A DNA stretch of 64,000 nucleotides from Flavobacteriaceae bacterium PS02337 (GTDB lineage: Bacteria > Bacteroidota > Bacteroidia > Flavobacteriales > Flavobacteriaceae). The notes below the pieces were generated by a model. That model was not told where the DNA came from, ran no database searches, and worked only from the letters and a program-made list of their open reading frames with translations. Positions 1 to 64,000 of the stretch are shown piece by piece. The DNA lies in contig JASCOE010000010.1 of assembly GCA_029959285.1 (NCBI GenBank), positions 1-64,000 on the forward strand, written 5' to 3'. Position 1 is the stretch's first letter; each line of letters begins with the position of its first letter. The translations under genes were made by a program, and so were the position numbers.

Positions 1-115
1 GTAACTTAATCGTACTGCTGATGATTTAAACTCAGCACTGTAAACTCGTTTTTTCATAATTCTAAGATATTTATTTTTATTTAAACAGTCTTAAAATTTA
101 TGTCCCAGTAAATGT

Positions 116-155
116 AGCAACTCCAAAGGATGACCCAGACAGATACTCAGTCATA
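116..155 (+). pseudogene. Fragment of a DPDRY-type small protein gene
   Basis: A short stretch reads ATPKDDPDRYSV in one plus-strand frame. This resembles the N-terminal QQDPDRYTVVSG segment of the intact small protein encoded at 7718-7921. The resemblance is lost after the valine, where the sequence runs into the antisense of the sigma factor remnant. It looks like a deletion joint between two convergent genes. The match is short (about 8 residues), so confidence is limited. Confidence 0.35.
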
Positions 156-386
156 ATTCTCTTTTGGTTTATTACCTGGCCAAGTCTTTGAGCGCTCATC
201 ACAATAATCCTTTTTAGCTTCGAAGGCAGCCAGAAAAGCTTCGTGAGCCAAATCTTTAGCAAGGTCATCGTCATAAGGCATAAGTGCTGCATAACTGTAG
301 AGGTAGTCGGAATAATTTCCCACCCAGTTACTGGAATCCTGTTTCTTGTTTTCCTGTGTGCAATCTCTGCTGTCGTTCCCGTGCAT
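147..386 (-). pseudogene. Truncated ECF sigma-70 factor (region 2 only)
   Basis: The 79-residue frame contains NWVGNYSDYLYSYA followed by DDLAKDLAHEAFLAAFEAKK and an S-KTW motif. This is the region 2.1-2.2 pattern of Bacteroidota ECF sigma factors (usually about 170-190 residues, with DLVQETFL and KTWL). The frame ends soon after KTW; the promoter-melting part of region 2 and all of region 4 are missing, so it cannot act as a sigma factor. Downstream it runs into a fragment of another gene on the opposite strand, which suggests a deletion. A copy of the island promoter element lies 65 bases upstream of the ATG, in the place expected for autoregulation. Confidence 0.7.
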
Positions 387-450
387 GGTATCAGTGTTTT
401 GTTACTGTTAAGGTACTATTCAAATTATCAATTGCTTGCTCTTTCTAAAG

Positions 451-480
451 CTTAGTCGAGGGAAAGCGGAGAACCTTACA
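451..480 (-). promoter_or_regulatory. ECF-type promoter element, copy 1 (sigma remnant)
   Basis: On the minus strand TGTAAGG (480-474) is followed after exactly 17 bases by ACTAAG (456-451), preceded by CG. A T-tract precedes the -35 box. The element faces the sigma factor remnant, whose ATG is 65 bases downstream. Confidence 0.75.
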
Positions 481-501
481 AAAAAATGTAGGTTGGGATA
501 A

Positions 502-752
502 TATTTTCTGAGCGAAAAATATGTAATGTGGTACAAGGGAGCAATGGCTGCTCATTTTAATATCTCCACAGAGTATATAGGTCCTTATTTTAAAAGGAAT
601 GTGGGGGTACGCTAAGGGATTATATTAAATTGTACCGTAAAAAAATTATTGGACAACAAATAGCAGGCGGCCGGTACAGCCTTAAAGATATTGCTTCAGA
701 ATTTGGTCTGACCGATGAAAGCCATGTGATAAAAATTCTTAAATCCTCGTAG
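502..752 (+). pseudogene. Frameshifted C-terminal domain of an AraC-family regulator
   Basis: Two overlapping frames together give an AraC-type HTH domain. Frame one (to the TAA at 613-615) has MAAHFNISTEYIGPYFKRNV; frame two (612-752) continues as LRDYIKLYRKKI, then LKDIASEFGLTDESHVIK and a premature stop. The intact AraC protein at 19238-20071 has the corresponding SAHFGISHSYLGRYFKRH and LNEIADELGFVDVSHLNKFF. The break lies at a run of five G (603-607), consistent with loss of one base. The N-terminal sensing domain and the last residues of the second HTH are also gone. It is a remnant of a regulator once present in the island. Confidence 0.7.
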
Positions 753-927
753 TGGCCGGTCTTCTACTAATTCTCTTTTCTATACAGCAGCTTAACTATC
801 CCATTCCTTAAATTTAATTCTGACACCTTAAAAAACCAGAAAAAGATCATTGTATATGTTATTTTCCTTCTAATCAGTATATAGAGTTTGAGGGAATTAT
901 TAATTTTAGGTAAGTTTGAAAAACAGC

Positions 928-957
928 TGTAAGGTTTTGGATCAATCTCCGACTATA
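928..957 (+). promoter_or_regulatory. ECF-type promoter element, copy 2 (DUF2652 gene)
   Basis: TGTAAGG (928-934), 17 bases, then ACTATA (952-957) preceded by CG. The -10 box is one of the weaker matches to ACTAAG. The start codon of the DUF2652 gene is 78 bases downstream. Confidence 0.65.
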
Positions 958-1034
958 TTTAAAAGCAGCTGACTTCCGATAGAATTTTTTCAGCCAGTAT
1001 CCTTACTAAATTATATAAACCCAAATTGCACTGT

Positions 1035-2120
1035 ATGGCAGATAAATCATCATTATTGGTTATTGCGGATATTAGCGGTTTTACGCAGTTTATCCGGGGT
1101 AACGAGATCAGTCATAGCAGGCATATTATTGCTGAACTGATGGAGGTGCTCATAGATGCTGATCCTCTGCATTTGACTGTGGCTGAAATTGAGGGTGATG
1201 CAGTACTGTTTTACCGTTATAATGCTGTGGCGTCGCGCAGTGAGGTAGTGCTCCTGGCTGAAAGACTGTTTGTGGCTTTTCATGAACACCTGCGGCAATA
1301 TGAAAGCTCACGGGTGTGCCAATGCGGTGCCTGTGTAGCGTCAACGTCCCTTAGTCTAAAAATATTGGTGCACGTGGGTCAGATAGAACTATTGAAGGTG
1401 AAGCAATTTCGCAAACCTTTCGGGGAGGCCCTTATCTGGATACATCTGCTTTTAAAAAATACAATTCCCCATCGGGAATATTTGTTATTGTCCAGCGAGT
1501 TCCTGGTCTTGGCGTTGCCACCCGATCATGTTCAGGATCCGGCGTGGATAGAGATTTTTGAAGGTGCGACGAGTTACCAGGACGTTGGTTCAATTTCGTA
1601 TAGTTACATTTCATTGTCCCCGCTGCGTGCCGGGATTAAAGAACCTTTTATAGGTCATTTCCCTAAGCTAACAGAGAATCCATTGGTTGTGACTGCAACT
1701 ATTTCCAAGCCTGCCGCTGAGTTGCACGCACTGCTTGTGAACCTGTCTATAATACCGGAATGGGAAAAATCGATACAGGCTGTACGTCTGAGCAGCGATA
1801 AGATCAACAGATCCGGAACGAGGCACATATGCGTTTCGGATTCCGGATTGCTCAACTTTGAGACTCTTCAAAATCCATGGCCGGATAAACTTGTCTACGG
1901 CCAGCGTATTAGAAATGAAAGAAGAGTCCGCGACTTGTTTTTCTATATAATTTTAGAACCAATAGCAGCCGGAACAAGTGCCAGGATAGAACTGCACTAT
2001 AAGCCATGGCCGTTAATCGGGTGGCTGCTGGAGCGTAAGGTCCGGGAGCGATTTAGGCGTTTCGCGGATGAACTGTTGAAGTCCCTTTCCCAAAACCGTC
2101 TTATCGCCGAGAGTATATAG
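1035..2120 (+). CDS. DUF2652 / SRPBCC-like two-domain protein
   Basis: The 361-residue protein starts at ATG 1035; an in-frame TTG nine bases earlier is less likely. Residues 1-200 match DUF2652: SSLLVIADISGFTQFI near the N-terminus, SRHIIAELMEVLID, and a CQCGAC motif near residue 96 followed by LSLKILVHVGQ. The ADISGFT opening resembles the first strand of class III nucleotidyl cyclases, but I see no clear full set of cyclase catalytic residues. Residues about 210-355 look like a SRPBCC/polyketide-cyclase-like fold (PAAELHALLVNLSIIPEWEK, then a basic C-terminal helix). No signal peptide. It stands alone behind promoter copy 2, so it is probably part of the oxidant regulon. The biochemical role is not known. 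Confidence 0.8.
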   Translation: MADKSSLLVIADISGFTQFIRGNEISHSRHIIAELMEVLIDADPLHLTVAEIEGDAVLFYRYNAVASRSEVVLLAERLFVAFHEHLRQYESSRVCQCGACVASTSLSLKILVHVGQIELLKVKQFRKPFGEALIWIHLLLKNTIPHREYLLLSSEFLVLALPPDHVQDPAWIEIFEGATSYQDVGSISYSYISLSPLRAGIKEPFIGHFPKLTENPLVVTATISKPAAELHALLVNLSIIPEWEKSIQAVRLSSDKINRSGTRHICVSDSGLLNFETLQNPWPDKLVYGQRIRNERRVRDLFFYIILEPIAAGTSARIELHYKPWPLIGWLLERKVRERFRRFADELLKSLSQNRLIAESI

Positions 2121-2195
2121 GGTACAATTATCGGTTTTAGGAAATACAACGTTGAGAATAAAAACAATAATAATAGTAATAATAAAATTGGAATT

Positions 2196-2414
2196 ATGGG
2201 ATTAATGAGGGTGTTTTCAGGAAGCGAAGTTTTAGCAATTGCGCTGCAGCAAAGATTAGAAGAAGCAGGAATAGAAACAACAAAAAAAGATAACATCCAG
2301 TCTGCCCGTTTAGGCGGATTTGGTGCAACAGATTTAGCTGTTGAGGTATTCATTGAAATAACAGATTTTGCAAAAGCAGATTCAGTTATTGAAGATTTCA
2401 AAACGAGTATTTAA
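2196..2414 (+). CDS. DUF2007-type putative signal-transducing protein
   Basis: This 72-residue protein has the DUF2007 pattern: a beta strand LMRVFSGSEVLAIALQQRLE, a short loop, and a C-terminal strand-helix VEVFIEITDFAKADSVIEDF. The family has a GlnB/ferredoxin-like fold and is annotated as putative signal transducing; no reaction is established. The start at 2196 is the first ATG; an internal ATG nine bases downstream (MRVFSG) is a good alternative. It lies 75 bases after the DUF2652 gene in the same direction. A stem-loop at 2524-2552 separates it from the convergent nitroreductase. Confidence 0.75.
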   Translation: MGLMRVFSGSEVLAIALQQRLEEAGIETTKKDNIQSARLGGFGATDLAVEVFIEITDFAKADSVIEDFKTSI

Positions 2415-2523
2415 ACGCTGTTAATCAGAAAATAATGCATTGCAAAATGTTTAGTACCTGAGACTGATATCTTGTTGACAGACAATCGCAGCATAGAGGT
2501 TTATATAAGAACGTTATTTATAA

Positions 2524-2552
2524 AGCGAGCGAATATAAAATATACGCTCGCT
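2524..2552. terminator. Stem-loop between convergent genes
   Basis: AGCGAGCG (2524-2531) pairs with CGCTCGCT (2545-2552), with an inner ATAT/ATAT stem and an A-rich loop. It lies between the ends of the DUF2007 gene and the convergent nitroreductase gene, so it may act in both directions. There is no strong U-tract on either side. Confidence 0.5.
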
Positions 2553-2574
2553 ATAACTAATACTTGTAATTGAA

Positions 2575-3204
2575 TTACTTTAGTTTATTTGAAAATTCGC
2601 CAATTGGCAGACGGACTTTTGCTGCCGAAGTCAGATAATCGTTTTCGGTATCTCTATAGCCCAGAGAAATAATAACTGAAGCATGGAGATTCTTTTCTGA
2701 TAAACCCAAAATAGTATTAAACAGCTCCGGATCAAAGCCTTCCATTGGAGTAGCATCTACTTTAAGTTCAGCTGCTGCGATTAAAGCAGTTCCCAGGCCG
2801 ATATAAGCCTGCTTGCTGGACCAAATCGCGTTTTGCTCAGGATTTTGTGTAGAGAAATGAGAGATCAGAATGTCTTTGTAATCGTTAAGCGCTCCGATTT
2901 CTAAATTTCGCTGTTCTTCCATCATTGCTACATATTCTGCTATGTACTCGCTGGTTATCGTATTAAATGCGGCAAAAACCAGCAGATGGGAAGAATCCTG
3001 GATCTGTGTATTGAATGAACCGGCAGCTAGTTTTTGTCTTATTTCCGGATTCGTTATCACAATCAGGCGATAAGGCTGTATCCCGCAAGAAGAAGCGCTA
3101 AGGTTGACCGCTTCGATAATCTGGTCAATTTTGTTTTCACTAACCATTTCACCTGTGTATTTCTTAACAGCATATCGCCATTGTAAATTTTTGATCAATT
3201 CCAT
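2575..3204 (-). CDS. NAD(P)H-dependent nitroreductase family protein
   Basis: A 209-residue FMN-dependent nitroreductase of the NfsB type. The N-terminus has the family signature WRYAVKKYTGEMVSENKID, then LSASSCGIQPYRLIVI (FMN and substrate region), and the C-terminal QAYIGLGTALIAAAELKVDATPMEGF and VIISLGYRD. These enzymes reduce nitro compounds and quinones with NAD(P)H in the cytoplasm. The start is set at the ATG giving MELIKNLQWRY; the longer frame upstream runs through the operator region. It is divergent from an HxlR regulator, with a palindromic operator between them, the usual arrangement for an electrophile-inducible reductase. Confidence 0.9.
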   Translation of the reverse strand: MELIKNLQWRYAVKKYTGEMVSENKIDQIIEAVNLSASSCGIQPYRLIVITNPEIRQKLAAGSFNTQIQDSSHLLVFAAFNTITSEYIAEYVAMMEEQRNLEIGALNDYKDILISHFSTQNPEQNAIWSSKQAYIGLGTALIAAAELKVDATPMEGFDPELFNTILGLSEKNLHASVIISLGYRDTENDYLTSAAKVRLPIGEFSNKLK

Positions 3205-3247
3205 ATTTATATAATTTTGATACAAAGCTATAGTAGTTTTGTGTATA

Positions 3248-3282
3248 TTTGTCACCAAGTGACAAAAAGTTATAGTGACAAA
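3248..3282. promoter_or_regulatory. Palindromic operator for the HxlR regulator (predicted)
   Basis: TTTGTCAC (3248-3255) and GTGACAAA (3259-3266) form a perfect 8-bp inverted repeat around CAA. A third half-site GTGACAAA follows at 3275-3282, 16 bases after the second. It lies in the divergent gap between the nitroreductase and HxlR genes. HxlR-family regulators bind palindromes in such gaps, so this is the natural binding site; the assignment is by position only. Confidence 0.65.
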
Positions 3283-3301
3283 TAAGTAACCAGCTAGTAA
3301 T

Positions 3302-3664
3302 ATGGAAAATAAATTTGAACCAATAAAAGATTGCGCCCATAAAATATTGGCAATCAGCGATACAATGGATATTTTAAATGGAAAATGGAAAATGTCCATA
3401 GTGGCCTGCTTGTGTTATAAACCGATGCGCTATTCCGAATTGCTCAATGAGGTAAAGGGCATTTCCGGGAAAGTGCTCAGCCGCGAATTGAAAGATTTGG
3501 AAATAAATGAATTGATTGAGCGTATAGTCTTAAGCACTGCGCCTGTTGCCGTCGAATACCGTATTACAGACTATGGTAATTCGCTTAAAGAACTTACCAA
3601 TACAATTGCTGAATGGGGATTTAGTCACAGGCAGCGTATTATCTCAGGAATGAAAAAGGAATAA
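3302..3664 (+). CDS. HxlR-family transcriptional regulator
   Basis: A 120-residue winged-helix regulator. It has the HxlR pattern MDILNGKWKMSIVACL, MRYSELLNEVKGISGKVLSRELKDLE (recognition helix region), VEYRITDYGNSLKEL and a C-terminal W-G-SHRQRI helix. Cys11 sits just before the first helix, as in the redox-sensing YodB/HypR branch, and Cys36 and Cys38 follow in the first helix; thiol-based sensing of quinones or oxidants is plausible but inferred. It is divergent from the nitroreductase gene and probably controls it and itself through the operator at 3248-3282. Confidence 0.9.
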   Translation: MENKFEPIKDCAHKILAISDTMDILNGKWKMSIVACLCYKPMRYSELLNEVKGISGKVLSRELKDLEINELIERIVLSTAPVAVEYRITDYGNSLKELTNTIAEWGFSHRQRIISGMKKE

Positions 3665-3807
3665 GAAGAGACTTATCCCCACACTTACTTGTTATTTAGT
3701 TGGTACAGCTTCAATTTATATTTTAGATTCTTATTTCAGCAAGGAGTTAAATATCTTTTAAGCGTGTTAGGATATTGTAAGGTCATAAATGAAAAACCTG
3801 ATAAAAT

Positions 3808-4374
3808 ATGGAGAAGATATTTAAAGCGCATATTAATAAAATTATTGCGCTGACCGATGATGAGTTCGAGTATGTAATGTCACATTTTTCGCTAAAGGAT
3901 TTTAAGAAGCGTGATTTTTTAATTAGAAAAGGTGAGGCGGTTAAATATACTTTTTGGGTTGTGTCGGGACTTTTAAAACTAGACTATCAGGATGTGGCAG
4001 GTAAGCAGCATGTTGTGGCCTTTGCGATGGAGGACTGGTGGGAATGTGACTATTATGCCTTTTATAATCAAACTCTGGCAACAATGTCTTTACAGGCCCT
4101 AGAAGATTCTCAGGTTCTCTGTATGACACTGCAGGATTATAATACTTTATGCAGTAACGTTCCCAAGATGACCTATTTTTTCCTTGAGAAGGCCAATAGA
4201 GGACATATAGTTTCACAAAAGCGGATAGTAGAATTAATCAGTGCTAATGCTAAAGAGCGTTATGTCAAGCTTCTTAAGCGTTATCCACAACTTTTTCAGC
4301 GCGTTCCTCATACTCTTATTGCTTCTTACTTAGGTGTAAGCAGAGAAACATTAAGCCGACTTCTGACTCAGTAA
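3808..4374 (+). CDS. Crp/Fnr-family transcriptional regulator
   Basis: A 188-residue regulator with a cyclic-nucleotide-binding-like beta-roll (FLIRKGEAVKYTFWVVSGLLKL) and a C-terminal HTH (HTLIASYLGVSRETLSRLL). The Arg/Ser pair that binds cAMP in Crp is not visible, as in most Bacteroidota members, so the effector is unknown. The segment GKQHVVAFAMEDWWECDYY is characteristic of this subgroup. A nearly identical 42-base stretch of its DNA (4003-4044) survives as a remnant at 6183-6224 on the minus strand. It precedes a RidA-like gene by 85 bases, which it may control. Confidence 0.9.
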   Translation: MEKIFKAHINKIIALTDDEFEYVMSHFSLKDFKKRDFLIRKGEAVKYTFWVVSGLLKLDYQDVAGKQHVVAFAMEDWWECDYYAFYNQTLATMSLQALEDSQVLCMTLQDYNTLCSNVPKMTYFFLEKANRGHIVSQKRIVELISANAKERYVKLLKRYPQLFQRVPHTLIASYLGVSRETLSRLLTQ

Positions 4375-4459
4375 AATCCGTTTCCATAATTGTGAGATTT
4401 GTCACGAAATTCCAGCCTGCACTTTGCGAACTTTGTTGTATAAATTTAAAACACCGAAG

Positions 4460-4930
4460 ATGAGCAGTTTCGTTAAGATTTTAGTACTTGCTTTATTAAC
4501 ATCAGTGCCAGTTACGGCTCAAAATAAAAAAGAAAAACATATGGAAAAACGTGAAATTAACCCTTGGAAATGGCAGGATGCCCGCAATTATGTTCAGGCC
4601 GTTGAAGTCAAAAATCCGGAAGCTACACTTTATATTTCAGGTCAGACTGCTATTGATTCTGACGGTATATCAAGCAGTGCAGATATGCGCACACAGCTAA
4701 AAAAGGCTCTTGAAAACCTGGAAACTGTTATTAAGGAAGCCGGATATGAATCAAAGAACATAGTACGCTTAAATGTGTACACAACTTCACACGAGGAATT
4801 CTTTAAGGAATGGGATGTTCTGCAGGATTGGACTATAAAAAACGGAGTTAAGCAGGCTGGTACCTATCTTGAAGTAAAGTACCTTTTTGAAACCTTAAAA
4901 GTTGAATTAGAGGCTACCGTGGTTAGATAA
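4460..4930 (+). CDS. RidA (YjgF/YER057c) family protein with signal peptide
   Basis: Starting at ATG 4460 the protein is 156 residues: a signal-like segment SFVKILVLALLTSVPVTAQ, then a RidA domain (TLYISGQTAIDSDG, NLETVIKEAGYESKNIVRLNVYTT, LEVKYLFETLKVELEATVV). An earlier TTG start at 4424 is unlikely; an internal ATG at 4541 (MEKREINPW) would give a cytoplasmic form without signal. RidA proteins hydrolyse reactive enamine/imine intermediates, and E. coli RidA becomes a chaperone after N-chlorination by hypochlorous acid, which fits this island. The catalytic Arg of true RidA (in the motif ending C-V-R) is not clearly present, so the reaction is uncertain. Confidence 0.8.
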   Translation: MSSFVKILVLALLTSVPVTAQNKKEKHMEKREINPWKWQDARNYVQAVEVKNPEATLYISGQTAIDSDGISSSADMRTQLKKALENLETVIKEAGYESKNIVRLNVYTTSHEEFFKEWDVLQDWTIKNGVKQAGTYLEVKYLFETLKVELEATVVR

Positions 4931-5499
4931 TTCGTGTTATAATCTGATTTTATATGTATAAAATTCCGGTCTGAACACTATTGGCATATAAAATGACGTA
5001 AATCTCTCGAATGCGTCAAGGGCTAAAACATACCAGGTTAAATTGATAAAATATTATTTAATAAAACACACCTGGTTAAATATGATGGAAGAGATACTGA
5101 CACCTATAAGGCGGCAAAGTTACATCTGACAGTCATTTCAAAACAGATAGAAAGCAAAGAAATTTCAGCTGATTAACCCGCGGCAAAGGTAAAAAGGGAA
5201 TCAGAAATTGAGTTTTGCCAGACAAGGCTTAAAAAACACAGAGGCGGATGTCAGCAGGATCATCAGCATGATGGAGTACAAATGCCTGTAAAATATTGAA
5301 AACTTTGAAGAAACAATGGGTTAAGAAAATGTAAAAATATTTTTTTTAATGTGGTTTTTCCTAATTATGAATTATCTTTACTATCCCCTTATCAAATTAG
5401 AATATCATTTTGCAGTTTTAAAATTGCGTGGCCTGTAACTTGGAAATACCATTTTCCAAAGTAGCTTTCTATTTACCTTTTAATGTAAACTTTAGTAAG
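4931..5499. other. Intergenic region with direct repeat and decayed coding sequence
   Basis: No intact gene. ACCAGGTTAAAT (5032-5043) and ACCTGGTTAAAT (5070-5081) form an imperfect direct repeat with a 38-base period. Between about 5080 and 5310 broken plus-strand frames give segments such as NTEADVSRIISMMEYKC, which vaguely resembles the C-terminal coiled region of MerR-type regulators. I could not assign it with confidence. Confidence 0.3.
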
Positions 5500-5955
5500 A
5501 TGGCGTTTGATAACCATAATTCCCAAAGATTTATTTATTTAGCCGATGACGACAGCGATGACAGGGATTTTTTTGCCGATGCAATGCTCGAAATTGACCG
5601 CAATGTTATCCTAAAGCAGGCACAGGACGGCATGCATTTAATGGATAACCTCCTTACGCTTTCCCGCTCAGATCTTCCTGAATTTATTTTTCTTGATATC
5701 AATATGCCGGGCAAATCAGGACTTGAATGCCTGGAAGAGATAAGAAGCAGTGAGGGGGGACTAAAAGAAGTTAACGTTGTTATGCTCTCCACGAGCAGTG
5801 ATCCTGAAAATATCCAGAAAGCACTGGATCTGGGTGCAACATGTTATGCGGTAAAACCGAGCTCTTTTGAGAAACTGAAGTCATTGCTGGAAGAAGTCCT
5901 GAGTATGGATCTTGTTGGAATTATCAGGGACAAGAGAAAGTTTCTTTTACTATAG
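5500..5955 (+). CDS. Single-domain response regulator receiver
   Basis: Taken from ATG 5500 (an upstream GTG at 5428 would add 24 residues without homology), the protein is 151 residues and consists of one CheY-like receiver domain. The acidic pocket is ADDDSDD (residues 15-21), the phospho-acceptor is Asp66 in FIFLDINMPG, the switch Ser/Thr is in VVMLSTSSD near 97-98, and the conserved lysine is K119 in YAVKPSS. There is no output domain, so it acts by phosphotransfer or protein contact. No histidine kinase is nearby. The sequence is of the kind that works with hybrid kinases in Bacteroidota. Confidence 0.9.
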   Translation: MAFDNHNSQRFIYLADDDSDDRDFFADAMLEIDRNVILKQAQDGMHLMDNLLTLSRSDLPEFIFLDINMPGKSGLECLEEIRSSEGGLKEVNVVMLSTSSDPENIQKALDLGATCYAVKPSSFEKLKSLLEEVLSMDLVGIIRDKRKFLLL

Positions 5956-6378
5956 AGCGTGACAACATTACTTGTATTCTTATTTTGTGCCCATTTTTTC
6001 AAGAAGTAGCGAGGATTTTTATTAACAATATCCCGCTAATTACCAAAGCTTTTTTTGAAATTCCTGTTCAGTATTTTCGGTTCCCTTTTCCTGAGGAGCG
6101 CTTCGCCTGATCTGAATCCTTAAGATGCCACCATACGCGATATCTTTGACTGGCCCGTTGAAATTGTTAATCCCATAATCCCTTCCCATCAGTTCTCCAT
6201 CGCAAAGGCTACAACATGCTGCTTAATGTTTGCATCTAATAGTCCATGCTCTAAAAAGTCAGACATCAACCCCTAAAATATATTTACTGCTTGGTTTTTT
6301 TGACCGTACACTAAAACGTTAAAGATATTTAACTCCTTTATCAGATAAAAATATGAAAATTATAAACCGAAGCTCTAT
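5956..6378. other. Gap with decayed sequence between response regulator and promoters
   Basis: No intact gene. It holds a Crp/Fnr gene remnant on the minus strand (6183-6260). Another minus-strand open stretch (about 6035-6185) reads through without an identifiable family. Confidence 0.45.
6183..6260 (-). pseudogene. Remnant of a Crp/Fnr-family regulator gene
   Basis: Read on the minus strand, the sequence gives LLDANIKQHVVAFAMEN-stop-WE. This matches GKQHVVAFAMEDWWE of the intact Crp/Fnr protein encoded at 3808-4374. At DNA level 39 of 42 bases agree (6183-6224 against 4003-4044), and all three differences are G to A when read in the coding direction, one of them turning Trp into a stop. 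Neighbouring sequence has diverged beyond recognition. The gene was probably a close paralogue of the intact regulator. Confidence 0.65.
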
Positions 6379-6408
6379 TGTAAGGAATGGTATGACATTA
6401 CTACTAAG
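6379..6408 (+). promoter_or_regulatory. ECF-type promoter element, copy 3
   Basis: TGTAAGG (6379-6385), 17 bases, ACTAAG (6403-6408). It lies 98 bases upstream of copy 4 in the same direction, so the thioredoxin-msrA unit has a tandem pair. No recognisable gene lies between the two copies. Confidence 0.65.
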
Positions 6409-6476
6409 CTGATAAATGTATTGAAAGAGTTGAAAAAGAATATTCTATCCTGGCTAAATAATAATTAAAAAATAAA

Positions 6477-6506
6477 TGTAAGGAACTATTCAATATTTAT
6501 ACTAAG
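6477..6506 (+). promoter_or_regulatory. ECF-type promoter element, copy 4 (thioredoxin-msrA)
   Basis: TGTAAGG (6477-6483), 17 bases, ACTAAG (6501-6506). An A-rich tract precedes the -35 box. The thioredoxin start codon is 85 bases downstream. Confidence 0.75.
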
Positions 6507-6590
6507 CCAATACAGACGAAAAGAGCAATACAAGATTGTCTTTTCGAAAATTTAAACAACCCATTAAAAGTAACTTAAAACAGATTTATT

Positions 6591-6932
6591 ATGAGAACGA
6601 TTAGCAACATCACAGAATTTGAAGAACTTATGGCTGGCGAAAAACCGGTAGTACTGGACTTTTACGCGGACTGGTGCGGACCATGCAGAGCCTTATTACC
6701 AGTTCTGGAAGCTGCAGGTAACTTTTATGCTGAAGACATTGTGGTGGCAAAGATTAACGTGGACCAAAATGCAGATTTAGCAGCAAAATTTAGCGTTAGA
6801 AGCATTCCCGCTGTATTTCTGATTAAAAATGGCGCTGTGGTAGATCAATTTACAGGTGTTCAGGGCAGCAATGAAATAAATAGCAGAATAGATAATTTGA
6901 TTTCCGTAAACATCGAAAAACCCAGTAATTAA
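6591..6932 (+). CDS. Thioredoxin
   Basis: A 113-residue classical thioredoxin with no signal peptide. VVLDFYADWCGPCRALLPVLE carries the redox-active WCGPC motif near residues 29-33, followed by VAKINVDQNADLAAKFSVRSIPAVFLIKNG with the conserved cis-Pro (SIP). It transfers electrons from thioredoxin reductase to targets such as the methionine sulfoxide reductase encoded 98 bases downstream. It is the first gene behind the tandem promoter copies 3 and 4. This is likely one of several thioredoxins of the cell and specialised by regulation. Confidence 0.93.
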   Translation: MRTISNITEFEELMAGEKPVVLDFYADWCGPCRALLPVLEAAGNFYAEDIVVAKINVDQNADLAAKFSVRSIPAVFLIKNGAVVDQFTGVQGSNEINSRIDNLISVNIEKPSN

Positions 6933-7030
6933 TTCTGATGAATACCCGGCAGGTAAGAATGCAGAAGGAGAAATTCAGCGCTAAATCTTAATAATGTTTT
7001 AGCGCTTATTATAAGGAAAGGTGAGTATCC

Positions 7031-7582
7031 ATGAAAAACAAGATTATCACATTAGGGGGTGGATGTTTCTGGTGTACAGAAGCCATTTTTGGAGATACCA
7101 CAGGAGTGCTTGGAGTTAAAAGCGGCTTTAGCGGGGGATTTATAAAGAATCCGCCCTACAGGGAAGTTCGTACAGGAAGGACAGGGCATGCAGAAGTAAT
7201 TCAGATAACCTATGATCCCGTACAGATTAGTTTGCAGGAACTTTTAATAATTCACCTGATGACACACGATCCTACAACAGTAAATCAACAGGGCGCAGAC
7301 AAGGGTGATCAATACCGCAGTGTTATTTTCTATGGAGATGATGACGAGAAAATAGTAGCTCAAAAAGTAATTAGAGATTTACGGTATTACTATTCAGATC
7401 CTATAGTCACTGATTTGAAGCCGTTTACAGTATTTTACGAGGCAGAAGAGGTTCATCAAAAATATTATAAGGAGAATCCCGAAGCATATTATTGCGAGAT
7501 GGTCATCGCTCCAAAATTAGCCAAATATCGTAAAAACCGTGCTGAATATCCGTCGATCTCTGACAATGAGATTATTATGTGA
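7031..7582 (+). CDS. msrA: Peptide-methionine (S)-S-oxide reductase MsrA
   Basis: A 183-residue cytoplasmic MsrA. The catalytic motif GGGCFWCTEAIF is at residues 9-20, with a GCFWC form (second Cys) rather than the common GCFWG. Further family blocks are GHAEVIQITYDPVQISLQELL, GDQYRSVIF and YYKENPEAYYCEMVIAPK. It reduces the S-epimer of methionine sulfoxide in proteins and is recycled by thioredoxin. It lies 98 bases after the thioredoxin gene with no promoter copy in between, so the two are probably co-transcribed. An AG-rich GGAAAGG ten bases before the ATG may be a ribosome binding site, uncommon in this phylum. Confidence 0.95.
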   Translation: MKNKIITLGGGCFWCTEAIFGDTTGVLGVKSGFSGGFIKNPPYREVRTGRTGHAEVIQITYDPVQISLQELLIIHLMTHDPTTVNQQGADKGDQYRSVIFYGDDDEKIVAQKVIRDLRYYYSDPIVTDLKPFTVFYEAEEVHQKYYKENPEAYYCEMVIAPKLAKYRKNRAEYPSISDNEIIM

Positions 7583-7616
7583 TGGTTTTCCAGCTCATTT
7601 TTTAACTAAAAAAAAA

Positions 7617-7646
7617 TGTAAGGATTAAATAATTTTTACGACTAAG
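7617..7646 (+). promoter_or_regulatory. ECF-type promoter element, copy 5 (DPDRY-msrA-msrB)
   Basis: TGTAAGG (7617-7623), 17 bases ending in CG, ACTAAG (7641-7646). A run of nine A directly precedes the -35 box. The first start codon is 72 bases downstream. Confidence 0.78.
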
Positions 7647-7717
7647 TTTTTAAATGCTGTTTATAGCCAAAATACTGTGACAGCCCATAGATCATTTTTA
7701 ATACTAAATAAATTAAA

Positions 7718-7921
7718 ATGGATAAGGTAACGGCAGAAATTTTTCAACAGGATCCTGACAGATATACAGTGGTGTCTGGTCATCAGGAAGGAGCTCCAAC
7801 CTGTTCTTTCGGAAATATGCAACAATGGGTAGGATATGATAAAACGGACGAAAAGTATATCAGGTTCACCAAATCAGTTTTCAAACAACTTGTTAAACAA
7901 AAAGAAGATGAAACAAAATAG
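7718..7921 (+). CDS. Small conserved DPDRY-type protein
   Basis: A 67-residue soluble protein with no signal peptide. It has the N-terminal motif QQDPDRYTVVSGHQEGAPT, then CSFGNMQQWVGYD, and a basic C-terminal segment YIRFTKSVFKQLV. I recall similar small proteins near msr genes of Flavobacteriia but know no assigned function. It is the first gene of an operon: its stop codon overlaps the start of the lipoprotein MsrA gene by 14 bases, so translation is coupled. A single Cys (CSFGN) and the tight link to MsrA suggest a helper role in sulfoxide repair or redox sensing; that is inference. Confidence 0.8.
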   Translation: MDKVTAEIFQQDPDRYTVVSGHQEGAPTCSFGNMQQWVGYDKTDEKYIRFTKSVFKQLVKQKEDETK

Positions 7922-8588
7922 TTTATATAGTAACACAACAAAGATCCTATTTGTTGCAGCGCTACTATTAGCTGCAGCACTGGTAATAGTGTCATTTTCA
8001 GGCTGCGGCAATAGTACAGGTTCTCAATCTTTGAAAGAAAAGGCAGTTACCTGGGAAAATATAATTAGTAACGACAGCACGAGTGTGATTTTTTTTGCCG
8101 GCGGATGCTTTTGGGGAACCGAACATTTTTTCAAACAGGTAGACGGAGTTACGGCAACCGAAGTGGGTTTTGCTAATGGTCATAGTGAAAATCCAACTTA
8201 TGACGATGTAATTCGCAAAGAGACAGGCTATGCGGAAACAGTAAAAGTAACATACAATCCCAAAAAAGTTGATTTGAGTCTGCTGCTGGATTTGTATTTT
8301 CTCACAGTTGACCCCACCAGCCTGAACAGACAAGGAAATGATGTTGGAGATCAGTATCGTACCGGTATCTACTGGACCACAGATCAACAGGAACCATTTG
8401 TAAAGGAAAGGGTAAAAGCAGAGTCCGCAAAACATAGCGAACCTGTTGTTGTAGAGGCGATACCGTTAAAAATATATTACAAAGCGGAAGCTTACCATCA
8501 GGCTTATCTTGATAATAATCCTGGGGGATATTGCCATATCAATCCTGCACTATTCAAAGTTGCAAAGGCTGCCAATAAAAAGAAATAA
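7908..8588 (+). CDS. msrA: Lipoprotein MsrA, peptide-methionine (S)-S-oxide reductase
   Basis: Starting at ATG 7908, which overlaps the upstream gene by 14 bases, the protein is 226 residues. The N-terminus is a lipoprotein signal: a hydrophobic stretch KILFVAALLLAAALVIVSF followed by SGCGNS, so Cys in SGC is the likely lipid anchor. The MsrA domain has FFAGGCFWGTEHFFKQVDGV, TGYAETVKVTYNPKKVD, GDQYRTGIYW and YHQAYLDNNPGGYCHI. It should repair methionine sulfoxide in envelope proteins; the reductant outside the cytoplasm is unknown. msrB follows after 33 bases. Confidence 0.93.
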   Translation: MKQNSLYSNTTKILFVAALLLAAALVIVSFSGCGNSTGSQSLKEKAVTWENIISNDSTSVIFFAGGCFWGTEHFFKQVDGVTATEVGFANGHSENPTYDDVIRKETGYAETVKVTYNPKKVDLSLLLDLYFLTVDPTSLNRQGNDVGDQYRTGIYWTTDQQEPFVKERVKAESAKHSEPVVVEAIPLKIYYKAEAYHQAYLDNNPGGYCHINPALFKVAKAANKKK

Positions 8589-8621
8589 TCTATATTATTA
8601 TATAACCTAAAAACTGAAATT

Positions 8622-9080
8622 ATGCTTAACTGGAACAATGTGCTTACGTTTGCCAATAATGGCAATCCTGCACCTGATAAAAGGGTTGAAAAAACTGAAA
8701 ACGAATGGAAAGCGCTTCTTACTGCTGACCAATTTTATGTAACGCGTAAACATGGTACAGAACAATCCCACAGCCATGACCTGTGTACAAGCTGGGATGC
8801 AGGGATTTATTCCTGTGTGTGCTGCAATACGCTGCTATTCGATTCCACCGAAAAATTTGAGTCGGGAACTGGCTGGCCAAGTTTTACACAACCTATTAAA
8901 GAAAATAGTGTAAAGTACATCAAAGACGGTGCATTTGGTATGGTTCGCATAGAAGCTCAATGCAATGTGTGTGATGCGCACCTGGGACATGTATTTCCTG
9001 ACGGCCCTGCGCCTAGTGGTCTTCGTTACTGCATGAACGGAGAGGCGCTGGTTAAAGAAAAAAAAGAAACAGAGAAGTAA
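8622..9080 (+). CDS. msrB: Peptide-methionine (R)-S-oxide reductase MsrB
   Basis: A 152-residue MsrB acting on the R-epimer. It has the zinc-binding CVCC (near 65-68) and CNVCDAHLGHVFPDG pairs, SGTGWPSFTQPI, and the catalytic Cys in LRYCMNGEAL near residue 140. There is no obvious signal peptide, so it appears cytoplasmic although it follows a lipoprotein MsrA gene by 33 bases. Together the DPDRY protein, MsrA and MsrB form one transcription unit behind promoter copy 5, covering both sulfoxide epimers. Confidence 0.94.
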   Translation: MLNWNNVLTFANNGNPAPDKRVEKTENEWKALLTADQFYVTRKHGTEQSHSHDLCTSWDAGIYSCVCCNTLLFDSTEKFESGTGWPSFTQPIKENSVKYIKDGAFGMVRIEAQCNVCDAHLGHVFPDGPAPSGLRYCMNGEALVKEKKETEK

Positions 9081-9250
9081 TTAATAAGTCCCATCGTAGT
9101 TTTGTTTTCAGAAACATCTAATTTTCTTAACTACGGAAAGACTGTAGTGGCGGTCACAATAAAGAACTGAATGACTTAAAACCGGATTAAATACCAGGTT
9201 TTAATTTGTTCGGTTTTTACTGCTTAAAAAAAAACTGACTTAAATTCAAT

Positions 9251-9715
9251 ATGATGAATGATGTAAAGTTTAAAAATACCCGTTTTGACCCCGAGTTGTC
9301 TCCTTTTCATAAACTGGCTGAGAAAATGGCAGACGCTTTTGGATACAAATCCGAATTGAAAACCGATAAAAGCCTCGCCCAGCTTCTGCGCCTGCGGGTG
9401 GCACAAAAAAATGAATGTGCATTTTGTGTAATTTTACATGCTCGTACTGCACGTGAAATTGGTATTCCAGATGCAAAAGCAGACAACATATCATCTTGGT
9501 GGAACAGCTTATTGTTTACCGACAAGGAAAAAGTTGCGTTGGCGTATTGTGATGTATTAACAATTGGCACCCACAAAAATTTCCAGCAATACCACGATGC
9601 GATGTGTGAATATTTTTCAGAAACTGAAATTGCTGAAATCGCTGCTATTATTATCAACATGAATGTATGGACGCGTTTGAAACTGGCACAGGGCCAAACA
9701 CCTTATTTAATGTAA
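9251..9715 (+). CDS. AhpD/carboxymuconolactone decarboxylase-like protein
   Basis: A 154-residue alpha-helical protein of the AhpD/CMD superfamily. The peroxidase-type motif ECAFCVILHARTARE (E-x-x-C-x-x-C-x-x-x-H) is near residues 55-65. Such proteins reduce peroxides or serve as disulfide relays. An ATG doublet at the start (MMNDV) leaves one residue of ambiguity. It ends ten bases before the aldo/keto reductase gene, so the two are likely co-transcribed. No clear copy of the TGTAAGG element precedes it. Confidence 0.88.
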   Translation: MMNDVKFKNTRFDPELSPFHKLAEKMADAFGYKSELKTDKSLAQLLRLRVAQKNECAFCVILHARTAREIGIPDAKADNISSWWNSLLFTDKEKVALAYCDVLTIGTHKNFQQYHDAMCEYFSETEIAEIAAIIINMNVWTRLKLAQGQTPYLM

Positions 9716-9725
9716 AAGAAACAAG

Positions 9726-10676
9726 ATGGGAAATATAGGTTTAGGAACAGCAGCCATAGGTCGTCCGATCTACATAAATATTCGACATGAAAAACCGCGG
9801 GAGGATTTATCCCTGCAGGAGTTCAGGGAAAACGGTATGGGAATATTGGATGATGCTTATGATAATGGCGTTCGGTTTTTCGATGCTTCGCCTGGTTATG
9901 GTTTAGCTGAGTCACTCCTAATAGAATGGCTGGGGCAAAAGAATGATCCGGATATTATTGTAGCTACTAAATGGGGGCTCAGTTATGCGGCCGATTTTGA
10001 TATAAATGCTGTGGTGCATGAGATAAAGGAACATTCTCTGGAAAAGCTGAATGAACAATGGGAATTTTCACGAAAATTGCTTCCTAATTTAAAAATATAC
10101 CAGATACATTCAGCAACTTTGGAAACCGGGGTGCTTGATAACATAGCTATATTACAACGCTTACATGAAATTAAGAAAGAATATAAGATTACTATAGGGC
10201 TTACAACTACCGGAGTAAATCAGGTTGAAGTACTGAGAAAGGCTGTAAATATTGAGATAGAAAATGAACCATTATTCAGCTTATTTCAGAGTACCTATAA
10301 TATTATGGAGCAGTCTGTTTTACAATTGAAAGAAAATTTTCTCAATACCAACAGACAGCTAATACTTAAGGAGTCAATGGCCAATGGGCGTTTAATGCCC
10401 AGTACATCTTTTAAAGGACATAAAAGCCTGTACAGGTACATAACAAAATTGGCTGATAAATATAATGTTGGCGCTGATGCAGTAGCCATCAGGTTCTGCA
10501 TCGATAGTTTTCCTGACGCAATCACTTTAAGCGGTGCCAGCACTGCTGAGCAGCTAGAGTCCAACTTAGCAGCAAAAACTTTTAAACTTCAAAAAGAAGA
10601 GATAGAATTACTGAGCACTTATAAAATTGACCCAATACTTTATTGGGGTGAAAGAAAGCAATTGTCCTGGCAATAG
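9726..10676 (+). CDS. Aldo/keto reductase family oxidoreductase
   Basis: A 316-residue NADPH-dependent TIM-barrel oxidoreductase. The catalytic tetrad is visible: Asp in RFFDASPGYG, Tyr in the same motif, Lys in IVATKWGLS and His in YQIHSATLE. The C-terminal cofactor region has VAIRFCIDSFPDAITLSGAS. It resembles the L-fucose dehydrogenase/pyridoxal reductase branch, and substrate is unknown; carbonyls formed under oxidative stress are a reasonable guess. It follows the AhpD-like gene by ten bases. Confidence 0.88.
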   Translation: MGNIGLGTAAIGRPIYINIRHEKPREDLSLQEFRENGMGILDDAYDNGVRFFDASPGYGLAESLLIEWLGQKNDPDIIVATKWGLSYAADFDINAVVHEIKEHSLEKLNEQWEFSRKLLPNLKIYQIHSATLETGVLDNIAILQRLHEIKKEYKITIGLTTTGVNQVEVLRKAVNIEIENEPLFSLFQSTYNIMEQSVLQLKENFLNTNRQLILKESMANGRLMPSTSFKGHKSLYRYITKLADKYNVGADAVAIRFCIDSFPDAITLSGASTAEQLESNLAAKTFKLQKEEIELLSTYKIDPILYWGERKQLSWQ

Positions 10677-10952
10677 AATATCGTCTTGACAGCAGGCCAC
10701 AAGGCTGTCAATAATATTTGAAATTGCTCCGGGCGAGATTAGCCTCTCATAACTCGCAGAAAACCTTCTGCAGCTTATTTAAATCAAAACTAAACTTTCG
10801 TAATATATTTCCTTTCCCATCAGCAAGCAATTCAAACCTGCTAATCCCTTCGTGACGCATCAGAATCCGAATCCATTGCGGCTTAGAGCACTGAGACAGT
10901 TATACCAATCTGCAGCTCAATTACGACAACTTTCCACAAAATTCAATAACAC
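10677..10952. other. Gap with a short unassigned minus-strand reading frame
   Basis: A minus-strand frame from ATG at 10860 to the stop at 10747 encodes 37 residues (ISRFELLADGKGNILRKFSF in the middle), and homologous-looking sequence may extend upstream to a stop. It may be the end of a lost gene. I do not recognise it. Confidence 0.3.
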
Positions 10953-10982
10953 TGTAAGGAATCATTCAAAGCTCCGACTAAA
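10953..10982 (+). promoter_or_regulatory. ECF-type promoter element, copy 6 (upstream of trxB)
   Basis: TGTAAGG (10953-10959), 17 bases ending in CG, ACTAAA (10977-10982). The next gene, trxB, starts 280 bases downstream, an unusually long leader for this set. The leader holds only broken short frames, perhaps a lost first gene. Confidence 0.68.
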
Positions 10983-11262
10983 CTCATATCAATGATCAAA
11001 GCTTAAAGTGATTGGTGTGAAAATTTAAAAAAGAAACCAGCGCTTAGAATTTCATCCTATGGCATTAAAATTTTACAGCCATGAAAAAAACAGTTTTAAA
11101 TAGCTATCGGGGTATATAAATTAAGTATCCTGAGATCTGCTGCGGGATTGATCATACGTCTTTACAAGTTAAGGATGAAGAACCAGAAAAAGCAGAGTAC
11201 TAATGTAAAACTGCATTATTCACACGAAAGTATAATATTAACTAACTTAAATAATAGCAGCT

Positions 11263-12216
11263 ATGATTCAGGAAAATGAACACGTAAAATGTATGATTAT
11301 CGGCTCAGGACCGGCAGGGTATACTGCGGCGATCTATGCTTCCAGAGCAGATCTTAAACCGGTGCTTTATACAGGCCTTACTCAAGGAGGCCAGCTTACT
11401 ACAACTACAGACGTCGAAAATTATCCAGGCTACCCTGATGGAATTATGGGTGTTGAGATGATGGAAAATTTTCGTAAGCAGGCAGCACGTTTTGGTACAG
11501 ATATTAGAAACGGCTTCATTTCAGCAGTCGATTTTTCAGCGATCCCTCACAAAGTAACTACAGATGAAGGGGTGACCATTCTTTGTGATTCAGTGATAAT
11601 ATCTACCGGCGCATCGGCAAAATGGCTGGGTTTAGAATCTGAGAAGACCTATAGTGGTTGCGGTGTTTCAGCGTGTGCAACATGTGATGGTTTCTTTTTT
11701 AAAGGCCAGGATGTAGCTATAGTTGGGGCGGGTGATACCGCGGCCGAAGAAGCAACACATCTGGCTAAGCTCTGTAAAAAAGTATATATGATAGTCAGAA
11801 AAGGCGAACTCAAAGCCTCCAAAGCGATGGTCCACAAGATAAAAGCCACTCCAAATATCGAAATACTCTATCATACAGAAACAAGAGAGATTTTGGGAGA
11901 CGCTTCAGGTGTTACCGGAATCAGTATATTCAATAATGTCAGCAATACAACCGCAACATTGGATGTTTCCGGCTTTTTTGTTGCAATCGGCCACCATCCC
12001 AATACAGAGATTTTTAAAAACTGGTTAATGATGGATAATGAAGGTTATATCCAGACAATTCCTGGATCTTCAAAAACAAACATACCCGGTGTATTTTGTT
12101 GTGGTGATGCACAAGATCGTATTTACAGACAAGCTGTAACTGCTGCCGGCAGCGGATGCATGGCAGCTCTTGACTGCGAAAGATTCCTTTCCGGCATTGT
12201 ACACGAATCAAAATAA
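11263..12216 (+). CDS. trxB: Thioredoxin-disulfide reductase TrxB
   Basis: A 317-residue low-molecular-weight thioredoxin reductase. The FAD-binding motif is GSGPAG (14-19), the redox-active CATC is Cys138-Cys141, the NADPH motif is GAGDTAAEEA near 154, and the C-terminal FAD motif is PGVFCCGDAQDRIYRQAVTAAGSGCMAA. It passes electrons from NADPH to thioredoxins and so feeds the MsrA/MsrB enzymes of the island. It is the first intact gene after promoter copy 6. The genome may well have another trxB elsewhere; this one seems tied to the stress regulon. Confidence 0.95.
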   Translation: MIQENEHVKCMIIGSGPAGYTAAIYASRADLKPVLYTGLTQGGQLTTTTDVENYPGYPDGIMGVEMMENFRKQAARFGTDIRNGFISAVDFSAIPHKVTTDEGVTILCDSVIISTGASAKWLGLESEKTYSGCGVSACATCDGFFFKGQDVAIVGAGDTAAEEATHLAKLCKKVYMIVRKGELKASKAMVHKIKATPNIEILYHTETREILGDASGVTGISIFNNVSNTTATLDVSGFFVAIGHHPNTEIFKNWLMMDNEGYIQTIPGSSKTNIPGVFCCGDAQDRIYRQAVTAAGSGCMAALDCERFLSGIVHESK

Positions 12217-12316
12217 TATAAAAGTCTTTCTTTCTAAAGTTTACTTATGAGCAGGACGGAGAACATCAGTGCTCATCTGACCTTTTAAATCAAATATTCA
12301 TCAGAGAATAAATGTT

Positions 12317-12346
12317 TGTAAGGATTTCTGGATTACTGCGACCAAG
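12317..12346 (+). promoter_or_regulatory. ECF-type promoter element, copy 7 (CMD gene)
   Basis: TGTAAGG (12317-12323), 17 bases ending in CG, ACCAAG (12341-12346). The CMD-family start codon is 71 bases downstream. Confidence 0.75.
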
Positions 12347-12416
12347 TTATAAAGGGACAAAATTTATACAACTTTTCAACCTTCGAATAAACTATTAATA
12401 ACTAAAATATAAAAAA

Positions 12417-12950
12417 ATGGAAAATGTAATTGACGTTCCAACAAGGGAACAAGTAAACGCAGTAAATCAGGAAATTTTTGACACCCTGAAAAAATCGTTG
12501 GGCTTCGTCCCAAACCTGTACGCTACCATGGCCCATTCGGGAAATGGCCTGGGCAGATATCTTGCGTACCAAAATGGCAAGAGTTCCCTGAACAATAAAG
12601 AAAAAGAAGCAGTTAATCTGATTGTAAGTCAGGTGAACGGCTGCGTATACTGCCAAAGCGCACACACCGTTCTGGGTAAAATGAACGGGTTTAGCGATGA
12701 ACAGATATTAGACATGCGCAAGGGAAATAGTGAAAACGAAAAGTTAAATGCACTAGTGAAACTTGCCGGCGAGATTACAGAAAACCGAGGCCGTGTTAAT
12801 GCCGGGAGTACAGCCGCTTTTTTTGAGCAGGGATATACCAACGAAAATCTTGTAGACTTAATCCTTCTGATTAGCGACAAAACTGCAATGAACTATCTGC
12901 ACAACCTGACAAAAATCCCAGTTGATTTTCCATTGGCACCTACATTGTAA
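12417..12950 (+). CDS. Carboxymuconolactone decarboxylase family protein
   Basis: A 177-residue AhpD-like protein. The redox motif is NGCVYCQSAHTVLGK (C-x-x-C-x-x-x-H) near residues 78-85, preceded by LNNKEKEAVNLIVSQ. The N-terminal part (FDTLKKSLGFVPNLYATMAHS) is typical of the peroxidase-related CMD branch. It has no signal peptide. It stands alone behind promoter copy 7 between trxB and a thioredoxin-like gene. A role in peroxide reduction using a disulfide relay is likely from family knowledge; the substrate is not known. Confidence 0.9.
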   Translation: MENVIDVPTREQVNAVNQEIFDTLKKSLGFVPNLYATMAHSGNGLGRYLAYQNGKSSLNNKEKEAVNLIVSQVNGCVYCQSAHTVLGKMNGFSDEQILDMRKGNSENEKLNALVKLAGEITENRGRVNAGSTAAFFEQGYTNENLVDLILLISDKTAMNYLHNLTKIPVDFPLAPTL

Positions 12951-13281
12951 AAAGTTCATTTGATCAAAATTTTGGCCTCGGCATAATGGGAGTTTTAGAA
13001 TTGTTATTGGAAATCCCATTAGCCAGAGGTTTTTTTACCGCCATCACCTGACGGGAAATGTACAGTATAAAATATATGCCCGCTAAGACATCATCAGCGT
13101 ATCGGCCATCCTTTGCAAAATCTTACTTGCAGTTGACTATAAGTTCCTCTCTTTTCTTGTTGCGCTCACCTTGTAATTTAACAATCTTACACATAAAACG
13201 GAAGTATATATTTAACATAGCGGCATAAAAAGGCCAGACAATGCTATCGTTTCCTTTCCATCCAATCTAATTAATAATCAT
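12951..13281 (+). other. Gap before the membrane-anchored thioredoxin gene
   Basis: I see no gene, no terminator and no convincing copy of the island promoter in this stretch. A TTGTAATT at 13171 lacks a matching -10 box. Confidence 0.4.
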
Positions 13282-13746
13282 ATGAAAATTTTAATGAAAA
13301 TTTTAAAAATCATTCCCTTCATTGTTTCTGGTTTGCTTTTGGTCTTCATTGTCCGGTCATGGAATTCGAATGCGAAGCAAAAAAAAACGGCAAAAACGGA
13401 AATAAACTTTACTAACAAAGAATATAAGGAGGTGCTGGCATTGGCCAAAATATCCCATAAGAAAATATTTGTTGATGTGTCTGCTGTGTGGTGCGGACCC
13501 TGCAGGCAACTTGAGAAAATCACTTTTAAGGATGCTAAGGCAGCAGCCTATTACAATAAAAACTTTATAAACTTCCGAATCGATATTGAAAAAGGTGAGG
13601 GAACCGATTTGTCACAAAAATGGAAGATAGAAAGCTTGCCTGCACTTCTTATTCTTGATGAAAACGGCAAAATAATCGCCGAACATGTAGGGTATGTAGA
13701 CGGTAAAGGGCTTATTGAATTTGCCAGGGAGGCGTCAGGCAAGTAA
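13282..13746 (+). CDS. Membrane-anchored thioredoxin-family protein
   Basis: A 154-residue protein with an N-terminal membrane anchor or signal (ILKIIPFIVSGLLLVFIVRSW) followed by a basic linker and a thioredoxin-fold domain. The redox motif is VDVSAVWCGPCRQLEKITF, and the cis-Pro is in KIESLPALLILDENG. The orientation places the domain in the periplasm. This is a good candidate for reducing the secreted MsrB encoded 100 bases downstream. The start at 13282 is followed by a second in-frame ATG four codons later. Confidence 0.88.
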   Translation: MKILMKILKIIPFIVSGLLLVFIVRSWNSNAKQKKTAKTEINFTNKEYKEVLALAKISHKKIFVDVSAVWCGPCRQLEKITFKDAKAAAYYNKNFINFRIDIEKGEGTDLSQKWKIESLPALLILDENGKIIAEHVGYVDGKGLIEFAREASGK

Positions 13747-13846
13747 TCAAACAGTTGATCCGGCAAAACTGCAGTGTAACTTTTAGTTATAAGTCCATCA
13801 ATTACAATAAAGAAAACTGAAAAGAATAATTTAATAATAAAGTAAG

Positions 13847-14356
13847 ATGAAAAAAATAATTTTCAGCTATATCCTGGCCATAATTTCAATCAGCGGGTAT
13901 GCCCAGAATATCAAGTCAGATAAAGGACATAAGAACAATCCATACTATTCCACTACAGATACTAAAAAGCTAACGGTTTCCAATGCACAATGGAAAAAAA
14001 TACTATCGGCAGACCTTTATGCTGTAGCCAGAGAAAAGGATACGGAAAGACCATTTACAGGGAAATATTTAAAAAGCAATACAAAAGGTACTTATTACTG
14101 CGCGGCCTGCGGAAACAAACTTTTTAAATCGGATGCAAAATTTGCCAGCAGCTGCGGATGGCCAACTTTCTATGCCCCTCTGAGAAAAAACAGTGTAAGA
14201 TATCAGGCAGACCGCTCACTGTTGATAAGCCGTACTGAGGTACTTTGTGGAAGATGCGACGCGCATCTCGGGCATATTTTTGATGATGGTCCTGCGCCAA
14301 CTTATAAAAGATTCTGTATGAACTCAATTAGTCTGGATTTTGAACCATTCAAATAA
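13847..14356 (+). CDS. msrB: Secreted MsrB, peptide-methionine (R)-S-oxide reductase
   Basis: A 169-residue MsrB with an N-terminal signal peptide (IIFSYILAIISISGYAQ). The catalytic domain has YYCAACGNKLF and CGRCDAHLGHIFDDG (zinc ligands), SSCGWPTFYAPL, and the catalytic Cys in KRFCMNSISLDF near the C-terminus. It should repair methionine R-sulfoxide in envelope proteins and so complements the lipoprotein MsrA. It follows the membrane-anchored thioredoxin by 100 bases. Immediately downstream lies a broken msrA, suggesting an ancestral secreted msrB-msrA pair. Confidence 0.93.
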   Translation: MKKIIFSYILAIISISGYAQNIKSDKGHKNNPYYSTTDTKKLTVSNAQWKKILSADLYAVAREKDTERPFTGKYLKSNTKGTYYCAACGNKLFKSDAKFASSCGWPTFYAPLRKNSVRYQADRSLLISRTEVLCGRCDAHLGHIFDDGPAPTYKRFCMNSISLDFEPFK

Positions 14357-14357
14357 C

Positions 14358-14780
14358 ATTGTGGCGGAAATTTCCTGGGGACCGGAACGCTTTTTAAGGC
14401 TTATTAGAGTAGCAGCAGATAACGAGTCAGGAAATGCGAATCGTGATCTTAAACACGCGAATCGGAAGAAGGGTATCCATATAAAACAAGACAATGTCGA
14501 AACTGTGAAGATTAAATTTAATCCTGGCAGAATTGGCTTTGGCCTGCTGTTGGATTTTTTTTTCAGAACTCTTAATCCCCAAATGAAAATTGGGAGAATC
14601 CCCATTTATACCAGCATGGTGGTACAGGGATTTTTTATACAGGTGAAGATCAAATATCAATAAAAGATTTGACATTGTACAGAACGACTGAAGTGATGAA
14701 AACCGTCTGGCTGTTAAGGCGATTCACTGGGGAATTTTTTAAAATGCAGGGAATCGTCCAGATCATCTTCCTCTGAATAA
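14358..14780 (+). pseudogene. Decayed msrA
   Basis: The frames read AEISWGPERFLRLIRVAAD where MsrA has FAGGCFWGVEDLFRK: the catalytic Cys codon is lost. Then VKIKFNPGRIGFGLLLDFFF corresponds to VTYDPAKVSFEDLLDYFF, and after further frameshifts NRPDHLPLNKP corresponds to the YHQDYLLKNP block near the end of MsrA. Order and spacing match MsrA throughout. The 107-residue open frame starting at 14340 is therefore not a real gene. The remnant lies directly after the secreted msrB. Confidence 0.7.
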
Positions 14781-14852
14781 ACCTCAGAAAAAAAAGGCGG
14801 ATCAACAACTATGGAAGATACTGATACCGCTGAGCATTTTTTTTTTTTTTTT

Positions 14853-14882
14853 TGTAAGGTATACACAGTTGCTGCTACTAAG
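14853..14882 (+). promoter_or_regulatory. ECF-type promoter element, copy 8 (rclC-gap), after a T17 tract
   Basis: TGTAAGG (14853-14859), 17 bases, ACTAAG (14877-14882). A run of 17 T (14837-14853) directly abuts and shares its last T with the -35 box. The start codon of the RclC-like gene is only 23 bases downstream, giving a short leader. Confidence 0.72.
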
Positions 14883-14905
14883 CTATCATAAACTCAAACA
14901 ATTTA

Positions 14906-15424
14906 ATGATGAAAAAAACAGCAATAGAGATATTTCTCCTTAATTCAGGAAGCATTCTTATACGTTATGGATTAGTAGTAATTTTAATTTGGATAGGCAT
15001 TTTAAAATTCACCCAATATGAAGCGGCCGGTATTCGTCCGCTGGCAGAAAATAGTCCTCTTTTTTCCTGGACTTTTGCTTTTCTAAGCACAATGGCATTT
15101 TCAGCCATTCTTGGTGCCATTGAAATTGCAACCGGTATTTTAATTGCTTTGCGCCCCTTTTCGCCAAAGTTATCAGCTATAGGCAGTTTCGCTGCCATAC
15201 TTACATTTTTAACGACCCTGACATTCATAATCACTACTCCGGGAGTTATAGAGCAAGGATTGCCCTTTCCTTTTATTTCTGCCTCACCTGGACAATTTCT
15301 TATTAAGGACCTGGTGCTTTTGGGAGCGGCATTGTGGACAGCCGGTGAAGCATTGGAAGCGACTCAAATGGAAGGTCGCACCAGAATTGACGTGAAACGC
15401 GCACTATTCAAATATTCAAAATAA
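14906..15424 (+). CDS. rclC: DUF417 (YkgB/RclC-like) membrane protein
   Basis: A 172-residue membrane protein with about four hydrophobic helices. LIRYGLVVILIWIGILKFT-YEAAGI, FSWTF, GAIEIATGILIALRPFSPK and the final SPGQFLIKDLVLLGAALWTAGEAL match the DUF417 family. E. coli RclC (YkgB) is a member of that family and belongs to the rclABC reactive chlorine resistance operon; its biochemical role is not settled. Expression here is predicted from promoter copy 8. The GAPDH gene starts 21 bases downstream, so the two form an operon. The first ATG (MMKK) has a second ATG directly after it. Confidence 0.85.
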   Translation: MMKKTAIEIFLLNSGSILIRYGLVVILIWIGILKFTQYEAAGIRPLAENSPLFSWTFAFLSTMAFSAILGAIEIATGILIALRPFSPKLSAIGSFAAILTFLTTLTFIITTPGVIEQGLPFPFISASPGQFLIKDLVLLGAALWTAGEALEATQMEGRTRIDVKRALFKYSK

Positions 15425-15445
15425 TAACTAAATACATATACTAAA

Positions 15446-16441
15446 ATGAAAAGAATAGCAATCAACGGATTCGGCCGCATAGGACGATCAGCCTTAAAAG
15501 TAATTTTCGAAACTAATGATCTTGAGGTTGTTGGCATAAATGATTTAATGGACATAGAGAATGCAGTATATCTTCTTAAGTACGATAGTAACTATGGCAA
15601 GTATGATAAAAATGTCAGATTTGAAGGGGATACAATTTTTGTCGGCGATAAAGCAATTAAGTATACAAGTATACGTGAGATTGCAGGTTTGCCATGGAAA
15701 GACCTTGATGTAGACGCTGTTATTGAAAGCACAGGGCTGTTTACCAGTCAGGGTGATGCTGAAAAACATATTTTGGCCGGAGCTAAAACGGTAGTAATTT
15801 CTGGTCCTACCAAAGATACCCCTACGGTTGTACACGGGGTGAATACCGACACAGGGAATGTCTCCATTTTCTCATGTGCCAGCTGTACCACCAATAGCAT
15901 CAGTCCAATTATTGAAATTTTAGGCAGAAGACTTGGTATCAAAAAAGCTATTCTTAACACTATTCATGGTTATACCGCTTCGCAGGCTCTTGTTGATGCT
16001 CCCTCAAAAAGAGAGCCCAGAATGGGCAGGGCAGCGGCATTCAATATGGCTCCTGCAGCTACCGGAGCGGCCATAGCTACCACTAAAGTACTGCCTGAGT
16101 ACGTCGGAAAATTTGATGGCATTGCCGTGAGAGTTCCCGTTCCTGTGGGTTCAATTTCAGATATTACCTTTGTGGCTGAAAGACCGACAACTATAGAAGA
16201 AATCAATCAGATATTAACTGAAGAATGCGCTACAGACAGGTATCTAAAAGTAGTTTCCGTAACAAGCGACCCAATCGTTTCTACGGACATCATCGGGAGT
16301 ACTTTCGCTGCAACAGTAGATTTGGAGATGACCAGGGTTGTTGACGGAGATCTGGTAAAAATAATGGCCTGGTATGACAATGAGTGGGGCTTTACTAATC
16401 AAATGATCAGACAGGTACAATCATTATATACAGATCACTAA
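15446..16441 (+). CDS. gap: Type I glyceraldehyde-3-phosphate dehydrogenase
   Basis: A 331-residue GAPDH. INGFGRIGRSALKVIFE is the NAD-binding loop, SCASCTTN carries the catalytic Cys147, the catalytic His lies in ILNTIHGYTASQ, and WYDNEWGFTNQMI closes the protein. It oxidises glyceraldehyde-3-phosphate in glycolysis. Its catalytic Cys is a well known target of peroxide and hypochlorous acid, so a second, stress-induced copy behind rclC makes sense as replacement enzyme; whether the genome has another gap is not visible here. It is 21 bases after the RclC-like gene. Confidence 0.95.
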   Translation: MKRIAINGFGRIGRSALKVIFETNDLEVVGINDLMDIENAVYLLKYDSNYGKYDKNVRFEGDTIFVGDKAIKYTSIREIAGLPWKDLDVDAVIESTGLFTSQGDAEKHILAGAKTVVISGPTKDTPTVVHGVNTDTGNVSIFSCASCTTNSISPIIEILGRRLGIKKAILNTIHGYTASQALVDAPSKREPRMGRAAAFNMAPAATGAAIATTKVLPEYVGKFDGIAVRVPVPVGSISDITFVAERPTTIEEINQILTEECATDRYLKVVSVTSDPIVSTDIIGSTFAATVDLEMTRVVDGDLVKIMAWYDNEWGFTNQMIRQVQSLYTDH

Positions 16442-16550
16442 ACAAATTTTAAATGACTACAGTGAAACCTTCAGGGAGGTTAACCAATAAATCTTAGTTC
16501 GATATCATTGCCCTGAGAATTGTGGGAGGGGAAATTTAAAACCTTTTTAT

Positions 16551-17006
16551 ATGGAAATTTTAAATAATGAAATCCAGCCATGGTACTTAGAAAGTCTGGG
16601 AAACCAAAAAGTGCCGCATTACAAAGACTTTAAAGGAAAGCCTTTATTGATTTTGTTTTTCTATCTGGGTTGTCCCGGCTGTACGGGAAGAGCTATACCC
16701 TTTGCAAACAGAATGGTTTATGAACATCAGGATAAGATTAACGTACTGGGTATTCACAGCAATTTTGAAGGGCCTGAATATAGTGATGATGATATTATAA
16801 GCACATTAAACTTATTACATGTACGATTCCCTTTTTTTAGAGATTCTGGCCTCGCCGCTACATTTCATGATTATCAGGCAGCAGGTACACCTCACTGGAT
16901 ACTGGTAAATAAAGACGGTATAGTAGTACGTTCCATATTTGGTTCAGAGCCTAACCGTGCGCTGCTATGGCTGGATTATGCCATTAATGAAGAAATAGGC
17001 GACTAA
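16551..17006 (+). CDS. TlpA/redoxin-like thiol-disulfide protein
   Basis: A 151-residue soluble thioredoxin-fold protein with no signal peptide. PLLILFFYLGCPGCTGRAIPF carries a CPGC active site, followed by INVLGIHSNFEGPEYSDDDI and a TPHWILVNKDGIVVRSIFG strand with the cis-Pro. The layout resembles AhpC/TlpA-type redoxins. It could serve as peroxidase or disulfide reductase; the CPGC pair is unusual compared with WCGPC. It lies between gap and another thioredoxin gene in the same direction (gaps of about 110 bases). Confidence 0.82.
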   Translation: MEILNNEIQPWYLESLGNQKVPHYKDFKGKPLLILFFYLGCPGCTGRAIPFANRMVYEHQDKINVLGIHSNFEGPEYSDDDIISTLNLLHVRFPFFRDSGLAATFHDYQAAGTPHWILVNKDGIVVRSIFGSEPNRALLWLDYAINEEIGD

Positions 17007-17116
17007 TCTCTAAACAGGTAAACAATTACCGCCACGTCGGGTGAAAGCGGTAGAAAATGCAGGCAACTGCGCAAATAATTTTGTATATAAATTAATAACA
17101 ATTAAAACCAAAAAAT

Positions 17117-17443
17117 ATGAAAACAATAAAAAATACTGAGGAATTTGATCAATTAATTGCACAAGGCAACATTGTAATAGTAGATTTTTATGCCGACTGG
17201 TGTGCAACTTGTAAAGGATTACTGCCAGTACTGGAAAGTTTTTCTAAAGATTTTGAAGGAAGGGCAGAAGTAGTTAAAGTGAATGTTGAAGAGAATCAGG
17301 AGATCGCCATGCGATACGGGATAAAAAGCCTCCCAGGATTGGTGTATTTCAAGAACAAAGAAGTGGTCGAAAAAACAGTAGGAGTTCAGACCAAAGCCGA
17401 ACTGGAAAAAAGACTTATTGCAATGGAAATAAGCCAAAATTAA
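17117..17443 (+). CDS. Thioredoxin with WCATC active site
   Basis: A 108-residue cytoplasmic thioredoxin related to the one at 6591-6932. The active site in VIVDFYADWCATCKGLLPVLE is WCATC instead of WCGPC, which should change its redox potential. The cis-Pro is in IKSLPGLVYFKNK. It is followed after 64 bases by an msrA gene in the same direction, repeating the thioredoxin-msrA order at 6.6-7.6 kb, so the pair may be a diverged duplicate. No clean promoter copy precedes it. Confidence 0.9.
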   Translation: MKTIKNTEEFDQLIAQGNIVIVDFYADWCATCKGLLPVLESFSKDFEGRAEVVKVNVEENQEIAMRYGIKSLPGLVYFKNKEVVEKTVGVQTKAELEKRLIAMEISQN

Positions 17444-17507
17444 GAAGACAGGTTCAGAAAATTTCAGGACGGATTATAAAATAATTTAAACCAAAAATAC
17501 ATTAATT

Positions 17508-17999
17508 ATGGAAAATTTAAAAAAAGCGTATGTAGCGGGCGGTTGTTTCTGGGGGATGGAAGATCTATTCAGGGTACGTCCTGGAGTAAAAGATACAGAA
17601 GTTGGCTATCTGGGAGGACTAAACGACAACCCGACCTATCAGAACCATCCGGGACATGCCGAAGGGCTGGAAATTACCTACGATCCAAATGAGACAACGT
17701 ATAAGGAACTACTAGATTATTTTTTCAGAGTTCATGATCCAAGCACTGTAGACAGACAGGGCAACGACAGAGGATCCAGTTATCGTTCGGCATTGTTTAT
17801 CCAGAACGAGGAAGAAAGAAGCGACGCACAGGAAATCATAAAGATTGTTGATGACTCAGGAAGATGGCCTGGAAAAGTGGTAACAACACTGGAACCTTTC
17901 ACTACATTCTGGACCGCTGAAGGTGACCACCAGGATTATCTTGTCATGTACCCAAATGGGTATACCTGCCACTTTGAGAGGTTTGGTACCTTTCTATAA
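17508..17999 (+). CDS. msrA: Peptide-methionine (S)-S-oxide reductase MsrA
   Basis: A 163-residue cytoplasmic MsrA of short form. [16 protein letters not shown] contains the catalytic Cys, then [37 protein letters not shown] and [18 protein letters not shown]. The common G-D-QYRS block reads GSSYRS here. It is the third intact MsrA of the window. It follows the WCATC thioredoxin by 64 bases. In the gap, bases 17450-17464 (AGGTTCAGAAAATTT) equal part of promoter copy 9 but lack the TGTA and a good -10, so any promoter there is degenerate. Confidence 0.94.
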
Positions 18000-18113
18000 G
18001 ATTGCGGATTATGGTACGTATTATTTTAACCACAGCATAAGAATTTTAAAGGCTGTAAGCCATCGTTAAAACTTTAATAGTTTTGCGCATGTGTCACCCT
18101 AAGAAAGCAATCA

Positions 18114-18935
18114 ATGATTTATCAAGGCAAACAAAATGAATATTTTGAGATACAAAGTATAGATAATAATAATTACAGGAGCTACAGGCCAATCGTCAGC
18201 GGGGCTTTACAGCTCCTGTGGTTTTTATCTGATGGCAATAATCTGACAATAGACGGGATATCCCATACCTTTAAGGCCAATCAGATTATAAGTCTTTCAC
18301 AGCATCATAATGTGGAGTATGACCAGATCAGTGCCATGACAATGCTGCGCTTCAACCAGGAATTCTACTGTGTACTAAACCACGACAGTGAAGTGGGGTG
18401 CAAAGGCATATTGTACTATAATCCATCAAAAATTCCTGTTCTGCTAATTGAAGGAACAGAGTTAATGGTCATGAACGACGCCTGGGACTTAACCCATATG
18501 GAATTGGAAATGAAAGACAGCCTGCAGCTTGAAATGCTTCAGATGCAACTCAAACGAATATTGATACTCTGCACACGAATGTACAAGAAGCAGGGCACCA
18601 TGGGGGATATTGATGATAACCAGCATGATCTGGTGCGCGAGTTCAATTTTCTGGTTGAAAAAAACTTTAGAGAACATCATACTGTGTCGAGTTATGCAGC
18701 CTTATTGCATAAGTCACCCAAGACCATTACAAATACCTTTAATAAGATTGGTGAGAAATCGCCTCTTCAGGCCATACATGACCGCATAGCATTGGAATCA
18801 AAAAGGCTGTTGCATTACACAAAGAAAGATATTTCTGAAATCGCTTACGAACTTGGTTTTGAGAATGTCCAGACATTCAGCCGTTTTTTCAAAAAGCAGG
18901 TAGGATTTTCCCCTACAGTGTTTAGAATTAGTTGA
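18114..18935 (+). CDS. AraC-family transcriptional regulator
   Basis: A 273-residue regulator. The N-terminal half (about 1-165) looks like a cupin-type sensing domain of the FixK/CRP-like kind seen in Bacteroidota AraC proteins (GALQLLWFLSDGNNLTIDG). The C-terminal HTH pair is clear: TVSSYAALLHKSPKTITNTFNK and ISEIAYELGFENVQTFSRFFKKQVGFSPTVFR. It has three Cys in the sensing half (near CVLNHDSEVGC and CTRMYK). It lies downstream of the msrA gene and converges with the AraC gene at 19238-20071. Targets are unknown. Confidence 0.9.
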   Translation: MIYQGKQNEYFEIQSIDNNNYRSYRPIVSGALQLLWFLSDGNNLTIDGISHTFKANQIISLSQHHNVEYDQISAMTMLRFNQEFYCVLNHDSEVGCKGILYYNPSKIPVLLIEGTELMVMNDAWDLTHMELEMKDSLQLEMLQMQLKRILILCTRMYKKQGTMGDIDDNQHDLVREFNFLVEKNFREHHTVSSYAALLHKSPKTITNTFNKIGEKSPLQAIHDRIALESKRLLHYTKKDISEIAYELGFENVQTFSRFFKKQVGFSPTVFRIS

Positions 18936-19237
18936 AAAAGCAAAGAAATTATCACTTCAAAATTTATATGTTCCTGTTACTAATTACTTATTAGGTTTTT
19001 ACGGTGCGCAACGTTACTGTGAAAGCCCTATTTAAATATTTGTATAAAGGCTACTTTTGCAGACGGAACCAGATAATAAAGACTTATTGCTGTTGCATAT
19101 TAAATGCGCAGAGAGATAGTCACATTTAGATAATGGACAAAAATTAGGACATCCCCTATATCTTTATCCGCGATGGTATTGGTTCTGTAAAAGCAATAAT
19201 TCTTTTTTAAATACTTTTTAATCTTTTGGAGAGCCAA
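18936..19237. other. Gap between two convergent AraC genes
   Basis: No gene, no clear hairpin with U-tract and no repeat were seen in this 302-base stretch. Confidence 0.4.
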
Positions 19238-20071
19238 TTACACTCCATTGCGGTAAACAGTAGGACTGATGCTGGTCTGCTGGATGAAAAATTTATTTAA
19301 ATGGCTCACATCGACAAAGCCAAGTTCATCTGCTATTTCATTTAGTCTTTTATCACTGAATTTTAATCGATGCTGTATCAGCTTAGTTTTATATTTTCCA
19401 ATGTATCCCTGCATTGTCTCGTTGGTATGTCTTTTGAAGTACCTGCCCAGATAGGAGTGTGAGATTCCGAAATGTGCACTGACTGATCCTGCCTTTAACT
19501 TCTCAGGAAAATAAATGTTATGCTGTATATATTGAAGTATATCCAATGCCTTTTCCTCAGTTGAAACATCAACTGCCTGAGGAAGGTATTTTGCAATATT
19601 TCTGGCAACAATAATAATCAGTGTATTTACCAACTGATGAATCAGTTCGGGATTATATAAATCTTTGCTTTCATGCTCCCGGATAATTGCCTCGATAATA
19701 GGGTTGACCAGTAATTTATCAGCTTTGTATCTAAATATACATCCGGGCTGATGATTAGCGTTCTGAAGTATATACTCCAATCTTTTGACGTTTTCCTCAA
19801 CCAGCGCTTTGTTCTGGATATATATAGAGTTGAACTGAAGAAAAAACATCTGACTGGTTGTATGAATGTCAAATGAATGAGAGTCCTCTGGCGTGAGTAA
19901 GAATAAATGTCCAGGCTGGTATTTAAAAGTGCTGTTATTAATGCACTGTATGCCTGTACCCGATAGTATATAAACCAACTCAAAAAAGGTATGCTGATGG
20001 GCTGGTTTAGGGCACACATCAAGTGTAGCATATTTAATCGAGTAGGATTCGTGAAGTATTTCTTTTTGCAT
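19238..20071 (-). CDS. AraC-family transcriptional regulator
   Basis: A 277-residue AraC protein with an N-terminal cupin domain (KPAHQHTFFELVYILSGTGIQ, then YQPGHLFLLTPEDSHSFD) and a C-terminal HTH pair (KAGSVSAHFGISHSYLGRYF and LNEIADELGFVDVSHLNKFF). It is divergent from the quinone-reductase-like gene at 20277, with promoter copy 9 between them. The frameshifted remnant at 502-752 belongs to the same subgroup. This regulator may control the adjacent reductase; ligand unknown. Confidence 0.9.
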   Translation of the reverse strand: MQKEILHESYSIKYATLDVCPKPAHQHTFFELVYILSGTGIQCINNSTFKYQPGHLFLLTPEDSHSFDIHTTSQMFFLQFNSIYIQNKALVEENVKRLEYILQNANHQPGCIFRYKADKLLVNPIIEAIIREHESKDLYNPELIHQLVNTLIIIVARNIAKYLPQAVDVSTEEKALDILQYIQHNIYFPEKLKAGSVSAHFGISHSYLGRYFKRHTNETMQGYIGKYKTKLIQHRLKFSDKRLNEIADELGFVDVSHLNKFFIQQTSISPTVYRNGV

Positions 20072-20184
20072 CCTGTAAAGATACTACATTGTGGAAAACT
20101 TGTACTTCATATGTAGTGTTTAACTGGTATATATTTTCTTAATATAAATTATTTGAAATTTTTCTTACATTTTTAATTAAAAAA

Positions 20185-20214
20185 TGTAAGGTTCAGAAAA
20201 TTTTCACGACCAAG
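20185..20214 (+). promoter_or_regulatory. ECF-type promoter element, copy 9 (quinone reductase)
   Basis: TGTAAGG (20185-20191), 17 bases ending in CG, ACCAAG (20209-20214). The -35 box is one arm of a near-perfect palindrome: CTTACATTTTT (20164-20174) and AAAAAATGTAAG (20179-20190). The other arm would give a degenerate divergent promoter toward the AraC gene. Confidence 0.75.
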
Positions 20215-20276
20215 TGTAATAGGCTGTTGATTAAGGTAATATGACAGTATATATCAATTCTAATAAAATAACAAAT

Positions 20277-21215
20277 ATGAGAGCAATTATTTTGGCAGAA
20301 CCCGGTTCAACATCAAACTTAGTGATCCGCGAGGTGCGTACTCCGCAGAGAGATGATGAAGAAGTACTGGTGCAGGTAAAGTCAATCAGTATCAACCCAG
20401 TTGATGTTAAGACAAGAATGGGCGGAGGAGTATACAATTATGGGGATGTAAGCAAGCAGATGGATTTAATCTTGGGGTGGGACATTTCCGGTGTTGTTAC
20501 CGCTACAAGTTCTAAGCGCTTTTCCATAGGCGACGAGGTGTTTGGAATGGTCAATTTTCCTGGCGTAGGGAGTGCTTATGCAGAATATGTTGCGGCGCCT
20601 GCTGAACATCTTGCATTGAAGCCTGCTAATATCTCACATGAGGAAGCTGCGGCTGCAACTCTGGCCCCGTTAACTGCCCTGCAGGTGTTTAAAGAAGCAG
20701 GTGTAAAGGCAGGTGACCGTATATTAATCCACGCAGCATCGGGAGGTGTTGGACATTATGCCATACAGCTGGCTAAAGAGATGGGAGCTTATGTAATTGG
20801 AACTTCTTCGGCCGCTAACAGGGAGTTTGTACTTTCTCTTGGAGCAGACGAACATTTCGATTATCACGGAGGTAATCTTGCCGATGCTGTTCATGACATC
20901 GACTTTGTATTTGACAGCCTTGGGTCGGATAATATTATCAATTCACTGGCTGTTATCAAAAATGGCGGGCAGGTCATCAGTATAGTCACTCAGTTTATTG
21001 ACGATTTGAAAGCGAAGCTGGCGGCCAAAAATGTAATTGGTAAATTTCTTCTGGTTCAATCCAACGGGGAGGATATGAAATATTTAGCTGCACTTCTGGA
21101 AAACGGAAAGCTTAAATCGCATGTTTCAAAAAGCTTTACCTTTGACCAGATGGCTGATGCCCACGATCAGATTGAAACCGGAAGAACAGTAGGTAAAATT
21201 GTGGTAAATGTATAA
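20277..21215 (+). CDS. NADP-dependent quinone-reductase-like oxidoreductase
   Basis: Taken from ATG 20277 (an upstream ATG at 20241 lacks family sequence), the protein is 312 residues of the medium-chain dehydrogenase, zinc-free QOR branch. MRAIILAEPG opens it; VKSISINPVDVKTRMGGG, GDEVFGMVNFPG, LAPLTALQVFKEAGVKAGDRILIHAASGGVGHYAIQ (cofactor loop AASGGVG) and the C-terminal ETGRTVGKIVV are typical. Such enzymes reduce quinones and reactive alkenals with NADPH, detoxifying electrophiles. It follows promoter copy 9 and ends the run of copies in this window. Confidence 0.9.
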   Translation: MRAIILAEPGSTSNLVIREVRTPQRDDEEVLVQVKSISINPVDVKTRMGGGVYNYGDVSKQMDLILGWDISGVVTATSSKRFSIGDEVFGMVNFPGVGSAYAEYVAAPAEHLALKPANISHEEAAAATLAPLTALQVFKEAGVKAGDRILIHAASGGVGHYAIQLAKEMGAYVIGTSSAANREFVLSLGADEHFDYHGGNLADAVHDIDFVFDSLGSDNIINSLAVIKNGGQVISIVTQFIDDLKAKLAAKNVIGKFLLVQSNGEDMKYLAALLENGKLKSHVSKSFTFDQMADAHDQIETGRTVGKIVVNV

Positions 21216-21332
21216 TCCGCCGATTTAAAAAAATATTTTACTTTCTTATAATTGCCGGCATAGCAACCTGGCTTTTGTACAAAATTTCGCCAATATTTTC
21301 TATCATTATTCAACTAATTAATACATTAAAAT

Positions 21333-21620
21333 ATGTCAGCTTATATAACATTTATTCGGGAAAAAACCCTTGATCAAAAAGAATTAGAAATCTATTGGCA
21401 ATTAGTAAAAGATACAATGGAAGGGCACCCTATTAAGATTCTTGCTGCATATGGGGAGCAGGTTATTATAGAAGGACCTGAAGTAGAAGGGGTAGTAATT
21501 GTAGAGTTTCCAACAATTGAAGATGCTAAGAAGTGGTATCACAGTGAAGCGTATCAGAATGCTGCACAGCACCGCCACAAAGGTTCAATCTATACAGGTG
21601 TTATTGTACAGGGTGTTTAA
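21333..21620 (+). CDS. DUF1330 family protein
   Basis: A 95-residue ferredoxin-like-fold protein of the DUF1330 family: AYITFIREKTLDQKELEIYW, then KILAAYGEQVIIEGPEVEGV and the typical VIVEFPTIEDAKKWYHSEAY motif. The family has no established reaction. No signal peptide. It lies 117 bases after the quinone-reductase-like gene in the same direction; no promoter copy is seen in front of it. Confidence 0.85.
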   Translation: MSAYITFIREKTLDQKELEIYWQLVKDTMEGHPIKILAAYGEQVIIEGPEVEGVVIVEFPTIEDAKKWYHSEAYQNAAQHRHKGSIYTGVIVQGV

Positions 21621-21877
21621 TCTGGATTTGAGTAGAGTATGATCTAGCTAAAGATATGAAATATTGGTCTAAACTTTATCCCGAAGATGTAATAGCTGTA
21701 TTACCTATATGCCTTGATTGTGTGGCAAATTTGCCTTATCATCAGTTGTAGATCTTGCAATGTTAGCGTTCAAGCTATGACGAAATCTTTACATTGAAAT
21801 TTAAGTTGAATTAGTTATTACCGCGAGTAATAACTTAGGACATTACAATTTTGACAGATAGGGAATAAGTCTGACAG

Positions 21878-22228
21878 CTATTTCCCAAAGATTTCGTTTC
21901 GATGAGATTGTCCCCATTCTGATAAATTATTTATAATGGTCTGTAAAGTTTTGCCATGATCTGTAAGTTCATACTGAACTGTTATCGGTTGTGTGTCCAT
22001 AACGGTTCGGTTGACTATTTTATTCATTTCTAATTCTTTCAGCTCCTTACTCAACATTTTATTGGAAATTCCAGCAACATCGTTTAATATGTCTGAAAAT
22101 CTTCTTTCGTTGTAATAACAAATTGAAGATATTATGGATATTTTCCACTTACCACTTAGTACATCCATTGAGTCTTGAATTGCCATTAGTTTTTGCTTAT
22201 TGTCTGGCGTACATTGAATTTTTGTCAT
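21878..22228 (-). CDS. HxlR-family transcriptional regulator
   Basis: A 116-residue winged-helix regulator: MDVLSGKWKISIISSICYYNER, RFSDILNDVAGISNKMLSKELKELE, VQYELTDHGKTLQTIINNLSEW. Cys6 near the N-terminus is in the place used for thiol sensing by the YodB branch; Cys37 lies in the first helix. It is divergent from an SDR gene; the gap carries a palindrome (22275-22291) that is a likely operator. It is a paralogue of the HxlR protein at 3302-3664. Confidence 0.9.
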   Translation of the reverse strand: MTKIQCTPDNKQKLMAIQDSMDVLSGKWKISIISSICYYNERRFSDILNDVAGISNKMLSKELKELEMNKIVNRTVMDTQPITVQYELTDHGKTLQTIINNLSEWGQSHRNEIFGK

Positions 22229-22274
22229 AATGCTTGTTACCTTAAGGTTACTTTATTCCCTGAATGATACTGTT

Positions 22275-22291
22275 ACTTTTGGATACAAAGT
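22275..22291. promoter_or_regulatory. Predicted HxlR operator in the divergent gap
   Basis: ACTTT (22275-22279) and AAAGT (22287-22291) form an inverted repeat with a seven-base spacer, flanked by GTTAC on the left and TTAC on the right. A second palindrome ACCTTAAGGT lies in the same gap near 22239-22248. Assignment to the divergent HxlR regulator is by position and by the general shape of such sites. Confidence 0.5.
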
Positions 22292-22361
22292 TACAAATAT
22301 AAATCAAAGTAATCTAACTTTGCCGCTCAAATCAACTATGAAAATAATAATGAAAATAATA

Positions 22362-23117
22362 ATGAAAAAATTAGAAAACAAAGTTGCAATAGTTACTGGT
22401 GCATCAAAAGGAATAGGAGCTTCAATCGCAAAACATTTTGCTGCAGAAGGAGCAAAAGTTGTCATTAATTATGCTTCAAGCAAGGTAGATGCCGACAAAG
22501 TCGTAAAATCAATTACAGATAATGGAGGTGTAGCTATTGCGGTTCAAGGCGACGTATCAAAAGTGGCCGACGTATTAAATTTGTTTGATGAGACAAAAAA
22601 TGCTTTCGGGTCATTAGACATTTTAGTAAATAATGCAGGGATTTATCTTTACGAACCTATTGAACAGGTGTCAGCAGAAACTTTTCACAGGCAATTTAAT
22701 ATTAACGTTCTGGGTTCAATACTTGCTATTCAAGAATCTTTAAAATTGTTTGGCGAAAACGGTGGCAATATCATCAATATCAGCTCTGGAGCAAGCAATA
22801 CACCACTTCCAACTGGTTCGGTGTATTCTGCTACAAAAACAGCCTTAGATGCTATCACTATTGCTTTATCAAAAGAATTTCAAGGTAGAAATATTCGCAT
22901 CAATTCAATTTTACCAGGCGTTGTAGAAACCGAGGGTTCTCAAACAGCAGGTTTTATTGGCAGCGAAGCCGAAACAAAATTAGTTGCTACAACACCTCTT
23001 GGTCGTACTGGTCAACCCGATGATATTGCAAAAGTTGCGGTATTCCTGGCATCAGAGGACTCAGCTTGGATTACTGGTGAAAAAATTTCTGTTTCAGGAG
23101 GACTTTACGGCTTATAA
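22362..23117 (+). CDS. SDR-family oxidoreductase (FabG-like)
   Basis: A classical short-chain dehydrogenase of about 251 residues. KVAIVTGASKGIGASIAKHF is the cofactor site, NNAGIYLYEPI the NNAG motif, SSGASNTPLPTGSVYSATKTALDAI carries Ser and the Tyr-x-x-x-Lys pair, and NSILPGVVETEG follows. Three in-frame ATGs (22338, 22350, 22362) sit in a 12-base repeat; 22362 gives the start MKKLENKVAI matching the paralogue at 26887-27645. Divergence from HxlR suggests it is induced by the signal that regulator senses. Substrate unknown. Confidence 0.9.
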   Translation: MKKLENKVAIVTGASKGIGASIAKHFAAEGAKVVINYASSKVDADKVVKSITDNGGVAIAVQGDVSKVADVLNLFDETKNAFGSLDILVNNAGIYLYEPIEQVSAETFHRQFNINVLGSILAIQESLKLFGENGGNIINISSGASNTPLPTGSVYSATKTALDAITIALSKEFQGRNIRINSILPGVVETEGSQTAGFIGSEAETKLVATTPLGRTGQPDDIAKVAVFLASEDSAWITGEKISVSGGLYGL

Positions 23118-23151
23118 AAAATAACAAATAACAATTAATAATTTTAAAAAA

Positions 23152-24144
23152 ATGAAAACAAATAATTATAACGGAGTGTTACAAGAAAAATTAAATACTG
23201 GTTTTAACGCGACCTCCACAACAAGTGATGTCAGTAAAGGAATAGACCTTACTGATAAAGTTGCTATCGTAACAGGTGGAAGTACTGGCATAGGATTAGA
23301 AACTGTAAAAACACTATCGGAAGCTGGAGCAACTGTTATCGTTCCGGCAAGAAACATTGAGAAAGCTAGACAGAATCTACAAAACATTAAAAATGTAGAA
23401 ATTGAAGAAATGGATCTAATAGATTCAGACTCAATTACAAGATTTACAGATAAATTTTTGGCATCAGGAAGACAGTTAGATTTGCTTATCAATAATGCAG
23501 GTATTATGTTCGTTCCACTTCGAAGAGATAAACGAGGTATAGAATCTCAGTTAGCAACTAATTATTTAGCTGTATTTCAATTAACTGCAAGCTTGATACC
23601 TGCACTAAAAAAAGCAAACGGTGCTAGAGTAGTAAACTTATCCTCACAAGGACACCAGTTTTCACCATTCAATTTTGAAGACCCAAATTTTGAAGAGAGA
23701 GAGTACGAGACTTTAGCAGCTTATGGTCAGTCTAAAACAGCTATAAATCTATTTTCACTTGAATTAGATAATCTTGCAAAATCATCCGGAATTAGAGCTT
23801 ACTCTGTTCACCCGGGAAATATTTGGGGAACTGAATTATTGAGAGAAGCACCGTTAGAAATGTTACAAAATTTCGGTTTTTATGATGAAAAAGGAAATCC
23901 AGTACAGGAAGTTATCGCATCTCTAAAAACAATTCCGCAAGGAGCTGCCACAACAATCTGGGCAGCTACAAGCCCACTTTTAAATAACATTGGTGGTGTT
24001 TATTGTGAAGATTCTAACATTGCAGAGTTAGCATTAGGACAAGAAATGGAAGCTGGTGTAAAACCTTATTCGCTAGACGAAACAAGTGCAAAACGCCTGT
24101 GGAAATTAACTCAGAAATTGACGGGAATTACTTTTGAGGTATAA
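23152..24144 (+). CDS. SDR-family oxidoreductase (retinol-dehydrogenase-like branch)
   Basis: A 330-residue short-chain dehydrogenase with an extra N-terminal 30 residues. DKVAIVTGGSTGIGLETVKTL is the cofactor site, LLINNAGIMFVPLRRDKRGIE the NNAG block, VVNLSSQGHQFSPFNFED and YGQSKTAINLF the catalytic Ser and Tyr-Lys pair, and YSVHPGNIWGTEL follows. This long form groups with the WWOX/retinol-dehydrogenase-like SDRs of bacteria. It starts 34 bases after the previous SDR and is likely co-transcribed with it. Confidence 0.9.
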   Translation: MKTNNYNGVLQEKLNTGFNATSTTSDVSKGIDLTDKVAIVTGGSTGIGLETVKTLSEAGATVIVPARNIEKARQNLQNIKNVEIEEMDLIDSDSITRFTDKFLASGRQLDLLINNAGIMFVPLRRDKRGIESQLATNYLAVFQLTASLIPALKKANGARVVNLSSQGHQFSPFNFEDPNFEEREYETLAAYGQSKTAINLFSLELDNLAKSSGIRAYSVHPGNIWGTELLREAPLEMLQNFGFYDEKGNPVQEVIASLKTIPQGAATTIWAATSPLLNNIGGVYCEDSNIAELALGQEMEAGVKPYSLDETSAKRLWKLTQKLTGITFEV

Positions 24145-24260
24145 TAATTTAAAGTATAGCTAACTTTCTAATTATCTACGATAAATAGAAAGTTAGCTTA
24201 AAAAATAGTAATACAAAAAATTAAAATTAAAAAAAATCATGAATAATCTAATAAAAAATT

Positions 24261-25241
24261 ATGAGTGGTAATCTAAGCCGAATTACAAAATTGATGTTTG
24301 TATTGGCATTGTTTTCAATCAGTATAAAAAGTATGGCACAACAAAAAAGTAGCGCATCAGAAACAACGTCTAATAGTATTAAATCAGAAAACAAACTACG
24401 AGATTTCTACCGTAGTTATGTAGCGGCAGCGAATTCACGTGATTTTGATGCCATTGCAGATGTTGTAGCAGAAGATGTAATGCTCAACGGTAAAATGGTA
24501 AAGCGTGAAGATATTATAGCACAATTTAAAATCCTGCTTAAAGCCATACCCGATTTTAAATGGAACCTTAAACAACTTGTCGTTGATGGTGAGGATATTG
24601 CTGCAAGGTTACGCGACTCAGGTACGCCAGAAGCAAACACATTTTTTGGGGATAATCCAAAAAGAAATACTGTAGAGTTTACAGAGTTTGGCTCTTACAA
24701 AGTTCGTAACGGGCTTTTTGTCGAAATGTGGTTTCTTATTGATGTTACAGCTATTGCAGAACAGTTTAAAATTAATACTCAGACAAAACAAGACCAACTG
24801 AAGACAACTTCAACTTCAAAAGTCGAAGAAGAACCAATTGAAGTAATCAACCGTTGGTTTTCTAGATTCAAAGCTGGAGCAACTGCTGAAGAACTAGCTA
24901 GTTTCTGGGCCGAAGATGCTGTGATGTGGATTCCTGGCGATACTAAAAATATACCTTGGGTTGGTAAAAGAGTAGGACGTGCTGATATTGCTGCTCATTA
25001 TAGAGTTTTATGGAAAAACATTAAGTCTGAAAGCCTCGTGATTTCTGATATACTATCAAAAGGAAACAGAGTAGTTGTTCTTGGTCATCTAAAGTCAACT
25101 TATTTAGGTAATAATAAACTTATAGATTCGGATTTTAGCATGAATATAGTTGTGGAGAATGGTCTAATAAAAAGTTACTATTTCCTTGAGGATTCTTTTG
25201 ATGTCGCAGAAAAAGTAAAAGGCACGAAGCCCAAATTATAA
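24261..25241 (+). CDS. Exported protein with two SnoaL/NTF2-like domains
   Basis: A 326-residue protein. The N-terminus is a signal peptide (ITKLMFVLALFSISIKSMAQ). Two NTF2-like domains follow: about residues 45-170 (ester-cyclase/SnoaL-like, FYRSYVAAANSRDFDAIADVVAEDVMLNG, and EFGSYKVRNGLFVEMWFL) and about 195-320 (EVINRWFSRFKAGATAEELASFWAEDAVMWIPG). The second resembles SnoaL proteins of unknown function. It is the last gene of the HxlR-controlled SDR-SDR group. Substrate and role unknown. Confidence 0.82.
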   Translation: MSGNLSRITKLMFVLALFSISIKSMAQQKSSASETTSNSIKSENKLRDFYRSYVAAANSRDFDAIADVVAEDVMLNGKMVKREDIIAQFKILLKAIPDFKWNLKQLVVDGEDIAARLRDSGTPEANTFFGDNPKRNTVEFTEFGSYKVRNGLFVEMWFLIDVTAIAEQFKINTQTKQDQLKTTSTSKVEEEPIEVINRWFSRFKAGATAEELASFWAEDAVMWIPGDTKNIPWVGKRVGRADIAAHYRVLWKNIKSESLVISDILSKGNRVVVLGHLKSTYLGNNKLIDSDFSMNIVVENGLIKSYYFLEDSFDVAEKVKGTKPKL

Positions 25242-25703
25242 TAAAATCTGAAATTATCAAAAATTCAGAATAACTAACAGCAAACGTATATCATATCAAG
25301 GGATTACCAAAATAAGGCTGATGGAAGTATATCAACTGATGTGCTTCTATCAGCTTTTATGGTCTTTCTTCAAAAAAAAATTCCTTATCTTCATAAGATG
25401 CTACCACCCGCTATTTATTACCCATGTAAAGACACCTAACCCTTATCAATACTATCTCACTTTCTTATATCGCTTCCTACTTGGGAATAACACAACAATC
25501 ATTTTACAAAATAAGAAAAAACATCTACTAGATATGCTTTTTACCATTTGGTAAATGGTATGTTGCTTCTAAAATAAACCTTTGTGTGAATTATTTAAAT
25601 AAATTATTTGAATGTTTCGCGTTATACAACAAATCAGCAATATCATAAAACTATTGCATCTATAATTATATTTAAGTTTAAATTTGTTTAAAACAATTAA
25701 AAT
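25242..25703 (+). other. AT-rich gap without a gene
   Basis: A 77-codon open frame (25321-25554) has no recognisable family and an unusual composition rich in Phe, Tyr and Leu; I take it as spurious. CATTTGGTAAATG near 25545-25557 is a short palindrome. Nothing else was seen. Confidence 0.4.
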
Positions 25704-26180
25704 ATGGTAGAATTGGAATTGTATAAAGAAAATCATTACTCTGATTTGAATTATACCTTAAATCAAGAACAAGCAAAATTTACTTATACGATTAATTATT
25801 GTATAAATGAAAGAAATGATTTAGAAGATAGAAATAAAACTATTGTGACGATTTTAGAAGATAAAACACCAGTTGGTTTTTTCATTCTAGATTTTGGTAA
25901 AGATAAATTTGAATTGAAAAATAATGATTCAGCAATTCTTTTAAGGTCACTTTCTGTTAATCCTAATACTCAAGGTAAAGGAATAGGGAAAAAATCAATG
26001 TCACAACTTAAAAACTTTATATCAGAAAATTTTAGCGATGTAAACGAAGTCTTGTTATCAGTGCATAAGAATAATCTATCTGCAAATAAATTATATTATT
26101 CTGTAGGATTTGTGAATGCTGAATTCGAAGTTTTGAGTCCTGCTGGTGAGGATTTAAGTGTGCTTTCACTTGCAATATAA
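25704..26180 (+). CDS. GNAT-family N-acetyltransferase
   Basis: A 158-residue GNAT protein. The acetyl-CoA-binding motif is in SLSVNPNTQGKGIGKKSMSQL (Q-x-x-G-x-G), with SVHKNNLSANKLYYSVGF as motif B. Acceptor is unknown. It is more AT-rich than its neighbours and stands alone between gene-free gaps, which suggests transfer from elsewhere. Confidence 0.88.
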   Translation: MVELELYKENHYSDLNYTLNQEQAKFTYTINYCINERNDLEDRNKTIVTILEDKTPVGFFILDFGKDKFELKNNDSAILLRSLSVNPNTQGKGIGKKSMSQLKNFISENFSDVNEVLLSVHKNNLSANKLYYSVGFVNAEFEVLSPAGEDLSVLSLAI

Positions 26181-26769
26181 GTATTCTAAAAGTTTCGAAC
26201 CTAAACTCGTCAGGACTTGATTTTGCTGAGGTTGTGCTTTTTCAAAATGCATTGTGCCATGATTCTGCCACAAAACTCAAGGTATTAAATTTTAATGATG
26301 GTTAATACTAAATGTGATCTTAAAAATTTATATACAATTTATTATAAATTTTTTTATTGCGAGTATGAAATCTAGTTACAATTATTTTATTGGTGGAGAA
26401 AGAGGTTGCGCTCTTTTTATGTCAATCCAACTAAATACAAGGGCTTCGGTATTAATTAAAAGAGGTCACCTATAGGGTCACTTAACTTTCAGCATAATAA
26501 ATCAATACCATCTCATAGATAATAAATAAACAATTGATGAGGTAATTTTAAAGTCAGAAATTAGTAGCATTAATGTTTTAATTAATTAAAGGTTCTAATT
26601 GAGAGTGTGTAATTTGATGTATCCTATAGTTAATTAAACCTAAATATTGTGGATTCATTATAATGCAGCCAATAAAGTACAGTCTCGTAAACACTCAGTT
26701 TAAATAAATGAAATATGCACGATTGTACCTGTTATTTATCTTATTTTGGTAAAGTACTGCGAAGCAAAA
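26181..26769. other. Gene-free region
   Basis: No gene recognised. GGTCACCTATAGGGTCAC at 26465-26482 contains the palindrome CCTATAGG between two GGTCAC repeats, of unknown meaning. Composition is AT-rich like the GNAT gene beside it. Confidence 0.4.
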
Positions 26770-26800
26770 AAATCCCTATTTCTTCTGGAAATAGGGATTT
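26770..26800 (-). terminator. Intrinsic terminator of the SDR gene
   Basis: AAATCCCTATTTC (26770-26782) pairs perfectly with GAAATAGGGATTT (26788-26800) around a five-base loop. On the minus strand the stem is followed by TTTTT, giving a standard terminator about 87 bases after the SDR stop. Confidence 0.85.
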
Positions 26801-26886
26801 GAAAAAAACTTCTGTTTAGATTTTTTTTAATAATCATTGAGCAACAATAATTCTTTTCTGTCATTACATTTTTTAGCTTCGTGGTT

Positions 26887-27645
26887 TTAAAAACCGTACA
26901 TACCACCCGAAACAGAAATTTGCTCTCCTGTAATCCAAGCAGCATCATCTGAAGCCAAAAATACTGCAGCTTTCGCAATATCTGCGGGCTGTCCTCTACG
27001 GCCAAGCGGTGTTTTTTCGATAAACATCTTTTCATATTCGCTGCCGACGGTAACGCCCGCGCTGGCTGCACCCTCGGTTTCCGTAGCACCCGGCAAAATA
27101 GAATTGATACGAACTTTTTTAACACCCAATTCCTTAGATAAAGCAATTGTGAAGGCATCAAGTGCAGCCTTAGTTGAAGAGTACAACGAGGCATTTTGCA
27201 GTGGAGATTTACTTGCACCAGAACTGATATTGATGATGTTCCCGCCCTTATCTCCAAAAAGTTTCAGAGCTGCCTGTATAGTCAGAATTGGCCCCAGCAC
27301 ATTAACGTTAAAACTTTGGTGGAAGTCTTCTGCAGAAATGAGTTCAATCGGGGCATATCCCTGAGATACAGCATTGTTTACTAAAATATCAAGCGTACCG
27401 AAAGCTTTCTCGATTTCTTTAAACAACCTGTTCACATCGGCTTCTTTTGATACATCTGCCTGTACCGCAATGGCTGTCCCGCCGTTATTGATGATTTCTT
27501 TTACTACTTTGTCGGCTTCTTCTTTGCTTGAAGCGTAATTTATAACAACCTTTGCACCTGCTGCTGCAAAGTGTTTAGCTATAGCTGCACCTATTCCTTT
27601 GGAAGCACCGGTAACTACTGCCACCTTGTTTTCTAATTTACTCAT
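26887..27645 (-). CDS. SDR-family oxidoreductase (FabG-like)
   Basis: A 252-residue classical SDR, closely related to the protein at 22362-23117 (both share KHFAAxGAKVVINYASSK and similar blocks). VAVVTGASKGIGAAIA is the cofactor site, NNAVSQGYAPIEL replaces NNAG with NNAV, and SLYSSTKAALDAFTIALSKE has the Tyr-Lys pair. The PG motif and C-terminal ITGEQISVSGGMYGF are present. It stands alone, ending at the terminator 26770-26800. The NNAV change at a usually conserved Gly is unusual. Confidence 0.93.
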   Translation of the reverse strand: MSKLENKVAVVTGASKGIGAAIAKHFAAAGAKVVINYASSKEEADKVVKEIINNGGTAIAVQADVSKEADVNRLFKEIEKAFGTLDILVNNAVSQGYAPIELISAEDFHQSFNVNVLGPILTIQAALKLFGDKGGNIINISSGASKSPLQNASLYSSTKAALDAFTIALSKELGVKKVRINSILPGATETEGAASAGVTVGSEYEKMFIEKTPLGRRGQPADIAKAAVFLASDDAAWITGEQISVSGGMYGF

Positions 27646-28093
27646 GATTTATACTATTAATTATATTTATGCCCTTCAACTTTTTTCCGTTCTAAAGACT
27701 GTACAAAGATGTAGTATCATTGCGACCTATAGATTGATATAGATCATTAAATGGAGATGATAAATGTCACCTCGAAGTGATGACTTAAATCAAAAAAATA
27801 TAGGAACTAATATAAAAATAGCTTTTTACGATAGAAGAGAAAATCAAAGATTCAGATTGTAAGAAAGTACACAATGAAATAAATTCAATTTTTGAATACT
27901 TTTCTTTATCAGGAAAAATATAAGTTGGTTTATGCCCAAAACTAGTCTAAACAATAGAAGTAATTGATAAATTACGATTAAAAGTCAGGAATTGGTCAGT
28001 CGGTTGTTTTTATATCAAGGGAAAAGAAAATCCCAGACGATTCATTTACCAATGTCATTTGTAATGATAACGAAGCCTGGAATAGGTAAAGGA
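27646..28093. other. Gap with a short unassigned frame
   Basis: A plus-strand stretch ending at 28089 reads GQSVVFISREKKIPDD and about 20 further residues before a stop, possibly the end of a lost gene. TCAC and GTGA half-sites around CTCGAA at 27767-27780 form a weak palindrome. No intact gene seen. Confidence 0.3.
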
Positions 28094-28678
28094 TCATTTT
28101 GATGCATTTTTTTTTATACGGCTCAAAGTTTCAGAAGATAAACCTAGATAAGAAGCAATCATGTTTTGCGGGAATCGCTGTAAAAAATGTGGATAATTCT
28201 TGACCAATTCCTCATAGCGCTCTTCAGCTGAGTAATTAATAGACTGCATTCTTTTTTGGGCTGAAATTGTGTTGTTTTGACTGATCACGTTTGACATCGC
28301 TGAAAAGGCTGGGATATGTTTAAGAAAATCCTCAATTTCGATGTTGGTTGATTGCAGAATCTCCAGTTCCTCCAGCGCTTCAATGTTAAAGCGACTAGGA
28401 GTTAGCAGATAAAAGCTTTCAAAATCTGTTAGCCACCAATTTTCCACAGACAATTTCAATATTTGTTCATTTCCTTTTTTATCCACTGTGAAGGTCTTAG
28501 CAGATCCTTTTACTATAAACCCTATATATTTGCATACATCTCCTTCCTGTAAAAAGTATTGACGTTTTCGAAGTTTTCTAGGTTTGAAATGTTCTGTCAA
28601 CAAATGCTTATCATCTTCTGATAACAGTTTGCCTGATATTTCTTGAATGTAATCGAAAAAAGCTTCAAAATTGGACAT
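28094..28678 (-). CDS. Crp/Fnr-family transcriptional regulator
   Basis: A 194-residue regulator with an N-terminal beta-roll (YFLQEGDVCKYIGFIVKGSAKTF, VENWWLTDFESF) and C-terminal HTH (NMIASYLGLSSETLSRIKK). It shares the WW motif and HTH of the regulator at 3808-4374. Effector unknown; cAMP contact residues are not visible. It is flanked by gene-free gaps on both sides. Members of this subgroup usually act on a neighbouring detoxification gene, and the SDR at 26887-27645 is the nearest candidate. Confidence 0.9.
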   Translation of the reverse strand: MSNFEAFFDYIQEISGKLLSEDDKHLLTEHFKPRKLRKRQYFLQEGDVCKYIGFIVKGSAKTFTVDKKGNEQILKLSVENWWLTDFESFYLLTPSRFNIEALEELEILQSTNIEIEDFLKHIPAFSAMSNVISQNNTISAQKRMQSINYSAEERYEELVKNYPHFLQRFPQNMIASYLGLSSETLSRIKKNASK

Positions 28679-28783
28679 TATAAAATTATATTACTGGATT
28701 TACAATTTACTGAATTTAAAAACAAATCTCATTATACAAATATAATATATTAAAGGATTGAACTATGGATAAATTTGCTATTA

Positions 28784-28870
28784 CAAAACCACTTATCGTT
28801 TTGAAAAGGCATGTAGTTTGTTAATAAAATAGCCTGCTAAAAACCATTGTTTTAGTAGGCTATTTGCTTT
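28784..28870 (+). ncRNA. Candidate small RNA with terminator
   Basis: A TAAATTTG box (28770-28777), matching the TAnnTTTG -7 element of Bacteroidota, is followed by a CAAAAC/GTTTTG hairpin (28784-28803) and a strong terminator hairpin (28827-28865). No coding frame lies in it. No clear -33 box was found, so this is a weak to moderate call. Alternatively only the hairpins are real and mark the end of a lost gene. Confidence 0.35.
28827..28865. terminator. Terminator hairpin 1 of three
   Basis: AAATAGCCTGCTAAAA (28827-28842) pairs with TTTTAGTAGGCTATTT (28850-28865), with one G-U pair. It lies in the gene-free gap upstream of the Crp/Fnr gene, so it does not end any recognised gene. Confidence 0.7.
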
Positions 28871-29134
28871 GTTGCAGTGTTCGTCTCTCTTTTATAATTT
28901 GATGAACATTTACTTCAAAAGCTATGGTGATTTTTGATTAAAAAAGATTGGTAAAATGTCCTGATTTATTTACGTATATTCTCTTATCCTCACAAATTAA
29001 ATTGGAGCAGGAAAACAGGAAAGAAAAAAAGAAAAAGATTTAAACCTTTTGTGCAACCATTCACATATATCATGTACTAAAGTTTTTATTGAAAAATTGA
29101 GAATAAATAGGTAAATATGTTCTACTTCTATAAT

Positions 29135-29164
29135 AAAAATCCTGAGATGTGTATCAGGATTTTT
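29135..29164. terminator. Terminator hairpin 2 of three
   Basis: AAAAATCCTGA (29135-29145) pairs perfectly with TCAGGATTTTT (29154-29164); A- and T-rich ends on both sides would allow function in either direction. Confidence 0.7.
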
Positions 29165-29222
29165 ATTGTTCACATGTTCTGTATCTTAGCTCATAGATCA
29201 TTTTCCATATATAGATCACAAC

Positions 29223-29251
29223 AAAAGCCACTCAAATCGAGTGGCTTTTTT
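29223..29251 (+). terminator. Terminator hairpin 3 of three
   Basis: AAAAGCCACTC (29223-29233) pairs perfectly with GAGTGGCTTTT (29239-29249), loop AAATC, then T-run to 29251. On the minus strand it could also end transcription from the FAD-dependent gene (stop at 29345), about 95 bases away. Confidence 0.75.
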
Positions 29252-29344
29252 GTTTTATATGAATTAAAAAATCTAAAATTTTAAATTGTCCGATAATTTT
29301 ATTTTGAGAAATCTTCGGGTATTTTTTTAAAATATAAAATTTAC

Positions 29345-31072
29345 TTAAATAATTACTTCTTTGTAGATGTCTTGAACAATTCGAAGGGAAGATGCTTCAC
29401 AAAAATCCAAACCTGAATAGTCAGGGTTAAAGCCTCCAATGTAAGGTACCGCCATTATATATATGGCTTCATTGTAGGCACCATACTGATCTATTATTTG
29501 AAAGTTATCATTAATAGCAATTCCAGAAACTTGTAGAGAATAACTACCATCAAGATTTTTTTCTACCAATGTATTTCCTGATTCTAATGCTTCAAATGCC
29601 ATTTCATTTGATTTAAATTTCAATTTAGCAGGACTTACAGCTTTCTGATGTAGTAGGGTTTTAAAGGGAAACTCTTCGTAGGATAAATGTGGTTGACCAA
29701 TGCAGTCAACAAAAGTGTTATAATATTCTGATTTTTGGTCTTGATTTTCATCAAGATACTTATAAATTATGCCTCCTCCATGCTGAGGTTCTACAGAGCT
29801 GTCCTGATTTACGGCTGTAATATCTAGAACTCCTGCATGGTGTAAAGCTAATAGTTCACTACAAGATTTCTGAGGCACGAATGCAATTACAATCGAAATT
29901 AATGGCATTAGCACTTTCTGAAGTCGTTGCATATCTTCTGCAGAAAGATATTTAGCGGGATGATTCATAGCAAAACTTAAAACCGCAAGCATTTCTTTCC
30001 AGTAAATCGATTCCTGTCTTTTTATAGATTTTTCTGCTTGAGCATATTCTGCTTTCAGCAACTGGAAAGGATCAAGTCGTTCCCTAAGTTCCATCATTTC
30101 TTCTACAAATTCTTCAATTGATAAGTCTTTGATGCGATTGTAAAAGTCTGGGTCTTTAGTACGAAAAATTTCCTTGAAATTGTTTTTAAACACAAAATCT
30201 AAAGATAAGAATCCATCATTTTCTTTACGATGCTCATCTATTTCTTCTCTGCTAAGTAAAGAGTCATTAGATAAATGAGAATCTTCTAAATGAAATCTAA
30301 CTGCAGGAAGCATTCCGCTTCTAGAATGTATCATTATTTTAAAATCAGAACTATCTTCTGCTTTTTCATAATGTAAGGAACCATTTTCGTCGTTAATAAA
30401 TGTGCCGTTACACCTTGCCAAAGTGCGTATAGCATCAATTGCCGTAAGAGAAGATCCTCTAACAGCTACGGCGTGATTTAGTTTTAATGCCAGTTTTGAT
30501 GGAGGATATGGTGCATCATAATAGCCTTTTACTTTACCCTCATATCGAATAGGCCAATTGTGTCCCGTGCATATTATGGCATAATCGTATTCTTCTTTTT
30601 CATTTTTAGTTACTATAGTAGCAGTTTTATTATCCTGATTGTAAATGATATCATTAACATTAGTTTGGTAACAAATTGTTGTTTTGATTCCTTTTATCGC
30701 TGCAATTTCTTGCAGTAGTTCAAATTGCGAAGAAAGATAATAACCGAATAAAATTCTCGGAAGTACTTTGTATTCATTGAACTTCTCAGGATTTATATTA
30801 AATCTTTCTAATAATTCTTTAGGAGCGCTCTGTAGCCATTCCTCAATTGTATTAACAATTTCTGGTATTTCATTATCAGATACATTCGTTACATGCTCGT
30901 CATTAGCGCCATCTTTACTGTATGGCATTCCAGCTCCAAGTAGGCTTTTCCTTTCATAAATAGTTATCTCGAGTTCTGTGCTACCATGTTCTATAAGCCT
31001 TTTATACATGAAAAGTCCGCTTGGTCCACCACCTAAAATGGCTACTCTCTTTTTGGTTTTATCGTACTTCAT
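29345..31072 (-). CDS. FAD/NAD(P)-binding protein
   Basis: A 575-residue protein with an N-terminal dinucleotide-binding motif RVAILGGGPSGLFMYKRLIE and the pattern of the FAD-NAD(P)-binding family (ERKSLLGAGMPYSKDGANDEHVTNVSDNE; later YDYAIICTGHNWP and VRGSSLTAIDAIRTLA). Such proteins resemble lysine/ornithine N-hydroxylase-like or HI0933-like flavoproteins, but the substrate is unknown. No signal peptide. It stands alone with a leader of about 280 bases to the next gene and no operon partner. Confidence 0.85.
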   Translation of the reverse strand: MKYDKTKKRVAILGGGPSGLFMYKRLIEHGSTELEITIYERKSLLGAGMPYSKDGANDEHVTNVSDNEIPEIVNTIEEWLQSAPKELLERFNINPEKFNEYKVLPRILFGYYLSSQFELLQEIAAIKGIKTTICYQTNVNDIIYNQDNKTATIVTKNEKEEYDYAIICTGHNWPIRYEGKVKGYYDAPYPPSKLALKLNHAVAVRGSSLTAIDAIRTLARCNGTFINDENGSLHYEKAEDSSDFKIMIHSRSGMLPAVRFHLEDSHLSNDSLLSREEIDEHRKENDGFLSLDFVFKNNFKEIFRTKDPDFYNRIKDLSIEEFVEEMMELRERLDPFQLLKAEYAQAEKSIKRQESIYWKEMLAVLSFAMNHPAKYLSAEDMQRLQKVLMPLISIVIAFVPQKSCSELLALHHAGVLDITAVNQDSSVEPQHGGGIIYKYLDENQDQKSEYYNTFVDCIGQPHLSYEEFPFKTLLHQKAVSPAKLKFKSNEMAFEALESGNTLVEKNLDGSYSLQVSGIAINDNFQIIDQYGAYNEAIYIMAVPYIGGFNPDYSGLDFCEASSLRIVQDIYKEVII

Positions 31073-31250
31073 CGCATTAATTTTAATCGAATTTAAAACT
31101 ATTTAATGGAGCATTCTTACAAGATTTTATGACTTCTCTTGTAAAATTTCACTATACAAACATATAATTGTTTTAAATATGGTAATTTATTCAAAAAAGA
31201 TTGGACTGTTTGCAGAAGACCGAATTGATACTTTAAATTGTAAAACCAAT

Positions 31251-31279
31251 AAGGGCCGTCTAAAAATTAGACAGCCCTT
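31251..31279 (-). terminator. Hairpin after the M16 peptidase gene
   Basis: AAGGGC-C-GTCTAA (31251-31263) pairs with TTAGAC-A-GCCCTT (31267-31279), one mismatch, loop AAA. It lies about 80 bases after the stop of the M16 gene, the last gene of the sigma/SusCD locus. The U-tract is poor. Confidence 0.6.
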
Positions 31280-31359
31280 AAAAACTAATTAAAATAAAAA
31301 ATAAAAAAATCGATAAGAACATTATACATCATATCTGGAAAGTGATGTATAAGAGATTC

Positions 31360-34155
31360 TTATTTTGCTTTCATAAGTACTTGTACGCTGTTAGATTTTT
31401 TTAAGACATTTACTGTAAATTCTTTTAAATCTTTTGCGGTAATTGTGCTTAAAATGCTTTTAAGAGTTTCGGTGTCAAGTGGTTCTTCGTTATCGCGAAC
31501 GTAAGACCTTAATACACTTAACCAATAATTGTTTTGCTTAATTTGTTCTTGGTGATTCTTTAAAATGGATTGTTTGATGTCTTCCAGCATGCTTGAAGGA
31601 ATATTTTCGGTTTGTACTCTCGAAAGTTCTGCATGAACAATTTTTACCAACGCATCTGCTTTATCAGGATTACAATCGAAATTAATTTCTAAAGAAAATA
31701 ATGGAGAAGGAGTTTGAGATAAATCGGTTCCGACTTGAACGCCGTAACTGCCGCCTTCTTCTTCACGAATGGTTTCTAAATAACGTTTTGTCAGCCATTC
31801 TGACAACATATAATTCAAGATTTTGTTCTTCTTGTTATAAACAACATCTTTGTTTTGTAAATGCAGATAAACCGTTGTTTTTGGTGTATCCATAGTTCTT
31901 AAGATGGTTTTCTCTGTTTTTCCGTCTTTCATGAAAATCTTATGATCGACATATTTTTCAGTTTTTTCATTAGACGGAATATTGCCTAAATACTTATTGA
32001 TTAAAGCAATATCTTTTTCTGAAATGTTTCCGACGAAAAGAAAAGTGAAATCTCCCGGATTTGAAAAACGTTCTGTGTAGAATTTCTTCGCTTTATTCAA
32101 ATCAAAAGCATTGATAAAATCTTGATTCAACAGCCAATTGCGTTTGCTGTAATTTGTATTTAAAACCGAAATTGTATCGCTTAAAGCTTTTTCATTACTA
32201 TTTGGAGCATTATTTAGTTTGTTTTGATATTGTTCTTTTATTTTTTCAAAAGTACTCGTATCAAATCTTGGATGCTGAAAATATAAATACGTCAGTTGCA
32301 ATAATGTAGTTAAGGATTCTTTGTTACTGCTTCCGTTAAAACCTTCGTATAAACCTCCAATATACGGACTAACATTTGCCGTTTTTCCAGTTAATTTTTT
32401 CTTTAAATCGGTAAATTTATAATCGCCCAATCCAGAATAAGAAGCTAAAGCCGACGCAATTTGAGTTGAAGGAAGATCTTTCCAATCTGCTAATGAATTT
32501 CCACCTGCGCTGTAAGCCGAAAATAAAATTTGGTCTTTACTCAAAGTTGTCGGATAAATAATCACTTTTGCGCCATTTGCCAAAGTGTATTTTTTTGCAT
32601 TCGCGAATGTCTTAACGTCTTCTGTTTTTGGAATTGCTTTTTCCTTCAATTCATCTTTTACCAAAGAAGCCGTTAATTCTTCTTCTTTGTAAGGTTCTAA
32701 TTTGGTGTTTGAAATCGTTTTTATTGCATTCCAATATGCATTTGCTTCAGGAAATTTCGTCGCTGCATCTTCTGGAGCAGAAACCGATAAGATTAAATTT
32801 TGTTTAGGTTCTAAAGCTCTAAAAGCAGTATTAATTTGCTGTAATGTAACTTTGTCCAAAAAGCTATTCATCCATTTGTATTCTTCGTCCATTGTCATTA
32901 CTGGATTGGCTTCTAAGAAATACATTTGCAATTGTTCTGCCCAAGATCCGTTGCTGATTTTGTCTTTATTCGCTAGACGATTATCATAACTGCTTCGCAT
33001 TTTGGTTTTCAAACGATCTAATTCCTGTTGCGTAATTCCGTTTTGAATAGCTCTTTCATATTCTCTATAAGCATCTGAAAATGCTTCTAAAAATTTGCCT
33101 TTTTTAGGCGTAATATTCAATGAAAATTTACTGTCTAATCTGGAAAGATTATTATTTGAGATTCCGAAAGACAAACCAGCCGTTTCATTATTGATAATAT
33201 ATTCTCCGAAACGAATATTCATTAATTGCATTGCCAAACTTTCCTGCATGCTTTTTGTCATTGCAGTTTCGTCTTGAACTAAAGGTTTTGGTTGTGTGTA
33301 CGAAAGCGAAATTCCAGAACGCTGTAATTCTTTATCAGTTGCTAAAACATAACGGTTTTCTGTCTGTACGGGAATTTTTTCATATTCTCTTTTGTTGATT
33401 TTCTTTGGAGTTGGTATCGAACCGAAAATCTCTTTAACCCGTTTTTCGATTAAATTGACGTCGATGTCCCCTACGATCACGACAGCCTGATTTTGCGGTT
33501 GACACCATTTTTTATAATAATCTCTTAAGACTTGATATTTGAAATTATTAATAACATTTAAATCTCCAATTACATTTCGTTTGGCATATTTTGAGCCTTG
33601 AAAAACTACTTTATCGATTTTTTCGCCCGCTCTGTAATCTGCATTTCGTCTCGTACGCCATTCTTCGCGAATAACACCTCTTTCAGCATCAATTTCATTG
33701 TTAGCTAAAAGCAATGACCCAGACCAATCGTGAAGTACATATAGGCAGGAATCTAATAAAGTTTTGTTTTCTGCAGGAACATTGCTGATGTTGTAAACAG
33801 TTTCATCGTAAGCCGTATAAGCGTTGATGTCTTTTCCAAAAGAAACACCTTGCTTTTCAAGCATGTTTATGATTCCCTTTCCTTTAAAATGTTCCGTTCC
33901 ATTAAAAGCCATGTGTTCTAAGAAATGCGCCAATCCGTCTTGATCGTCATTTTCTAAAATAGCTCCAACATTTTGAACGAAATAAAAATCGGTTCTGTCT
34001 TTTGGCCATTCGTTGTGCATTACGAAATATTGCATTCCGTTTGGAAGCGTTCCGTGCTTAATTTCTTTAGGCAGCGGAAAAGTGGTTTTAAACTGCGCTG
34101 AGACTTGGTTTAAACCCAAAATCAAGAAATGCGCTAAAATTAATTTTGCTTTCAT
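31360..34155 (-). CDS. M16-family zinc metallopeptidase
   Basis: A 931-residue exported peptidase. The signal peptide is LILAHFLILGLNQVSAQ. The inverted zinc motif HxxEH is GLAHFLEHMAF (residues 77-81), with the third ligand in NNEIDAERGVIREEW about 75 residues later. Two tandem M16 halves (clamshell) fit the length; the second half (about 520-930) lacks the zinc motif, as usual. M16 enzymes cut peptides inside a closed chamber. It is the last gene of the ECF/SusCD locus, 235 bases after the S9 gene; an inverted repeat lies in that gap. Confidence 0.92.
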   Translation of the reverse strand: MKAKLILAHFLILGLNQVSAQFKTTFPLPKEIKHGTLPNGMQYFVMHNEWPKDRTDFYFVQNVGAILENDDQDGLAHFLEHMAFNGTEHFKGKGIINMLEKQGVSFGKDINAYTAYDETVYNISNVPAENKTLLDSCLYVLHDWSGSLLLANNEIDAERGVIREEWRTRRNADYRAGEKIDKVVFQGSKYAKRNVIGDLNVINNFKYQVLRDYYKKWCQPQNQAVVIVGDIDVNLIEKRVKEIFGSIPTPKKINKREYEKIPVQTENRYVLATDKELQRSGISLSYTQPKPLVQDETAMTKSMQESLAMQLMNIRFGEYIINNETAGLSFGISNNNLSRLDSKFSLNITPKKGKFLEAFSDAYREYERAIQNGITQQELDRLKTKMRSSYDNRLANKDKISNGSWAEQLQMYFLEANPVMTMDEEYKWMNSFLDKVTLQQINTAFRALEPKQNLILSVSAPEDAATKFPEANAYWNAIKTISNTKLEPYKEEELTASLVKDELKEKAIPKTEDVKTFANAKKYTLANGAKVIIYPTTLSKDQILFSAYSAGGNSLADWKDLPSTQIASALASYSGLGDYKFTDLKKKLTGKTANVSPYIGGLYEGFNGSSNKESLTTLLQLTYLYFQHPRFDTSTFEKIKEQYQNKLNNAPNSNEKALSDTISVLNTNYSKRNWLLNQDFINAFDLNKAKKFYTERFSNPGDFTFLFVGNISEKDIALINKYLGNIPSNEKTEKYVDHKIFMKDGKTEKTILRTMDTPKTTVYLHLQNKDVVYNKKNKILNYMLSEWLTKRYLETIREEEGGSYGVQVGTDLSQTPSPLFSLEINFDCNPDKADALVKIVHAELSRVQTENIPSSMLEDIKQSILKNHQEQIKQNNYWLSVLRSYVRDNEEPLDTETLKSILSTITAKDLKEFTVNVLKKSNSVQVLMKAK

Positions 34156-34260
34156 TGTTGATAATTATTGTTCTTTTTTTGATTGAATTTTAGTTTGAAA
34201 AAGATATAAGAAGTCCCTGCTGTTTATTTGAAATCTTCAAAAAAACAGTTGTAATGAAAC

Positions 34261-34371
34261 GCAGATTACACGGATTCGCTTTGCGAAGACGCGGATTTAC
34301 ACAGAAAAAATATTTAAATTAAAATCCGTTTAATCAGCGTCTTCGCGATAGCGAATCAGTAAAATCAGTGT
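34261..34371. repeat. Inverted pair of Flavobacterium-type palindromic repeats
   Basis: GATTCGCTTTGCGAAGACGC (34273-34292) is nearly the reverse complement of 34337-34357 (one base longer, two differences). Each unit has its own TTCGC/GCGAA palindrome, and the flanking GCAGATTACACG and AAATCAGTG parts also pair. The whole forms a long hairpin between the S9 and M16 genes. The motif resembles an intergenic repeat I recall from Flavobacterium genomes. Confidence 0.75.
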
Positions 34372-34390
34372 CTAATTTTTAAGCATTAAA

Positions 34391-36988
34391 TTACATCCAG
34401 TCTGGTTTTGCAGAATTTTTTAAGTAGTAATCAAAATACTGTTGCATTTTGTTTGTCCAATCTTTCTTGTTTGCTGCATCTTCTAAAGTGTGACCTTCTT
34501 TTTTATAATTCACTAATAAAGCAGGTTTTCCTAAACGGCGAAGTGCAAAAAACAAAGATTGTCCTTCTTGATAAGGAACCGCACGATCATTATCATTATG
34601 GAAAATCAAAATTGGTGTTTTGATGTTTTTCGCAGCAAAAAGAGGTGAATTTTTAATATATCCGTCCAAATTGTCATGCATTGAACTTCCCATACGGTAT
34701 TGATCGGCTTCATATTTAAACATAGTCGAAATACCATTTGATCGCATTACAGGATAATTTGCAGTAAAATTACTAACGCCAGAACCTACAATCGCACAAG
34801 TGAAAATATCTGTTTTAGTTGTTAAAAAAGAAGTTTCGTAACCGCCAAAACTATGTCCCTGAATTCCGATTTTTCCTTTTTCGGTAATGCCTTTCGAAAT
34901 TAAATATTCAACCCCGCTGATTACGTCATTGTAAACACTGTTTCCAACATCGCCGTAAACATAATGCACGTCTGGCTGAAAAACGATATAACCTTGACTT
35001 AAGTAAGTTGGAATATTAATGTTTGAAGTACTAACTTCTGGTAATTGGTAAGAATTAAATTCTTCGGTATGTTTTTCGTAAAAATGAACAATTACATGAT
35101 ATGTTTTTTTACTATCATAATTGTCTGGAAGATACAAGTTTCCTTGATTTTCTTTTCCGTTAAAACTTTTCCAAGTCAATAGTTTTGCAGTTCCCCAAGC
35201 ATATTCTTTTTGCTGCGGATTGATATCGGTAATTTTTTGCTGTGATCCAAAAGCTGAAGTTCCCCACCATAAATCTGGGAAAACAGTATAACTTTCTTTT
35301 GTAAATAAAACACTTGAATTATCGCCTGAAACAGCTTCAATTTTTACATTATAATCTGAATTTGCAAATACTTTTGTAATCGAACTATTATTGGTTAATT
35401 TATAAACGCCTTTAGATTTATTTGTGAAATCAAAACCAATAAAAGTAATTGATTTTCTCTGATCTAAATCTCCAATAAAACCGCTTTCGCTATAACGCAA
35501 TTCAACATTGTTTTTTCTTCCGAAACCATTCGTAATAGAATAAGCAGCTTTTTGATTCGTAAGATCAATCGCCCACAAATCAAACTGATCGTAAAGAACA
35601 ACTGTGTTTCCGTTGTTTAACCAGCCAGCAATTCCGTAAGCGGTATTAGCCGATTTCATGTCTACGTTTTCATCTGAAACTGGAAAAAGAATTTGTGAAC
35701 TTATGTTTTTAAACTGCAAAGAAGCAGAATCAAAAACTGTCCAAATTTTTTCTTTTTCATTATAATAAACAGCAAAACTTCCTTGCGGATTCCATGTTAT
35801 ACTTCCAAAAACTCCAGTTAGTACTTTTGTAGATTTTCCTGTCGACGCATCAATCCAATACATATCGCTGCGTTCGTTAAAAGTCCAATCAACTTCTACG
35901 TTGTAAGGTTTTTTATCAATAGCAAAAACACCTTTGAAGTTTCCTGATTCTGGAATTAAAACCTGATCAAATTCGCCAGTTGAAGCTACTTTTATAACTT
36001 TTTTATTTTGAATGTCATAAATGAATTTTTGTTCACTTGGAAGCGTTTTTGAACTTCTCAAAAGTTCTTGTCTGCGTTCCATAGTTCCTTGATTTGATCT
36101 CCAGATTTCAATATTAGATTTTGCAATTTGAGTATTTTCTGGACGTTTGTTAGAATTTACTAGCAAAGAAATAAAACGCGCATTTTCGTTTAATCCGTAA
36201 GCAGTTTTAGAAATAGAAAAATTAGGATCGTTTAAACTGATTTCATCATAATTGAATAAAGCTTTCGTCGAATTGGTATTCAAATTGAAATAATAAACCA
36301 GATTAAAATCGGAACTATTGTTTCCTTTTAAAGTAAAAGTTCCGCCATTTTCTTTATCATTTAATTGAAAATCACCAAAATCAGAAGCTTTTCCGCTGTA
36401 AACAGTTTCTTGTTTTCCACCGATTATTCCGTGTTTTAAGAATACTTGATCTTTTTCAATTTGAACATACACAATCGATTTGTTCTTTAAAAAACGAGAC
36501 GATTTTATGTTGTTTACAAAAGTACTGTCGTTGTTTTCTAAATTATAACAAACCAAACGTTGCAAAAAGAATTTCCCTTTTGGCGTTTCTGGACGCGTGT
36601 AATATAGAAAATCTGTTCCTTCAAGCGGATTTGTGTAATGTTTGCTTTTCCAAAGTTTTTTTGCACCCGTTTTTAAGTTTTGCAAAAGTATACTATCATT
36701 TTTGCTGTACTGAATCCAGTCTTTTTTTCCTATAAATTTTAAATCATTGATATTATCCAAAACCAAACGTTTTCCTTTTGGCGCTTCCTGAATAATAATC
36801 TGTTTCTTGTTTTCTTTTTCTTCATCTTGAAAAACGGTGCTGTACGACATCCATTTTCCGTTATAAGATAAAGCTTTAGAATTAATTCTTTTCCAAGATT
36901 GGTATGCCGATTCGTCTACTGCTTTTTTCTGAGCTGATAAACTATGCGCACTCAAAGCGAGTGCACATAGTAAAACTAATTTTTTCAT
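34391..36988 (-). CDS. S9-family (prolyl oligopeptidase) serine peptidase
   Basis: An 865-residue exported peptidase. Signal peptide LVLLCALALSAHSLSAQ. The N-terminal part is a beta-propeller-like region of about 600 residues; the C-terminal alpha/beta-hydrolase domain has the nucleophile in KIGIQGHSFGGYETSFL, the Asp in FHNDNDRAVPYQEG and the His in EGHTLED. Such peptidases cleave short peptides. It starts 23 bases after the TlpA-like gene, so it is in the same operon. Confidence 0.92.
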   Translation of the reverse strand: MKKLVLLCALALSAHSLSAQKKAVDESAYQSWKRINSKALSYNGKWMSYSTVFQDEEKENKKQIIIQEAPKGKRLVLDNINDLKFIGKKDWIQYSKNDSILLQNLKTGAKKLWKSKHYTNPLEGTDFLYYTRPETPKGKFFLQRLVCYNLENNDSTFVNNIKSSRFLKNKSIVYVQIEKDQVFLKHGIIGGKQETVYSGKASDFGDFQLNDKENGGTFTLKGNNSSDFNLVYYFNLNTNSTKALFNYDEISLNDPNFSISKTAYGLNENARFISLLVNSNKRPENTQIAKSNIEIWRSNQGTMERRQELLRSSKTLPSEQKFIYDIQNKKVIKVASTGEFDQVLIPESGNFKGVFAIDKKPYNVEVDWTFNERSDMYWIDASTGKSTKVLTGVFGSITWNPQGSFAVYYNEKEKIWTVFDSASLQFKNISSQILFPVSDENVDMKSANTAYGIAGWLNNGNTVVLYDQFDLWAIDLTNQKAAYSITNGFGRKNNVELRYSESGFIGDLDQRKSITFIGFDFTNKSKGVYKLTNNSSITKVFANSDYNVKIEAVSGDNSSVLFTKESYTVFPDLWWGTSAFGSQQKITDINPQQKEYAWGTAKLLTWKSFNGKENQGNLYLPDNYDSKKTYHVIVHFYEKHTEEFNSYQLPEVSTSNINIPTYLSQGYIVFQPDVHYVYGDVGNSVYNDVISGVEYLISKGITEKGKIGIQGHSFGGYETSFLTTKTDIFTCAIVGSGVSNFTANYPVMRSNGISTMFKYEADQYRMGSSMHDNLDGYIKNSPLFAAKNIKTPILIFHNDNDRAVPYQEGQSLFFALRRLGKPALLVNYKKEGHTLEDAANKKDWTNKMQQYFDYYLKNSAKPDWM

Positions 36989-37011
36989 ATTTTTTGTTTT
37001 TAAAAAAGCGA

Positions 37012-38991
37012 TTATTCGTTTTTTAAAGCATTAATAACGCCTGTAAGTTCATCAACCAATTGTCCTGGATTTCCAGAATAACCTTCAGAAGTAAAACGGA
37101 TTTTTCCGTCTTTGATGACCACTTTTCTTGGAATTCCGCTTGAATTAAAAATTTTAGCATAGTTGGTAAAAGAAGCATTATTTGTTCCGCCTCCTTTTTT
37201 AGCTAAATCAAAATAAGTAGTGATTTTTAAACCTTTTTCTTTCAAGTAAGCCAAAGCTTCTTTTTTGTAGCCTTCTTTAGTTTCTTGAGTGCTAATGAAA
37301 TAAACTTCAACTTGTTTATCATCTTTAAAGTTATTTACCAACTGTTGCATTGCTGGAAATGCTTTTTTACAAGGTCCGCACCAAGTTGCCCAAAAATCAA
37401 TTACAATAATTTTTCCGCTGTTTAAAGCTAAATCTTTAGTTTTTCCATCAGCAGCTTGCACTTTGATTGCAGGCGCAGGAACTGGATCCATTAGAGCAAT
37501 TTTCTCATCTGATTTGTTTTCCTTTTTCAACTGCTCTAAATAAGCTGGAAAATCAGCTTCTTTTTTTCCTTCTTTCAAAAACAATTCTTTCAATTTTGCA
37601 GTTGAAGCTTCAGATAAAGTATTGGCTCTTGCAGCATTTTTCAAAACCTCAATGATTGGCTTGTTAAATGCTTCTAAAGCTTTAATATGAATGTCGTTGA
37701 TACTTGCTTTTTCGTAACGTTTTTCGAAAGGCAATAATTCAAAAGTTTCTAAAACTTCTTTGTACTTTTTCAAAATATCGTACATACGAATCTGAATCAC
37801 TAATTCGTTATTCAGTTGCGTTTTCGCATTTTCAGTTGCCTGATTTGGCGACCAGTAAAGTCCTTGCATATAAGACATGTCGTTTACTTTTTGCTGCATT
37901 TGTTTGATAATTGGCACTGCCATCGTTTCGATAACTGCAGGATCTTCTACTTTTAAGTATAATGCTTTAGAAATGTTTTGGTGGTAAGCATCGTTCAGAT
38001 TCGCAAAATTCATATTTGGAATCATAGCCAAAATACTTTTGTAATCTTTAGTTTCGAAATAATATCCGAATTGCATTTTTACGATATTGTCATAGAAATA
38101 TCTCTGAGAATCTGGAACATTTGATGTGTATGGGAAATCAGTTAGAAATTGATTGATTACCTTATTTCTTTCTGCTGCATCGGCAATCGGCATTATTTTT
38201 TGATACGCTTTGAATCTTAAAAAAGCACCTTTTGGAAATTGTTTTACAATTACATTTTCAAGTGAATCAGCTTTTGCTTTGTTTTTTAAATCATACAAAT
38301 AAATATTATGCACTTTAAGATAAACTTCTTCTGGCATTCCATTCATTTTCTTTGTAAAATCTCCTAGAAAACGAGTTCCTAATTCTTGAAATTTTTCTGG
38401 TTTTTGCACTTTCAATACTTTAAAATAAGTATCAAAAAACTCTGGAAATCTGTTGCCATTATCTGCAACTTCTTTCTTTAACCAATATTCTGTTGCATCT
38501 CCAGCAATTGTAAAATCTTTGAAATAACCACCAAACTGACCGTTAAAATCTTTGTTTCTAAAAGTTGCCCAAGCCAAATCTGCTCCAGGCATTTTTACTT
38601 TTGGTTCTTTAAAAGCAACCAGCATATATCCGGTATCTTGATTAGTGTCTGTAACTAAACCATTCTCAGTGTTTCCGTAGAATTTGAAAGCCATAAAAGC
38701 ACAGTTTTTTGGAACTGTAAAATCGGCGCTGTAGACAGCGCCATTTTTTTTCATTTTAACATCTTCGATTTCCCATCTGTAATCATTGAAAACATAAGCA
38801 TAACCACTAATATTTTTAACATTTTCTAATGGCCCGCCTTTTGGATCGTAAGTCATGCTGAAAGTTAATCCAGGAGTTGGAACGTCGACCATTCCTTGTA
38901 ATCTTGATTTAACTTCTTGACTTGTAACCTGTAGAGTAAAGGCGCAGAACGCCAATACCAATAGTTTGATATTCTTAATTTTTTTAAACAT
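37012..38991 (-). CDS. TlpA-family thiol-disulfide oxidoreductase, large
   Basis: A 659-residue exported protein with signal peptide LLVLAFCAFTLQVTSQ. About 500 residues of helical N-terminal region (no clear family; a DUF4369-like start is possible) precede a C-terminal TlpA domain: IIVIDFWATWCGPCKKAFPAM near residue 545 and later SSGIPRKVVIKDGKIRF with the cis-Pro. Proteins of this layout occur beside SusCD pairs in Bacteroidota; the substrate is unknown. It lies 11 bases after the SusD gene. Confidence 0.88.
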   Translation of the reverse strand: MFKKIKNIKLLVLAFCAFTLQVTSQEVKSRLQGMVDVPTPGLTFSMTYDPKGGPLENVKNISGYAYVFNDYRWEIEDVKMKKNGAVYSADFTVPKNCAFMAFKFYGNTENGLVTDTNQDTGYMLVAFKEPKVKMPGADLAWATFRNKDFNGQFGGYFKDFTIAGDATEYWLKKEVADNGNRFPEFFDTYFKVLKVQKPEKFQELGTRFLGDFTKKMNGMPEEVYLKVHNIYLYDLKNKAKADSLENVIVKQFPKGAFLRFKAYQKIMPIADAAERNKVINQFLTDFPYTSNVPDSQRYFYDNIVKMQFGYYFETKDYKSILAMIPNMNFANLNDAYHQNISKALYLKVEDPAVIETMAVPIIKQMQQKVNDMSYMQGLYWSPNQATENAKTQLNNELVIQIRMYDILKKYKEVLETFELLPFEKRYEKASINDIHIKALEAFNKPIIEVLKNAARANTLSEASTAKLKELFLKEGKKEADFPAYLEQLKKENKSDEKIALMDPVPAPAIKVQAADGKTKDLALNSGKIIVIDFWATWCGPCKKAFPAMQQLVNNFKDDKQVEVYFISTQETKEGYKKEALAYLKEKGLKITTYFDLAKKGGGTNNASFTNYAKIFNSSGIPRKVVIKDGKIRFTSEGYSGNPGQLVDELTGVINALKNE

Positions 38992-39002
38992 TGTAAGTTT
39001 TT

Positions 39003-40358
39003 TTATTTCCCTAACTCAGGGCTTAAATCGATATAATTTTGATTGATTGGGAATACATAACCGTCGCTGTTTGGCTGTAAAGTATAGGTTTGTCCTTTAA
39101 AAACTCTGGTGTATGTTTTTTGATAAACAGGATCTAGATTTAACCTTCTTTGATCAAACCAACGGAACCCGCGTCCGATGAATTCTTTTTGTCTTTCAGT
39201 TAAAACTAAATCTAAGGCTTCTTTATTTGTTGTTGCAGAAACTGTGTAAGCCGTTCCAGATTTAAAACGTTTTGCTCTCAAAATATTTAAATAATCAACA
39301 GCTTTTTGTGGCTGTCCGCCTCGAGCATAACATTCTGCAGCAATTAAATACATTTCAGGAACAGAAACCCCAACATTGATTCCGTTTGTGTAACTGTACG
39401 TGTATAATCCGAAACCTCTTCCTGTGTAAGTAGGGAAGAAGGAAGTTCCTGGAGCGGTGTAATAATTGTAACGTAAATCATTGGTTCCAAAACTATTTAA
39501 AAGTTCTGTCGATAATGGCGCAGCGTTATAAGTTAAAAGCAAAGTTTTTGAAAATATAATTTCAGGATTCTGAATCAAAACAGGGTAGCTATAAGCCGTA
39601 GCGAATGATTTTAAATCGATTAAACCATTTTGCATCTGTAACGCTTTCTCTGCATTTTCTAGACTCAATTGATATTGTCCCATTAGTAAATATGTTCTGG
39701 CAAGCAATGCATAAACCGCTCTTTTTGAAGGAAGAACATTAAACTGAGGATCGTTCTGAATACCATTATCTAAAGCACTTTTTAAATCGGATATAATTTG
39801 ATCGTAAACTTGTCCGACAGTGCTTCTTTCTAAAGAAGAAAATAATTCTGGTTTTAATAAAATCGGAACTGCTTTTTCTGAATTGGCAGAAGTTGGATCA
39901 AATTGTGGTCCGTATGTATTTACTAACTGTAAATAAGCAAATGCACGATGTACAAAAGCTTCAGCATAGATTTCTTTTTTCTCTGCGTCAGTTCCTTTTT
40001 CGCTGCCCATTACACCATTTAGAATTACATTACTGTAATAAACCGCTTTGTATAATCCTGTCCAGTCAGAATCGCCTTGAGAAGGATCGTAAATTCTGTC
40101 TTGCCAAGTATAACTGTTCCCCCAAATTGTTGTAACTCCGTTTTGATACGTTGTTGGAAATTCGACATCAGCATTTGCAATTAGATAAATTCCGCCAGAA
40201 GACGTCATATCATTATAATTATTTGCCAAAGCTCTGTAATCAGAGGTGTATTTTAAAATTCTGTTGTTTCCAACCTGATCAACTTCAACATAATCTCGGC
40301 AAGAGTTTAGTAAAAGTAGAGGAAGGAATATATATAACGTGGATTTTAGAAATTTCAT
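39003..40358 (-). CDS. SusD/RagB-family nutrient-binding lipoprotein
   Basis: Set at ATG 40358, the protein is 451 residues. A lipobox ends the signal (LYIFLPLLLLNSCRDY). The SusD domains show AYLQLVNTYGPQFDP, YALLARTYLLMGQYQLSLENAEKA (TPR-like) and the C-terminal LVLTERQKEFIGRGFRWFDQRR. It forms the lid of the SusC barrel at the cell surface. It starts 19 bases after the SusC gene. The longer frame starting at 40442 overlaps the SusC gene and is not preferred. Confidence 0.92.
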   Translation of the reverse strand: MKFLKSTLYIFLPLLLLNSCRDYVEVDQVGNNRILKYTSDYRALANNYNDMTSSGGIYLIANADVEFPTTYQNGVTTIWGNSYTWQDRIYDPSQGDSDWTGLYKAVYYSNVILNGVMGSEKGTDAEKKEIYAEAFVHRAFAYLQLVNTYGPQFDPTSANSEKAVPILLKPELFSSLERSTVGQVYDQIISDLKSALDNGIQNDPQFNVLPSKRAVYALLARTYLLMGQYQLSLENAEKALQMQNGLIDLKSFATAYSYPVLIQNPEIIFSKTLLLTYNAAPLSTELLNSFGTNDLRYNYYTAPGTSFFPTYTGRGFGLYTYSYTNGINVGVSVPEMYLIAAECYARGGQPQKAVDYLNILRAKRFKSGTAYTVSATTNKEALDLVLTERQKEFIGRGFRWFDQRRLNLDPVYQKTYTRVFKGQTYTLQPNSDGYVFPINQNYIDLSPELGK

Positions 40359-40377
40359 AATAGTCTGTTTTTTAAAA

Positions 40378-43300
40378 TTAAAAACTGAAATTAAATTGTA
40401 AAGTGTAATTACGCTGCGGTGCAAGTGTGTTATAATTTGCATTTGATAAATATTGAGGATCGATTCCTAAATCATTTTTAACCCATAGCAATCCTAAATT
40501 TCTTGCTGCAAAATTGAAACTCAACGACTTTATAAAAGTTTTTTGTAACCATTCTGAAGGTACATTATAACCTAATGAAACTTGCTGTAATCTCACATTA
40601 TCTGCCGGAAGTATATTTATATCAGAATTTTGATAACGATTTAAACTGTTGAAACTAATGTTTGTAAGGCCAGGAACGTTTGTAAAAGCTTCGTCTCCAG
40701 CTTGTCTCCATCTGTCTGCCACTAATTCGTCTTTTGCAACTGCTCCGTATTGTACTCCAGAATATGAAGGATAATTTTGTAATACGGTATTTCTAAATAC
40801 GTGTCCTGCATAATAGGTAATCTGTACGCCTAATCTGAAATTTTTAAAAGAGAAATCATTCATAAATCCTCCAAAATAAGGAGCGAAAGAAGTTCCCATT
40901 TTTTTCAAATCGTCTTTGTCGATTGCCGTTATACCTTGAGTTGAAGTAACAATTGTACCGTCTTTTTTATACACTTGAGATTGTCCAGTTGCATCAAGTC
41001 CAGCCCATTTGTAAGCATAGATTGTTCCGATACTGTTTCCTACCATTGGCGATGAACCAAAATACTGGTTAGTACTGTTTAATACATAACGAGAATCTGT
41101 AACTTCATTAGTATTATAAGAGAAAGTTAAACTGCTATTCCATTTAAAAGCTGCATTTACAATAGTTCCAGAAAGAGATAAATCTACACCATGTCCTTTC
41201 ATAGAAGCGGTGTTGTAATTTACAAACGACCACCCGTAAGTTGGATTAAAAGGAAGATTTGCTAAAATATCTTTTGTTTTTTTATAATAGAAATCAACAC
41301 TTCCTCTTAAACGATTATTGAAAAATCCGTAATCTAAAGCGTAATTTACAGTTGAGGTTGTTTCCCATTTAATTTCAGGATTTTCTGGAATTGAGATTGA
41401 ACCTGTTGGTAATTGCGTATTAAAATCGACAGATCCAATACTAATTATAGGACTTTGACTTCCGAAACCACCCCCAGGAGAACTTCCAGATTTACCATAA
41501 GTAACTCTTAAAGATAATGCACTTAACCAGCTAACATCTCTTAAGAAAAATTCTTTATTAATATCCCATTTACTTCCAACTGACCATAGCGGTAATGCTC
41601 TATTTTTTCTTGAAGCTCCTAATAAATTGAAATCATCAAAACGAACACTTCCTGAAACATGGTAACGGTTCATAAAATCGTAAGAACCTAATCCGTAATA
41701 TGATAAATAACGGCTTCTTGATTTACTGATACTATTATCAGAAGTTCCGATAATACTTTGCCATCCATAAACTGTAGTGTAATATACGGTCGGATTTACA
41801 GATTGTCCTGAGTTTGTATCAATATTATAGCCATAATATCTCTGACTTGAACCTTCTCTGCGTTCTTCTCTAACTTCTGCACCTGCTAAGAAATGCAAAC
41901 CATTATTTTCGTTGAAATTCTTATTGATATTCATTTGAAAACGCATGCTTTGAGTATCGTTGTTAGTGTTCGTATTGTATAAATAAGACCCCAACGGTAT
42001 ACCATAAACTAATTTTCCAGCTGTACTAACAGATGTTGCCTGATTAATCATGTTTCGAGTAAAATAACTATCTAATTCACTCAAAGATTTGATTTTGCTT
42101 GTAATAGAAGTATACATTCCAGATGCTTCAAAATTTAACCAATCTGTAACTGTTGCTGTTAAACTTGCATTCAATCTAATGTTAGCCCCTTTTGTTATTA
42201 CATTAGAATAATTTAGTTCATTTAAATAATTGTAAGACCAAGGCAAATATCCTTTTGCTTCAAATCCTTTTGCAACTTCTGGTCTAAAAAGGAAATAACG
42301 ATCAATTCCATTTCCGTTTTCATCCGCAATCATATCATACGGACGCAAAGCCGTAGCCGATACATTTGATAAAGCTTCGTTTGCAACGTTATTACTTTGA
42401 TAGGTAGTTGGAACGTAATTGATTCCAGTATTTAATTTTAAGAAGCTTTTCAGCTGAAAAGAATTATTTAATGTAATGTTATACGATTGAGAATCATTTC
42501 CTTGCATAGCAGCTTGATCCTTATTATAGCCTAAAGACAAATAATAAGTGCTTTTTTCGTTTCCGCCATTTATAGATAAATCATATTGCGTTGTAACCGA
42601 ATTTCTCAATAAATATCTGTTTATCTGACCCAAATTATCATTTTGTCCAAGTTGTGCTAATAATGCATCTCTTTCAGAAACAGTAATTTGTCCTCTTTTT
42701 TGTCTAAACATTATTTCTTGTGCAGCACTTGGATTAAGCGCTTGCCAGTTTGAAATATTATCAGCAACAAATCCGCCATTTACAAGATCTTTTTCATAAT
42801 CAATATATTGAGCCGTATTCATTACGCGAAGTTTGCCCAAATCTATTTTTTCTCCAATGCTTGTAGTCGTATTAAAATTGATTGTTGGTTCGCCTTTTTT
42901 ACCCTTTTTGGTAGTAATGACAATAACTCCATTCGCAGCCATTGATCCCCAAATTGAACTTGCGGCAGCATCTTTTAAAACTGTAATGCTTTCTACATCG
43001 TCTGGATTAAGGAAACTTAAAATTGAAGATCCCGGAACACCTCTTTTAGAGAAAGCAAAATCTTCTCTCGATTGCGGAAAACCATCGATAACGATTAATG
43101 GCGATCCTGTTCCGCTAAAATTATTTGTTCCTCTAACACTAATAGAACCTGTTCTCGGATCAACGTTTACACCAGCCAATTTTCCTTCCAATCTTGACTG
43201 AATGTCTACTGTTGGAACTTCTGCTAGTTCTTTTGCTCCAATTACTCCAATAGCTCCGGTAACTCTTTCTCTCGGAATTTCGGTATAACCATTTGAAGCA

Positions 43301-43938
43301 GGAATTTCAACAGAATGAAGTTCCATAACATCTGGTACAAGTGTCGCATCTATAATTCTTTTGTTATTTACAGGAACTGTAACGGTTTTATAACCTAAAG
43401 AACTAAAAACAATTGTATCATAAGGTGAAACCCTCATTCGATATTCACCTTCTTTTCTAGTAATATCCCAAGATTGTTTTCCTTTTAAAACTACGTTTAC
43501 ACCAATAAGCGGCGCACCTTTTTTATCGGTTACTTTTCCAGTTAATTCATATTCTAACTGTTCAGGTCTTTTTTTGTTTTTCTTAATAACGACCTGTTTG
43601 TCAATAATATCATAGGTTAAATTGTTGCTTTTTAGAGCATTGTTTAAAATTTCCTCTAGAGGAGCATCTTTTTCTAAAGTAATCGTGTTTGGACTTTTAA
43701 GCACATCATCATTATAGAAAAAGACATAATTCGTCTGCTTTTCTAAAGTCGAAAAAAAGTCAATCAGCGGAGTGTTCTTGAAACGAACATGTATTTTATT
43801 TTGTCCTAAAGAAGGGTTCGCATATAAACTACACATACTTATCCAAATAAATGCAGTAACAGATCTCATAAGCAGCACATATAGGTAATAGTGGTATCGT
43901 CCAGAAAAATACTTTTCTGAATTATGTTTTTTATTCAT
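40378..43938 (-). CDS. SusC/RagA-family TonB-linked outer membrane protein
   Basis: An 1186-residue TonB-dependent transporter. After the signal there is an STN domain (NTPLIDFFSTLEKQTNYVFF), which in such systems contacts the FecR anti-sigma, a CarboxypepD_reg-like domain (ELTGKVTDKKGAPLIGVNVV), a plug (VDIQSRLEGKLAGVNV, SIWGSMAANGVIVITTKKG) and a barrel ending in FNFSF. Substrate is not predictable; the peptidases downstream point to peptides. Upstream lie FecR and ECF sigma genes. A plus-strand terminator and promoter-like box sit opposite its leader (see the antisense RNA entry). Confidence 0.95.
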   Translation of the reverse strand: MNKKHNSEKYFSGRYHYYLYVLLMRSVTAFIWISMCSLYANPSLGQNKIHVRFKNTPLIDFFSTLEKQTNYVFFYNDDVLKSPNTITLEKDAPLEEILNNALKSNNLTYDIIDKQVVIKKNKKRPEQLEYELTGKVTDKKGAPLIGVNVVLKGKQSWDITRKEGEYRMRVSPYDTIVFSSLGYKTVTVPVNNKRIIDATLVPDVMELHSVEIPASNGYTEIPRERVTGAIGVIGAKELAEVPTVDIQSRLEGKLAGVNVDPRTGSISVRGTNNFSGTGSPLIVIDGFPQSREDFAFSKRGVPGSSILSFLNPDDVESITVLKDAAASSIWGSMAANGVIVITTKKGKKGEPTINFNTTTSIGEKIDLGKLRVMNTAQYIDYEKDLVNGGFVADNISNWQALNPSAAQEIMFRQKRGQITVSERDALLAQLGQNDNLGQINRYLLRNSVTTQYDLSINGGNEKSTYYLSLGYNKDQAAMQGNDSQSYNITLNNSFQLKSFLKLNTGINYVPTTYQSNNVANEALSNVSATALRPYDMIADENGNGIDRYFLFRPEVAKGFEAKGYLPWSYNYLNELNYSNVITKGANIRLNASLTATVTDWLNFEASGMYTSITSKIKSLSELDSYFTRNMINQATSVSTAGKLVYGIPLGSYLYNTNTNNDTQSMRFQMNINKNFNENNGLHFLAGAEVREERREGSSQRYYGYNIDTNSGQSVNPTVYYTTVYGWQSIIGTSDNSISKSRSRYLSYYGLGSYDFMNRYHVSGSVRFDDFNLLGASRKNRALPLWSVGSKWDINKEFFLRDVSWLSALSLRVTYGKSGSSPGGGFGSQSPIISIGSVDFNTQLPTGSISIPENPEIKWETTSTVNYALDYGFFNNRLRGSVDFYYKKTKDILANLPFNPTYGWSFVNYNTASMKGHGVDLSLSGTIVNAAFKWNSSLTFSYNTNEVTDSRYVLNSTNQYFGSSPMVGNSIGTIYAYKWAGLDATGQSQVYKKDGTIVTSTQGITAIDKDDLKKMGTSFAPYFGGFMNDFSFKNFRLGVQITYYAGHVFRNTVLQNYPSYSGVQYGAVAKDELVADRWRQAGDEAFTNVPGLTNISFNSLNRYQNSDINILPADNVRLQQVSLGYNVPSEWLQKTFIKSLSFNFAARNLGLLWVKNDLGIDPQYLSNANYNTLAPQRNYTLQFNFSF

Positions 43939-43949
43939 AATTTTGTTTT

Positions 43950-44029
43950 GAATTAAGATGCAGTCAACTCGTGTTGACTACAGTTCTACAATGCCAAAAG
44001 ATGCGCCAACATCTTTTGGTTTTTTTTTT
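43950..44029 (+). ncRNA. Candidate cis-antisense sRNA opposite the susC leader (DonS-like)
   Basis: On the plus strand a TAATTTTG box (43938-43945, TAnnTTTG type) is followed by a hairpin AGTCAAC/GTTGACT (43962-43979) and a perfect 10-bp terminator stem CCAAAAGATG/CATCTTTTGG (43994-44019) with ten T (44020-44029). No plus-strand gene is near, so the terminator would end a transcript of about 80 bases lying entirely opposite the 5' leader of susC. In Bacteroides, DonS-type sRNAs of similar size sit between anti-sigma and susC genes and repress susC. No good -33 box is visible. Confidence 0.6.
43994..44029 (+). terminator. Plus-strand terminator between FecR and susC
   Basis: Perfect 10-bp stem (43994-44003 with 44010-44019), loop CGCCAA, then ten T. 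Both flanking genes are on the minus strand, where the stem is not followed by U, so it works only for a plus-strand RNA. Confidence 0.85.
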
Positions 44030-44112
44030 GGTTAGTTTTTACAAATAAGGTTGATATGTTTATTTTGGTCTTATATCATAGGCTTTGGTGGTTTTAGAAT
44101 TGATTTTTTTAT

Positions 44113-45222
44113 TTATTTAATTGTAATAGTTCTTTGGTTTGCGTTAACAGTACAAGTATTATTGGTGATGCTTGAAAGCGTATTTGCCAATGAATTAAGG
44201 TTTTCGTTTAAAGCAAAAGATCCCGAATAATTAGCATCTAAATTTAAATCTGCACCTTTTATAAATTCTATTTTATAATATTTTGAAAGTTTGCTTAAAA
44301 TTTCATTCAGCGATTGGCTTCTAAAAGAGAAATAACCTTCACGCCATGATAATATCGAAGCAACATCTTTTCGTTCTACTTTTAGCAGTTTTTTGTCTTT
44401 GTTGATTGTAGCAATCATTCCCGGAGTTAAATCTTCCTGAATTTCCTGATTGCTTAATAATCCTTTTTTAGCATACGTAATTCTAACTTTTCCTTGTAAT
44501 AGCGCCGTTTGAACTGTTGCGTCTTCAGGATAAGAACTTACGTTAAAAACCGTTCCAAGTACACGAACATTACACTCTTTTGTTTTGACGAAAAAGGGCT
44601 TGTTTTTATTGTGAGCCACATCAAAAGCGGCTTCACCAGTTAAATATACTTCACGAATAGAACCGTCAAATTGAGTCGGATAGATTAATGAAGATCCAGA
44701 ATTTAACCAAACTGTTGTTCCATCTGTCAAAACGATTTGAGTTCTTTTTCCATATGGAACTCTCACTGTATTGAAAGCAGCAGTATTCGAATTTGTATTT
44801 ATGGCTTTTTGTCCAACAGTAACTTTTTCACCATTCTTTCCATAGCTGATCACAGCACTATCTTGCACCGCGATAGTTTTTTGATCTTGTAAAACAAGAG
44901 AAATATTCTCTAAATCTATGTTTGATTCTGTTTTGGCTTGTTCGGCAAAAAGCTCTAAATCTGTTTTAATGACACTTTTTTGTGCATTTTCACGATTTAT
45001 AAATAATGTGACTAATAATGCGATACTTGCAGCGGCAGAATAAGCTAGGATTTTTTTCTTTTTCCTGCGTTTGGATTCTTTTTGCTGAAGTTCGATTAGT
45101 CCAAGATGAATACGATCCTTTAAGGAATCTTTTTCATCATTCGGTATTTTGTTAAAATTAATTTGCAAGGCGATGTTTTTACGGGGTCTATATTTATAAA
45201 GAGAACAACTCTTTAAAAACAT
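44113..45222 (-). CDS. FecR-family anti-sigma factor
   Basis: From ATG 45222 (a TTG six bases earlier is less likely) the protein is 369 residues. A basic cytoplasmic region (KRRKKKKILAY) precedes one membrane helix (AAASIALLVTLFI), then a FecR periplasmic domain (VPYGKRTQIVLTDGTTVWLNSGSSLIYPTQF, EVYLTGEAAFDVAHNKNKPFFV) and a C-terminal STN-like domain (LNEILSKLSKYYKIEF). It relays the SusC signal to the ECF sigma factor, whose gene ends 21 bases upstream. Confidence 0.93.
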   Translation of the reverse strand: MFLKSCSLYKYRPRKNIALQINFNKIPNDEKDSLKDRIHLGLIELQQKESKRRKKKKILAYSAAASIALLVTLFINRENAQKSVIKTDLELFAEQAKTESNIDLENISLVLQDQKTIAVQDSAVISYGKNGEKVTVGQKAINTNSNTAAFNTVRVPYGKRTQIVLTDGTTVWLNSGSSLIYPTQFDGSIREVYLTGEAAFDVAHNKNKPFFVKTKECNVRVLGTVFNVSSYPEDATVQTALLQGKVRITYAKKGLLSNQEIQEDLTPGMIATINKDKKLLKVERKDVASILSWREGYFSFRSQSLNEILSKLSKYYKIEFIKGADLNLDANYSGSFALNENLNSLANTLSSITNNTCTVNANQRTITIK

Positions 45223-45243
45223 AGACAAAAAAATAACCTTTTT

Positions 45244-45789
45244 TTAAAGTTTTTTTCGAAGTTCTTTCAAACACCTGTATATCAGTGTTCTGCAAGACTC
45301 AATAGAAATTCCTAAAATAGTAGCAATTTCTTCATAAGGTTTGTCTTCGTTAAATCTGTAGAATAACGCTGTGCGTTGTTTTTCGGTAAGTTCTTGCATA
45401 GCAAAAGCCAATTTTGAATTTAACTCTAAATTGTTTTCTTCTTCAATTAAAGTTTCTTCAAAAGACGCTTCTTTGGGAGTAACTGTATCGTAATCAGTAT
45501 TTATGTGAAATATTTTTTGAGAAGCTTTGTTCTTTTTTAAAACATTTCTTTGAGTAATTTTAAATAAATACGATTTTACATTTACGTTTTCGGCAAGACC
45601 GGTTCTGTATTTATAAATGTCTAGAAAAACATCGTGAATGGCATCTTTAGCAATCGAAGGTTCGTTAGTATATTGTAAAGCAAAAGTAAGTAAAACATCA
45701 GCATAGATATCATAGAGCTTTTCAAAGGCGGTAATTTCACCTTTTTTAATCTGTTGCCATAAAAAAATATCTGTTGAGGTATTCTCCAT
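45244..45789 (-). CDS. ECF RNA polymerase sigma factor
   Basis: A 181-residue sigma factor. Region 2: FEKLYDIYADVLLTFALQYT, IAKDAIHDVFLDIYKYR, VKSYLFKITQRNVLKK; region 4: LTEKQRTALFYRFNEDKPYEEIATILGISIESCRTLIYRCLKELRKK. It is of the FecI/SusCD-linked type and should drive the SusC operon. A CAAATCTA at 45820-45827 reads TAGATTTG on the minus strand (TAnnTTTG -7 type) about 30 bases before the ATG; no -33 box was found. Confidence 0.94.
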   Translation of the reverse strand: MENTSTDIFLWQQIKKGEITAFEKLYDIYADVLLTFALQYTNEPSIAKDAIHDVFLDIYKYRTGLAENVNVKSYLFKITQRNVLKKNKASQKIFHINTDYDTVTPKEASFEETLIEEENNLELNSKLAFAMQELTEKQRTALFYRFNEDKPYEEIATILGISIESCRTLIYRCLKELRKKL

Positions 45790-46063
45790 TTAAGGAATAA
45801 AATGATAATGTTTTTAAAACAAATCTATAACTTTTATCAGTAAAAGGAATAATTTTTCGATTATTTCGCATGATTTAGAAAGATATCGTCAAAATAATGG
45901 CGATAATTTTGTTAAAATTGGTTTTCAGATTACTTTACGAATAGATAACATTCATAAAAATGAAATAGAAAAAACGATATAGTTTCATTTAACAAAAAAG
46001 TAGATGAAAATTTTTTAAGCTTTCCATGAAAATAATAATTGTTGTTATCGAAAATTAAATAAA
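45790..46063. other. Gap between NRPS terminator and sigma gene
   Basis: It holds the predicted -7 element of the sigma gene (45820-45827) and is otherwise AT-rich with no gene seen. Confidence 0.45.
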
Positions 46064-46091
46064 AAAAAGCCACTTTATTTGGTGGCTTTTT
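46064..46091 (-). terminator. Intrinsic terminator of the NRPS-PKS operon
   Basis: AAAAAGCCAC (46064-46073) pairs perfectly with GTGGCTTTTT (46082-46091). On the minus strand the stem is followed by eight T. The stem overlaps the stop codon of the phosphopantetheinyl transferase gene. Confidence 0.85.
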
Positions 46092-46884
46092 ATACTTTTT
46101 TGACAACTAATAAATCTTTTATTTTATGTGTCAAGGCATACATTCGTATGTCTGCCGAATTTGTTTCTAAGCCTTCAAATGCGACCGCTCCTAAATAATC
46201 ATCTTCAAGAATAAAACTGTAAACCTGCCAGCTTAGAGAGTTTTTTATTAATGAAAAATCTAAATTGTGTTCTCCGTCCAAACAAGGAATAAATTTAAAA
46301 TCTTCATCTATTCCTTTTCCTAATGCTTTTACGAAAGCTTCTTTGCGTGTCCAGAAAGTGTAGAAAGTATTTTTTTTGTCAATAGCGTTTTGAATTAATT
46401 CTGTTTCATTGTCATTAAAAACATCTGGAAGCATGCTTGTAAAATTGAAATCTTTACTCATATATTCTATATCTAGCCCGACCTTTTTTCGTGAAATGGC
46501 GATTGCTGCATAGTCTTCAGAATGTGAAATATTAAAATGCAGCCACGGATGAGAAGCTAAATATGGTTTTTTATTAAAGTCATAATCAAGATGAATATTT
46601 TTTATGCTCGATTTGGTATATGCGCCCAAAACAAGTTTTAAAATTGATCGGTATATAGTAAATCTGTCTTTGTCTATTTCTTTATAAAACCGTTTTACTC
46701 GTTTAATTTCGACGGAATTTAGAAGTTCGGCAAGATCAGATTTTATATCGCTGAAATCGGGTAAATAAATCGTATAGATAATGATTTCATTACTATCCAA
46801 AGAATACTCTTCATCAGGAATAAATGCGACACTTTTTACATTAGAAAAAGAAATACGGAGCTTAGATGTTTTCATGGTTCTCAT
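46090..46884 (-). CDS. 4'-phosphopantetheinyl transferase (Sfp-type)
   Basis: A 264-residue Sfp-type transferase that attaches phosphopantetheine to carrier domains. Motifs: KKPYLASHPWLHFNISHSEDYA, KVGLDIEYM (Mg-binding Asp-Glu), FWTRKEAFVKALGKGID (WxxKEA). Its start overlaps the end of the NRPS gene by 23 bases, so translation is coupled; an alternative ATG lies nine bases downstream at 46875. It should activate the three carrier domains of the operon. The terminator begins at its stop codon. Confidence 0.93.
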   Translation of the reverse strand: MRTMKTSKLRISFSNVKSVAFIPDEEYSLDSNEIIIYTIYLPDFSDIKSDLAELLNSVEIKRVKRFYKEIDKDRFTIYRSILKLVLGAYTKSSIKNIHLDYDFNKKPYLASHPWLHFNISHSEDYAAIAISRKKVGLDIEYMSKDFNFTSMLPDVFNDNETELIQNAIDKKNTFYTFWTRKEAFVKALGKGIDEDFKFIPCLDGEHNLDFSLIKNSLSWQVYSFILEDDYLGAVAFEGLETNSADIRMYALTHKIKDLLVVKKV

Positions 46885-49800
46885 CTAAAATGTCTTGAAG
46901 TAATCGCGCTAACACTTTGTCATTTGGCGGAGCAACAATATTTAAATGATTTCCAGAAATATTATGTATCGTAACACCTCCAGCAGCTGCTTTTTTCCAT
47001 CCTAAATGCGTTGGATCTAACTTGTAATTTTCATCATCTTTAGATCGGAATAAATCGACTCTAAAGTTTTGTGGTTTAAGATGATAAAGATCTACAATTT
47101 TTTTCACCATTCGATCGGCTTCTATAAATTGCTGCAATGCCAATTCTTCTTGTTCTGTCATTTCAACTTTCTTTCCAAAATGTCTTTGCAGTATATATTC
47201 TTTTTTACCGTTAATACGCATTTTAAAGGCTTTCCAGCTCAATAACATTTCTTTCAAAAAGTCTAATCTTCTGTGCGTAATATCAAGATATCTAACAAGT
47301 TGCTTGCGTCTGAAATTTCCATAGTAATAGGAAGAATCAACGTATGAATCCAACAATCCTGTCAAACTTACTTTTTTGCCCATTGCATTTAATTGACGGG
47401 TCATTTCGAAAGCAACAATTCCTCCAAATGAAAAACCTGCCAAAGCATAAGGTCCTTTCGGATTTACTTTGATAATGGCATCTATATAATGTGCAGCCAT
47501 CGCTTCAATCGATTCGTACCATCCTTCAAAACCTTTTGGTTTAGTACCTTGGATACCATAAATTGGCTGATCTTCATCAAAATGCTTACTCAAATTCATA
47601 AAGTTTAAAACATTTAATCCAGCTCCGTGAATGATAAAAAGTGGCACTTTGTTTCCAATAGGTTTTATCGGAACCAAACAATCTGAATAAATTTCAGTGC
47701 CTGTATTCAATAATTTGGCAAATTTTTCGACTGTTGAATATTTGAATAAAGCCGATAGCGGAATACGAATTCCGGTATGTTTTTCTATTTCAATCATCAC
47801 TTTTACACCTTTGATCGAGTGTCCGCCCATTTCGAAGAAATCACTAAAAATATCAATGTTTTCAAGATTTAAGCTTTCTTTCCAAATAGTTGCCACGATG
47901 TTTTCTTCTTCAGTTCTTGGCGCGGTATAAGTGATTTTTTTATTTGTTTTGTATTTGGCTAATTCTTTACGATCGATTTTACCATTTAATGTTGTTGGAA
48001 TTTTTTCAATTAAATTAAAATCATGCGGAATTAACTGCGCTGGCAATCTTGTGCTCAAAGCTTCTCGCCATTCAGGAATTTGTGTTTCTGCTTCTTCAAT
48101 GCTTTTTTCTGGCACAATATGAGCAATCAGGAAATTTTCATCGGCCAATACAACAGCAGATTTTATTCCATCAAGAACAATTAAAGCTTGTTCAACTTCG
48201 CCAGGTTCTATACGATGTCCTCTAATTTTTACTTGCTGATCTAAACGTCCTAAACATTCAATTTCGTTATTCGAAAGTAATTTTCCTAAATCGCCCGTGC
48301 GATACATAATATCTTCTTTTTTTGCAGAAAATTTATTAGTAATAAACTTTTCAGCAGAAAGTTCAGGTCTGTTCCAATATCCTTTCGCAACTCCATCTCC
48401 GCCAATAACAATTTCTCCAATATTTCCTGGCGCAACAAGCTGACCTTGTTCGTCTATTAAATAGATTTGAGTATTTCCAATTGGTTTTCCAATCGTAATC
48501 AATTTATCTTCAGCTTTGATTTGTTTTACAGAAGACCAGACTGTAGTTTCTGTTGGACCATAAACGTTCCAAAGCGTGTCACATTTAGATAAAAGTTCAC
48601 TGGCAAGATCTACAGGCATTGCTTCACCACCGCATAATGCTTTAATGGGTAATTTTTTCGACCAGCCAGAATCTAAAAGCATGGACCAAGTTGTTGGAGT
48701 TGCTTGCAAGAAATTGATTTTCTCGCTTTTCACCAATTCAAGTAAAAGTCTTCCGTCTCTAGCTGTTTCATGATCTGCCAATATTAAAGTCGCACCTTTA
48801 ATAAGTGGCAAATACAATTCTAAACCAGCAATATCAAAAGAAATAGTTGTTATTGAAAGCAGTCTGTCATTTTCATCAATTCCTGGTTCCAATGCCATAC
48901 TGCAAAGGAAATTCACCAAGTTTTTATGTGTAATAGGAACTCCTTTAGGATTACCAGTTGATCCAGAAGTGTAAAGTATATAAGCGTTATTTTCAGAATT
49001 AACCATAAACGGAAGAGGTAGAGCAGAATACTGGTCTAATGCTTCCATCGCATCTTCAATAAAAAGCGTTTGAGGCCACGTTGGCAATGATGCAAATAAT
49101 GTTTTGCTAGTCAATAAAACTCTAGCATTAGAATCATTAAGCATAAATTCTAAACGATCTTTTGGATATTCTGGATCTAGAGGCAAATATGCTGCGCCAC
49201 ATTGCATAATGGCTAATAAAGTATAAACCAATTCTGGACTTCTTGGAAAAGATACGGCAATAAAATCGCCCGATTGAACACCTTGCGCTTTTAAATAATG
49301 CGCCATTTGGTTTACCTTTTCGTGTAATTCTGTATAAGTAGTTTTTAAATCATGAAATTCTAAGGCTGTTTTATTAGGAGTAATTTCTGCTTGTTTTCTA
49401 AGTAATTCCGTTATGGTTACATCTGGATAAGGCATTTCTGTACTATTTAGATCTGCATAATCTCCTAAATAGTTACCGCCAATTATATCAGATAACGGAT
49501 TCGCTGCATTTACAATAACTTCTTTAATGATTTCTTCAAACGAAGCCATCATTTTAGTTATTGTTTCTGGTTTGAATAACGTCGTATTGTATGTCCATTG
49601 AAATGAAGGACCGCTTTTGGCTCTAAAAATATGAAGCTGAATTTCAAAAGTTCCAAATTCTCTCGGATTTGGTTTGAAACTATGAGTAAGTTCCGTAAAC
49701 GAGAAATCTTCTTCTATAGTTCTGTTCAAATCTACTGTAAGAATAACTGGAACAAGCGGAATTCTTGAAGGATCTCTTGCAATTGGAAAACTTTTTAGAA

Positions 49801-50872
49801 GATGTCCAAAAGAAACTTGTTGATGATCGTACGCATCAAACAATTGTACATTTCTTTGTTTTAAATAATCTAAGAAAGAAATATCGGGACTAATTTTACT
49901 GCGCAGCGGAAGTAAGTTTACACAATCTCCAATCAATTGTTTCATGTCGTATAAGGTATTTCCAGATGAAGGAAATCCGACAACTAAATCTTTTTGACCC
50001 GTAAGTTTGCATAAGAAGATCTCAAAAGCGGCAAGTAAAGTGGTAACTAAACTGCTGCTGGTTTTGATTCCGATATTTTTTAATTCGTTAATAATGCTGT
50101 CATCCAAAGGAAAATCAAGGCGATCGCTATTATAGGTTCTTAATGAAGGTCTTACAAAATCAAGAGGCAATTCGATTGTAGGAACAGATTCTTTATAAAT
50201 ATTAATCCAAAAATCTTCTAGTGGTTTGTAATCAGTGCTTTCCATAAAAGAATTAATTCTTTCGGCAAATTCACTAAAACGTTCTGGAGCGGGTAATTTC
50301 AGTTCTACATTTTCAGCATAAGCAGAATAAATTGCTCCAAGTTCTTCTAAAATAATATCAATACTTAATCCGTCGCCAATAATATGATGAATGGTTATAG
50401 TTGCAATGGTTTGAAATTCATCTGTTTTAAGCAAATTAATTCTAAACAAAGGACCATTTACAAGATCAAATAATTCGCTGACTTGTTCTTTATTGTGTTT
50501 TTCTATTGAAGATTCTTTTTCTACAGGACATAATTCTGAAAAATCATTACGAGAAACTTCGATATTGAAATCGCTATAAATACACATAAAACGACCGTCT
50601 GGACTAAATGTGGATCTTAAAGCTTCATGACGATTGATTAAAGTTTTTACAGCTTTTTCAAATATTTCTAAATTTAAGTTTCCGTTAAAATTTATAGATA
50701 CAGATAAGTTGTATGCTTTGTTCGCATCACTTCCACCAAAAATGCAATCAGACCAAATTTCCTGCTGCGAATTTGTTGTGTAAATTACTCTCTCGATTTC
50801 AGGCGAAAATGGATTAAATTGAATTGCTGTTTCAGTTTCCATTTCTATGTGTATTTGAGGTTGATTTTTCAT
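46862..50872 (-). CDS. NRPS module C-A-T-TE
   Basis: A 1336-residue single module. Condensation: about 20-460 with HHIIGDG (162-168). Adenylation: about 480-970 with YTSGSTGNPKG, FDIAGLE, YGPTETT, YRTGDLG and NGKID. Carrier: GGHSI with Ser1019. Thioesterase: about 1070-1336 with GFSFGG (Ser1148), Asp1175 and His1309. The pocket residues I read against GrsA (D, I, L, Q, C, G, V, V, W, K) resemble DILQ-type glycine codes, with Cys where Leu is usual. It accepts the chain from the hybrid protein, adds an amino acid and releases the product. It starts 78 bases after the upstream gene. Confidence 0.95.
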   Translation of the reverse strand: MKNQPQIHIEMETETAIQFNPFSPEIERVIYTTNSQQEIWSDCIFGGSDANKAYNLSVSINFNGNLNLEIFEKAVKTLINRHEALRSTFSPDGRFMCIYSDFNIEVSRNDFSELCPVEKESSIEKHNKEQVSELFDLVNGPLFRINLLKTDEFQTIATITIHHIIGDGLSIDIILEELGAIYSAYAENVELKLPAPERFSEFAERINSFMESTDYKPLEDFWINIYKESVPTIELPLDFVRPSLRTYNSDRLDFPLDDSIINELKNIGIKTSSSLVTTLLAAFEIFLCKLTGQKDLVVGFPSSGNTLYDMKQLIGDCVNLLPLRSKISPDISFLDYLKQRNVQLFDAYDHQQVSFGHLLKSFPIARDPSRIPLVPVILTVDLNRTIEEDFSFTELTHSFKPNPREFGTFEIQLHIFRAKSGPSFQWTYNTTLFKPETITKMMASFEEIIKEVIVNAANPLSDIIGGNYLGDYADLNSTEMPYPDVTITELLRKQAEITPNKTALEFHDLKTTYTELHEKVNQMAHYLKAQGVQSGDFIAVSFPRSPELVYTLLAIMQCGAAYLPLDPEYPKDRLEFMLNDSNARVLLTSKTLFASLPTWPQTLFIEDAMEALDQYSALPLPFMVNSENNAYILYTSGSTGNPKGVPITHKNLVNFLCSMALEPGIDENDRLLSITTISFDIAGLELYLPLIKGATLILADHETARDGRLLLELVKSEKINFLQATPTTWSMLLDSGWSKKLPIKALCGGEAMPVDLASELLSKCDTLWNVYGPTETTVWSSVKQIKAEDKLITIGKPIGNTQIYLIDEQGQLVAPGNIGEIVIGGDGVAKGYWNRPELSAEKFITNKFSAKKEDIMYRTGDLGKLLSNNEIECLGRLDQQVKIRGHRIEPGEVEQALIVLDGIKSAVVLADENFLIAHIVPEKSIEEAETQIPEWREALSTRLPAQLIPHDFNLIEKIPTTLNGKIDRKELAKYKTNKKITYTAPRTEEENIVATIWKESLNLENIDIFSDFFEMGGHSIKGVKVMIEIEKHTGIRIPLSALFKYSTVEKFAKLLNTGTEIYSDCLVPIKPIGNKVPLFIIHGAGLNVLNFMNLSKHFDEDQPIYGIQGTKPKGFEGWYESIEAMAAHYIDAIIKVNPKGPYALAGFSFGGIVAFEMTRQLNAMGKKVSLTGLLDSYVDSSYYYGNFRRKQLVRYLDITHRRLDFLKEMLLSWKAFKMRINGKKEYILQRHFGKKVEMTEQEELALQQFIEADRMVKKIVDLYHLKPQNFRVDLFRSKDDENYKLDPTHLGWKKAAAGGVTIHNISGNHLNIVAPPNDKVLARLLQDILDENHENI

Positions 50873-50950
50873 TGTTTTCCTATTTTAAATGTAATTGAAC
50901 CATTTTAAATTGACAATTTAAAATATTAGTTAACTGTCGGTTATCTGATT

Positions 50951-53900
50951 TTACAGTTTGATCTTTACAAAACTTCCATTTTGATTAGGGTCTGAAATAA
51001 ACCACGCAGGATTTCCATTTTCGTCCCTTCCTAGTTTACTTCCTTGAACAGGTGGTTCACTTGCTTTAATCGTATACTTTTTTTCGTGATTATTTTCAAA
51101 TCGCTTTTGATCTTCGATTGTTGAAACATCAAGTAAACTTTCTTTTTTATGAATTCCGTTTGTTTTATGAACTCCATTTGTTTCTAGTTTCGCCACAAAA
51201 TTTTCTGCTTTTAGATTTACAAAAGAAGCATTTCCGTTTATAGGAGCATTTTGAAAATTTTGCAATTGATCTACTTTTTGACTTAAAAGCTGAATTTGCT
51301 GTACAATTTGTTCTAGTGAAATTTGACTTTGATTGGTTGATAATTGTCTGTCATTTTGAACAATATTTGCAACAATAGCCGAATTAGAAATGATTTCAAC
51401 TTCTTTATTTTCTTCGGATTGAATTTCTTCTGGAAGATTAACTTCTATATAATCAGCCAAAAGTGAAGGCGTTGAATAGGTTTCATTTAATTGTCTAAAA
51501 GTAATGGGCAAATCAAATTCTTTTTTCAATTTTCCAGATAGCTGAGTAAGTGATAATGAATCTAAACCTAATTCTAAGAAAGTATTAGAAGCAGATTCTG
51601 GTTCATATTCAATACCAGAAGCATTTTTTATAATTTCTGAAATCTTAGAAAGCACTGCATCTTTTCTGGAATGATTTGAAGCGATGCTAGTTTTTTCAGC
51701 TTGAATAGCAATTTCTGGTGTTTCTGAAATGATAGCTTTTGGAACTGGTATAGTTTCAAGCGTTCCTAAAGGTTCAATCCAGCAAAGTTTACGATCGAAA
51801 ATGTAATTTGGTAATTCGATTTTTTGTCTTTGTTGCTGACCATAGAATGCTTTCCAATCTGGATTTATTCCTCTCATCCAAAGTTCGCCCATCGCAGTTA
51901 ATAAAGTTGTGTACTCATTATCTTGCTCTTCTTTAGGGAAAGTGATACTAGGAAAAGCTGGTATAATTTTTCCCGCTGCCTGTTGACGTGCCAAAGTAAT
52001 TAACGTTTGACCTGGACCAACTTCTAATAAAATAAAATCACCTAATTCAAATGCCGTATCCATTGCATCCGCAAAGTGTACCGTATTTTTCAATTGATTT
52101 ACCCAATATGTCGGATCTGTAGCTTCTGTATCTGTTAACCAAGTTCCTGTTGCGGTAGAAATAATCGGCAATCTCGGAATATTCAATTTTATTTTTTCTA
52201 ATTCTTTTCTGAAGTCTTCTAAAATTGGCTCCATCATAAAAGAGTGAAACGCATGACTTGTATTCAGTAATCTATTCGGAACTTCTTTAGCATCAAGTTC
52301 TTGATTAAAAAGAGCGATATCTTCTTTCTTTCCAGAAACAACACAAAACTGATTGGAGTTTATAGCCGCAATCGAAAGTGTGTTAGGAATTAATTCCTTT
52401 AATTTTTCTACCGGAACTCTAACAATCAACATAGATCCGCCTGGCAATTGACTGATTAGTTTTCCTCTTATCGTAACAATATGCAATGCATCTTTTAGAC
52501 TTAAAATTCCTGCCAAGTGTGCGGCAGCAAATTCTCCAATACTGTGTCCGCAAAGGAAAGTTGGTTTTATGCCCCAGCTCATCCATAATTGCGACAATGC
52601 GTATTCTGTTACAAATAAAGAAGGTTGGGTTAAACGTGTATTTCTTAGAAGTTCTTCTGCATCTGTAAAATGATCTTTTGGAAAAAGAACTTCGCGAATG
52701 TCTAATTCTAATTCAGCCATTAACAATTCGGCACATTTATCTACAGCTTCGCGGTATACTTTTTCGTTTTCGTAAAGTGATTTCCCCATTTGCAAATATT
52801 GAGATCCTTGTCCAGGGAAAAGGAATCCAAGTTCGCTAGGAGCAGTTTTTAAAACCGAAGATTTTGTGTTTTTAGTTTTTACAGAAATCAGTTTTTCAGC
52901 TGCATCTTTGGTCGATTCGGCAATTAAAAAACTTCTGTGATTAAAGTCATATCGAGTAACATTCAAAGAATAAGCAATATCTGCTAAAGGAGTTTCATTC
53001 GATTTATCTATAAAATGTCCTAATGTGTTTTCGTAACCCAATAAACTGTTTTGACTTTTTGCAGACCACATTAAAATTTCAAGCGGTCTTCCTGATGAAG
53101 TTGGAACTGGTTTTTTATCATATTCTTCAACAATAACATGCACATTTGTACTTCCTATTCCAAAAGAACTTATTCCGGCTCTTCTAACTCCGTCAGATTT
53201 CCAGTCAATCAATTTATTATTGATATAAAATGGACTGTTTTCAAAATCAATATTCGGATTTGGTTTATCAAAATTAACCATTGGCGGAATTTGTTTATAA
53301 CGCATTGCCAATAATGTTTTCATTAATCCAGCAACACCAGCCGCAGCAGTGGTATGTCCCATATTACTTTTTATGGTTCCTAAAGCGCAATAATTGTTCT
53401 TTTCCTGTTTTCCGTAGGCGATTTTTAAACCTTCTATTTCAATAGGATCTCCAATTGGAGTTGCTGTACCATGCGCTTCCATATAACTAATGGTTGATGG
53501 AGAAATTTGTGCATCGTTAAAAGCATTTATTATAGCGCCCGCCTGACCTTTTGCACTTGGAGCCATAAAACTTCCTTTGTCTCCTCCGTCGTTATTTACA
53601 CCAACACCTTTAATTACACCATATATAATGTCTCCGTCTTTTTCTGCTTCTTCCAATCTTTTTAGTAAAACGACTCCGGCACCATCGCTAAAAACGGTTC
53701 CTTTTCCTGAAGCTTCAAAAGATCTAGTAGATCCGTCTGGGCTTTTAATAAAACCTTCATCATAAAGATGTCCGCTGTTTATCGGGCAAGTTACGCTAGA
53801 ACCTCCAGCAAGAGCGACATCGCACATGCCAGTTCTGATAGCTTTTACAGCTTCTGCAACTGCTAATAATGAAGTTGAACATGCTGAATGCACACTTACA

Positions 53901-56236
53901 GATGGTCCTTTTAAATTTAAATGATAAGAAGTTCTCGGAGCAATAAAGTCTTTTCCGTTTACAGTATAAATCTGCAATTCTCCAATTGAACTTTTTAGTT
54001 CTTTATTTGGAAAAATATTGTTTTCATAATACGTATTGATTTCACTTCCAGAATAAACCCCAATGCTTCCTTTATAATGTTTCGGAAGATGTCCAGCTTG
54101 TTCTAAAGCTTCAAATGAAATTTCTAAAAACATTCTTATTTGCGGATCCATCGCGGCAGCAAGCTGCGGATTTAATCCGAAGAAACTAGCATCAAATGTT
54201 TTTGCAGAAGGTAAAACACCTCGTGCGCCTATATACAGTGGGTCTTTGCGAAGACTTTCAGGCAAACTGCTGTCTAATTCCTCTTTTGTAAACAATGAAA
54301 TGGTTTCTTTTCCATCTCTAAGATTTTCCCATAATTCTTCTATAGTATCAGAACCAGGAAACCTTCCTGCCATACCAATTACGGCTATATCAGCAGCAAT
54401 TCCATTTTCATTTACTTTTTTAAATTCAAATAAATCTTCTTTATGAAAATCTTCTAAAGTAGCAGCGAGATCTTTAATAGTAGGATGAATATAGATTTTT
54501 GAAACTGGTATTTCTAAAGATAATTCCTGTTTTAATGTAGTTACAACTTTTTGAGCAAGTATAGAACTTCCGCCTAAATCAAAGAAATCGTCATCAATGC
54601 CTATTTCAGCTATTTTTAATTCTTCGCTCCAGATTTTAGCAATATCTTTTTCTAGTTGCGTGGTTGGTTTTTTGAAAAGAGGAGCAGAGTCTGGTCGGCT
54701 GTTTTCAGGAAGAGGAAGATTTTTTTTGTCGATTTTTCCATTTGGCGTTATCGGAAACTCATCTACCCAAATGTATTTTGATGGAATCAATATTTCTGGT
54801 AAAACCTTAGCAAGCGCTTCTTGAACAATTTTGTCATCTTGCAATTGATCGTCTGATTTTAAATAGGCAACAAGTTTGTCTTCATTTCCAAAATGATTGC
54901 TTACAATTACCGCAGATTGTTTTATGCCAGACAAAGTATTTAAAGTAGCTTCTATTTCGCCCAATTCAATGCGATGTCCTCTCAATTTTACTTGATGATC
55001 AATGCGTCCTAAACATTGAAGATCTCCATTTGGAAGCATTTTTCCTAAATCTCCTGTACGGTATAAAATAGAATCAGCTTCTTCAGAAAAAGGATTTTGA
55101 ATGAATTTTTCTGCCGTAAGTTCTGGACGTTTCCAATAACCTTCTGCGACTCCGTCTCCGCCAATTACGATTTCTCCAATTTCGCCTGCTTCAACAGATT
55201 TACGATTTTCATCTAATAAATAAATTTGTGTGTTTGCAATTGGTAATCCAATCGTAATTAATTCGTCTTCAGCTTTTATTTGTTTAACCGCAGACCAAAT
55301 TGTTGTTTCTGTTGGACCATACATATTCCAAAGAGATTCACATCTTGAAGTCAATTGTCGTGCAAGATTCAAAGGCATCGCTTCTCCGCCACAAAGCGCT
55401 TTTAAAGGAAGAGGCGTATTCCAGCCAGAATCTAATAATAATTGCCAAGTCGTTGGAGTTGCTTGTAATATGGTAATTTCTTTTTTCTGCAAAAGATTAA
55501 ATAAAAGCTGACCGTCGCGCGTAGTTTCATAATCTGCAAAAACTACTGAAGCACCTTTTATTAATGGTAGAAATAATTCAAGTCCAGCAATATCAAAAGA
55601 AATTGTAGTTATAGATAGTAATTTGTCTTCTGCCTTTATACCTGGTTCAATTGCCATGCTGTAAAGAAAGTTGACTAGATTTTTGTGTGTTACTGTTACT
55701 CCTTTTGGTTTTCCTGTAGATCCAGAAGTATACATTATATATGCAGATGATTCTGGAAGAACTGTCAGAGAAAGTTTTTCAGAAGAATATTGTTCTAATG
55801 AAGCTATTGCTTCTTCAATTAATAACGTTTTAGAATTGCTTGGCAATATAGCAGAAAGCGATTGTGTTGTTAGTAAAAAACTAGCTTCAGAATCTTCTAA
55901 CATAAATTCTAGACGTTCAGTCGGAAATTTTGGGTCTAATGGTAAATAAGCTGCACCACATTGTAGAATTGCCAAAAGAGAAGCAATTAAATGTGGGTTT
56001 CGCTCCATAGACACAGCTATAAATTGTCCTGGACATAAACCTTGAGCTAAAAAATAATTAGCCAGCTGATTTACCGTTTTTGCTAATGCTGCATAAGTGA
56101 TCTTTTGATCATCAAATTCTAGCGCAACAGCATTTGGAGATGCTTCGGCTTGTGCGGCAAAAAGTTCGTGAAGTGCTTTTTGTGGATATACCATTTTATT
56201 CCAATCTTCTGAATTATTATTGTTAGTTCTTTTCAT
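50951..56236 (-). CDS. Hybrid NRPS-PKS protein A-T-KS-AT-ACP
   Basis: A 1761-residue protein. Adenylation about 15-515 (YTSGSTGKPKG, FDIAGLE, YGPTETT), carrier with Ser558 in LGGSS, ketosynthase about 615-1040 (VIGMAGRFPGS, active Cys786 in HSACSTS, His922 in AHGTA, His961), acyltransferase about 1135-1430 (PGQGSQ, GHSIGE with Ser1232, HAFH at 1328-1331, the malonyl-CoA form), ACP with Ser1560 in LGLDSLS. There is no KR, DH, ER or MT, so a beta-keto group is expected. The tail (about 1600-1761) has a coiled segment and ends PPVQGSKLGRDENGNPAWF, like the linker before a condensation domain. It is the first gene of the operon. Confidence 0.95.
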   Translation of the reverse strand: MKRTNNNNSEDWNKMVYPQKALHELFAAQAEASPNAVALEFDDQKITYAALAKTVNQLANYFLAQGLCPGQFIAVSMERNPHLIASLLAILQCGAAYLPLDPKFPTERLEFMLEDSEASFLLTTQSLSAILPSNSKTLLIEEAIASLEQYSSEKLSLTVLPESSAYIMYTSGSTGKPKGVTVTHKNLVNFLYSMAIEPGIKAEDKLLSITTISFDIAGLELFLPLIKGASVVFADYETTRDGQLLFNLLQKKEITILQATPTTWQLLLDSGWNTPLPLKALCGGEAMPLNLARQLTSRCESLWNMYGPTETTIWSAVKQIKAEDELITIGLPIANTQIYLLDENRKSVEAGEIGEIVIGGDGVAEGYWKRPELTAEKFIQNPFSEEADSILYRTGDLGKMLPNGDLQCLGRIDHQVKLRGHRIELGEIEATLNTLSGIKQSAVIVSNHFGNEDKLVAYLKSDDQLQDDKIVQEALAKVLPEILIPSKYIWVDEFPITPNGKIDKKNLPLPENSRPDSAPLFKKPTTQLEKDIAKIWSEELKIAEIGIDDDFFDLGGSSILAQKVVTTLKQELSLEIPVSKIYIHPTIKDLAATLEDFHKEDLFEFKKVNENGIAADIAVIGMAGRFPGSDTIEELWENLRDGKETISLFTKEELDSSLPESLRKDPLYIGARGVLPSAKTFDASFFGLNPQLAAAMDPQIRMFLEISFEALEQAGHLPKHYKGSIGVYSGSEINTYYENNIFPNKELKSSIGELQIYTVNGKDFIAPRTSYHLNLKGPSVSVHSACSTSLLAVAEAVKAIRTGMCDVALAGGSSVTCPINSGHLYDEGFIKSPDGSTRSFEASGKGTVFSDGAGVVLLKRLEEAEKDGDIIYGVIKGVGVNNDGGDKGSFMAPSAKGQAGAIINAFNDAQISPSTISYMEAHGTATPIGDPIEIEGLKIAYGKQEKNNYCALGTIKSNMGHTTAAAGVAGLMKTLLAMRYKQIPPMVNFDKPNPNIDFENSPFYINNKLIDWKSDGVRRAGISSFGIGSTNVHVIVEEYDKKPVPTSSGRPLEILMWSAKSQNSLLGYENTLGHFIDKSNETPLADIAYSLNVTRYDFNHRSFLIAESTKDAAEKLISVKTKNTKSSVLKTAPSELGFLFPGQGSQYLQMGKSLYENEKVYREAVDKCAELLMAELELDIREVLFPKDHFTDAEELLRNTRLTQPSLFVTEYALSQLWMSWGIKPTFLCGHSIGEFAAAHLAGILSLKDALHIVTIRGKLISQLPGGSMLIVRVPVEKLKELIPNTLSIAAINSNQFCVVSGKKEDIALFNQELDAKEVPNRLLNTSHAFHSFMMEPILEDFRKELEKIKLNIPRLPIISTATGTWLTDTEATDPTYWVNQLKNTVHFADAMDTAFELGDFILLEVGPGQTLITLARQQAAGKIIPAFPSITFPKEEQDNEYTTLLTAMGELWMRGINPDWKAFYGQQQRQKIELPNYIFDRKLCWIEPLGTLETIPVPKAIISETPEIAIQAEKTSIASNHSRKDAVLSKISEIIKNASGIEYEPESASNTFLELGLDSLSLTQLSGKLKKEFDLPITFRQLNETYSTPSLLADYIEVNLPEEIQSEENKEVEIISNSAIVANIVQNDRQLSTNQSQISLEQIVQQIQLLSQKVDQLQNFQNAPINGNASFVNLKAENFVAKLETNGVHKTNGIHKKESLLDVSTIEDQKRFENNHEKKYTIKASEPPVQGSKLGRDENGNPAWFISDPNQNGSFVKIKL

Positions 56237-57154
56237 TTTAATTCTATTAAAATTAAAGTTGAGTAAAATAATATGATAATATTGGCGTTTGACTAAATAT
56301 GAAACTTGGCTTTTAAAACCTTGTTTAATAATTTGTTAGGGGATTAGGATTACAATTTTTATTACCTTTATTCTATTTGGTCAATAAAAAGGGTGTAAGA
56401 AATTTGATTAGTTTTGGCCGTTAATTTATCTCTATCTTAAAATAGTTTTTATCGCTTATTCTTCAATAAGATGTTCAAAAAAAGTAAAAATATTTCAGTA
56501 AAACTTGCATTTTCTATATAAAGCCATTATTCTCGATGAATGGCATATTTTGAATTGAATCAGACTAGTTTTATTAAAAAAAAGAAAGACCAACATCGAA
56601 ATCATTTTTGCTTAAATTCACCTTTTCGACATTCATTTTTGTCCGTTCTAAATGAGTTTTCTTCCTTTTCATCATCCAATTTTTTTACTAAAACCAAGCT
56701 AAATTGTTTAATTGTACAAATCAGGACGAAATATCCTTAATTAGGATATTTAAATATTTGTAAATCAATTAGATAAGTTCTTGTTGGATGCATTATTTGT
56801 GATTTTAGTAGTGAATTATTATCAAATTGAGATAATATAAGTAGGTGTATTAAAAATTAAATAAAAAGCACAGACACGTATAATTAAACAAATAAATCGT
56901 CGTTATTTTGTAAATCTTCCTACTAAGATTAAAGCCAAAAATATTTCATCGATATTGTCCTATCTATAGATGATTTAATAATTTCTAAAATGGGCGATCA
57001 AAATATTAGAGCTTTTTTTAACTTTTTCAATGTAAGTAAATAGTCACTAAAATACTACATTTAATGCAGGTTATCGGAAATAAGTTTTGTTATATCGATT
57101 ATTTTTTGAAATTAAATATTTTTGCAGTATAAAATAATCTAAGAATAATAAACT
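56237..57154. other. Divergent gap between the NRPS operon and the surface-protein operon
   Basis: No gene recognised; a 66-codon frame at 56540-56740 is low-complexity and I reject it. It must hold the promoter of the NRPS operon, for which I find no clear TAnnTTTG match. A TATTTTTG at 57117-57124 fits the -7 box of the surface-protein operon. GCCATT/AATGGC (56523-56544) is a small hairpin. Confidence 0.45.
57117..57124 (+). promoter_or_regulatory. Predicted -7 element of the surface-protein operon
   Basis: TATTTTTG matches the TAnnTTTG -7 box of Bacteroidota and lies 30 bases before the GTG start of the first gene. No -33 TTTG is found at the expected distance. Confidence 0.4.
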
Positions 57155-57676
57155 GTGAAGTATCCACGCCTAAGAAATATTAACCTACTCATTTTGATGA
57201 TGTTTTTCGTTCCTTTTGTAGGAATTAGTCAAAGTAGTGATAATTTAATGGAGACCATAATTACGTCTGGTAACAATGCGACGGGGACTTCTGGTACAGT
57301 AGCTTATTCAATCGGGCAAGTATTTTACACTTATATGGGAGTAGATGCTGTTTATAATGTAGCTCAAGGTATACAACAGCAAGTAAAAGACGAAACATTA
57401 GATACGCCAGATGTTGAGGAACCTACTAAAGCTGAAATGTTTGTTTACCCAAATCCAACGTCAGATTTTGTCAATATTAGTATTACTGGACAAGATATGC
57501 AAACTGGTCAGCGATCGTATAGACTATATGACATTCAAGCGAGACTTTTAAAGCAAAACACAATCAATCAAACTGATACCCAAGTCAGTTTAAATAATCT
57601 CAGTCCATCTATATATCTGCTTGTAGTATATGTAGACAATAAGATTTTGAAATCATTTAAAATTATTAAAAATTAA
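57155..57676 (+). CDS. Exported protein with type IX secretion sorting domain
   Basis: A 173-residue protein starting with GTG. Signal peptide: INLLILMMFFVPFVGISQ. Residues about 28-75 form a short region with Gly and Thr (GNNATGTSGTVAYSIGQVFYTY), similar to N-termini of proteins that accompany SprB-like adhesins. The C-terminal 75 residues are a type A sorting domain (MFVYPNPTSDFVNISI, LYDIQARLL, SIYLLVVYVDNKILKSFKIIKN). The mature protein is small and likely attached to or released from the surface. It is the first of three genes (12 bases to the next). Confidence 0.88.
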   Translation: MKYPRLRNINLLILMMFFVPFVGISQSSDNLMETIITSGNNATGTSGTVAYSIGQVFYTYMGVDAVYNVAQGIQQQVKDETLDTPDVEEPTKAEMFVYPNPTSDFVNISITGQDMQTGQRSYRLYDIQARLLKQNTINQTDTQVSLNNLSPSIYLLVVYVDNKILKSFKIIKN

Positions 57677-57688
57677 AAAAGATATATA

Positions 57689-58417
57689 ATGAAACTTGCA
57701 CATACCCTTTTATTTTTATTTGTGACTGTTACGCTTAAGGTATTTGCACAATCACCTGAAAAAATGAGCTACCAGGCAATTATTAGAGCACAAGATAATA
57801 GTTTGGTTGTCAACTCTAGAATTAGTTTGAAAGTTGTTGTTCATCAAAGTACTGCCACAGGAACTATTGTTTATCAAGAAACACATTCTCCAACTACAAA
57901 CACTAATGGTTTGGTTTCTCTTGAAATTGGAACGGGATCAATTGTTACAGGTGATTTTAGTAAAATCGGCTGGGATAAAGGGCCTTACTATATAGAAACA
58001 CAAGTTGACGTAAAAGGAGGTACAAATTATAACATCACCGGAGTTACGCAGCTTTTAAGTGTGCCTTACGCTTTGTACGCAAAATCAGCTGGTGGAACGG
58101 TTAGTGCGCCTGTTAGAGCTTCAGTTGTTTCATTTTCTACTTCAAGAAATATTGCTACTGGAGATGTAAATAATACAATAGAATGCACAACTTCGGCTAC
58201 ATTGACATTGACTTCAGATTTTGGAAGCATGGTAACAGGTGAGAGTATAAATTTGGAAGCTCATAATGGCGCTGTCTTAACTATTCAAGCAGCTTCGGGT
58301 GTAACACTAAATTATACTGCTGGTGGAAGTGCAAAATTTACTAGTGCAGCAGGAAACGTGAGATTTGGCTTTCTAAGAAAAACAGGCACAAACTCCTATA
58401 TTATATCAGGACAATGA
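57689..58417 (+). CDS. Exported protein of a surface-protein/collar family
   Basis: A 242-residue protein with signal peptide LLFLFVTVTLKVFAQ. The segment MSYQAIIRAQDNSLVVNSRI, then GPYYIETQVDVKGGTNYNIT and VTQLLSVPYALYAKSAGG is a conserved opening of many Bacteroidota surface proteins, including tail-fibre-like ones. The C-terminal 100 residues are Thr/Ser-rich beta-strands, perhaps a fibre tip. It overlaps the next gene by four bases (ATGA), so translation is coupled. No sorting domain is visible, so its export beyond the periplasm is open. Confidence 0.75.
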   Translation: MKLAHTLLFLFVTVTLKVFAQSPEKMSYQAIIRAQDNSLVVNSRISLKVVVHQSTATGTIVYQETHSPTTNTNGLVSLEIGTGSIVTGDFSKIGWDKGPYYIETQVDVKGGTNYNITGVTQLLSVPYALYAKSAGGTVSAPVRASVVSFSTSRNIATGDVNNTIECTTSATLTLTSDFGSMVTGESINLEAHNGAVLTIQAASGVTLNYTAGGSAKFTSAAGNVRFGFLRKTGTNSYIISGQ

Positions 58418-60603
58418 AATATCTAATTTACTTTTTACTTCTTTCAACAGCGGGTTTTTCGCAGAACTATCAATATGCAATTGAAGAAGTTCCTGTTAAG
58501 ACTACCCCAGAAACGCCTGTTGTAAATAATCAGGCAGAAGAAACGGCTTATTTTAGTGCTTATTTATTGCCTATTACTCAAAAAGCAACTATACAGCAAG
58601 CTTTAGATAAGTATGGATCTGTAAGATTGGAAAAAGGAGATTATTCTGGTGTTAATATTGTCATGAAAAGTAATCAGAGATTATACGGACATCCGACATT
58701 AACTCGAGTTTCTAATATTACAATTGCAGCAGGAAGCAGTAATGTACGTTTAGAACAATTATCATTTGTAGACCGAACTCTAAGTTTTGAGGCAGGTGCG
58801 GTAATTTCAAACAGTATTTTTAAGACTTTAAAATATGTTTATGTAAGTGCAGTTGGCGCAAGATTAGAAAATAATGAGTTAATCAATATTGGAGGGCAAA
58901 TAAAATTTGATTGCAGTGCGTCGGGATATTTTAGAAATAATAAAATAATCAAACATCAAGCACAGTCTATTTCCAATCAGTTAATAATGAAAGGGAATGC
59001 TTCTACACCTAGTTACGGAAACGTCAACCTCCATTCTAATTATTTAACTCCCGTTGGTGACGCTACAGATATCGATGGTTTGCAATCGGCTACTTTTGTT
59101 GGAGTTGATAGTGAAGGCTGGAATTTAAACGGACAAGGTTCTAAAGCAATGTTTACAGCTAAAAATATGGGTGATCTAAAAATTACCGATTTTGGTGGTG
59201 GAAATGCTTATTCTGCTGTTAAGACTGGTTCTTTTGATATTGATGCACAAAACGTATTCTTTTTAAATAAATATTTGCGAAATACAAGTGATATTATTTC
59301 TGCAAGAACAAATATGTTTTTGGTAGATGGAGAAGGAAGTTACAAAAGAGGAAGTGGAACTGTTACAGGATTTGATTTATGGGCAAACCTAGATCACAGC
59401 AATTCTATAAAATATAATAGTGTAGAACAAACCGCTGCAATAACAAACTCCACGATACTTGCAAATCTTAGTAGTGTTATTTTAGGAACTAAATACACAC
59501 CTTGGGCAAGACCAACATGGGAGACATTGCCAGATCCTTTAGGAGCAAATTGGAAAACAGATAGAACTGGTAAAAAAGATCAAACGGCTTACATTCAAAA
59601 TTTAATCGATACTAAAGGAATTGCAGAATTACCAGAAGGAATATTCTATATCGGTTCAACCTTAAAAATTCATCTTGATGGAAATCATGGTATAATTGGA
59701 CAAGGAACTGGAAAAACAGTTATAGTTGGTTTAAAAGACGATTTTCCGTTGCTGACACTAGACACTGGAACAGATAGTAATTTTACTTTAGCGCACTTAA
59801 CATTACAAGGAGGAAGCGTGGGAATTTATGCGGCTAAGAAAAACAATGTTGGAATTGGTCAGATCGCGTACCAAAATTTAAGATTTATTGTTTTTAGAGA
59901 TCAGGCTATCGGAATTCAGCTGTACCAAATTATGGGACTAGATAATAACTTTTTCGAATATTTAGGTTTCGTTAATTGTGGAAAAGGATTTTCTCAAGAA
60001 CCTTTATTACCATATGCGGGCGATTACAATACATCTAGTTATGTAGATAAAACAATGTATTATAGAAGTCAGTTTATAAATTGTGATATTGCTATTTCAA
60101 TGCCTGCAACTAGACCAGATAACTTAAATGCTTGGGTAGAATGTAAATTCGACAGAGGATCGACAGCCTTGAGTATGACGGCGCAAAATTATCCCGTTAT
60201 TGCCAATTGTGATTTCAGTAATTATAGAGGAGCAAATGTAATTAGCAGTAATACGGCTTCTATATACAGTTCTAAATTTTATAATAATAGTCCTTCGGCT
60301 TCAGTAATTAATTCCATGATTACTTATATTGAAGGAAGTAACTTTTTAGATGCTGCTAATATGTTTTCGCCAGTTATGTACAATTCAACATTTCACTATA
60401 TTCTAAATTCAACAATAGCAGGAAATGTAGTGGTCAACAAACCTTCAAATTTATATTATGATTCGTCTGCTATTTATGTAAATTCTACATTATCGGCAAA
60501 TCCGACATTGAGTAAATTGTTAGTGAACGTGAAAGTTGGAGTACCAACGGTAGTAATCAATTCAACTCCAAATCCATATCCAAGATTTTTGGTAACTCAA
60601 TAA
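58414..60603 (+). CDS. Exported right-handed beta-helix (pectate-lyase-like) protein
   Basis: A 729-residue protein with signal peptide YLIYFLLLSTAGFSQ. Two repeats of beta-helix character: about 65-330 (TIQQALDKYGSVRLEKGDYSG, then short Asn/Ser-rich coils) and about 385-700 (QTAYIQNLIDTKGIAELPEG, HGIIGQGTGKTVIVG, LTLQGGSVGIYAAKKNN). The fold resembles pectate lyase 3 and phage tail-spike proteins. No catalytic Asp cluster is clear. It is the last gene of the operon, followed by terminator 60643-60674. It may be a polysaccharide-binding or -cleaving surface protein. Confidence 0.8.
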   Translation: MKYLIYFLLLSTAGFSQNYQYAIEEVPVKTTPETPVVNNQAEETAYFSAYLLPITQKATIQQALDKYGSVRLEKGDYSGVNIVMKSNQRLYGHPTLTRVSNITIAAGSSNVRLEQLSFVDRTLSFEAGAVISNSIFKTLKYVYVSAVGARLENNELINIGGQIKFDCSASGYFRNNKIIKHQAQSISNQLIMKGNASTPSYGNVNLHSNYLTPVGDATDIDGLQSATFVGVDSEGWNLNGQGSKAMFTAKNMGDLKITDFGGGNAYSAVKTGSFDIDAQNVFFLNKYLRNTSDIISARTNMFLVDGEGSYKRGSGTVTGFDLWANLDHSNSIKYNSVEQTAAITNSTILANLSSVILGTKYTPWARPTWETLPDPLGANWKTDRTGKKDQTAYIQNLIDTKGIAELPEGIFYIGSTLKIHLDGNHGIIGQGTGKTVIVGLKDDFPLLTLDTGTDSNFTLAHLTLQGGSVGIYAAKKNNVGIGQIAYQNLRFIVFRDQAIGIQLYQIMGLDNNFFEYLGFVNCGKGFSQEPLLPYAGDYNTSSYVDKTMYYRSQFINCDIAISMPATRPDNLNAWVECKFDRGSTALSMTAQNYPVIANCDFSNYRGANVISSNTASIYSSKFYNNSPSASVINSMITYIEGSNFLDAANMFSPVMYNSTFHYILNSTIAGNVVVNKPSNLYYDSSAIYVNSTLSANPTLSKLLVNVKVGVPTVVINSTPNPYPRFLVTQ

Positions 60604-61263
60604 TAAAATAGAATTAGGTTTATACCTAATGTAATATACTAAAGGTTCAGGTTAAGTTTTCTTAATCTGAACCTCTTTACTTTTAATCAATTCCTGCTTC
60701 TCTAGAGATTATTTTATCCTTTGAAAGATTTTTTGTGCCTTTATAAAAATTCCATTTATAGATGTAATGGAAAATTAGATGGAAAATAGCCGTTCTAATC
60801 AATCATTTGATGGCTTTTAAACTTATAACCTTTTATCAATTTTAAGCAATTTGTTTTTCTTTGGAGTATTCTATTCCCTTTTTCTAAGAATGAACCGTTA
60901 AAAGGCTTTTATAACAGGTAAAACTACGTGATCTTTCTCTTATAAAGTAAGATTTTCTGCTCTTTCTAAACGCTTCCAGAAGCCGTAAAAACCAACATGG
61001 TGTATTTTATCGGATTTTAAAATACGTTGAACAGATTTATTATTATATACTCAAAACATTCTATATTTTTGATCGAAATTTAAATTGAATGATAAAGAAT
61101 AACTGTCATTTAGCTTTAAATGTTGTTAATAATTGAATGGTTACTGTTAAAAGGTGATTTATTTGTAAAATAACACGCATACAATTGTCGCTTTCTTGTG
61201 TAAATTTTAGTAATAGTAAAACAGTAATCTTAAAGTACAAATTATTTATATTTTTTATTTTTT
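60604..61263 (+). other. Gap after the surface-protein operon
   Basis: It holds the terminator at 60643-60674 and a short ATTAGGT/ACCTAAT hairpin at 60613-60630. The rest is AT-rich with no gene seen. Confidence 0.45.
60643..60674 (+). terminator. Terminator of the surface-protein operon
   Basis: AGGTTCAGGTTAAG (60643-60656) pairs with CTTAATCTGAACCT (60661-60674), one mismatch, loop TTTT, followed by a T-rich stretch. It lies 40 bases after the last stop codon. Confidence 0.8.
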
Positions 61264-61494
61264 ATGAAATATAGTGTATACGAAAATATTAGAAAAATAA
61301 GAGAATTAAAAAATTTCACTAGAGAGTACGTAGCTGCTGAATTAAAAATGAGCACTAGTGGTTATGGAAAAATCGAAAGAGGCGATGTTGATTTAACCGT
61401 TTCGAAATTAATTGAAATTTCAAAGGTTCTAGAAGTCTCAATTGAGTTCATCTTTAAATTTGATGTTTCCATATTTTTTAGTGAAACTAGATAG
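61264..61494 (+). CDS. Small XRE-family HTH regulator
   Basis: A 76-residue protein that is one HTH domain: NIRKIRELKNFTREYVAAELKMSTSGYGKIERGDVDLTVSKLIEISKVLEV. It has the shape of a Cro/C1-type DNA-binding domain and no effector domain. A closely related gene follows at 61562. They sit between the surface-protein operon and the polysaccharide locus; targets are unknown. Confidence 0.85.
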   Translation: MKYSVYENIRKIRELKNFTREYVAAELKMSTSGYGKIERGDVDLTVSKLIEISKVLEVSIEFIFKFDVSIFFSETR

Positions 61495-61561
61495 GATTAA
61501 ATCCTAATTATTGTGTATTATTTTAATGAAACTAATAGATTAAATAGTAAAAAACAAGATC

Positions 61562-61765
61562 ATGGAAAATTACTACTTAAAGATTAAAGAGTACAGATTA
61601 CAAAACAATCATACTCCAGAATATGTAGCTATTCAAATGGAAATGAGCGTAAAAACATATGAGAAAATAGAAAATGGAATGGTTGATCTTAAATTGTCAA
61701 AACTAGATAGACTGGTTAAAATTTTAGGAATCAAAAAAAGCCAAATTTTTCAATTAGAAAATTAA
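61562..61765 (+). CDS. Small XRE-family HTH regulator
   Basis: A 67-residue HTH protein related to the gene just upstream: IKEYRLQNNHTPEYVAIQMEMSVKTYEKIENGMVDLKLSKLDRLVKILGI. The two probably arose by tandem duplication (EYVA, KxYxKIExG, VDL and LSKL are shared). No further domain. It ends 92 bases before the end of the convergent antiterminator gene. Confidence 0.85.
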   Translation: MENYYLKIKEYRLQNNHTPEYVAIQMEMSVKTYEKIENGMVDLKLSKLDRLVKILGIKKSQIFQLEN

Positions 61766-61856
61766 TTTTTTTGGCAACAATCATTTTAATTTCTTCATAA
61801 AAAAGAAGAGTTTCTAAAGTTTTGAATTTCTTAAAAGCTCTTTCTTTTTAAAAATA

Positions 61857-62324
61857 TTATTTATGTTTTACTTTTAAAACATATCCTAAAGATTCTAAAA
61901 TTAATACATAGTGCGTTTTTGTAATATCTTTAACAACCGCATTTTGATCGCAAAAAGGACCAGAATTTAAGTGTACCTTATCGCCAATCTGATATTGCAT
62001 AACTGATATTTCTTGAGCAGTATCTCCAGTATCAAGCCATTCCTTAATAGTCGCAATTTCGTGATCTTTTACAACAGCATGTCTTCCTAACCAGAATAAA
62101 TATCGGACTACTCCAGGAGAATCAAAAATTAAGTTTCTGTCTTTTTCTTGTAGTTGTACAAAGATATAGTTGTTAAACAACGGAACTTCAACCTTAATTT
62201 TTCTGTCAGATCTTTGTTGTGTCTTTTTTATTAAGGGGCAATAACAGTTTATGTTGAACTTGGTTAATTGTTCTGCTGCTCTTTTTTCCCATTTTGGTTT
62301 GGTGTACACTACATACCATTTCAT
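61857..62324 (-). CDS. UpxY/NusG-like transcription antiterminator
   Basis: A 155-residue protein with an N-terminal NGN domain (KWYVVYTKPKWEKRAAEQLTK, VPLFNNYIFVQLQE, VRYLFWLGRHAVV) and a C-terminal KOW-like part (YQIGDKVHLNSGPFCDQNAVV). UpxY-type proteins of Bacteroidota bind RNA polymerase to let it read through the leader of surface-polysaccharide operons. It is on the minus strand, divergent from the polysaccharide genes at 62948 onward, whereas UpxY genes are usually the first gene of the operon they serve. Confidence 0.9.
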   Translation of the reverse strand: MKWYVVYTKPKWEKRAAEQLTKFNINCYCPLIKKTQQRSDRKIKVEVPLFNNYIFVQLQEKDRNLIFDSPGVVRYLFWLGRHAVVKDHEIATIKEWLDTGDTAQEISVMQYQIGDKVHLNSGPFCDQNAVVKDITKTHYVLILESLGYVLKVKHK

Positions 62325-62947
62325 AGTTCTAAAAATTTATTAATTGTGTTTGTAAAATGTTGTTTTATAAAAAATGAACTAGTCTTTTTACTGCTGATCA
62401 ACATCAGAAATTATATTAAAAAATGTAAAATCATAATGTAACGATATTTTAAAAAAGCTGTTTCAGTAAATAAACGCTTACGCAATCGATATAAATAAGA
62501 GTATTTCTAAACATCACTTTAAACATCAGATATTCAAGCAATAAACTAAGTGGTAAATTTAATTCGATGATACAAAAATCACGAAGTTTTTTTATGGTAA
62601 AATTTCCTTATTAAGGACATTTAGCAACAAAAATGAAATTTTTCACGAACCGTATTTCCATAATTTTATCTTAAATTATTAAGGAGGATAAATCCAAAAA
62701 AATGATCCGAATTTCTCATTTTAATGATGAGATTTAAATCATTTTTAAGTCATCTAAAACTGATAATTTTTTAAAATTTTGACCATTTTTATTTTATTTC
62801 TGAGCAGTTATTATGTAACTATTCACGGGGAACCCTTTTTTAAAATTTTAAAAAAAACTCCAAAAGCCCAGCAAAATGGCAAATATTAATTTTTGAAAAT
62901 CATACTACATTAACGAACATAATTTTTTAATTTAAAACATTAAGCAT
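62325..62947 (+). promoter_or_regulatory. Long leader of the polysaccharide operon
   Basis: No gene in 623 bases. A TCTCAT/ATGAGA hairpin lies at 62714-62732, a GGGGAACCC element at 62827-62835 and a perfect AT palindrome of 20 bases at 62836-62855. A long AT-rich leader is the kind of target on which UpxY-like antiterminators act; promoter boxes were not identified. Confidence 0.4.
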
Positions 62948-63382
62948 ATGAGAACTGGAATTACATTTAGTGCTTTTGATTTGTTACATGCAGGGCACGT
63001 TAAAATGCTTGAAGAAGCAAAACAACATTGTGATTATTTAATTGTTGGTTTACAAACAGATCCGACGTTAGACCGTCCGACAAAAAATAAACCAACGCAA
63101 ACTGTTGTTGAACGCTACATACAGCTAAAAGCATGTAAATTTGTTGATGAGATTGTTCCTTATGCTACAGAGCAAGATTTAGAAGATATCTTAAAATCTT
63201 TTGCTCTTGATGTACGTATTTTAGGTGATGAATATAAGGATAGAGACTTTACTGGCAGAAAATATTGCGAAGAAAAAGGAATTGAATTGCATTTTAATAC
63301 CAGAGATCATCGTTTTTCGAGCACTAATCTGCGTAAAGAAGTTTATCAAAGAGAAGTTTTAGTTCATTCAAATGGGAATTAG
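62948..63382 (+). CDS. Glycerol-3-phosphate cytidylyltransferase-like protein
   Basis: A 144-residue nucleotidyltransferase of the TagD/GCT type. GITFSAFDLLHAGHVKMLEEA has the HxGH motif (HAGH); LIVGLQTDP, RYIQLKACKFVDEIVPY and the C-terminal FSSTNLRKEVYQ (the R-S-S-T motif as F-SST) follow. It transfers a CMP or AMP moiety to a phosphorylated alcohol to make an activated precursor for surface polymer synthesis. Its end overlaps the next gene by 11 bases. Confidence 0.9.
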   Translation: MRTGITFSAFDLLHAGHVKMLEEAKQHCDYLIVGLQTDPTLDRPTKNKPTQTVVERYIQLKACKFVDEIVPYATEQDLEDILKSFALDVRILGDEYKDRDFTGRKYCEEKGIELHFNTRDHRFSSTNLRKEVYQREVLVHSNGN

Positions 63383-64000
63383 TAAAGTAACACATGTTGT
63401 TTTAACTGGAGGAGTTGGCAGCAGATTGTGGCCTCTTTCGAGGAAAACACTACCGAAGCAATATCTTGAACTTTTTGACGGTGAATCGCTTTTTGAAAAA
63501 ACAGTAATTCGTAATCAAGATATATCTGATAAAACCATTGTGGTTGGAAATATTGAAAACTACAAAATGAGTAATGTTATTATGGAGAAATTCAATAGAC
63601 CATTTACTCACATCGTAGAAGCAGTTCCTCGTAATACTGCCGCGGCGATTGCTTTTGCAGCATTTGCATCAGAACCAGAAGATGTTTTATTGATTACGCC
63701 TTCAGATCATATTATTGAAGGAAGTGATTTATATAAAACAGCTTTAGAAAAAGCAATTTCACTGGCAAATGAAAATTATTTGGTAACTTTCGGTATTAAG
63801 CCTACTAAACCAGAAACGGGCTACGGCTATATAGAGTTTGAAAATGATAATGTAATTGCATTTCATGAAAAACCAAATTTGCAAACTGCTACAGCTTATT
63901 TAGAAAACGGAAACTATTTCTGGAATAGCGGATTGTTTTGTTTTAAAGCAGCTAAATTTCTGCAAGAGCTAGAAAACCAAGAACCAGAAGTTTATTGGGC
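63372..64000 (+). CDS. manC: Mannose-1-phosphate guanylyltransferase, partial (cut by window end)
   Basis: From ATG 63372 at least 209 residues are visible. The N-terminus HVVLTGGVGSRLWPLSRKTLPKQY is the nucleotide-binding signature of GDP-mannose pyrophosphorylase; PRNTAAAIAFAAF, LITPSDHII, GYGYIEFE, FHEKPN and YFWNSGLFCF follow. It makes GDP-mannose for polysaccharide synthesis. It overlaps the cytidylyltransferase gene by 11 bases, so the two are co-transcribed. The rest of the gene lies outside the window. Confidence 0.93.
   Translation, partial: MGISKVTHVVLTGGVGSRLWPLSRKTLPKQYLELFDGESLFEKTVIRNQDISDKTIVVGNIENYKMSNVIMEKFNRPFTHIVEAVPRNTAAAIAFAAFASEPEDVLLITPSDHIIEGSDLYKTALEKAISLANENYLVTFGIKPTKPETGYGYIEFENDNVIAFHEKPNLQTATAYLENGNYFWNSGLFCFKAAKFLQELENQEPEVYW

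Follow-up and report, generated by a model that had tools for sequence, protein, structure and literature searches.

The window analysed here is a 64,000-nucleotide stretch of Flavobacteriaceae bacterium PS02337 (positions 1 to 64,000 of contig JASCOE010000010.1, assembly GCA_029959285.1). An island of about 20 kb at its start carries thioredoxin, thioredoxin reductase and several methionine sulfoxide reductase (msr) genes, the remnant of an extracytoplasmic function (ECF) sigma factor gene, and nine copies of a two-box element (Table 1). The window shows no MsrP-like gene. A plasmid search gave no match. The small open reading frame that the initial annotation had named after its DPDRY residues is present, but these residues are not kept in the related genome G749, which reads EPGRY in our own translation.

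Table 1. Features of the island, with window positions, profile scores and, for the elements, scores against a matrix of 35 sites from other genomes
Feature	Position	Strand	Remarks
Contig-terminal end of a multicopy insertion sequence, judged IS3-like by eye	1..125	-	abuts broken sigma gene
ECF sigma remnant, 79 codons	147..386	-	region 2 as far as KTW, followed by unrelated residues; stop lies about 20 bases short of the insertion sequence
Element 1	451..480	-	faces sigma remnant (putative autoregulation); 27.5 bits; boxes 12/13 identical to element before G749 sigma
Element 2	928..957	+	ahead of DUF2652 gene; 29.3 bits
DUF2652 protein	1035..2120	+	PF10851 123.8 bits
Element 3	6379..6408	+	distal of two ahead of trx-msrA; 19.1 bits; not conserved in G749, unlike its neighbour at 6477
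Element 4	6477..6506	+	proximal, ahead of trx-msrA; 8.7 bits, lowest of nine (threshold 8); boxes 13/13 conserved in G749
Thioredoxin	6591..6932	+	TIGR01068 103.2 bits (cut-off 96.8)
MsrA	7031..7582	+	TIGR00401 172 bits (cut-off 108.1)
Element 5	7617..7646	+	ahead of small ORF-msrA-msrB-CMD-aldo/keto reductase; 31.9 bits; boxes 12/13 conserved in G749
Small ORF, 67 aa (DPDRY of the initial annotation)	7718..7921	+	
MsrA with N-terminal extension, start uncertain	7836..8588	+	TIGR00401 181.5 bits
MsrB	8622..9080	+	TIGR00357 169.2 bits
Carboxymuconolactone decarboxylase-type (CMD, AhpD-like) protein	9251..9715	+	PF02627 34.4 bits
Aldo/keto reductase	9726..10676	+	PF00248 72.5 bits
Element 6	10953..10982	+	ahead of trxB; 23.3 bits; boxes 13/13 conserved in G749
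Thioredoxin reductase TrxB	11263..12216	+	TIGR01292 368.5 bits (cut-off 343.45)
Element 7	12317..12346	+	ahead of CMD gene; 29.9 bits; boxes 13/13 conserved in G749
CMD-family protein	12417..12950	+	PF02627 45.8 bits
MsrB	13847..14356	+	TIGR00357 166 bits; no element directly upstream, no matrix match nearby
Element 8	14853..14882	+	ahead of rclC-like-gap; 24.9 bits; boxes 12/13 conserved in G749, there ahead of gap
RclC-like DUF417 membrane protein	14906..15424	+	PF04224 103.3 bits; NF040476 (RclC) 86.7, below cut-off 275
Glyceraldehyde-3-phosphate dehydrogenase (gap)	15446..16441	+	TIGR01534 357 bits, slightly below cut-off 367.2
MsrA, further island member	17508..17999	+	TIGR00401 163.5 bits
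Element 9	20185..20214	+	ahead of quinone reductase gene; 24.2 bits; near-identical element before its paralogue on contig C16
Zinc-binding dehydrogenase/quinone reductase	20241..21215	+	PF13602 90.7 bits

All nine elements lie where the initial annotation had placed them, with a spacer of exactly 17 bases between the boxes, and each is oriented toward a gene. Its tally of the -10 boxes (ACTAAG in five, ACCAAG in two, ACTAAA and ACTATA in one each) is likewise correct, as is the presence of CG ahead of this box in six of the nine. The -10 box is better written CGACTAA, and the full element TGTAAGG-N15-CGACTAA. The distance from the -10 box to the start codon ranges from 24 to 281 bases. Eight elements match TGTAAGG-N17-ACYAAR exactly, whereas that at 928-957 has one mismatch (ACTATA). 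These eight exact matches compare with 0.01 expected in the window, and none of 100 dinucleotide shuffles reached eight; TGTAAGG alone occurs 15 times against 6.4 expected, again a count reached by 0 of 100 shuffles. When up to two mismatches are allowed there are 13 matches, and the four beyond the nine are at chance level, since 6.4 are expected and 3 of 100 shuffles reach 13.

A scan of the whole genome, which the initial annotation had proposed and expected to show hits ahead of other oxidant genes, found matches confined to two contigs rather than scattered at random: the exact pattern occurs ten times, eight of them between positions 451 and 20214 of the window's contig (C1) and two on contig C16. 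With the -10 box relaxed to ACNANR and no mismatch, the 5.7-Mb genome has 11 matches (nine in the window and the two additional elements on C16), compared with three for the reversed control. One-mismatch matches elsewhere carry no meaning, because the reversed control gives more of them (55 versus 37).

Scans of the genus with the strict pattern (200 and 399 genomes) had suggested that the cluster was unique to this genome, which proved wrong. A comparable island, in which the sigma factor gene and the anti-sigma gene are both intact, exists in the congener G749 and was found through the element ahead of trxB, the only one of its at least nine elements that fits the strict CG pattern; further islands with variant boxes may exist. 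Matching elements precede six corresponding genes in the two islands, and across these six pairs the boxes are conserved at 75 of 78 bases and the spacers at 57 of 102.

Beyond the genus, the sample consisted of the best 80 of 313 relatives, from Mucilaginibacter, Pedobacter, Chitinophaga and other genera, with more distant members outside it. At 77 of these 80 loci, an intact ECF sigma gene has the element immediately ahead of it. Of the 77, 35 were found with a loosened pattern and 42 by a matrix score of at least 5.8, the best of 80 shuffles reaching -4.4. Among 38 box pairs collected at spacers of 12 to 23, the spacer is 17 in 35. To judge by sequence, these sigma genes would thus have a fixed-spacing promoter of their own in 77 of the best 80 loci, as is characteristic of ECF sigma factors. 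The matrix was built from the 35 sites of other genomes, without window sequence, and recovers exactly the nine elements of the window at 8 bits or more, compared with three matches in total in 30 simulated 64-kb windows. The boxes in the matrix are partly given, because its sites were chosen with a loosened form of the initial pattern; independent of that choice are the location of the element ahead of sigma genes, its constant spacing, and the fact that the window's nine elements are recovered.

The intact relatives have region 2 and region 4 within about 190 residues, as ECF sigma factors do. The G749 sigma factor exceeds both Pfam cut-offs (PF04542 55.9 against 24, PF08281 29.5 against 25.7), and that of locus L156 scores 53.2 for PF04542 and 67.2 for TIGR02937 (cut-off 42.9), with PF08281 just under its cut-off at 22.7. 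TIGR02943 (Sig70_famx1) is the best family for two members, at 155.3 and 149.2 against a cut-off of 162.2, and is matched by 38 of 38 members at 1e-10 or better. In a tree, the island sigma factors group with those of Mucilaginibacter, Pedobacter and Chitinophaga at a support of only 0.79, and BLAST scores were preferred. An AlphaFold model of the sigma factor was weak (mean pLDDT 68.6) and was left unused.

Directly after the sigma gene lies a gene for a small zinc-type (ZAS) anti-sigma factor of about 91 residues, with H-x3-C-x2-C in all 80 loci (best 80 of 313) and C-x25-H in all 76 that could be parsed. The resulting Cys-x25-His-x3-Cys-x2-Cys falls within the ZAS pattern C-x(23-26)-H-x3-C-x2-C. 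The best structural matches of its model (mean pLDDT 88) are the zinc anti-sigma factors RsiW and RslA, at a weak Foldseek E value (0.52), and a sequence search of the PDB with the anti-sigma returned nothing useful. Divergent sigma-ZAS pairs of congeners were considered as owners of the element and rejected: a ZAS-like protein is present in 25 of 25 parsed loci (of 29), and the element is upstream in none of the 25 (best matrix score -6.9). The G146 relative (L072) adjoins msrA-msrB, as read by eye.

An open reading frame starts within 150 bases downstream of 176 of 210 sites, compared with 400 of 3200 random points. In other genomes the element also precedes genes for a Met-rich secreted peptide (in at least 37 of the best 80 of 313 loci), peroxiredoxin, MsrB and DUF417 proteins, the last at L235 and L253 (PF04224 109 and 117.7 bits); a DoxX protein follows it at L180. 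At L156 there are a cytochrome b561 (PF01292 70.1) and an MsrP-like protein (PF00174 98.9), the latter scoring 84.9 with the MsrP model against a cut-off of 207. Of five Met-rich peptides compared with TIGR02953, one scored 13.9 bits (cut-off 41) and four had no match. Many targets in intact Bacteroidota loci have signal-peptide-like starts when read by eye.

In the present strain the sigma gene is broken. The remnant scores 17.6 bits for PF04542, under the cut-off of 24, and by itself does not qualify as a sigma factor, but it can be aligned with the intact proteins, at 48% over 62 residues with sigma 1 of G749 and at 40.9 bits with profile A1. The adjoining insertion sequence (window position 1 to about 125) recurs at 99-100% identity in at least ten other places, ten of ten at contig ends (40 of 74 candidates scored), and its frames have a transposase-like start, as read by eye. 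Searches of the genome found no full-length sigma factor of the clade (27 of 27 candidates scored in a profile search, 8 of 22 in another), no missing C-terminal half and no anti-sigma of the clade (best E 0.32; 51 of 51 candidates scored). Because the assembly consists of 56 contigs and the break sits at a contig end, an unassembled half of the gene is possible. The regulon is probably orphaned in this strain, with its sigma gene broken and no intact copy found in the assembly, and it looks acquired.

Taken together, we are highly confident that the nine elements belong, as promoters, to a single ECF sigma clade and serve an acquired thiol and methionine repair regulon that most likely lacks its master sigma factor here. 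The proposal of the initial annotation, ECF-type promoters of one regulon, is supported by the element's place before intact sigma genes (77 of the best 80 of 313 loci) and before the six G749 genes. We infer that TGTAAGG and CGACTAA act as -35 and -10 boxes, from which the sigma gene of intact genomes would transcribe itself. The co-encoded anti-sigma factor would bind zinc and most likely release the sigma factor once its cysteines are oxidised by hypochlorite, the suggested inducer, or another thiol oxidant. The freed sigma factor would then switch on repair functions for oxidised methionine and thiols (MsrA, MsrB, thioredoxin, TrxB, peroxiredoxin, MsrP-like enzymes), together with a Met-rich secreted peptide that may be sacrificial. 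The 20-kb set of the window would be an acquired regulon of this type; with the sigma gene truncated next to an insertion sequence and the anti-sigma not found, its nine promoters would most likely be silent for want of the master sigma factor. Counting against this explanation, CG is missing ahead of the -10 box in three of the nine elements, the one at 6477 scores only 8.7, and conservation in G749 does not extend to the one at 6379.

It is instructive to compare known systems. Hypochlorite systems of the ECF16 group are of the SigF-NrsF type. In the available text of PMC8315932, the promoter of Brucella BcrS-AbcS and a related Azospira system, (T/C)GTAAC-N17-CGAA, resembles TGTAAGG-N15-CGACTAA, and the targets include a Met-rich repeat peptide and an MsrQP-type pair adjoining the sigma gene. 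Our element departs from that consensus, however, in having TGTAAG 16 bases from CGAC, that is, a spacing one base shorter, with C changed to G at -35 and A to C at -10. The anti-sigma of those systems belongs to the NrsF family of membrane proteins with six helices, whereas the Bacteroidota anti-sigma is the ZAS-type protein of about 91 residues in 80 of 80 loci (best 80 of 313).

A small ZAS anti-sigma right after the sigma gene and control of msr genes are likewise described for SigE-MseR of Neisseria meningitidis and RpoE2-HrsE of Haemophilus influenzae (available text of PMC2893595 and PMC7907618; compared by description), and the Haemophilus regulon has a DoxX-like target (PMC7907618, same text). 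The Bacteroidota systems differ in phylum, in adding thioredoxin, TrxB, peroxiredoxin and Met-rich peptides to the targets, and in having several msr genes and an acquired island. According to the accessible portion of PMC2893595, MseR has Cys4, His30, Cys34 and Cys37, the Cys/His spacing of the Bacteroidota anti-sigma, and its regulon is not induced by peroxide, diamide or singlet oxygen; this counts against the explanation favoured here. The same portion gives identical positions (C11, H37, C41, C44) for RsrA of Streptomyces coelicolor, whose SigR-RsrA system has a thioredoxin feedback loop; that system belongs to another phylum, and many Bacteroidota targets differ in their signal-peptide-like starts. 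The DUF417 protein under element 8 recalls the reactive-chlorine membrane protein RclC, but at 86.7 bits it lies far below the cut-off of 275. The TGTAAGG in PMC4344238, a paper that also concerns a sigma factor, is, in the text available, part of an unrelated 20-base site of R. sphaeroides.

We consider it unlikely that the promoters of the clade are still active in this strain, through another of its ECF sigma factors or an intact copy in an assembly gap. The nine elements are well kept despite the broken sigma gene, 28 places in the genome exceed the region-4 cut-off, and the break lies beside a repeat; on the other hand, the profile search yields only general ECF factors (49 bits or less) besides the remnant, the anti-sigma is missing from the results, and none of the 11 genomic elements lies ahead of another sigma gene.

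It is still harder to see the two boxes as the operator of a transcription activator, a very improbable reading even though fixed spacing alone would also suit a DNA-binding dimer and the boxes were placed by sequence rather than from mapped starts. The boxes are neither inverted nor direct repeats of one another, all nine elements point at a gene, and the element tracks the sigma gene in 77 of the best 80 of 313 loci while being absent upstream of the divergent sigma-ZAS pairs in the 25 parsed congener loci; its likeness to the ECF16 consensus, itself consistent with a mapped Brucella start site (available text of PMC8315932), points the same way. A dispersed repeat or chance, with no regulatory meaning, is next to negligible. 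Several of the one-mismatch matches do belong to a repeat family, dispersed in the genome, whose letters are similar (TTTAAGGTTCTAAG...ACTAAG), but the nine elements do not share their spacers and flanks with that family, which led us to reject it as their origin; the excess of exact matches over chance, the divergence of spacers under constant boxes between the window and G749, and the kept position before start codons and six corresponding genes also speak against it.

With promoters of one ECF sigma clade as the preferred reading, we lean, on balance, toward a broader one: that Bacteroidota have a reactive-chlorine response of their own, combining an RsrA-type thiol-zinc switch, an ECF16-like promoter, and sacrificial Met-rich peptides and MsrP-like proteins as targets. 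A version for cytoplasmic repair (Msr, thioredoxin, TrxB, with ergothioneine genes nearby) would move between species as an island, and here an insertion sequence would have removed the sigma factor and left at least nine promoters intact as a natural orphan regulon. ECF systems that are linked to oxidants and include methionine repair have been described for Neisseria, Haemophilus, Brucella and Streptomyces (available text of PMC2893595, PMC7907618 and PMC8315932), and a search of open-licence papers found none for Bacteroidota. The exact promoter, sigma factor, anti-sigma factor and target list across several genera make the proposal testable at once. A group of unannotated Met-rich secreted peptides can now be named as probable oxidant sinks, and the two congeners, of which one has the master sigma factor and the other apparently lacks it, make it possible to ask what becomes of a regulon once its regulator is lost.

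The initial annotation had placed nine copies of a promoter-like element, TGTAAGG-N17-ACTAAG, at the start of the window, and both their positions and their 17-base spacers proved exact. Eight exact matches to TGTAAGG-N17-ACYAAR lie in the window against 0.01 expected, a number attained in 0 of 100 shuffles. With up to two mismatches, 13 matches are found where 6.4 are expected, so the four loose ones beyond the nine elements are ordinary noise. The genome-wide scan that the annotation had proposed (5,697,118 bases, 56 contigs) returned ten exact matches, confined to the window (eight) and contig C16 (two, of which one precedes a LUD-domain gene and the other a gene paralogous to that of the window's quinone reductase). 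A relaxed pattern at zero mismatches gave 11, namely the nine window elements and the two on C16 (control, 3). Isolated mismatched matches elsewhere mean nothing, since at one mismatch the reversed control yields more (55) than the pattern (37). A good part of these one-mismatch matches belongs to a dispersed repeat, whose units resemble TTAAGGTTCTAAG...ACTAAG and which is present on many contigs (e.g., C3:180361, C11:69876, and C56:227310). Elsewhere in the window, a large non-ribosomal peptide/polyketide synthase pair and a phosphopantetheinyl transferase-like gene were recognized by eye (46090-56236).

The class was represented by 395 genomes, 115 of which contained exact matches, for the most part scattered; among the listed matches, clusters were found only in family f41. 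At six loci of this kind, the element sits immediately upstream of an intact ECF sigma gene encoding 176-207 residues, and a small protein resembling a zinc finger is encoded next. An alignment of these six sigmas found 313 relatives in named genomes, and the best 80 of the 313 were analyzed; they come mostly from Mucilaginibacter, next from Pedobacter, and also from Chitinophaga, Arcticibacter, a Puia MAG, and unplaced Bacteroidetes MAGs. The region scanned at each of the 80 sigma genes ran from 320 bases upstream to 40 bases inside the match; there, a loosened pattern located the element at spacer 17 in 35 cases and at any other spacer between 12 and 23 in just three. In 42 of the 45 remaining loci, a matrix built from the 35 sites scored at least 5.8 with the spacing unchanged, whereas the best score among 80 shuffled upstream regions was -4.4. 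Because the pattern that selected the 35 sites came from the annotation, the boxes are in part presupposed; location, spacing, and downstream content are independent of it. No matrix match was found upstream of the sigma at L161 (both boxes there, spacer one base shorter), L167 (a degenerate element), and L196 (too near the start of its contig). On the 64-kb window, the matrix recovers exactly the nine elements at ≥8 bits (8.7 to 31.9) and nothing else, and 30 first-order simulated windows gave three matches in total. The element, with its spacing, stands upstream of an intact ECF sigma in 77 of the 80 loci (consensus tTGTAAGG(A/T)TTT-N9-aaCGACTAAg), which argues for the annotation's reading of it as an ECF-type promoter.

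Across the 80 loci there are 210 sites of ≥15 bits, and at 176 of them an ORF starts within 150 bases downstream, as against 400 of 3200 random points. The first genes downstream (209 proteins) were grouped by similarity into the families tabulated here, whose names were checked on single members and otherwise assigned by similarity or by eye.

Genes preceded by the element in the 80 intact sigma loci, and the sigma and anti-sigma genes of the congener G749 (peptide count a lower bound, the longest ORF within 350 bases having been taken)
Feature	Relation to element	Number of loci	Coordinates
Sigma	first gene downstream	74	
DUF1223 protein	first gene downstream	56	
Lys/Met-rich secreted-type peptide	first gene downstream	at least 37	
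AhpC/TSA-type protein	first gene downstream	19	
170-residue protein without NCBIfam match	first gene downstream	7	
Cytochrome b561-like	first gene downstream	3	
Spondin-like	first gene downstream	3	
YHS-like	first gene downstream	2	
MsrB	first gene downstream	1	
DoxX	first gene downstream	1	
DUF417	first gene downstream	1	
G749 intact sigma			C2 134266-134847
G749 ZAS anti-sigma			C2 133952-134362

In twelve intact genomes, TGTAAGG-N15-CGACNA occurs one to six times per genome (43 in total vs. 14 for the reversed control), with 24 of the 43 at the sigma locus. Because remote elements precede MsrB genes (L257, L269) and a DUF417 gene (L253), these are predicted targets common to the intact genomes and the window; an AhpC/TSA gene (L267) and, at further remote sites, other genes are also so preceded. 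Short secreted-type peptides lie downstream of the element in L161-L232 (e.g., L212 10955+, L216 6874+, L200 6027+), and 34 of them contain 12-17% Met and 20-28% Lys; the MXKDX repeat model, which has a cut-off of 41 bits, gave at most 13.9 bits for the five Met-rich peptides tested.

Across 399 congeners, the strict CG pattern matched six times in PS02337 and once in each of three further genomes. The single match in G749 lies before a trxB resembling that of the window, and its contig C2 holds, at about 104-145 kb, many of the island's genes together with an intact sigma and a zinc-type (ZAS) anti-sigma. An initial 60-kb stretch contains eight matrix matches of ≥9.1 bits; in addition, an element precedes an MsrA-like gene that adjoins a diverged second pair of sigma and anti-sigma genes in the same island (C2:142446-143513, L326). 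Six pairs of elements precede corresponding genes in the two islands (sigma, trx, msrA, trxB, CMD, and rclC-gap), with 75 of 78 box bases identical vs. 57 of 102 spacer bases; the distal trx element at 6379 has no counterpart in the G749 island. A G749 ferritin gene downstream of an element (PF00210, 119.7 bits; C2:132273-132797) is a kind of target that was not observed in the window, and genes near the island (C2:88-93 kb, L282) resemble mobilisation proteins by eye. On C16 of PS02337 (L032 1599-2762, 6556-7500, and 8827-9818), ergothioneine genes (EgtB 515 bits, cut-off 360; EgtD 279 bits, just under its cut-off of 290.9) adjoin two more msrA genes, and similar genes were seen by eye within the G749 island (C2 119-126 kb); a thiol antioxidant pathway may thus be part of the regulon region.

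The G749 sigma scores a median of 210 bits against the 38 sigmas of alignment A3 vs. 124 against 25 parsed divergent congener sigmas, all of which lack an upstream element. With eight candidates scored in many genomes, a relative at 1e-15 was found in 32 of the 399 congeners, and all except G749's own show ≤44% identity. Window G+C per 4 kb is 36.5-39.7% in the first 24 kb vs. 29.0-35.4% in the rest. Taken together, the G749 island, the sigma relationships, the congener distribution, and the G+C shift speak for horizontal arrival of the island. Divergent sigma-ZAS pairs without the element promoter occur in other members of the genus (L286-L308, L066-L081), adjoining, by eye, msrA-msrB in L072 and a CMD gene in L070.

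In PS02337, the ORF at 147-386(-) is the N-terminal part of such an ECF sigma, its alignment holding to the residues KTW and then diverging before the stop at 147. An insertion-sequence repeat occupies positions 1 to about 125, and ten more copies of it were detected in the genome, each at a contig end. Between KTW and this insertion sequence, about 55 bases (126-182) fail to align with the sigma genes that are intact; in addition to an insertion, a minor rearrangement seems possible. An unassembled remainder of the gene is also possible, as the break sits at a contig end. A profile search of the genome for the sigma clade gave the remnant (40.9 bits), general ECFs up to 49 bits, and no full-length member of the clade; the G749 sigma found nothing there at 1e-15 (8 of 22 candidates scored), and the best hit of the anti-sigma profile had E 0.32, with internal stops.

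The system resembles ECF16 in its promoter and appears to do so in its Met-rich peptide and MsrP-like targets, but membership was rejected because the NrsF membrane anti-sigma is absent here and the boxes differ. Like SigE-MseR and RpoE2-HrsE as these are described, the system has a ZAS-type anti-sigma. The window's proteins suggest the genus Flavobacterium. Among the promoters described as mapped in F. psychrophilum are TAnnTTTG, used by the main sigma, and a CGT-box motif, used by an ECF; in the form published, neither is the window element (PMC9723704). Searches of open-licence papers listed neither this promoter nor any comparable system in Bacteroidota.

The element, its position, the linked sigma and anti-sigma genes, the target types, and the broken sigma are legible in the DNA itself; the regulatory steps of hold, release, transcription, and re-reduction are inferred from the named families. 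A reduced, zinc-bound anti-sigma would hold the sigma and, on thiol oxidation, release it. The freed sigma would transcribe its own gene and the repair genes, and thioredoxin with TrxB would bring back the reduced state, as the thioredoxin system is described as doing in SigR-RsrA (PMC2893595). Hypochlorite is the putative inducer, since the system has target types in common with RpoE2-HrsE (PMC7907618) and BcrS-AbcS (PMC8315932), as these are described. The MseR regulon, in the account published, is not induced by peroxide, diamide, or singlet oxygen (PMC2893595), which counts against a simple oxidant switch. In PS02337 itself, the promoters probably stand without a sigma to serve them.
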